From the NCBI GenBank assembly GCA_000442015.1, contig KE560857.1, positions 1-32,638 on the forward strand: a stretch of 32,638 nt of DNA, in the 5' to 3' direction. This document shows positions 1-32,638 of this stretch, one piece after another (the stretch's first letter is position 1; every line of letters starts with the position of its first letter). This stretch comes from Rozella allomycis CSF55. Taxonomy: Eukaryota; Rozellomycota. The notes beneath the pieces are model-generated. The model had not been told where the DNA came from. It saw only the letters and a list, made by a program, of their open reading frames with translations, and made no database searches. Both the position numbers and the translations under genes were made by a program.

Positions 1-502
1 CACGCATCGACAAATGCGTCAGGTATCGACAGTTCTCCAAGCACTTAATCAATTTGATTTTATTAACTATATTCTCAATATTTAATATTGTTACAATCAA
101 GATTCAGATGCCTCAAGTATTTATATTCAGTAAAATCTATTTCAGTTATCTTGTTATATGAAAAATCTGAATGTAATAAGTTTCTATATCCTTTAAACTT
201 TTGTAGACCATCAGAGTCTATTGAATTCTGACTGACATCCAAATAAACAAGNACACTTAATCAATTTAATTTTATTAACTTTATCCTGAATATTTGATAT
301 TTTTACAATCAAGATTCAGATGCTTCAAGTATTTATATTCAGTAAAATCTATATCAGTTAGCTTGTTATATGAAAAATCTGAATGTAGTAGGTTTCTACA
401 TCCTTTAAACTTCTGTAGACCATCAGAGTCTATTGAATTCTGACTGACATCCAAATAAACAAGTTGATCTAGTTGGTTGAGTGGGGTCAAGTCATGTATC
501 AT
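1..502 (-). CDS. Leucine-rich-repeat protein, partial (runs off the left edge)
   Basis: The minus strand encodes LRR units such as LVYLDVSQNSIDSDGL and LTDIDFTEYKYLKHLNLD. Two 28-nt GT-AG introns (279-306 and 67-94) interrupt the repeats at the same place; skipping them restores the next LRR (FNKIKLIKCLENC). The reading frame also needs the N at 252 to be dropped: without it the codons run IKC into LVYLDV. The first ATG of the open frame is at 502, but the frame stays open up to about 568 (HPNTCKKWNCKEIA), so an upstream exon is likely. The gene continues past base 1. LRR proteins usually bind other proteins; nothing here tells the partner. Confident about the fold, not about the identity or the 5' end. 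Confidence 0.6.
42..463. repeat. Tandem duplication of about 210 bp with an N at the junction
   Basis: Bases 42-251 and 254-463 are near-identical copies, differing at scattered positions. Each copy carries about three LRR units plus one 28-nt intron, so the duplication copied exon and intron together. The N at 252 sits exactly at the junction, so this may be a real array whose copy number the assembly did not resolve. Confidence 0.85.
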
Positions 503-594
503 TCGCTTTCCATTTCTTACCGTTAATGCAATTTCTTTGCAGTTCCACTTTTTGCAAGTATTCGGATGTTATTATCAAGCTGAGATCTCCAATC

Positions 595-720
595 CCTTTA
601 TTCTATCCTTGAATCCCAAAGTTTAACAATACCGTTGCTGTCAAGCAGGTGTATATTAATTTGTTCTCTACGGGACAAAATTTTAAAGTGTGTAGATAGT
701 TGAATTGCTCATTACATTCA
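595..720 (-). pseudogene. WD40-like fragment, possibly upstream exon of the LRR gene
   Basis: On the minus strand one frame reads LKFCPVENKLIYTC and, after a one-base shift with no visible intron, the next reads DSNGIVKLWDS. Together these look like one WD40 blade ending in the classic LWD. The fragment lies just upstream of the LRR gene on the same strand, so it may be part of it, a separate broken gene, or intact sequence with a base error. No start codon or full propeller can be assembled. Low confidence in gene status, moderate in the WD40 resemblance. Confidence 0.3.
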
Positions 721-827
721 GGCATTAGATACGTAAACAAATATGAATTTGAATTTTTTGTACCAATTATTTACAATAAAATTTTCAAGATCTTCGAGAT
801 AAGTACCCCTGTATTCTGTAAGGTTTG

Positions 828-3060
828 ATGAAGTTTGCTGCATGTACATTAAATCAATGGGCTCTAGATTTCGAAGGAAATTATCAAAGGATTTATGAGA
901 GCATTGCAATTTCTAAACAGCAAGGGGCGCATTATCGTCTGGGGCCTGAGCTTGAAATTTGCGGATACTCATGTCAAGATCATTTTTACGAACCAGGTAA
1001 GTACTTTGTTTGAATTATACTAACTGATACATGGATACATAGCTGGGAAATTATGTCTAGACTCTTAGAAGATCGATCTTTAGATGGGATCATAATCGAT
1101 GTAGGAATGTAAATAATTCGTTTGATTCAAATAGGCCCGTGCAATGGAAATCACAATTGTATAATTGCAGGGTCATAATATTTAATGGAATAGTATATCT
1201 TATTCGGCCCAAAATACTTTTAGCAAATAAGGGAAATTATAGAGAAGAAAGATGGTTTACACCCTGGCCGGCAAAGGAAATTGAAGAATTTTGTTTGCCA
1301 GCAATAATTAAGCAAAAAAGATGCGTGTTTGGAGATGCAGTACTCGAAACAGAAGATGGAATAGTCATTGGATCTGAAATTTGTGAAGAACTTTTTCAAC
1401 CTAATAGTAGTCACATTGACATGGGTATTGGCGGGGTTGATATTTTTACAAATGCCAGTTCAAGTCATCACGAGTTGAGAAAGTTGCAAACAAGAATAAA
1501 CTTGATCACCAATGCTACAGAAAAAATGGGAGGAGCCTATGTTTATGCGAATCAAAGAGGTTGTGACGGGGACAGACTTTACTTTGATGGTTGCTCGATG
1601 ATCGCGTTGAATGGTCTAGTTGTGGCCCAAGGCAAACAATTTTCTTTGGATGAAATTGAAGGTTTGATTTTTTTATGGTTTTTATCAGTTATTGTGGCTT
1701 CTATCAATGTTAATGACGTCAGGGCATTCAGGGTATCAAAAGGACTTAAAACTGGGGCAACAAAAATTCCTCGTGTGCATATTCCCTTTTTTCCAAATGA
1801 AGATGAAGATTTTTCTTCAAAGCCTATCTCTGTTACGTATTTTTCCATGGAAGAGGAAATAATGCTTGGCCCCGCGTGTTGGCTATGGGATTTTCTAAGG
1901 AGAAGTCCTTGCAGTGGTTATTTTCTCCCCTTAAGTGGTGGTCTTGATAGTACTGCAGTAGCATTGATTGTTCATTCCATGTGCTGTTTAGTCTACGAAT
2001 CATGTGCCAGGGGCAATAATGCTACCTTACAGGACTATTTTCGATTGATAGGAGAAGTGGCAATTCCAACTTCCGCAAATAATATTTCAAAGTATTTTAT
2101 TATGTATAAATTGTTAGAATGCTTTTGGCGACTGCCTACATGGGCACTTGCAACTCCACTGCAGCCACTAAACAACGGGCCGGGTTATTGGCAAAGGAAA
2201 TTAATAGCTACCATTTTTCATTTACATTTGATCCAATAATAACTGCTGTGCTTCAATTGTTTCATTCAATAACGGGATTCACGCCAAGCTTTACTTCGTC
2301 TCATTTGGAAGATTTGGCGCTACAAAATTTACAAGTAAAACTGATCTCGGCGTATATATATATGGCTCGATGTCGATTGATTTTATCATACTTCTTTGCT
2401 CTCCTAATGCCAATCATTAGCTATCAAACAGCTAGGCGCCCCTTTCTTGTCCTTGGGACTTCTAATGTTGACGAAGCGTAAACAAATATGCTTTGGCTAT
2501 TATAGTATACGCGGTTATTTTACAAAGTATGACTGCTCCAGTGCAGATATTAATCCCATAGGAAGTATTAGTAAAAATGATCTCAAAAAGTTCGTCGAAT
2601 ATTATAGTAATAAAAATAATACGATATCATTAAACGAGTAAGCCCATTTTTTGCACCATATAGAATTCTTTCTTCTCCGCCAAGCGCGGAACTAAGACCA
2701 GGGGGTGAACAAATTGATGAAGTAAAAAAACTACTTGAATGGAGAAAGGATGATATGGGATTTACATATAACGAGTTATCTGAAATGGGTTATCTGCGTA
2801 AGGTCGGAAAATGTGGACCTGTCACCATGTTCCAAAAATTGAAGGCCCAATGGGGAAATATCATGAGCCAAAATCAAATTGGAAACAAAGTGATGTCTTT
2901 TTTCCGTTTCTTCGGTTTGAATCGTCATAAGATGACGACTTTGACACCCTCATATCATTGCGAAGCATACAATGTGGATGACAATCGCTTTGACTTGAGG
3001 CCTTTTCTTTATCCAAGCTTTAAATTACAATTTGATACAATTAAGAAGAAAATAAATTAG
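828..3060 (+). CDS. NADSYN1: Glutamine-dependent NAD+ synthetase
   Basis: Makes NAD+ from deamido-NAD+, ATP and glutamine, the last step of NAD synthesis in the cytosol. An N-terminal nitrilase-type glutaminase domain holds the Glu of GPELEICGY, the Lys of [14 protein letters not shown] and the nucleophilic Cys of GSEICEELF. The synthetase half has the ATP P-loop LSGGLDS and later [12 protein letters not shown] and [11 protein letters not shown]. The introns are 1001-1042, 1109-1134, 1662-1688, 2092-2117, 2478-2505 and 2638-2663; the exons sum to 685 codons plus stop, close to the roughly 700 residues of yeast Qns1. Start is the ATG of [17 protein letters not shown], the usual family N-terminus. 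Oddities: intron 1 needs donor 1001 rather than the better GTAAGT at 997, and 2335-2364 inserts ten extra codons. Confidence 0.93.
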
Positions 3061-3102
3061 TTTTAATGATATTTTTTATTTAATTTATACATGCTATATA
3101 AA

Positions 3103-3783
3103 TTACTGCCTTCCACGAAAGCCACCTCTTCCACCGCGAAATCCACCTCGGCTATTACGATCACCACCACGCGATTGAAAGTTTCCACGACCACCACGGC
3201 TATTGCCTCTTCCACCTCTTCCACCGCGGCCTCTTGGCGCGCCACCAGACGCTTTCTTCACCTTTTGTTTGGGCTTCTCTTCTTTTGGCAAAAATCTCTC
3301 TAAAGGCAAAAGCTTTTCGGTTCCTATATATACCGGTGCATCCTGCTGAAATGATGTTGCGACGATGCCTTCCGAGACTTTAATGGTAAAATACTACAAA
3401 AAATACGGTAAAAGTTTTTACCACTTCATTAATTGGCCCGAGTATTTCATTAATGTGTCCGATTTTGGTTTTGTTTTCAAGATATATTCCAGCATTAAAA
3501 TGGGGAATTTTTTCGTTTGTAGATTTGCAAACCATTTCATTTTCACTTGCATGCATAAAGGTACCAAGCACTATATTTGATCGAAGAATAAAAATTTTAC
3601 CAGTCAATTCTTGAGGAATTTCATCACGCCCACCATAACTTGGGCGTCCGCCTCTGTTTCCACCTCTTCCACCTCTGGATCCACCGCGATTACCTACTGT
3701 TAGTATTTTCTTTTAAAAGATAAAAAATGACAATAAATAAAATCTCAAATAACAAACAAGCGCGTACCAAAATTTCCTCGCAT
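3103..3783 (-). CDS. GAR1: H/ACA snoRNP protein Gar1
   Basis: Core protein of H/ACA snoRNPs, which carry out rRNA and snRNA pseudouridylation in the nucleolus. The predicted 192-residue protein has a short N-terminal RGG stretch, the Gar1 beta-barrel ([49 protein letters not shown]) and a C-terminal GAR tail of RGG repeats. Introns: 3694-3767 (74 nt, with ATACTAAC just before the acceptor) and 3394-3421 (28 nt). The first exon is only 16 nt and codes for MRGNF plus the first base of a Gly. Its 3' end is 43 bp from that of the NAD synthetase gene (convergent), and it diverges from the RBM25-like gene. The 16-nt exon and long first intron match the fibrillarin gene at 25171. Confidence 0.93.
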
Positions 3784-4043
3784 TTTTTTGATTTACCAGG
3801 GTTCCAATTCTCATTAGCTATTCGAGTTTAAAGGGATGGTTTATTGATCAAATTAATCACAAAACCTATATAATTGGTATGTCTCAAATAAATCCTATAT
3901 TATTATGATGCTTGTGATACAAGCACTGAAGACGACACATTATTGTTTTAATTTCATAATTTGTTGCCTTTTTTATAAATTTTATGTTTTTTATTTTCAT
4001 GTGTAATATATTTCGGCTAAACCTTGTTTAACTACGCCATAAA

Positions 4044-5917
4044 ATGTACAACAACTTTCGTCCGCCTATGCCAGTAACGCCTAATTTTCCATGTAAAAAA
4101 TTTATAAAAGATAAATAGATACACCTACAGCAACACCTTTAACTAATATACCTACATTTTCCAATACAGAGGGAATAGAAGAAGAAACTATTCTTGGTGA
4201 ACGTTTTACCACTATTTTTGTAGGCTCTTTACATGAGTCAGTTCCAGATGATGTCATATTTCGAGTGTTACAAGTAGGGAAATCTATTTATACAATACAG
4301 GCGTGTGGTCCAGTAAAAAAATGGAATAGGGTAAAAGATCCAACAGGGACCCCCAAAGCATTCGGATTTTGTGAATATTTATCTGCTGACGGTGTTTTGA
4401 GATGTCTTAGATTACTAGAAACATTAAAATTCTATGACAAACAAATCATGGTAATACGAGGTTGTATACATGTGACTAGTTGAGAGTTGATGAGAAGAGT
4501 AAAAACTACTTGGAGAGGTACAAGGAATGGAAGACTAGACAAGGAGAGCCGATCCAGGATGAAGAAAAGGATAATGACTCTCTTAAGAGTATACGTAACA
4601 TTCTAAAGAATCATTCATTATCGTTTTCTTTTACACTAAAAGAAGACAAAGCGCAAGCTCTGCTGAATGAAATTTCAGAAGCTGCCGCACAGTCTGATTC
4701 ACCAAAAGAACCGTTAAACGAGTAAGGTTTACTTAATCCTTTCATTAGTCACGTAAAGGAGGAAGATCAAAAGGAAGGTCATGATGATCAACACAGAAAA
4801 AAACGAGAAAGAGACTTCATTGATGTAAATACGAAATTTCCTAATTGATTTTAGAGGCTTAGACGCTGGGAATCTAAGGAATCTGGCATCTTAAGAGGTA
4901 TTGAAAGGGATGAAGAACGTGAAATGCAAAGAAAAGATCGCTTAATAAAAAAGAGGGAAGAAGATTTAAAATATTTTTCTTATTTCGATGACGACAAGGA
5001 TGACGCCGAATTTTACCGGGACCGTAGTCGCTGGGTCTCTAAAAGAAAACGTGATCTTGTTAGAGAGAGCGAATACGACATGGAGGATCGTCGCCTGGAA
5101 CAGGAAGAACTTAGGCGCCAAAGTCAGGTCCCAGAGCAATCAAATGAGTTGAATTCTGCTGAAATTTCCCCAATGGAAACTGATGAAGTTTCAAATATCC
5201 CACAAGAAGAGCCTGAGCCTTTAAATGAACTAAATGAACCAAACCCTGAAATTTCAAACCCCGTAATAGGTGCAATCAAAGTAGGTTTTGGTTTGACGTC
5301 AAAGCAATCTTCTTCAGAGTCGATGGCATCTAAAAAAAGGTCTCGACCAACTGCAGTTGAAGCTTTTGGGGATGTTGAGTCTGATGAAGAAATTGAACAA
5401 AAGGTTGTCGAAACGTTTATCCCAATTCATAAACGGTTAAGATTGATGCCTATTGAATATTCCGTCGATGAATTAATGGCCGATGGTTATTCAAAGTCTG
5501 AGGCTGAAAAAAAGGTACTAGAAAATGAAAAACACAGGGCGCAACGATTAGTGCAGGAAATTCCGGTCGACAAGATTGATTTATTTAAATATCAAATATC
5601 ATGGGATGTTTTGGACAAGGTTTGATTTTTTTTGTTTGTTTTATCTTTTAGAATTTAATTTCATTGAAAGTTAAACCCTGGCTTAACAAAAAAATTAATG
5701 AATTGTTTGGCTCTTCAAACGAGCAATTTGAGAGCATCATAATTAAGTCTCTTTTAAATAAAGAAAATCCAGACATTCTCATAAAAGAAATTTCAAATGT
5801 AATTATTTGTTATTTGAAATATAGGAAATTGAATTCTCCAATGCAGAGCTCTTTGTAGTTCGATTATGGAGATTCATAATTTTTGAAACTGAATATAAAT
5901 TACTTGGCAAAAAATAA
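4044..5917 (+). CDS. RBM25: RBM25/Snu71-like U1 snRNP splicing factor
   Basis: RBM25 family proteins bind exonic RNA and the U1 snRNP and help choose 5' splice sites. The predicted 558-residue protein has an RRM near the N-terminus (TTIFVGSLHESVPDDVIFRVL, then AFGFCEYLSADGVLR as RNP1), the RBM25-specific LRVDEKSKNYLERYKEW after it, a charged middle and a C-terminal PWI domain (WDVLDKNLISLKVKPWLN to LFVVRLWRFIIFETEYK). Seven introns: 4093-4118, 4274-4300, 4451-4479, 4722-4748, 4825-4854, 5620-5651 and 5799-5824. The long RE/RD tract of animal RBM25 is reduced to a short Arg/Glu-rich stretch. Intron 4274-4300 is 27 nt, in frame and free of stops, so retention would add nine residues inside the RRM. 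Confidence 0.9.
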
Positions 5918-6022
5918 AAATAAATCATTTAATTGTAATTCTTGATCTGCTTTTTTGATCATCACAGCGTGAAAAATCTCAAATTTCCGACACGTGAATT
6001 CAAATCACAACAACAATTAGAA

Positions 6023-6672
6023 ATGCCAGTAGTTCGCACTAAACCTGTATCACCAATTCGTAATCCTCCCACAAATATACCATTAATACTTTTACAATCA
6101 GTCTTTAATGTGTATCGAATATTCTCCTCAAAATTTAAGACCTTGAAGACACACACCAAGATTCTAGCGTTGTTTGTAGCATTTTTAAATACTTGGTGGA
6201 TAACGCTTTTGCTAATTCCAATGACTCTTTCGCTAGCAACATTAATTCTCGTGTTCACAGGCTTTATTAGTGGATGGACAATTTTGGTTAATCAAATCGC
6301 CATTTCTTTGGAACAAGTTTTCGGCCTTTCATTTAATGTATGGTATTCTAAGGTTTTGTAATTAGAATGGTTATTTACAAAGACTGTACGAAGGAACGCT
6401 TCAAACCGCAATTAAGATTGACGCATTAATCAATCTCTATACAAATATGTTTTTTAAGGTATTAAATTAAAGTAATTTATATCTAGAATATTTATCTTCC
6501 ATGGATCAAGCCAATATTGATGTTGGCTATTCGCAACAAGGCATTATTAGCGCCAGTATATACGCTATCCAAGATCGCCATCAATTTTACCTGTTATCTT
6601 GGTTCCTATTTAGAATCTGCAGGGAATATAATTTCTCCAACATGGACAATATACATTAAACGGGTAAATTAA
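6023..6672 (+). CDS. Unknown multi-pass membrane protein
   Basis: Three exons, split by 28-nt introns at 6338-6365 and 6459-6486, give 197 residues. Two long hydrophobic stretches (about residues 45-70 and 72-90) follow a Pro-rich N-terminus (RTKPVSPIRNPP), and a further moderately hydrophobic segment lies in the last third (ILMLAIRNKALLAPVY). The frame is supported by the exact splice joins and by the coding look of the last exon (YLESAGNIISPTWTIYIKR). I do not recognise the family. An upstream in-frame extension without ATG reaches 5942. Lies 105 bp downstream of the RBM25-like gene on the same strand and converges with the BRPF-like gene. Confidence 0.6.
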
Positions 6673-6800
6673 TTTTCATGGGGTTAGATAGATTTTCGAT
6701 CAAATTCTATACAAGTTTCAAGTTTATTATGAAAAATGTGAAAACAGCTTTGATTTGCTATTAAAATAATAAAAACATAATGTTAAAGTACCAAATACAT

Positions 6801-9127
6801 TTATTCCTCTCCAGTATCCATTTCCAAATCGACAGTTTCATTTCCGGAGCTTTCAGGGGCTTCGAAAGCTTCATTTAGTAAATTTTCGGATGAATGGGAA
6901 TAAGGACCTTGTAAAACTTCATCAGGGAATGGGGTGTCTAACCAACCTTTTCCATTCATCTTGAATTCTCCAACTTTTTCATAGTATTTATCAAATTTTG
7001 TAAGGCCATTGTCCAAAAGTCTTTTTCCTGCTCTGTAGTATTTAGTTTCCGGTTTATTATAAACCATTGCGTTATTGCACATTAATACAAAGTCATCCTA
7101 TATTAACAACAAACTAAAGATACCTTAAATTCATTCAATGATCGGTAAAATAGAATTTTATGCTTCATTGTATCCAAGTCCATTGGATTTTTTATGATCA
7201 AATGGTAATCAGGAGCAATGTCGGGTGTAACGGGCTCTGCAAATATCCCTTTCGCGTCAAGTCTCAAAAACTTAGAGAAACAAAGTTACTTTTTAAGCTC
7301 ATTCCATAAATCCTCCATTAATATATTCAAAGGAGAAAAGAAATGTTTATATAAATTGTAAAGACAAATTACAGACTGTAATTTTGCTTTTTCCCGTTTT
7401 TTCACTAATTCAACCAACATTCTAGCTTTCTCCAAGTCAGTTCTCAATGACCGCAAAATCTTAAAATCTTTCTTGTACTGTTCAATGTCCATAGCAGTGG
7501 CTTTTGGCGCCTTGACAGAAGTAGGCTAACGTCTCATACTAACATATTAGTTACTTCAAGTTGAAGTCGTCTTAACAATGGTACTCCTTTACGAGATTCA
7601 CGCTTTAGCGTCCAGTAACGGCATATGCTTTTAATCACATGCAATTTCTGTGAAACATTACAATCTTTTGTATGAGAATTAAACAAATTGTGAAGAATAC
7701 AGTTTGGAATAACAGGAAAAATACCTCCAGAGGATTTCAATATAACATTTGCTATAGTTGAATTTACAAACCACTCATTGCTTTCGAAAACAGACTGAAA
7801 TGGTACACCCCGGTCAGCTAATCGATGGCTGTCCTTATAGATGACCATTTGCTTTTTTAATATGGGAACCTTTTCATCAAGTAGTCCCTCTTCCCAATCT
7901 TTTTCATCAATATTCAAATCGTCCAAATACTCTTCCTTTTCTTATAAATTTACAATCGACATTACAGGGGTGTGTTTAAAACAAAAAGATTGCTTAGATT
8001 CCCAATCCATGCATAAGCCTGCCAGTTTCGCACATGTAGGATGATATGAAATTCGACAATTACGCTGGGAACATTGAATCGGCGCACCCCATTTCTTTTT
8101 ACATAGTACACATATCAACTTGTATCGAGCCTTTGGTATAGCAGAATTATCAATGGGCTCCTGGAAAACGGCATTTCCTACACAACATTCCTCAATCCAA
8201 TATGAACAAAAGAGGTGAGCCCATCTGTAATCAACCGTTTGTTTAAATGCTCCACCTTCGTTAGGGCATAATATGCAAGACTTTCTATATTTATTTTAAA
8301 TGTTACAACTGGGATTGATGGGTTAACCATACATTTTCTACACAGCCACGACCCCTCTGGAATATGTGGAACGCCATAGCATTCCTGATGCACTGCTACA
8401 TTGCAACCATCACAGTAAACTATAGCGTCACTATTAGAACTTTCACTGCTCCCACAAATTTCACATGGTTTATCCTCATGGATTCCATCCTCAAGCTTTG
8501 CTGTTCGTTTAACTAATTTAGTCTTTCTGTGTAAGAATAAGTAATTACTAATTCAAACCACTCCTTCTCTATACGATCCATAACAAGCTCGAAAAATTCG
8601 GGACTCACCTCCTCTAGCATTTCCTTTTGCCTGTCTTCGTTTATTAACTTCAGCCATTGATTATCTTGATCATCCATGTCATATTCAATTAAAGTCGCTG
8701 CACTCTCTTCTAAATCAGCTTTTAATAGAAAAACCTTTTGGTTACGTTGATATTGAATGTAGGATTCTGGTCTTTGATAATTTCGTTGGTGGCAATCAAC
8801 TTTGACGTTACCGACATGTTTGTAACGCAAAGTAGGCAGCTTTGACAAAATTTCTTGGGCTTTGCTTTGCCTTTCCCGGTCCTTCTCCAGAGACTCTAAA
8901 CTCTTCTTTTTAAAAACTATTTTTAATTTTGTGTTCACATCTAGGACATTTTTTCCATAAACCTCGTCTATTGTCTTTTCTTCCCTAGGCCGAGGGTCAG
9001 CATCTGTCGTTCCGTGTGGTTTGGACACGGAATTCAAGGAAGGATATTTCCTAGGTCGTCCTCTACCCCGTTTTAAAGGGATTTGATTAGTGGAAGTGCT
9101 GGACTCTGTTTTCATATCGTCGTCCAT
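6801..9127 (-). CDS. NTO1: BRPF/Nto1-like PHD-ePHD-bromodomain scaffold
   Basis: BRPF proteins (Nto1 in yeast NuA3) hold a MYST acetyltransferase on chromatin. The 720-residue model has an AT-hook-like [12 protein letters not shown], an EPL1-like N-terminal region, a PHD finger ([25 protein letters not shown]), an extended PHD ([13 protein letters not shown], then [19 protein letters not shown]), the family motif [18 protein letters not shown] and a C-terminal bromodomain with [18 protein letters not shown], where the acetyl-lysine Asn is present. Six introns: 8523-8548, 8281-8306, 7936-7965, 7526-7554, 7263-7289 and 7098-7123. Yeast Nto1 lacks the bromodomain, so this copy keeps the fuller, animal-like layout. 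There is no PWWP domain. It is divergent from RRP6, with 150 bp between the starts. Confidence 0.9.
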
Positions 9128-9277
9128 TACTACCTATAAATTACGAAATTTTGGCATGACATTGTTTCCTGATCGGTTAATAAAATAGATATAAATTTAA
9201 ATCTTAAAATGATCATCTTAATCATTGGCTTGTATTTTATTATGTGAAAGAAGTGAGTGAATGAACCTAGCCACATT

Positions 9278-11701
9278 ATGGAAGAAAATTTCGTGAAGCA
9301 TACGATATCTCTAGTTAAGCAGAGCAACCAGCTTTACACTAAACATGTTGATTTACCGTTTCATTTAGCTACTTCACCTGCAATAGGAGAACGTTTGGAG
9401 AAATCTGCTCAAAAAATACTTTCCATTGGCCGAAAATTAATAGCCTTAGAGTCTCAATTTTTGGACCTACCAGAATATTTAAATGTTGAGAATGTTGAAC
9501 ACGTTGTTGATTCCTATGACAGAGTTATTGAAGTTACCGACCATATTCTTGAGAGAATTGTAAATGTAGTATATTTTAGTCACATAGGATGCCACGATTG
9601 AAGTTGAGAAAATTAAAGCTAGTGGGAAGGACATGACGCCTGTAAATGCCAAGCAATCATCTGCTGTGTCTATAAGTGTTCAAAATGGAAACAAATCCAC
9701 AAAGTTTATTCACGCACAAAATATTTCAAGGCCACAATTGCGTTTCAAAGATCAAATCGACAACTCTATGACTCCATTCATACCAAAGTTAAAGAACAAA
9801 CCGCACGCTCTCGTTCCTCTTCCAAACTGTAATGCTACTGTTTTATTTATTATATAGATTCTAACAATGAAAACGTTTCGGCCGAAATACCTGACCATTT
9901 ACAATCTCACATTCAATCCCTAGGGGTGGGAAACGGTTTTGTCAAACAACATGGCCATCCTTACGAGTATGAAATAAGAAATTTAAATTTACCTGAACAC
10001 GCGATCCAAGAGTGTGTTCCAGAAATATACAAATCTCTGGAAGAGACGCCACTTCTAATGGTCAATACTGAAGAGCAGTTGTTAGCGTTAATTAAGGATT
10101 TGGAGGGAGAAAGCGTTATTGCAATAGATTTAGAGAATCATAGCTATAGATCTTACCAGGGATTCGTTTGTCTGATGCAAATTTCTTCGCGCCAAAAGGA
10201 TTTTATCGTTGACACCCTTGAGCTACGCCACTTTCTTCATCAATTGAATGTTGTTTTTGCTAATCCAAACATAGTTAAAGTATTACACGGTGCTGATTCT
10301 GATATTATTTGGCTTCAAAGAGATTTTGGACTTTATATAGTTAACATGTTTGACACGTACTTTGCATCCAAGGAATTGAGTTGTCCATCGCATTCCTTGG
10401 CGTATCTTTTGAGCCATTATGCTGGTATTAAGGTGGATAAAAAGTACCAACTAGCAGACTGGCGTATTCGCCCACTACCTGAGGAAATGGTAAAATACGC
10501 CCGCGAAGACACTCACTACCTTTTATACATTTATGATAATATGAAAAATGAGTTGATTGAAAAGCGAAAGTCTGAGACTGAATACGATCCACTCCACAAG
10601 GTTCTATCTAAAAGCAATGATTTGACTCTGAAGCGATATGAAAAAGAAATTTATTCAGATGTTTCTTGGTTCAATTTATATAAAAAATACAATAGAAATC
10701 TAGAGCCACGCCTACTGAAAGTGTTCCAGGCTCTGCATCGTTGGCGTGACCAACTTGCTAGAGAGCAAGATGAAAGCACCCATTATGTTTTACCTAATCA
10801 TATGCTATTTAGAATAGCAGAAAGAGCTCCTAAAAACGTACCACAAATTCTTGGCTGTTGTAATCCAGTTCCACCATTGGTGCGCCTGCACGCAAATGAT
10901 TTATCACTATTAATTTCGCGTGTATTAGATGAATATGAAACTAAGAAAAATGATCAAATCGAGCAATTTCAAAACCTTGAAACAATGGCAGAAAGCAATC
11001 ACACCATTTTTGAGTCGAACTCCGAAATTTCTGAAACAGAAGTGGCTGAGCAGGTCATTGACGAGGAAAATCTGAAAGAGAGAATTGAAGATGTCGCTAA
11101 TGTACAACAAGTTGTTAAAAATGAAGCTGGCGGAGATTCTAATTCTAAAGTTAAAATGTTGAATTCATCAGTGAAATCCCAGTTCCTTGCAGTCCTGGAG
11201 AAGATTGAAGTACCAATTTCATTACCTAACGAAATAATGGATTCATTTAAGAATGTTTTAGAACCTTGGAACGAATTTATGGATGAGATTGCTGATGACG
11301 ATAACAATTTTACAGCGCAGCCACCCAAAGAAGAGGCGGTTCCCGTAAAGGAAGAAATTCCCGTTGATTCTGTGGTGACTTTGAATGATTTAAAAAAGGG
11401 CACTTCCTCAAAGTCTTTGGATTCTATTCTAAGCGAATTTGCAAAGAAACAAGCCGCTGTTGTGGACCAAGACATCGAGGAGGAATCACCTGCTCAAGAA
11501 GATAAAGTCGACTATTCAATTCTTAAACAAAATTTGGACACTGGAAATAAATCAAAAAAGAGAAAAAGTAAAAAATATTTCTATTTTTAATTAGTTTTTA
11601 ATCCATTCAAGGAAAAGTCCGAAGTTGCATTCAAACAAAAGAAACGCCTTTCCACCAAGCCAAACTCTGGGAACAAAAGTTTCACTTTCAAAAATAAATA
11701 A
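9278..11701 (+). CDS. RRP6: Nuclear exosome 3'-5' exonuclease Rrp6/EXOSC10
   Basis: Trims and degrades rRNA, snoRNA and other nuclear RNAs with the exosome. The predicted 779 residues comprise a PMC2NT-like N-terminus (about 1-95), the DEDD-Y exonuclease (about 235-405: VIAIDLENHSYRSYQGFVCL, HGADSDIIWLQRDFGL, YAREDTHYLLYIYD), an HRDC domain (about 450-530) and an acidic then basic tail (GNKSKKRK, KEKSEVAFKQKKRLSTK) of the nuclear-localisation kind. All four acidic catalytic residues and the Tyr are present. Introns: 9560-9587, 9829-9857 and 11568-11594. The first ATG of the frame, 9278, gives MEENFVKHTISLVKQ, which fits the family. Lies 27 bp upstream of the Reeler gene. Confidence 0.95.
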
Positions 11702-11728
11702 TCAATGTTATGATATTTCATTGTTTAC

Positions 11729-12310
11729 ATGTCTATTATACGTTCAATATTAACTTTTTGTGCATTTTTATGTCTAGTTGCTTGCAATTCTAATGGTGCT
11801 CCTGTATGTTCAGTAAATCAAGCCACCATGAGCTCTGGAATGGGCGGGTCAAATACAGCCCTTGGATTCGTATTATCAGCGGACAACTCGACTTACAAAG
11901 CATCTGGAACGATCACATTGACTTTGGATGGGCCATCAACATACATTGGGATATTACTTTGGTCATCTTCAAGTTTTGGCAACATTGGAACTTTTACAAT
12001 CCCGGATCAAGAGCACAAGAATCCCACTTGCGATAAGTCGAGCGGGGTCTTAACACACACCTCAAATGATCCAAAAACAGTTCCAATCAGTTTCTCATGG
12101 AAAGCGCCAAATGGAAATGCAGGGGATATTACATTTAAAGCAGCCGTCGTTGGACAAACAAGAACTTCTTGGCAATTATTGGATGATGTGGTTGTTAAAG
12201 GTACTGCAAGCGACCCCAAGTATGGTCAATCTTCAAGCACAAGTCTTTTGTGCAACTTGCATTTGATTATGGTATTATCCTTGTTAATTACGCTGTACAT
12301 TAGTCTGTAA
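11729..12310 (+). CDS. Secreted or membrane-anchored Reeler-domain protein
   Basis: A single exon of 193 residues. The N-terminus is a clear signal peptide (SIIRSILTFCAFLCLVACNS). The body matches the Reeler domain: a Cys near the mature start (GAPVCSV), YIGILLWSSSSFGNIGTF, ITHT-like VLTHTSNDPKTVPISFSW and GDITFKAAVVGQTRTSW. A hydrophobic C-terminus (LHLIMVLSLLITLYISL) follows a Ser-rich stretch, which suggests a GPI signal or a tail anchor. Reeler domains occur in extracellular matrix and defence-linked proteins and in some fungal surface proteins; the ligand here is unknown. It is one of the few intronless genes in the window. Confidence 0.8.
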   Translation: MSIIRSILTFCAFLCLVACNSNGAPVCSVNQATMSSGMGGSNTALGFVLSADNSTYKASGTITLTLDGPSTYIGILLWSSSSFGNIGTFTIPDQEHKNPTCDKSSGVLTHTSNDPKTVPISFSWKAPNGNAGDITFKAAVVGQTRTSWQLLDDVVVKGTASDPKYGQSSSTSLLCNLHLIMVLSLLITLYISL

Positions 12311-12451
12311 AACTAGAACGCAAAAATTATAAATAAAAATAGTGCTTTACAGACAGTAGGTTTTATCATAAGAAACAAGAGTGAATGATTAAATCACATT
12401 TTCAATCGCCTTAAAGATGCTATCGTGGCTGAGTCATCCAAACAAAGCTAA

Positions 12452-13489
12452 ATGGAAAATATGGGTTTTACAACTTCTCCCTCCCTTTTCACACCTGCAG
12501 CAACCCAGAACGATGGATTTGTTCCTATTACAGATCCGAAAACAGTACCCGCTTTTCTTAACAAACTGTACAAGTAAGTGAAAATTATTTGCTGTATTTT
12601 AGCATGGTCAGTGATTCTTCATCAAGTCATCTAATAAGATGGAGCGACAGCGGAAATTCTTTTATTGGTATTTAATTTTTCTCTCTTAATATTAGTTACC
12701 AAGCCAGATGACTTTTCAAGAGAGGTTTTGCCCCGATTTTTTAAACATGGAAATTTTACCAGTTTTGTCCGACAATTAAATATGTACGGCTTTCACAAAG
12801 TCCCTCATTTGCAACAAGGGGTTTTGATAGCTGGAGACAACACTCCTGATTATTGGGAGTTTGCCAATGATCTATTTAAAAAGAACAAGCCAGAATTGCT
12901 TTGTTTCTTGAAGCGGAAAACTGGAAAAGAAAGCTCCGACGAAAAAGAAAGCATGGATGTTAAAATGCTATTGAATGAATTGTCAACTATAAAGCAACAA
13001 CAGCTGAATATTACCGAAGAATTAAAGAATCTGCAAAGAGACAATCAACTTTTATGGTCAGAATCAATTGCTGCAAGGGAAAGACATATGAAGCAAGAAG
13101 AAATGATCAATAAAATTGTTAGATTTCTTGGGCAAATGTTTGCCAACGACAGGTCGTCTTCTATTCTTCCAAAGAGCAAGAAGAGACACTTAATGATCCA
13201 AGCTAATGATTTATTAAACACAAATAAAAATATTCCTCAGTCGTCATCCGATAAAGTGATGGAATTGCCAGAGGATAAAATTTCTAATATGGATTTCAAA
13301 ATTTCTCAAACTAAAAATGACATTCAGGGAATCAATGAAGATATTGACATTTTGGAAACTAATTTGCAAGATTTGACTGATTCTCTTGGTCTTAATGAGG
13401 ACTGCAAGTTTGATGAGAACTTTCTCGATGGGTATAATAACTCTGTCTCTGACGACTTTGACATAACCAAATTCATTAACATTAATTAA
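12452..13489 (+). CDS. HSF1: Heat-shock transcription factor
   Basis: Trimeric activator that binds nGAAn repeats. The 326-residue model has the HSF winged-helix domain at about residues 24-120 (VPAFLNKLYNMVSD, IRWSDSGNSFIV, FFKHGNFTSFVRQLNMYGFH), interrupted by introns at 12574-12602 (29 nt) and 12668-12695 (28 nt). A hydrophobic heptad-repeat region (HR-A/B) spans about residues 143-210, and a second coiled segment lies near residues 255-290. The C-terminus is acidic and short compared with yeast Hsf1. Start is the ATG just before MENMGFTTSPSLFTP. Two TATA-poor, A/T-rich tandem genes flank it. The DBD contact helix is complete, so the protein should be functional. Confidence 0.95.
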
Positions 13490-13564
13490 TAAATAAATTC
13501 CCTTTTCTTTTCAAAATGTTTTAGAGGTTTTCTAACCCTTGTTAGGACATCCAATTTACAGAGT

Positions 13565-15119
13565 ATGGGAGACGTTAAAATGGAGCGTGATTTTTCAGTA
13601 GAAACAGATGCTACTATATCTCTTTGTGATAAAAAACTCCTGGTAACATTTTAAAAGCTTGAATATTAGGCTGGAAACCCATCTGAAGCCTTGGAGTCTC
13701 TATTTTCACTTGAAAAGCAAACCAGATTGGTATGATATTTTAAAGTGTATAAAAAATAGGCTGGCGATGCGTTCTCTACAGGAAAATTGCTAGTAAAGAT
13801 AATAACTGTGAACCAGCAACTATCTGATTGGAAAGCTGTTAATGATAATCTTTTACTTCTCTCAAAGAAGCGAGGCCAGTTAAAGCAAGTATTAAGAAAT
13901 GTTAAGCTTAATAGGCTATTACTGTCATGGTTCAAAAAGCTGTTTCAATGGTTGACCAAACCCCAAACATGTCTATCAAATTAGACTTGATCAACACTCT
14001 TCGTTCTGTTACTGAAGGAAAGATTTTCGTAGAGGTTGAGAGAGCTAGATTAACTAAAATGCTTTCTGGACTTAAAGAGCAAGAAGGGAATCTTAAAGAA
14101 GCAACCGAAATTCTTCATGAATTACAAATTGAAACTTTTGGATCAATGGATAAGCGCGAGAAAGTTGATTTTATTCTTGAGCAAATGAGGCTTGGACTCG
14201 CCATTAAAGACTTTGTGAAAACGCAAGTCATTAGCAAGAAAATAAGTTCTAAATTTCTTCAAGAAGATGAAAATGAAGTAACTTTATAATAAATGCGTGA
14301 CTCGAGGATCTCAAGCTTAGATTTTACCACTTGATGATCCAAATTGGTTTGCATGACAATTCATACTTGGATATATGCAAGTATTATCAACAGATTTATC
14401 AATGCAAATCGATCAAGGAAGATTCTATGAAGTATACAGACGTAATGACTAATTTTCAAAATTATAGACACTACGTCATGTGGCGATGTTTGTTGCCTTG
14501 GCGCCATTTTCAAATGAGCAAGTGGATCTTTTGCATCACATTTACCTTGATAAAAATTTAAATAATCTTCCTATTTACAAGTAAAATTGTTATTTTCTAT
14601 TTAATAAAACAGGGAATTGTTGAAATGTTTGTCGACCACAGAGCTACTTCGCTGGGTTGTTGTCCAGGACGCCTTTGCACAAGAAAAGCAAACGCTCGCA
14701 GCATTTTCAGGAGTTGAAGGCCAAAAGAGATGGAATGATTTAAAGGATCGAATTGTAGAGCATGTAAATAAAACTAGTAAGCCCGAGTTAGAATATTCGC
14801 GTGATAAACTCGCATTATGAGTGTATCTCTTTTAAGCGTTTTGTTCAACTTTTAGAGTTGAATGCCGATGTAAGTTTTTAGATTTAATAAAATTCAGGAA
14901 GCTGAAGAAGCTTTCTCCAAAATGGTGGTTGCAAAGACCATCCAGGCTAAAATGGATAGGCCTTTGGGAATAATAAACTTTCGTCTTGCGAGGAAAAAGG
15001 AGGAAGTTTTGAATGAATGGTCCACAAAGGTCAATGACATTTTAACTCTTTTAGTTAAAACTAACCACTTGATTAATAAGGAAGAAATGGTTAACAAAAT
15101 TGTTAAAGCAAATAAATAA
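13565..15119 (+). CDS. RPN5: 26S proteasome lid subunit Rpn5/PSMD12
   Basis: PCI-domain scaffold of the proteasome lid. Nine exons give 442 residues, against about 445-456 in yeast and human. Recognisable blocks are [68 protein letters not shown] and, in the C-terminal PCI/winged helix, [20 protein letters not shown] and DRPLGIINF. Introns: 13643-13669, 13730-13759, 13889-13914, 14278-14306, 14442-14467, 14581-14612, 14764-14791 and 14870-14897. Splicing of 14764-14791 uses the fourth AG (nt 28) and ignores AGs at nt 14, 18 and 24. The stop lies 15 bp from the stop of the convergent CRAL-TRIO gene, so the two 3' UTRs must overlap. Confidence 0.95.
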
Positions 15120-15134
15120 AATTTGAGCTTTATT

Positions 15135-16362
15135 TCAAAATATCCTTCGTGTTCTTTTTCTGAGCATGTAAGCAACAAAGATGACCGTAAAAAAGAGGAG
15201 GATTCTCTTAATTGTTTTCTGATTGATAAATGACTTTTTCGGATTAGAATTTTTATTAGAAATTGATGATTCTATTGACGAAAGTTTTTTCTGTACACTA
15301 TTCAGGTCTTCACAAACAGCAGATTCAACTTTCACGCGAGAAACTTCTGGACAAAATGGTTCATGTACTTCATTCGTCTCCTTATCGTCATTGGGCCCTT
15401 CATCTGAAATATTGGACATGGCATCAAAATAGAGACTATCTCTTGAACTCGACTCAATCTCTTCATTAATACTTGTATCGCCCAAAGTATAAGGTTCAAT
15501 AAAGCATTCACATGTGTCAAATGAAAATATAAAAGAATCTAAACCACCAAAGCCTGTAGTAAAATATTTGCAAACTAAATTACTAGATAGAATATTTTCT
15601 TTTTCTATGTACAATTCTAATTCATTCTTTTTCACAAAAATAATCTTCTTTTGAAAATTGTCTGGAAGCATTTTCTTCACTAGATTCCAAACGCCATTTA
15701 ATATCCATGGCATGTCAATTATAAAGACTATAAATATACATTTAATAATTAGTCTCACCTTGATTTACATATCCTGGATAGTATTTAAAAGCTATGTCAA
15801 GTAAGATCGGTGCCAAACTAAAGTCCTGTTTAAGACACAAACAGTTATTACCACTTGACTTAAACTAAACCCCTCCAGATTTACTACAACTGTAAAATCC
15901 ATCATCGGTTTGATTGCCACCCGTCCACTTTCCAGAATAAAGTAGAGGTATTTCTTAAACTCATCAAAATTATTTAGATATGATTTTTTAAAGTACTTTA
16001 GATTTACCCATCTTTCTAATTTTATGCATTTACGTACCCTATTGTGCGACCTGTCTTATCCCTGTTTCTATAAAATATCAATGGGTCAGATTTAAATTGA
16101 GCAGGGACATTTTCATTGTTCAGATATGAATCAATTTTATTTTGAATCCGCCATTCTACAATTTCAATTAAAGCCTTTAACGATAGATCAGAGTCATGGG
16201 AGTAAACTTCGAGTATTCTTTTAATATTGTCTCAATTTGAAGGGTTTGGTGTAACTTACTCGAGTCCTTAATATAATCAATTATTGATTTCTCGATATAT
16301 GAATCTAATCTTTTTCCTCCGATGTGTTCTAAAAGTGTTTCTGCTATTCTCTCTTGCAACAT
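15135..16362 (-). CDS. CRAL-TRIO (Sec14-like) lipid-transfer protein with C-terminal membrane anchor
   Basis: Five exons (introns 16231-16259, 16012-16037, 15826-15854 and 15728-15758) give 370 residues. The N-terminal helical part and Sec14 fold are visible as LSLKALIEIVEWRIQNK, DPLIFYRNRDKTGRTIG, MMDFTVVVNLEGFSLSQDFS and KYYPGYVNQVFIIDMPWILN, the last being the CRAL-TRIO hallmark. An acidic, Ser-rich linker follows, and the chain ends in a single hydrophobic helix (ILLFFTVIFVAYML) with a basic tail RKRTRRIF. This predicts a tail-anchored protein with the lipid-binding module in the cytosol, possibly at ER contact sites. Unlike MOSPD2, no MSP domain is seen. The ATG at 16362 is the first in frame; the open frame extends a few codons upstream, so an additional 5' exon is possible. 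Confidence 0.82.
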
Positions 16363-16863
16363 TCCAGAAAAGGTATCCAAGCAAGGCTCTATAAGAAATT
16401 AAGTGCTTGTTTGGAACAAGACGAGCTAAACGAATAAATCAAAATGTCAAATAATTTGAATGTGAAAATTGACACTTAATAGTATTTAACTTAAATCTAA
16501 CATTAATTTGCCAATTGTACTATTTTTTTCTCGCAGTTTTCATGTGTGTTGAATACAAACCAGGTTTTTAAATTGACTTACAGATCTAACAATTAGACTT
16601 TTTGATTTAGAAAATCTCAAGTACTACATGGTATCCAAGGAATTGCTAAAAAAGAGTAAAAAGGAATATGAAACTTTACAAAAGGCATTTCAAGCAGAGA
16701 TAAAAGTATTCAATTTATCTTTTCATTAATTGGATTACTAACCGCATGTAGGCATTTACATTTTAACTAACAAGACTACTTGAAACCTCTAAATTTCGAT
16801 CTTCTGCATCTTATATTGTCTCAAATTTTAGCCTTCTTCTACATATTCAAAAATTACAATTCA
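16363..16863. other. Intergenic stretch with one doubtful small ORF
   Basis: Divergent promoter region of the CRAL-TRIO and START genes. It holds an ATG at 16628 opening a Lys/Glu-rich 33-codon frame (MVSKELLKKSKKEYETLQKA) that ends at 16729. A possible 46-nt intron (16706-16751) with a perfect TACTAAC box at 16736-16742 overlaps the end of that frame. The frame reads back from the ATG to about 16570 only if a 20-nt intron is allowed, which is below the size floor seen elsewhere. I see no recognisable family. It may be a short gene or the 5' leader of the START gene. Confidence 0.3.
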
Positions 16864-17809
16864 ATGACTAGCATATCGCCCCAAACCTCAATAACTGCAA
16901 CTGCCGAGAAAGTTGCACTTACTGCCGATTCGGATTCGCAAAACAATATTTTTAAAAATGATATTAAAGACATGGTAGAAGGGATTCTTAAAGTATTTGA
17001 TTCTCCTTTAGATCCAAATGAATGGGAAAGCACTGTTGATAATGATGATATTCAAATTTATCAGAATAAGAGGTCGCAATGCTGCTTCAGAATACACGCT
17101 TCACTCCAAAATTGTGCCGAATCATGTTTTGACCTCCTTTCAGATCCCATGGAAAGGCCTAAATGGGACGAATTGTGTGAATTCGCGCGTGTAGTTGAGG
17201 AGGTAGACAAATTCACCAGAATAGTTTATGTTAGAATGAAACCTGTTTGGCCTACCAGTGCGAGAGACGTAGTTCTTCTTTCTCATGTTACAAAGCTCCC
17301 TGATGGCAGATTACTGAATGTTACAAAGAGCATTACTCACCCAGATTGTCCTGATCTATCGTCTGAAGGAATTGTTAGAATGGAAGCTGGCATAGCCGGT
17401 CAAATATGTATTAAAAGCACTTCTAATAGATGTAAACTAATTCAAATCGCAGACGGTGACTTGGGTGGATGGATCCCTAAAAGTGTGATCAAATTTGGTA
17501 AGCCCAATTTTTGCAAACAAATAAGTCGCTACAAAAGCTCTTCCTAATTCATTCAAGGCTGTTAATAAAATATTATGCAAGATCGAACAAAAGGAAAAAT
17601 CGCACCTTGCTGAAGGAGAAAGCACTGAAGAAGTAGATTTATTGAAAGAGCTTGCCGTCTTAAAATCACGAGTTAATAAATTGGAAGAAATGGTAGAAAG
17701 CCTCACACCATCGGGTATACAACTCTTCATTGGTCATGCTACTCCTATAGTGGCTGGAATTACGGCAATAGCCACTGCGATTAGCATATTCAGGTCTAGG
17801 CGTCAATAA
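16864..17809 (+). CDS. START-domain lipid-binding protein with C-terminal membrane anchor
   Basis: A 305-residue model with a START domain: PLDPNEWESTVDNDDIQIYQ, FDLLSDPMERPKWDELCEF, VYVRMKPVWPTSARDVVLLS and DLGGWIPKSVIKF match the START fold of the PCTP/CERT class. A coiled coil (EVDLLKELAVLKSRVNKLEE) and a hydrophobic C-terminal helix (ATPIVAGITAIATAISIF) with basic RSRRQ follow, again a tail-anchored layout. One intron, 17498-17525 (28 nt). The frame is open upstream of the chosen ATG to 16780 without another ATG, and a hydrophobic stretch there is probably untranslated. Lies head to head with the CRAL-TRIO gene. The lipid ligand cannot be read from the sequence. Confidence 0.82.
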
Positions 17810-18115
17810 AAGGCGTAAATAAAGAGGTTAATTTACAGCTAAAGCTTTTTTCGCATGCCTTGTTGGCGCCTTTTAATTGTACATTGGTCTACGTTATGAA
17901 AACAAGTCCAAAAAGACGATATGTGTCGGTTAAGTATAAATTATTCAATTTCAATTTAATCAATCATCTATAGAGCCGGATTCACAATGACAATAAATAT
18001 AAAGAACCCAAATTTTCAAATCGTTTGTCCTATTTTATTTCAAAAACCTAACCAATTAATCATACAATAGCTATTTCATTCACACAAGAGAGCATCTAAT
18101 TCAAGAACTACCTGA
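17810..18115. other. Intergenic, no supported gene
   Basis: Lies between the convergent ends of the START gene and the small minus-strand gene. A short ATG frame at about 17896 (MKTSPKRRYVSVK) could continue after a possible 40-nt intron, but neither the splice nor a protein family is convincing. Otherwise AT-rich with no repeats or RNA genes that I can see. Confidence 0.4.
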
Positions 18116-18419
18116 TCATGAATTCATGTCAAGCCATTGAGTATAAGCAAAGCAATCGTTTCTCTCTACAGGATCTTCAATAACAAATTGTATTTCCTTT
18201 TCTGTCGTATTAAAAATGCTAAAACAAATAAGCAATTAAGTAATACAATGAAACAAACGCCAAAATCTTGTACTGGCCAGGCAAACCAGGAAAATAGAAA
18301 ATAACCTTCTGACTCTTGATCCGATTAACAAAATAATACAAAAAATGTGCCAGCCTATTTGGATTAATAACACTAAGTACTTTGTACTTTAAAAAGTTAC
18401 TGTATGTCGAAGCGCTCAT
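18116..18419 (-). CDS. Small unknown protein
   Basis: Two exons joined over a 55-nt intron (18219-18273) give 82 residues. The sequence is well ordered and soluble in character: LAHFLYYFVNRIKSQKVIF before the intron, and FNTTEKEIQFVIEDPVERND with CFAYTQWLDMNS after it. Clean splice phase and the protein-like second exon support a real gene. The intron is one of only four in the window longer than 32 nt. I do not recognise the family. A divergent small gene starts at 18540, 120 bp away. Confidence 0.5.
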
Positions 18420-18539
18420 TTAGACTATGATCAGGAACACAGTGTATTGTAGGAATTATTAAAGTGGCATTATCTTTACTTACTGAATGTATATTTGACC
18501 GTATTTCAACTTTCATCGTTTTCTTAGGGAAATTTCATC

Positions 18540-18840
18540 ATGTCACTCTCAAAAATCGTATACATGTTGTTTGTTCCACTGTGGATATACATTGGTTACC
18601 GCCTTAAAGAAAGTGAAGACTACCTCTTTAATTTTCCAAGTTTGTTTAACCAAGTCCTCTTTAGTCTAAAGCCGGCAAATGCTATCGAGGGATCGTTTTT
18701 CGTAATGATTCATAAGGTGTAGCTTGATAAAGGGTGTATTAGCAGCAACTTTGCTAACCATGGTCTTTAGCTTCGTTGTGCTATCGATTCCGTTCTTCGT
18801 ATTGGCTAAGCAGGAGTCTCAAAGAGTAATTACATACTGA
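18540..18840 (+). CDS. Small two-helix membrane protein, unknown
   Basis: Two exons split by a 31-nt intron (18702-18732) give 89 residues. A first hydrophobic helix (IVYMLFVPLWIYIGY) follows the start, and a second, longer one (VLAATLLTMVFSFVVLSIPF) precedes a short polar tail ending KQESQRVITY. The splice site is fixed by frame: AGs at intron nt 15 and 21 would both lead to stops, while the AG at nt 31 joins ...GSFF to GVLAA. The size and topology resemble small ER membrane subunits, but I cannot name a family. It converges with the YeeE/YedE gene. Confidence 0.55.
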
Positions 18841-18926
18841 GTAATAAAAAAGCCGTATAGATACACATATAGAACTTCAGCTAGATCCAACCTAGCCAGA
18901 AGAGGAAGCTTTTAACAGACAGATGA

Positions 18927-19877
18927 TTATTTTATTAATAAACCAGTTATCATTGTTAAAACAAAAAGATAAATTTGGCTTTGGAATGTAAATAATTGGA
19001 TCAAGGCTGGGCCGGGGCAAATACCGCAAAGTCCCCATCCAAAGCCAAAAATAGAGGAGCCTATGATCAAGTCGGTATCCACGCTGCATTTAGATGGAGT
19101 GGCAAATTCATCTTCCAGTACAGGTTTCTTCATTTTCCTGATTTCTCGTCTGTATGCTACCAAATTAGGAGCAATGGCGCCCAGGATAATCATTAATAGG
19201 TTTGGGTTGAAGAGAGATGGTTCAGAAAATATAGATAGGAAACCTAATACAGATGAAGACTTAACCATTCCCGTAAGACCTAAACCAGTCCCAAATAACA
19301 GACCGGCATAAAACGCAGCAAAGTTTAAGCTTGTAGACATTATCTTTTTAGCCCAAATGACAGAAAATATTAAAAATATGAGTGAAAGGAACAAAGTGGA
19401 ATATTTGAATTGAAAATTGTCGGACCACACGGAATTATTTGGGAATAGATACACGGCAATCATTGCATTTGTAAAGAACATTAGTGTAGCAAATATTGAT
19501 CTAATTGATAGCCTTGAAAGCCCACAAAGCATATGCCCAGAAGTACAACCGCATGCTTTTCTGGCTCCATAACCTACTAAAAATCCACCTAATGCAAATC
19601 TAGGCAAGTTTGCTTGCCCATAGTCATACCTGATAAGTGAACCAAAATAAATATTTTACCACCCTAATAGCGCTGGTGTGAATAGACGTAATAATAAGCC
19701 AGCGGATAATAGCCCTGAAAGAAAGAACAATTTCCATTTTGAATCTCTGGGTTCTAGGATGCATGATTTAATGATTCCAGAAATACCGACAACTTTTCCG
19801 TAGTATTTAAGTAGTAAATAAACCGGCAAACCGAGATAAAAGGCGCCTATTAAAGCAAGAGTAAGGTCATTGATCAT
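18927..19877 (-). CDS. YeeE/YedE-family sulfur (thiosulfate-type) transporter
   Basis: A 306-residue polytopic membrane protein with one 30-nt intron (19630-19659). It has the internal duplication and Cys motifs of the YeeE/YedE family: LVGYGARKACGCTSGHMLC in the first half and GFGWGLCGICPGPALIQL in the second, each after glycine-rich helices. In the bacterial relative TsuA the matching cysteines line the thiosulfate path. The usual bacterial form is a single uninterrupted frame, so the intron shows that this copy is resident in the nuclear genome and not contamination. Such proteins are known in some fungi and are thought to be of bacterial origin. It starts 34 bp from a small divergent gene. 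Confidence 0.88.
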
Positions 19878-19911
19878 TTTGAATTTTGAATTCTGAAATT
19901 CGATTATTTGA

Positions 19912-20151
19912 ATGGAAGGTAGTAGTCCTCAAAAGCAGCATATATTGCTTGCGTTGGAACATATAGCCATGGAAGTGGAGAGTGAGAAATTCGGCTGTGG
20001 TGAAGGGACTGTTGATGATCAAATAAATGAAGAATTTTTGAAATCAACTATTGATTATGAGAGACAAAAGGAGAATACAATGGTGTGGTATGGAAAGGTG
20101 AAGAAATTCCATGAAAATCTGAAAGTTGAGAGTGATCGAGGAGATAGTTGA
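19912..20151 (+). CDS. Small acidic helical protein, unknown
   Basis: One exon, 79 residues, starting MEGSSPQKQHILLALEHIAM. Nearly all of the chain is predicted to be charged helix (EEFLKSTIDYERQKENTM, WYGKVKKFHENLKVESDRG), as in small coiled-coil subunits of kinetochore or trafficking complexes. No family is recognised. It shares a 34-bp divergent promoter with the YeeE/YedE gene, one of the shortest spacings in the window, and lies 123 bp upstream of the nucleoporin gene. Confidence 0.5.
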   Translation: MEGSSPQKQHILLALEHIAMEVESEKFGCGEGTVDDQINEEFLKSTIDYERQKENTMVWYGKVKKFHENLKVESDRGDS

Positions 20152-20274
20152 ATAAAATGAATGATTTTTGATTTTAAATTTTTAACTTTGAATATTGATG
20201 TGAATCGTTAGGATTATTGTTTATTTTGAACGAGTTTCGCGCCAAATTAAACCCTTGTCTTTAGAAAATAGAAT

Positions 20275-23243
20275 ATGAAAGATATACAAAAGAGGAGAAG
20301 AATAGTTCATTCCAAGCCATATTTGAGAAAACCCAAAGTAAAAAAAATTATTTTTGTAGAAAGATAAATGCAGTAGAAAGAAAACCATTTTTTAGTAGAA
20401 TAAAGGAGGTATTTTTTGGGTTTTTAAATCCATTTCAAGGAAGAGAAAGGGAAGAGTTATTTGGGTCAGTAGAAGAAGAAAAGATGGCTGTAGAACAAGA
20501 AGAAAATAGCGAAAAAGAGCAAGTTGAGATTATTTTAGAGAAAAATGTGAAGAATATAGCACCGCCAGAGATTACAGAGGAAACCAAAAAGACGAATGAA
20601 TTTTTGTTTCAATTTTTCCGACAAAAAGGAAATGAGGCGTTGACTGAAAGAGAGCAAGAATTTTTAGTGTCGTTGATCAAGGGAGGTGTGTTGGATAAGA
20701 AAGAAGAAAAAGAAACGAGTGAATTTCTAAGAGTTGAGAAAATTGTAGATGAAGAAACTAAAAATATCAAAAAGATTGTAAAGAACATTGAGACAGTACC
20801 CGAAAAGCCGGAGAGAAGGAAAAGAAAAAATAAAGTGAAAAAACAAGTGCCATATGAAAGAAAAAGTAAAAATAGATTTTCAGCGAAAGAAATTTGTGAT
20901 GAATATGAAATTATAACGTTGGAAGCCCCGGCAGTTGAGAAAAAGGAGATTAGCATTCAAACTAATGAAATTTCGTTAATTCCCAAACTAGATGAGATTA
21001 TATTTGAAACCAGTCCAAAGGAAGGAAAGAAGATTTTAGATGAAAAGAAGATTTTAGAAGAAAAGAATGAAAAGAGAATGTTGAAAGATGAAAAGAATTT
21101 AATAAATGAAAAAATATTAATAAATGAAAAAGAAAATTTTTCTTTCATGCAAAATAAAGAAGAGAGTTCGAAATTTCAAAACATTAAATTTGAGTTTGGA
21201 AAAGAAAATCAATCGAGTGACAAAAAGGAAGAAAAGATTCAATCTTTCCAGTTTGGTGGAAAAGAAGAGAAATCTTTCCAATTTGGCGGTAAAGAAGAGA
21301 AATCTTTCCAATTTGGCGGTAAAGAAGAGAAATCTTTCCAATTTGGCGGTAAAGAAGAGAAATCTTTCCAATTTGGCGGTAAAGAAGAGAAATCTTTCCA
21401 ATTTGGCGGTAAAGAAGAGAAATCTTTCCAATTTGGCGGTAAAGAAGAGAAATCTTTCCAATTTGGCGGTAAAGAAGAGAAATCTTTCCAATTTGGCGGT
21501 AAAGAAGAGAAATCTTTCCAATTTGGCGGTAAAGAAGAGAAATCTTTCCAATTTGGCGGTAAAGAAGAGAAATCTTTCCAATTTGGCGGTAAAGAAGAGA
21601 AATCTTTCCAATTTGGCGGTAAAGAAGAGAAATCTTTCCAATTTGGCGGTAAAGAAGAGAAATCTTTCCAATTTGGCGGTAAAGAAGAGAAATCTTTCCA
21701 ATTTGGCGGTAAAGAAGAGAAATCTTTCCAATTTGGCGGTAAAGAAGAGAAATCTTTCCAATTTGGCGGTAAAGAAGAGAAATCTTTCCAATTTGGCGGT
21801 AAAGAAGAGAAATCTTTCCAATTTGGCGGTAAAGAAGAGAAATCTTACCAGTTTGGTGGAAAGGAAAAATCTTTCCAGTTTGGCGGCGATCTACCTAAAT
21901 TTCAATTTGGAAATCTAGAAAAACAAAAAGATTCAAAAATAGAAATGGATACCAAGCCACAACTAGATCTTAGATTTGAAAATGAAAATGTCTCCAAGAA
22001 AATTAAAGAACCAGAATCTTCTCTTGCTAAAGAAGCTTTGCCACTGATAGATCTATCAAAGAATGCAGAAGAAAAAAGTAAAGAAAAAAAGGTGCCTACT
22101 TTTTCATTTGGAGATTCAAAATTAAAATCCGAAGGTTTGGAACCATTTAAATTTGGCACTTCAAATACGAAAGAAGAATCCAACATTTCAAGTGAAAAGC
22201 CTTTTGACATTAAGAATTCAACCGTTTCTTCTGGCTTTACTTTTAACAGTGGAAGCAGCAACGTCAACAACGTTTCATCCTTTACATTCTCATCAACGCC
22301 AGCGACGAGTGGTTTCACGAGTGCAGCCAACTTTACAACGAGTACAGCGGGTACAACTAATGGACTTTCTACAGCGACTACAGCGGGTACATCTAATGGT
22401 CTTTCTTCAAATGATTTAACAAGTGGCCTTTCTACAGCCTCTACAGCGAATACTTTTACAAGTGGTCTGCCTACATCGACTTCAGTTGCTCCAACGAGTA
22501 CAACAACATCAATTTCTACAGCGATGCCTACTACAACGTCAACGTCTTCATTTCCTACAACAACATCAATGTCTACAACGATGCCTACTACAACTTCAAC
22601 GTCATCATTTCCTACAACAGCACCAACGTCTACAATTCCTACAACAACACCAATGTCTACAACGATGCCTACTCCAACGTCAACGTCAACGTCAACGTCA
22701 ATGGCAGCACCAACTTTCACGAATAATACCTTTACTTCCTTCAATACAAACAACAATTCTCTTCCTGCCAACAATTTTTATTCATTCTCTAATACTAATT
22801 CAACTGTCGATTCAAAACCTTCTTTTACTTTTGGCGCCACAAACACCACCAATACCGCGCCACCACAATTCGGCTTTTCATCTTCTTTCAACTCGGCACC
22901 TGCATCTACATTAAACTCTACATCAACCACTTTTAATTCTGCTCCTGCTTTTACTACAAACGATAATCCTCAAATATCTAATGCTTTTACAAGTCAGCCA
23001 CCGCAATTTACTTTTGGTGCTGCTCCAGCCATTAATTCTTTACAAAATAATTCAAACAGCTTTACAAATTCGCCAGTTTCAACTTCGATGCCTTTTGGAT
23101 CTTTAAACAATACAAATTCACCTGCCATGTCTAATGCGCCATTCCAGTTTGGTCAGAGCGGTAACAACACTCCAACAGGTTTTACAATGGGCGTAAAAAG
23201 TGAAAGGAAAATTTCTAAACCTATAAGCAAGAGAAGAAGATAA
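20275..23243 (+). CDS. FxFG nucleoporin of the Nup1/Nup153/POM121 kind
   Basis: Predicted 980 residues in two exons (intron 20338-20363, 26 nt). The N-terminus is basic (MKDIQKRRRIVHSKPYLRKP) and followed by FFSRIKEVFFGFLNPFQ, an amphipathic helix as in nuclear-basket Nups. A charged region leads into about 20 FQFGGKEEKS repeats, then scattered FxFG and FGF motifs in a Ser/Thr/Asn-rich, uncharged tail (TFSFGDSKLK, FTFGATNTTN, PQFTFGAAP), ending with a basic importin-type tail (KISKPISKRRR). FxFG domains form the nuclear pore barrier and bind importin-beta. There is no RanBP2 zinc finger or Ran-binding domain. The repeat block makes long open frames in other frames on both strands; those are not genes. 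Confidence 0.88.
21241..21840 (+). repeat. 20 tandem 30-bp units (19 identical) coding FQFGGKEEKS
   Basis: The unit aatctttccaatttggcggt plus aaagaagaga repeats every 30 bp. The first unit (21241-21270) differs by third-position changes (gtttggtgga); the 19 from 21271 to 21840 are identical. Two degenerate units follow to about 21885. Perfect identity at synonymous sites means recent expansion or active homogenisation. Copy number in the assembly may not be exact. Confidence 0.95.
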
Positions 23244-23245
23244 AT

Positions 23246-23356
23246 AAATTGTATTTCTAGTTTTTTAAATTGTATTTTTAGTTTTTTAAACTGTAGTTCT
23301 AGTTTTTTAACCTACTTTTTTAAATTGTAGTTTCTCAAATTGTACATCTAGTTTTT
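23246..23356. repeat. Degenerate 21-bp AT-rich tandem repeat in the nucleoporin 3' flank
   Basis: Three clear units of 21 bp (23246-23266, 23267-23287, 23288-23308) share the pattern aaattgtatttctagtttttt, and three partial, more diverged copies follow. They lie just after the nucleoporin stop and before the end of the convergent demethylase gene. Confidence 0.7.
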
Positions 23357-23392
23357 ACTCACTTTAAAAATTAAATGCAAAGAATTCTTTAT

Positions 23393-24911
<1,519 letters not shown>

Positions 24912-25170
24912 TTTTGAAAATTCCAAAAATATAACAGCTTCAATCAGATGTGCCTTTTGGTAATATATAATGACAGAGGAATGAGGATTGAAATTTAAAC
25001 AGTTTTAATGGTAGAACTGTAACTAACAATGACAATTTGGCTGGGAAAATCTTAAATTTTCATATTTAATATTTAAAATAGACAAATTATTTTGGACCTA
25101 TTTTTATTGTGTTTGTTTTTATTCGCGGTTATTGTTTATGTGGCTGATATCGAACCCTTGCAAAGAAAAA

Positions 25171-26199
25171 ATGGGTCGCGGATTCGGTAAAATATGTTTA
25201 ATTTTGATATTTTACGTTTAATTATTTATGTGATTTTTGAAAGAATTGTTCTAATTTTTAGGTGATCGTGGAGGAGGAATGACACGCGGAGGACGTGGCG
25301 GATTTTCAGATCGTGGAGGACGTGGAGGTTCTAGAGGAGGAGGCCGAGGAGGAAGTCGAGGTGGATTTTCTGGTCGCGGTGGAGACAGAGGAGGTCGTGG
25401 TGGAAGTCGCGGTGGCAGTCGTGGAGGAGATAGAGGCGGCCGTGGTCGTGGAGCTCCAAGAGGAAGAGGAAAGGCTGGTTTAGGATCCAAAGTTATTGTT
25501 GAGCCACATAGACATGAAGGAGTGTATGTTGCCCGCGGAAAAGAAGATTTGCTTGTTACAAAGAACTTGGTGCCAGGCGAAAGTGTTTATGGAGAGAAGA
25601 GAATTTCGGTTGACAATGCCGACGGAACTAAAACAGAATATCGCGTGTGGAATCCATTCAGATCTAAATTAGCTGCTGGTATTTTAGGAGGCATTGAAAA
25701 CATCCACATAGCGCCAGGAAAGAAAGTCCTTTACTTGGGTGCTGCTAACGGTACGACAGTTTCACACGTTGCGGATATCGTTGGACCAACTGGTCTTGTG
25801 TACGCAGTAGAATTCTCCCATCGCTCTGGCAGAGATTTAGTCAACATGGCCAAGAAAAGAACAAACGTCATTCCAATTGTCGAAGACGCTCGTCACCCAC
25901 ACAAATATCGAATGCTCATTGGAATGGTTGACGTCATTTTTGCTGATGTGGCTCAACCTGATCAAGGGCGTATCGTCGCCTTGAACGCCCACAACTTTTT
26001 AAAGAACGAAGGGCACGTCGTCATTTCTATTAAAGCTAACTGTATTGATTCAACCGTTGATGCTGCGACTGTTTTCGCCAGCGAAGTTAATAAATTGAAA
26101 GAAGAGAAAATAAAACCAAGAGAACAACTCACCTTGGAGCCTTATGAGCGTGATCATGCTTTGGTTGTCGGTGTCTATCGTGCTGCCCCAAAGAAATAA
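25171..26199 (+). CDS. NOP1: Fibrillarin, box C/D snoRNP 2'-O-methyltransferase
   Basis: Methylates rRNA riboses guided by box C/D snoRNAs, and methylates histone H2A Gln. The predicted 317 residues have an N-terminal GAR domain of RGG repeats (about 1-75) and the methyltransferase fold: [20 protein letters not shown] (SAM loop), [33 protein letters not shown] and [13 protein letters not shown], containing the catalytic K-D-K/H residues of the family. The first exon is 16 nt (MGRGF plus one base) and is followed by a 75-nt intron (25187-25261), the longest in the window. The rest is one exon. The unit composition of the GAR repeats is Gly/Arg with few Phe. Confidence 0.96.
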
Positions 26200-26319
26200 A
26201 GCATTTAATTTATAGCCATTTTAACATTCAATTTATTTGAATTTGTGTTAATCATTAACACTAATGGAAACATTGTCTAATTTTGTTTCGTCCAAATCCC
26301 CTGGCGATAATACTTTTTC

Positions 26320-27639
26320 ATGTCTTTAACGAATAAAGAGATAACGAGATATAGTAGACAAATTCTTATCCCAACAATAAGGAAAAAAGGTATATTTTTC
26401 TCTAGCTTTGAAAAGGACAACAGGCGTTAAAAGATTCCACCGTTGGAATAATTGGAATGGGTGGTTTAGGCTCCCCATGTGCTTTTTATTTAGCTGCTGC
26501 TGGAATAGGTATATTATTTCTTAATATTCCAATCCAGGGAAATTAGTTCTTGTTGATTATGATGTTGTTGAAGAAACAAATTTGCATCGACAAATTATTC
26601 ATTCTCACTCCAGCTTAGGCGTCAGCAAGGTTGAGTCTGCAGCCCAAAAAATTAAAGATCTAAATCCTCATTGTTCTGTAATAGTCCATAATGTCTTATT
26701 GGGGCGATCCAATTGTCTGGATATTTTGCAATGTTGCGATGTTGTTGTTGATTGCACGGATAACGTACTAAGTAGGTATTTGGTAAATGATGCATGCGTT
26801 CTCTTACACAAACCCTTGGTGTCAGGAAGTGCATTGAAAATGGAAGGTCAACTCACTGTCTATCACTATGAGAATGGGCCTTGCTATAGATGCCTTTTTC
26901 CAGTACCTCCCCCCAAAGAAACAGTCACAAATTGTTCTGATGGGGGTGTAATAGGTCCCGGTAATTATTTCTTTTAGATTTTTCTAGTTTGCGGAGTCAT
27001 CGGTAGCATGCAGGCCATGGAAGTGATTAAAATAATATCTCAAGGGTCATGCAGTAAGTCTTTAAATATTAAATAAAAGGTTATAGCGGGCACATGTTTC
27101 TCTTCAATGGGCAAGATGGGACAACAAGAAAGGTGACTCTACGGTCGCGAAACAAAGACTGTGATGTATGCGGCGATCAACCTAAAATTAAAGAGCTAAT
27201 TGATTTCGAAGTTTTTTGCAATATGAAAGCTAATGATAAAGTAATTACAACCCTGTCACATCCTTAGACCCCTGCTTTAAGCCTAATTGATTCCTCATAC
27301 AGGTTAAGTCCCGAGGATTACAAAAACATCATGTCTGAAAAGCATTTCCTTATTGATGTGAGAAGTGCTCTTCAATTTGAAATATGCGCCCTCCCCGGTA
27401 GCATAAATTTGTCTCTGACAGAAATCGATTCCGAAATTCAAAGCGTATGCCCAAGCAAAGATGAAACAAGTATATTTTTTGTCAAAAATAAACTAGTAAT
27501 CTGTATTTGTCGTCGTGGAAATAATTCGCAAAGAGCGGTCAAGAAATTGCTAGACTTGGGCTACAAAAATGTAAAGGATATAATTGGAGGCATCGAAGGC
27601 TGGGCCACAAAAGTAGATCCAAGCTTTCCCAAATACTAA
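26320..27639 (+). CDS. UBA4: E1-like adenylyltransferase/sulfurtransferase Uba4/MOCS3
   Basis: Activates Urm1 (and, in many species, the molybdopterin subunit MOCS2A) as a thiocarboxylate for tRNA wobble-U thiolation and urmylation. The predicted 394 residues hold an adenylation domain with [46 protein letters not shown], zinc cysteines in CYRCLFP and CDVCG, and the catalytic Cys in [12 protein letters not shown] rhodanese domain follows with [20 protein letters not shown] and the active loop CRRGNNSQ. Introns: 26390-26415, 26509-26537, 26961-26987, 27054-27079 and 27241-27267. A further in-frame 27-nt GT-AG candidate (27470-27496) has no stop; removing it gives the tighter join DETIICICRRG, so the mature protein may be 385 residues. 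Confidence 0.93.
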
Positions 27640-27651
27640 AATCAATTTTAT

Positions 27652-29065
27652 TTAATCTAATGCTTCATAAAATAAAATGTACACATTTCTATCCTGCTTC
27701 TCCTTTAAGACATTGTCTATATCTGTGGGTAAAATTGTTTCATCATCGAAATGCAACCAACGATTAAATTCTTTCCATAGCACATCGCAGGTGTAATGGC
27801 CACCATTAGTTGACCAGCCGTGATGATATACCACTATTTCAACATCGACAAGTCATCAATTACCAGAAGTTAACTTATATTTTGGTAAGTTTAATTGATT
27901 CAAAGATAAATGTTCTAGGATTACAAATTTGTTGTTTTACTTGCATCAAACTGCAATGTTTCAGGATAAGCCACAAAATCAAAATTTTTTGTTACGCCCA
28001 GTGTTGGATGATATATAAATCTTTTTAAATGAATTATGAGTATTTTGGGCAGTTGCTCTAAGCGCATTTGTTTAATGAATGACTTGTTCCCGCTAGTTAT
28101 CACTTCGGGTCGAACCAATTCATCTAATGCATCCTTCAATGATCGTGCCTTTTGAATGTCTAACTGTAGAAACTGAAATGGCTCAACTGTGATAGTTTTC
28201 TTGTTACTTTTCTTGTCTGTAATGTCCGATCGATATTTTCCACAAAACAATTGAGTGACGAGAGATTTATTTATTTCCGTCTTTGATATGATAAAATATT
28301 TAAATTGTTACATGTCTAGCTTTGACCACTTTATTTCGTTTCCCAACTACGTTCCACATGTCACCTGACGTTTCTTCTTCTTCTCTGTTATTTCTTTGAG
28401 ATGAACGATGGATCTCTTCATTTAGCTCATCAAGAAGGAATCCTAAAAATTCTTGGGCATCTTCTTGCTCACTCTAATTCAAAAGACTGATACTTAATCC
28501 TTACAATCAAAGAATTCAACCTCTTAACGGTTCTCAGTGCGTCGTATACATATTCAGGAAGAAATGGATTGCCAAATTCTGAATCATCATTTCTGGTATC
28601 ATCAATGCGAAACTCGTTCAAAAAGGACAATCTGAATGCCGCTATATCAATCATCTTACATGGCATCAAATAGAATTGTAATAGAGGAAGATGAGATTTG
28701 TAATGACAGAGTTTTAATCATTTCAAAAAAAGCTTCATTAAAAACAAGGGGTTGTAAAATCTATTTGTGACGTTTGGAATAAAGGGTACCGAATTCATGT
28801 AGCATAAATTGCCACCGTTTATTAATCCTCTGGGTAAAATTCTCTGCTTTCTTCTAATGCTCTCTTTCTCTTGTAGAATAACAACTTTATCAGTTTTATC
28901 GGCATTAAACAAATTCGCCCAAGATTTGATTTTTGGGGCTGAAATCTCTGGTTTTTCATCTGTTGTCAAAGATTTTGTATTACAAATACCTGAAAATGTA
29001 AGACTGCTACTCCTTTCCATCTGTGAGAGTTCTTCAAGTGGTATACTTCCAAAAGTAATTTCCAT
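27652..29065 (-). CDS. UBP3: Ubiquitin-specific protease of the USP10/Ubp3 type
   Basis: Cysteine protease that removes ubiquitin, with the layout of the USP10/Ubp3 group (partner G3BP/Bre5 in other species). The model gives 412 residues. The Cys box is LPRGLINGGNLCYMNS, followed after a 29-nt intron by ILQPLVFNEAFF; SEQEDAQEFLGFLLDEL, LVTQLFCGKYRSDI, LPKILIIHLKRFIYHPT and the His box VVYHHGWSTNGGHYTCDV with WLHFDDE for the third residue complete the domain. Introns: 28761-28789, 28632-28659, 28474-28504, 28281-28311, 27915-27940 and 27834-27863. The long N-terminal region of animal USP10 is missing; the frame is open upstream of the ATG at 29065, but only 62 bp separate it from the next gene. 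Confidence 0.92.
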
Positions 29066-29127
29066 ACCCTGAAACCCAGCCTCTGTAGTAAGTTTAAATT
29101 TAAGCTTTATGACCGTCAACTTTAAAA

Positions 29128-29700
29128 ATGTCTTCTTCGAATTGTAAACGAAGAGTGATTATCACGTCAACAGAGGAAAATCAATTTGAACGTGTAGGAA
29201 ATTGAATATTTTCGAATAGGCATTCCAGTATGCTTTGGAGAATATATTAAAGCCTAATTACGATTTGGTAGAGCTAGTGCGCGTAATTCAATCCACCTCT
29301 GCGGTTAAACAAATGACAATGTTGTCGGTCCTTTCATCTTCAAAGTGGACCGAGGCACAGAATAAGGTATAATATAATTCATTGTAATATAAGATTGAAT
29401 CAAATGCCTTTCAAACACTGAAAAACTATGCAATGGTGCTCAATGATTACAACGTAAAGATTAATGGACATTGTAATCAAGATTGCAAATGAGATCAAAG
29501 TATTAAAAGGTGACACAGAAGAAGCTTTAATCGAAAATATTAACAAATTTGGAGCAGACCTACTTATCGTTGCTTCAGATGTTCAAAAATCATTTTTTGA
29601 AAGGTACTTCTAACGAACATTTCTTAATAGAATAATGAATGACAGTATTTCAGAGTACTTATTTCATCAGTCTCCTTGTTCTGTTATTATTGTGAAATAG
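29128..29700 (+). CDS. UspA-type universal stress protein
   Basis: Five exons (introns 29194-29219, 29367-29393, 29454-29481 and 29604-29630) give 154 residues, the normal size of a single USP domain. The UspA C-terminal half is clear: KVLKGDTEEALIENINKFGA, DLLIVASDVQKSFFER and SISEYLFHQSPCSVIIVK, equivalent to the ATP-binding G-x9-G(S/T) end of the fold. The glycines of the ATP motif are replaced here (DVQKSFFER in place of a G-rich loop), so nucleotide binding is doubtful. UspA is mainly bacterial, archaeal and plant, with fungal members; the introns show a resident gene. It diverges from USP10 over 62 bp. Confidence 0.85.
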
Positions 29701-29765
29701 GAAAATAAAGAACGCTTAAGTTGTGACAAGTTAGTCAATATTTAGTCTACATTTTTGGAATCCAA

Positions 29766-29838
29766 GCCCTGATAGCTCAATCGGTAGAGCGTGCGGCTTT
29801 TAACCGCAAGGTTCGGGGTTCGATCCCCCGTTGGGGCG
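29766..29838 (+). tRNA. tRNA-Lys (anticodon UUU)
   Basis: A complete cloverleaf without an intron. The acceptor GCCCTGA pairs with TTGGGGC, leaving G as discriminator. D arm GCTC/GAGC, anticodon arm TGCGG-CTTTTAA-CCGCA with TTT at positions 34-36, and T arm CGGGG-TTCGATC-CCCCG are all intact. Internal A box (TAGCTCAATCGG) and B box (GGTTCGATCCC) are present and a T-rich terminator (tttcttttt) follows at once. Confidence 0.96.
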
Positions 29839-30280
29839 TTTCTTTTTCAAATGCCGTTATCAATAGTGCCAAAATCAAATAGCTTATTGTGTAAGAAAGA
29901 TAACTTGGACAATTCATCGACCTCGTTCGGAAAATGCCCAACAATAGAAGCTTTTATAACGATTCTTCTTCTTTTACGAATGAAAGCTTGATATTGAGCT
30001 GGTTATGTTCCAGATATTTGATGTTGAACCGTTTGTTTTTCAGATGTTTGTTTTTGAATTGGCCAGTTAATTACAGTTTGTAACAACTAATCTGACACTC
30101 TTGTCAGTCAATTATCTTTGCATTTATAAACTTCTCATCGGGCTTGGGTAATTTACTGTTGTAAGCGAAAGAAGAAGAACGCAAATACAAGAACAATGGT
30201 TCCGAGGATTAAGTTTAATCCGTCAGGACTTAATAAGAGAAATGCAAGACTACACAGACGGTTAGATTCCAAATCTTAAT
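29839..30280. other. Intergenic stretch after the tRNA, no supported gene
   Basis: A 48-codon frame starts at the ATG at 29850 (MPLSIVPKSNSLLCKKDN) and a 27-codon frame at the ATG at 30195 (MVPRIKFNPSGLNKRNARLH). Neither has a visible family, splice partner or good context. The base composition is AT-rich without repeats. The region leads into the transposase remnant. Confidence 0.35.
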
Positions 30281-30284
30281 TCGG

Positions 30285-30511
30285 TTACAGTACTGGTGCC
30301 AGTACGGCAGAAACGATTTTCCCAGGCTGGCGGAAATTGCAAGACGCCTTTACGAAGCATTTATCAGTTTATTCATTCAAAGAGAAGAAATCGTTTAAGT
30401 ATCGAAAAAGTAGAAAAACTTGCATTTATTTATATTAATCAATGCCTTTTGGACAGTATGGACTCACGAGACTACATTGGAAATAATGATTCATTGAGCA
30501 AAGAAAAGTAG
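30285..30511 (+). mobile_element. hAT transposase remnant (C-terminal dimerisation region), frameshifted
   Basis: One frame reads YWCQYGRNDFPRLAEIARR from 30291, the start of the hAT C-terminal dimerisation domain. It runs into a stop near 30398. Another frame then carries the matching end, KRRNRLSIEKVEKLAFIYIN. The central SER-x-FS motif that normally joins the two is missing, so this is a broken copy with a frameshift and a small deletion. No terminal inverted repeats or 8-bp target duplications could be placed. A 7-bp-arm palindrome (GTACTGG-TG-CCAGTAC, 30290-30305) sits at its start. Confidence 0.7.
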
Positions 30512-31349
30512 CGACCACTATATTAATAAATTACCTACTCACGCCAAAAGACTTGAAGTTCACAGTGTAAAGCTGGCTACTAGCGGAAACAGCAAGACCG
30601 TGCAAACCTGCAAGGACCAAAGAGCCAGTACACGCATAGGCAATGTTTACCGGCACTTACGGTGACTTACCGTATAGTAAATTTTTCTTACCGCAAACAA
30701 CCCGCCAGATATCAACCAGATTATCAGATTCAAGTATGTATCAGGTTAAGCCGAGTTCGTTCAATGGTAATGGTCAATTTCCGTAACAGGCACTCTTCGT
30801 ACTCATAGTATCGTTCAACACTCAAAGAGCAGATTACAGAAAATTTCAATCACCGTGAATTACTATTCAATGATAGAAAACTTGATGTTCCTTTATTCAA
30901 GAGTGATAGTCCTGAAGAAGAATGGGAAATGGTCCTTTTGTGGTCAGAAAGAAAGGTTCTATGGAAGTGGTAGTAAAATAAAATAATTTTTGCTACTAAG
31001 AAAGAGTTAATGTATATTGTCCTAAGTTTTCATCAATGGCAGGTATAAAATCATGAATTTACTCTTTTTTCAGCCATGGTGCCTACAGACATGGGTTCCA
31101 AGAAAGTTATTGTATTTTTCGATTAATTTAAGTTGTGCTGTAAATCTTTCGTTGCGAAGTTTGTTTGAATTGTTTTCCCACGGTCTTCGCTGTCCTGAAT
31201 TGTTTCTATTTCGCCTTTGTTCATTCCTTTCTTATGGTAAATTTGGGCGGTATAATCAAAATGGGATAGAATCATAGATTTATCGGGGTGGATAGAATTT
31301 ATAGTCAAACTAAATTAAGATCGCCTATCTACAAGGGTAAGTTAAAGAT
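30512..31349. other. Gene-poor stretch with one protein-like open fragment
   Basis: No complete gene is seen. Bases 30809-30973 are open on the plus strand without an ATG and look coding: TLKEQITENFNHRELLFNDR followed by EEEWEMVLLWSERKVLWKW and a stop. This may be the last exon of an unrecognised gene or debris of the nearby element. A hairpin (TACGGT-GACTT-ACCGTA) lies near 30659-30675. Further right, an open frame at about 31053-31277 has no family resemblance. Confidence 0.35.
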
Positions 31350-31695
31350 GGAACACAGAATGAGTTTACAAAGAACATACTTTAACAAAGTCGCTTCTGG
31401 CCAAAAGAAGAAAGAAGGAAGAACAAACTACGGAAAGGCGCTAAAAGTGACTGTAGGCGACAGGATTATTTTCAGTCCAAACGAGGATAAGAATGAGACT
31501 TTGTCCGCAGTCGTTACTGGCGTTACGAACTACCATTCATTCGAATCGATGCTAATAAAGGAGGGTATTGAGTCTCTATTGCCGTCTATGAACCTCACCC
31601 TGACAGAAGCTATTCAGTTATATCAAAGCTTTCCGACTTATCTGGAAAAAGAGAAAGAGTTTGGCGTCAGATGCATCCAGTTTGAATTAGTATAA
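31350..31695 (+). CDS. ASCH-domain protein
   Basis: A single exon of about 114 residues from the ATG at 31350 (MEHRMSLQRTYFNKVASGQK). It matches the ASCH/PUA-like fold over its full length: the motif GQKKKEGR (G-x-K-x-x-E-x-R), KALKVTVGDRIIFSP, LSAVVTGVTNYHSFESMLIK, ESLLPSMNLTLTEAIQLYQS and the closing FGVRCIQFELV. ASCH proteins bind RNA or modified nucleosides and are mostly bacterial, archaeal, phage or large-virus proteins, with a few eukaryotic ones (TRIP4 has one). The open frame begins at 31288 but without ATG. It has no intron, unlike its neighbours, and lies next to transposon debris, so lateral origin is possible. Confidence 0.75.
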
Positions 31696-31754
31696 AGTAC
31701 AAATACAGATTACTTGAAGAATAAAGTATATATATCACTTGCCCCATCAGTTAA

Positions 31755-31928
31755 TCATACATCCCCTTTAAAAATTCTATCTGTAGCTAGAAATATGGAC
31801 TTGTTTGCATTATTTAGATACCCAATTTCACAGTTTGCGCAGATTAAAAATCGAATATCACCACCAAAAGAATACATTTGTGTGCGTTTGGTAATTTCAA
31901 TGATATCTATATTTGACAAATCCATCCA
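31755..31928 (-). pseudogene. Mss4/Dss4 (RABIF)-like C-terminal fragment
   Basis: The minus strand reads WMDLSNIDIIEITKRTQMYS and then FGGDIRFLICANCEIGYLNN up to a stop at 31755. The block LICANCEIG is the Mss4 zinc-site signature (LICADCEIGPIG), and the preceding D-x-x-N-I-x-x-x-x-I-T part also fits this family of Rab-binding proteins. The N-terminal Cys pair that would complete the zinc site is not found upstream. A 27-nt GT-AG intron (31929-31955) is possible but the joined frame soon meets stops. Either a decayed gene or one whose 5' exons I could not resolve. Confidence 0.45.
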
Positions 31929-32029
31929 CTTAAAGAGACTTTCTCAGACATGGACCCATTTCCGGCAACTTTTCTCGATTATAATGACTCGTTACCGTCA
32001 AATTTTGTTTTTAATTGGAATAAAATTGA

Positions 32030-32638
32030 TCATATCTGAATTTATCAACGGAATAGAAACCGGATATTAAGTTATTGGGACCATCAGAATGCAAAACCTT
32101 TACTATATCTCCTACGAACTCTTAATCTTTTCCAGCCTTCCAGTCAATAGACTTTACTTTTCGTCTATTCATTTTGTAACATATATTGCATCTTTGAGCC
32201 AAAAACAGCCAACCTAGTGCCCAGTTGTTGGTGCAAGAACCTAATTTTGCTGATGTAAGCCTTGATTTGACCTGGCACAAATAGTCCATTTGAATTGCTG
32301 TAAAAAGTTAATGCAAGTAAAATTTGTTAAATCATTTAGCGCAAATGGCTCAAAAATACCCACGCGCTTTACGGCTACCCTGTACCCAAGGATGAAGGAT
32401 AAAGGAAATTGTTCCTTTAAAATCATTGTTCACTAGTGTACACTTCACATTATTAAGTAATTTTTTATTGATACTCTTCCCATTCTAGATTGACGTATTC
32501 TATGGCGGTATCAAATTACCGACTCAATTGAATATCCATAATAAAACAACAGAATACATATATATTTAGATAGAAATTGGAAAAAGTAAAACGACTATGC
32601 AAATTTTATTAATTAGATAGATTTAATTGAACAACACC
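32030..32638. other. Right-edge stretch with unassigned minus-strand ORF pieces
   Basis: On the minus strand between about 32190 and 32030 a frame reads RCNICYKMNRRKVKSIDWK and, after one in-frame stop, EFVGDIVKVLHSDGPNNLI. These look like parts of one zinc-finger plus SH3/Tudor-like protein, but no splice removes the stop. From 32426 to 32241 another minus frame contains a stop-free 30-nt GT-AG candidate. Neither gives a recognisable family. I see no promoter, RNA gene or terminal repeat. Confidence 0.3.

What the first reader, a model, noticed from the sequence alone, without database searches (positions are those of the whole stretch)
1001..29630. Nearly all introns are 26-32 nt, with a sharp floor at 26
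Placing introns by reading frame and protein family gives 66 in about 20 genes. Sixty-two are 26-32 nt and about 18 are exactly 26 nt; none is shorter. The four exceptions (1001-1042, 3694-3767, 18219-18273, 25187-25261) are 42-75 nt. Every closed gene model sums to whole codons, so the lengths are not loose guesses. Comparably small spliceosomal introns are known in ciliates and the chlorarachniophyte nucleomorph; such a tight size class in a gene set like this one is unusual and implies a spliceosome working with almost no space between branch site and both splice sites.
Basis: partly seen in the sequence, partly recalled or inferred. Interest (0 to 1): 0.85.

Follow-up and report, generated by a model that had tools for sequence, protein, structure and literature searches.

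The report
Uniform 26-32 nt introns in Rozella
Genes of Rozella allomycis, a fungus-like parasite of water moulds, are interrupted by very short introns that are mostly 26 to 32 bases long and hardly ever shorter than 26, which makes this genome a good natural test of how small an intron a fairly ordinary splicing machine can remove.

Summary
The window is a whole contig of a 9.97 Mb Rozella allomycis CSF55 assembly. I curated 56 introns in 15 window genes; 54 are 26-32 nt, 17 exactly 26, none shorter. Across 222.6 kb from 20 contigs, GTAA...TAG pairs exceed background by over 4 sd only at spacings 26, 27 and 28. A gene finder with no length preference between 20 and 34 nt intron of 25 and 90 of 26 nt; 25 further loci agree. 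GAR1 (74) and fibrillarin (75) remain. U1, U2 and U6 keep canonical pairing sequences; SF1, SMU1, Slu7, Prp18 and a probable U2AF65 are present, so an unusual spliceosome is not implied. New: the 3' splice site is nearly always the first AG at or beyond base 26 (2 exceptions in 400 introns; 7-10 internal AGs expected; P 0.004-0.013, held-out set alone 0.10). No RNA evidence was available. New member of a known kind.

The parts
997..1026 (+). NAD synthetase intron 1, 30 nt, GT...TG, contains TACTAAC
1109..1134 (+). NAD synthetase intron 2, 26 nt
   Evidence: lengths 12-160 equally allowed
1662..1688 (+). NAD synthetase intron 3, 27 nt, no in-frame stop
2092..2117 (+). NAD synthetase intron 4, 26 nt
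2478..2505 (+). NAD synthetase intron 5, 28 nt
2638..2663 (+). NAD synthetase intron 6, 26 nt
3394..3421 (-). GAR1 intron 2, 28 nt
   Evidence: inside the Gar1 Pfam match
3694..3767 (-). GAR1 intron 1, 74 nt, contains TACTAAC: true exception
4093..4118 (+). RBM25-like intron 1, 26 nt
4451..4479 (+). RBM25-like intron 2, 29 nt
4722..4748 (+). RBM25-like intron 3, 27 nt
4825..4854 (+). RBM25-like intron 4, 30 nt
5620..5651 (+). RBM25-like intron 5, 32 nt
5799..5824 (+). RBM25-like intron 6, 26 nt
   Evidence: inside the PWI domain match
7098..7123 (-). BRPF/NTO1-like intron 6, 26 nt
   Evidence: inside the bromodomain matches (table, alignment not shown)
7263..7289 (-). BRPF/NTO1-like intron 5, 27 nt
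7526..7554 (-). BRPF/NTO1-like intron 4, 29 nt
7936..7965 (-). BRPF/NTO1-like intron 3, 30 nt; an AG ending at base 25 is skipped
8281..8306 (-). BRPF/NTO1-like intron 2, 26 nt; an AG ending at base 22 is skipped
   Evidence: placed by eye, then ungapped alignment to BRPF1 across the junction
8523..8548 (-). BRPF/NTO1-like intron 1, 26 nt
   Evidence: placed by eye, closed frame only; the flat-prior run chose a 22-nt segment from the same 5' splice site instead
9560..9587 (+). RRP6 intron 1, 28 nt
   Evidence: spliced protein identical to deposited P0001, 779 of 779 residues
9829..9857 (+). RRP6 intron 2, 29 nt
   Evidence: identical to P0001
11568..11594 (+). RRP6 intron 3, 27 nt
   Evidence: identical to P0001
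12574..12602 (+). HSF intron 1, 29 nt
   Evidence: placed by eye, then ungapped HSF1 alignment across the junction
12668..12695 (+). HSF intron 2, 28 nt
   Evidence: placed by eye, then ungapped HSF1 alignment across the junction
13643..13669 (+). PSMD12/RPN5 intron 1, 27 nt
   Evidence: ungapped alignment to 6epc_P
13730..13759 (+). PSMD12/RPN5 intron 2, 30 nt
13889..13914 (+). PSMD12/RPN5 intron 3, 26 nt
14278..14306 (+). PSMD12/RPN5 intron 4, 29 nt
14442..14467 (+). PSMD12/RPN5 intron 5, 26 nt
14581..14612 (+). PSMD12/RPN5 intron 6, 32 nt
14764..14791 (+). PSMD12/RPN5 intron 7, 28 nt
14870..14897 (+). PSMD12/RPN5 intron 8, 28 nt
15728..15758 (-). CRAL-TRIO protein intron 4, 31 nt
15826..15851 (-). 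CRAL-TRIO protein intron 3, 26 nt
16012..16037 (-). CRAL-TRIO protein intron 2, 26 nt
16231..16259 (-). CRAL-TRIO protein intron 1, 29 nt
17498..17525 (+). START-domain protein intron, 28 nt
18219..18246 (-). small membrane protein intron, possibly 28 nt (reader: 18219-18273)
   Evidence: placed by eye; both readings are in frame
19630..19659 (-). YeeE/YedE-type sulphur transporter intron, 30 nt
   Evidence: placed by eye; joins two ORFs inside one Sulf_transp match
23525..23554 (-). KDM4-like demethylase intron 4, 30 nt
23953..23979 (-). KDM4-like intron 3, 27 nt
   Evidence: ungapped alignment to KDM4B
24100..24125 (-). KDM4-like intron 2, 26 nt
   Evidence: ungapped alignment to KDM4B
24348..24373 (-). 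KDM4-like intron 1, 26 nt
   Evidence: ungapped alignment to KDM4B
25187..25261 (+). fibrillarin intron, 75 nt: true exception
26390..26415 (+). UBA4/MOCS3 intron 1, 26 nt; an AG ending at base 16 is skipped
   Evidence: placed by eye, then ungapped alignment to 6yub_A
26509..26537 (+). UBA4/MOCS3 intron 2, 29 nt
   Evidence: placed by eye, then ungapped
26961..26987 (+). UBA4/MOCS3 intron 3, 27 nt; an AG ending at base 17 is skipped
   Evidence: placed by eye, then ungapped
27054..27079 (+). UBA4/MOCS3 intron 4, 26 nt
   Evidence: placed by eye, closed frame only
27241..27267 (+). UBA4/MOCS3 intron 5, 27 nt, in-frame stop
   Evidence: placed by eye; removes the only internal stop of the model
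27834..27863 (-). USP-type ubiquitin hydrolase intron 6, 30 nt
   Evidence: ungapped USP8 alignment across the junction
27915..27940 (-). USP intron 5, 26 nt
   Evidence: inside a USP8 match, gaps nearby
28281..28311 (-). USP intron 4, 31 nt
   Evidence: ungapped USP8 alignment across the junction
28474..28504 (-). USP intron 3, 31 nt
   Evidence: a 76-nt reading with the same 3' end was preferred
28632..28659 (-). USP intron 2, 28 nt
28761..28789 (-). USP intron 1, 29 nt

Best explanation
These are ordinary U2-type spliceosomal introns of Rozella allomycis CSF55 that have shrunk to about the smallest size its spliceosome accepts. Shown here: GT-AG ends, a size class of 26-32 nt in the sampled parts of the genome, a hard floor at 26, weak splice-site information (donor about 6.7 bits, acceptor about 5.2 bits), almost no branch-site consensus, and canonical pairing sequences in U1, U2 and U6. 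Inferred: loss of bases in a compact parasite genome pushes introns down until a steric minimum between the 5' splice site, the branch site and the 3' splice site is reached; U2 is placed mainly by distance from the bound 5' splice site and not by a branch-site sequence; and the spliceosome takes the first AG that lies at or beyond base 26, so earlier AGs are ignored.
For: Size class and floor by four methods and on held-out loci. Exact lengths fixed by ungapped homology across 8 of 8 junctions of PSMD12, 2 of 6 of the USP gene, 3 of 4 of the KDM4-like gene, 3 of 5 of UBA4, 2 of 2 of HSF, 1 of 6 of the BRPF-like gene, and the spliced alignment of NAD synthetase; the three RRP6 introns give the deposited protein letter for letter. 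snRNAs canonical; SF1, Slu7, Prp18 and SMU1 present, U2AF65 probable. First-AG rule: an AG ending at bases 8-25 is present and skipped in 20 of 54 curated, 119 of 277 main and 57 of 123 held-out introns of 26-32 nt; an internal AG at or beyond base 26 is present in 0, 1 and 1 of them. Matched for distance to the 3' end, 2 AGs are observed in 388 positions against 7.0 to 9.6 expected, P 0.013 by permutation, 0.004 by Poisson.
Against: No RNA reads were available, so splicing itself is inferred from frame, homology and one deposited protein, whose model may itself be a prediction. The 29- and 30-nt classes do not stand out in the annotation-free count. Only 20 of the 56 curated introns came out of the uniform-prior run and 39 out of the flat-prior run; 17 were placed by homology or by eye. 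The first-AG rule rests on few expected events; main set alone P 0.021, held-out alone 0.097. GAR1 and fibrillarin (74 and 75 nt) break the rule and pass over AGs at 58 and 71, and at 57. Branch-site anchoring at the 5' side is not shown: a motif model anchored at the 3' end does slightly better on held-out introns.
Confidence: 0.85

Rival explanations
1. Artefact of hand placement: any reader can find GT...AG segments near an expected length, so the tight class is a selection effect.
For: The gene finder does call a few 13-25 nt and many scattered 35-150 nt segments that look false.
Against: The annotation-free spacing count and the uniform-prior gene finder do not know the expected length and still peak at 26-28 or 26-30 with nothing in excess at 25; ungapped homology fixes individual lengths; held-out loci agree.
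Confidence: 0.03
2. The segments are removed at the DNA level, like ciliate internal eliminated sequences, and not by splicing.
For: Paramecium eliminated sequences also have a sharp class just under 30 bp (recalled, no call).
Against: Boundaries are GT...AG, matching the canonical U1 5' end; the organism is Rozella, not a ciliate; the deposited protein treats three of them as introns.
Confidence: 0.01
3. The floor is set only by history (a burst of gain or shrinkage to one size), not by a steric minimum of the spliceosome.
For: Other lineages splice 15-18 nt introns, so 26 is not a universal physical limit (PMC9505925, PMC10245619; sections and passages).
Against: The distribution is one-sided: a cliff at 26 and a tail above it; AGs before base 26 are tolerated but AGs after it are avoided, which a history-only view does not predict.
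Confidence: 0.15
4. The pattern reflects only the known rule that the first AG downstream of the branch site is used, with branch sites at variable places, so that no ruler laid from the 5' splice site is needed.
For: A weak TTTRA/TTRAT-like motif is present above shuffles, and 3' anchored placement fits held-out data slightly better.
Against: At 3-5 nt upstream of the used AG, another AG is found at 36 of 1015 positions when it ends before base 26, against 2 of 185 when it ends at or beyond base 26 (pooled 400 introns), so the AG-free zone follows the distance from the 5' end better than that from the 3' end.
Confidence: 0.35

Closest known systems
Paramecium introns (around 25 bp; PMC5014332 abstract and passages; PMC12862383 two passages)
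   Same: Genome-wide, ultra-short, narrow size class of spliceosomal introns in ordinary protein-coding genes.
   Different: A ciliate, far from Rozella in the tree. [quoted passage not shown]
Stentor 15-16 nt introns (PMC9505925, abstract, section 2.1 and passages)
   Same: All snRNAs present there, canonical U1, U2 and U6 here; no strong branch-site consensus; narrow size.
   Different: Stentor introns are about 10 nt shorter with the branch A nearly always at position 10 or 11, and its table lists Slu7 and Prp18 as not found; both are found in Rozella.
Chlorarachniophyte nucleomorph (18-21 bp) and mikrocytid (16-17 bp) introns (PMC10245619, section 7 and passages)
   Same: Narrow class near a minimum in intracellular organisms; the same deletion-down-to-a-threshold explanation is offered there.
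   Different: Mikrocytos has 224 introns in 179 genes, conserved in sequence, and mikrocytids a spliceosome of 17-19 identified proteins; Rozella has 2.53 introns per kb (PMC8476143), little conservation inside, and keeps SF1, SMU1, Slu7 and Prp18.
Introns of other fungi (PMC8476143 passages)
   Same: U2-type introns in relatives of Rozella.
   Different: The passages seen call a mean of 63 bp in Cryptococcus relatively short; the Rozella class is less than about half of that.

Membership tests
U2-type spliceosomal introns | GT...AG ends that match U1 | tested here: met
   GTA in 97 percent of 266 short introns (GT and AG were required by the finder); curated short set: 53 of 54 end in AG, 51 of 54 start with GTA; U1 5' end ACUUACCUG
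U2-type spliceosomal introns | U1, U2 and U6 RNAs with intact pairing sequences in the genome | tested here: met
   U1 scores 69.0 against a gathering score of 69.5, just below; U4 and U5 not searched
U2-type spliceosomal introns | branch-site sequence that pairs with U2 | tested here: inconclusive
   no TACTAAC consensus in the short class; weak TTTRA-like signal above shuffles
U2-type spliceosomal introns | removal from RNA | not testable with these tools
   no reads; one deposited protein is spliced at three of them
ultra-short uniform intron class (ciliate, nucleomorph, mikrocytid type) | most introns below about 35 nt in a narrow range | tested here: met
   277 of 342, 123 of 134 held out, 54 of 56 curated in the window are 26-32 nt; in the uniform-prior run only 101 of 242, among many false-looking calls
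ultra-short uniform intron class (ciliate, nucleomorph, mikrocytid type) | sharp lower limit | tested here: met
   25:1 against 26:90; 25:0 against 26:31; GTAA..TAG 13 against 58
ciliate internal eliminated sequences | TA-bounded segments removed from DNA (definition recalled) | tested here: not met
   boundaries are GT and AG
Smu1-RED dependent short-intron splicing (PMC6692369) | SMU1 and RED both present | tested here: inconclusive
   SMU1 found; RED_N and RED_C gave no candidate, with no positive control in the search

The most novel reading that the evidence does not exclude
The Rozella spliceosome picks its 3' splice site with a ruler laid from the 5' splice site: it ignores every AG that ends before base 26 and takes the first one at or beyond base 26, with next to no help from a branch-site sequence, while a small second group of longer introns (GAR1, fibrillarin) is read the usual way through a TACTAAC-like or CTAAT-like branch site.
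Probability: 0.35. Interest if true: 0.7.

Novelty: new member of a known kind. Interest (0 to 1): 0.5.

Why it matters
Rozella is an early branch beside the fungi (recalled) and keeps SF1, SMU1, Slu7, Prp18 and a probable U2AF65 with canonical snRNA pairing sequences, yet most of its introns are 26-32 nt. That separates two ideas that go together in mikrocytids: a tiny intron does not require an obviously stripped-down spliceosome. The clean floor and the first-AG pattern make the minimum distance between splice sites something that can be tested with single-base changes in a reporter intron.

Tried and rejected
Branch-site motif search: a weak TTTRA/TTRAT-like signal (log-likelihood 39.3 against at most 7.0 in five shuffles at width 5), but the held-out gain is only 3.8-11.0 nats over 118 introns and does not say whether the site is anchored at the 5' or 3' side. 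A second size class at 74-78 nt seemed to appear in the learned-prior run; most of those sequences look coding and only GAR1 and fibrillarin stand, so I dropped it. A 3n deficit or stop enrichment as in ciliates: in the 54 introns, 14 of 15 introns of length divisible by three carry an in-frame stop against 11.0 expected; too few, and the gene finder is blind to stopless 3n introns. A possible 27-nt intron at 2722-2748 in NAD synthetase is ambiguous (intron or 9-residue insert) and was left out of all counts. Eight of the 47 window introns of the flat-prior run were not taken into the curated set: three contradict the NAD synthetase alignment, one competes with the 26-nt intron 8523-8548, one (20338-20363, 26 nt) lies in an already open frame, and three of 89-99 nt look false. 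TACTAAC is not enriched in the window (4 against 2.5 expected). A small-subunit rRNA search did not complete. RED was not detected but the search had no positive control. Literature searches for Rozella with intron terms listed no title or abstract start that reports Rozella intron lengths; several lists were capped (25 of 38, 40 of 393, 30 of 213), and the rows listed show no occurrence of Rozella. A search for other short-intron fungi returned nothing. The library holds only open-licence papers; the 2013 Rozella genome paper (recalled) was not seen.

Full report
What the window is. The window is one whole contig (C74, 32,638 bases) of an assembly of 9,970,177 bases in 213 contigs. A protein search with its RRP6 gene returns a 100 percent match named Rozella allomycis CSF55 on a contig of 32,638 bases. 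Rozella is a fungus-like parasite of Allomyces (recalled). At least some of these introns are already in public gene models: my RRP6 model, with three introns removed, equals the deposited protein in all 779 residues.

Is the size class real? Four tests with different weaknesses agree. First, without any gene model, I counted how often GTAA is followed by TAG at each spacing on both strands of 222,638 bases (the window and 19 stretches of 10 kb; a twentieth was masked and left out). Spacings 26, 27 and 28 hold 58, 44 and 54 pairs against a background of 22.3 with sd 5.0; spacing 25 holds 13; three control pairs show no excess of 2 sd or more at 26-28; spacings 29 and 30 are not in excess in this crude test. 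Second, a gene finder that gave all lengths from 12 to 150 the same prior ended with 242 introns in 83 genes, of which 101 were 26-32 nt, with 26 at 26 nt and 1 at 25 nt; the rest were spread thinly over all lengths and many look like false calls. With a flat prior inside 20-34 it found 342 introns in 111 genes: 20-25 together 15, then 90, 51, 57, 41, 26, 8, 4 for 26 to 32. Third, 25 loci not used for training (78,810 bases, some overlapping; introns counted once) gave 134 introns, 123 of them 26-32 nt, none of 25 and 31 of 26. Fourth, a spliced alignment of NAD synthetase to five homologues, with lengths 12-160 costing the same, placed introns of 26, 27, 26, 28 and 26 nt.

The window set. I curated 56 introns in 15 genes: 26:17, 27:8, 28:9, 29:8, 30:7, 31:3, 32:2, 74:1, 75:1. 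Of the 13 models, 12 are open throughout; the thirteenth (CRAL-TRIO) was started too far upstream and is open from its first methionine. Twenty of the 56 came out of the uniform-prior run and 39 out of the flat-prior run; 17 came out of neither, six of them from the NAD synthetase alignment and 11 placed by eye from frame and remembered homology. Six of those 11 were then confirmed by alignment. Lengths are fixed by ungapped homology over the junction for 8 of 8 introns of PSMD12, 2 of 6 of the USP gene, 3 of 4 of the KDM4-like gene, 3 of 5 of UBA4, 2 of 2 of HSF and 1 of 6 of the BRPF-like gene. The others rest on frame and on the gene finder.

Two of the four exceptions dissolve. The segment 1001-1042 contains codons for [10 protein letters not shown], which homologues have at this place; the intron is 997-1026, 30 nt, with TACTAAC near its end and TG where AG is expected. 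The segment 18219-18273 can be read in the same frame as a 28-nt intron at 18219-18246; which is right is open. GAR1 (3694-3767) and fibrillarin (25187-25261) are true exceptions.

How it works. U1, U2 and U6 are present with canonical pairing sequences (U1 is half a bit under its gathering score). SF1, SMU1, Slu7 and Prp18 are present, and a probable U2AF65 in three neighbouring exon matches that do not reach the curated cut-off. RED was not found, but the search had no positive control. In human cells SMU1 and RED are needed when the 5' splice site and branch site are close (PMC6692369, abstract and passages). The splice sites are weak: 6.7 bits at the donor, 5.2 at the acceptor; among introns of 26-32 nt the length distribution has an entropy of 2.4 bits against 7.0 for a uniform 20-150, so length itself narrows the choice by about 4.6 bits. 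The branch site has almost no consensus.

From base 26 on, an internal AG is almost never seen: in 0 of 54, 1 of 277 and 1 of 123 (by position 1 of 269 and 1 of 119). Matched for distance to the 3' end, 2 are observed in 388 positions against 7.0 to 9.6 expected (P 0.013 by permutation, 0.004 by Poisson; main alone 0.021, held-out alone 0.097). The simplest reading is that the first AG at or beyond base 26 from the 5' splice site is used. The two long introns break this rule.

Compared with what is known. Ultra-short uniform introns are known from Paramecium (around 25 bp; PMC5014332 abstract and passages), Stentor (15-16 nt; PMC9505925 abstract, section 2.1 and passages), the chlorarachniophyte nucleomorph (18-21 bp) and mikrocytids (16-17 bp; PMC10245619 section 7 and passages). 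The fungal survey PMC8476143 gives Rozella 2.53 introns per kb; the passages seen say nothing of their length. The main text of the Paramicrosporidium genome paper (PMC5701793) holds no occurrence of the word intron, and that of PMC11649378 none of Rozella. My searches for Rozella with intron terms listed no report of its intron lengths (capped lists, titles and abstract starts seen, open-licence papers only). I therefore call it a new member of a known kind: the class is real and convergent, the machinery looks ordinary as far as presence of parts was tested, and the ruler is a testable extra.

Noticed in passing
997-1026: NAD synthetase intron 1 ends in TG, with TACTAAC just upstream; either a rare GT-TG intron or an assembly error.
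   Followed up: partly
3694-3767 and 25187-25261: GAR1 and fibrillarin, both snoRNP proteins, share a first coding exon of about six codons followed by a 74- or 75-nt intron, outside the short class.
   Followed up: partly
19630-19659: A 30-nt intron of the short class lies inside a YeeE/YedE-type sulphur transporter gene, a family best known from bacteria (recalled).
   Followed up: partly
21241-21886: 21.6 near-identical copies of a 30-bp repeat coding for an FG-repeat stretch in a nucleoporin-like protein.
   Followed up: no
38-463: Two tandem 212-bp copies, 93 percent alike, coding for leucine-rich-repeat-like peptides.
   Followed up: no
29766-29838: tRNA-Lys (TTT) gene.
   Followed up: no
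2722-2748: 27-nt in-frame segment in NAD synthetase that is either an intron without a stop or a 9-residue insertion.
   Followed up: partly
[quoted passage not shown]
   Followed up: partly
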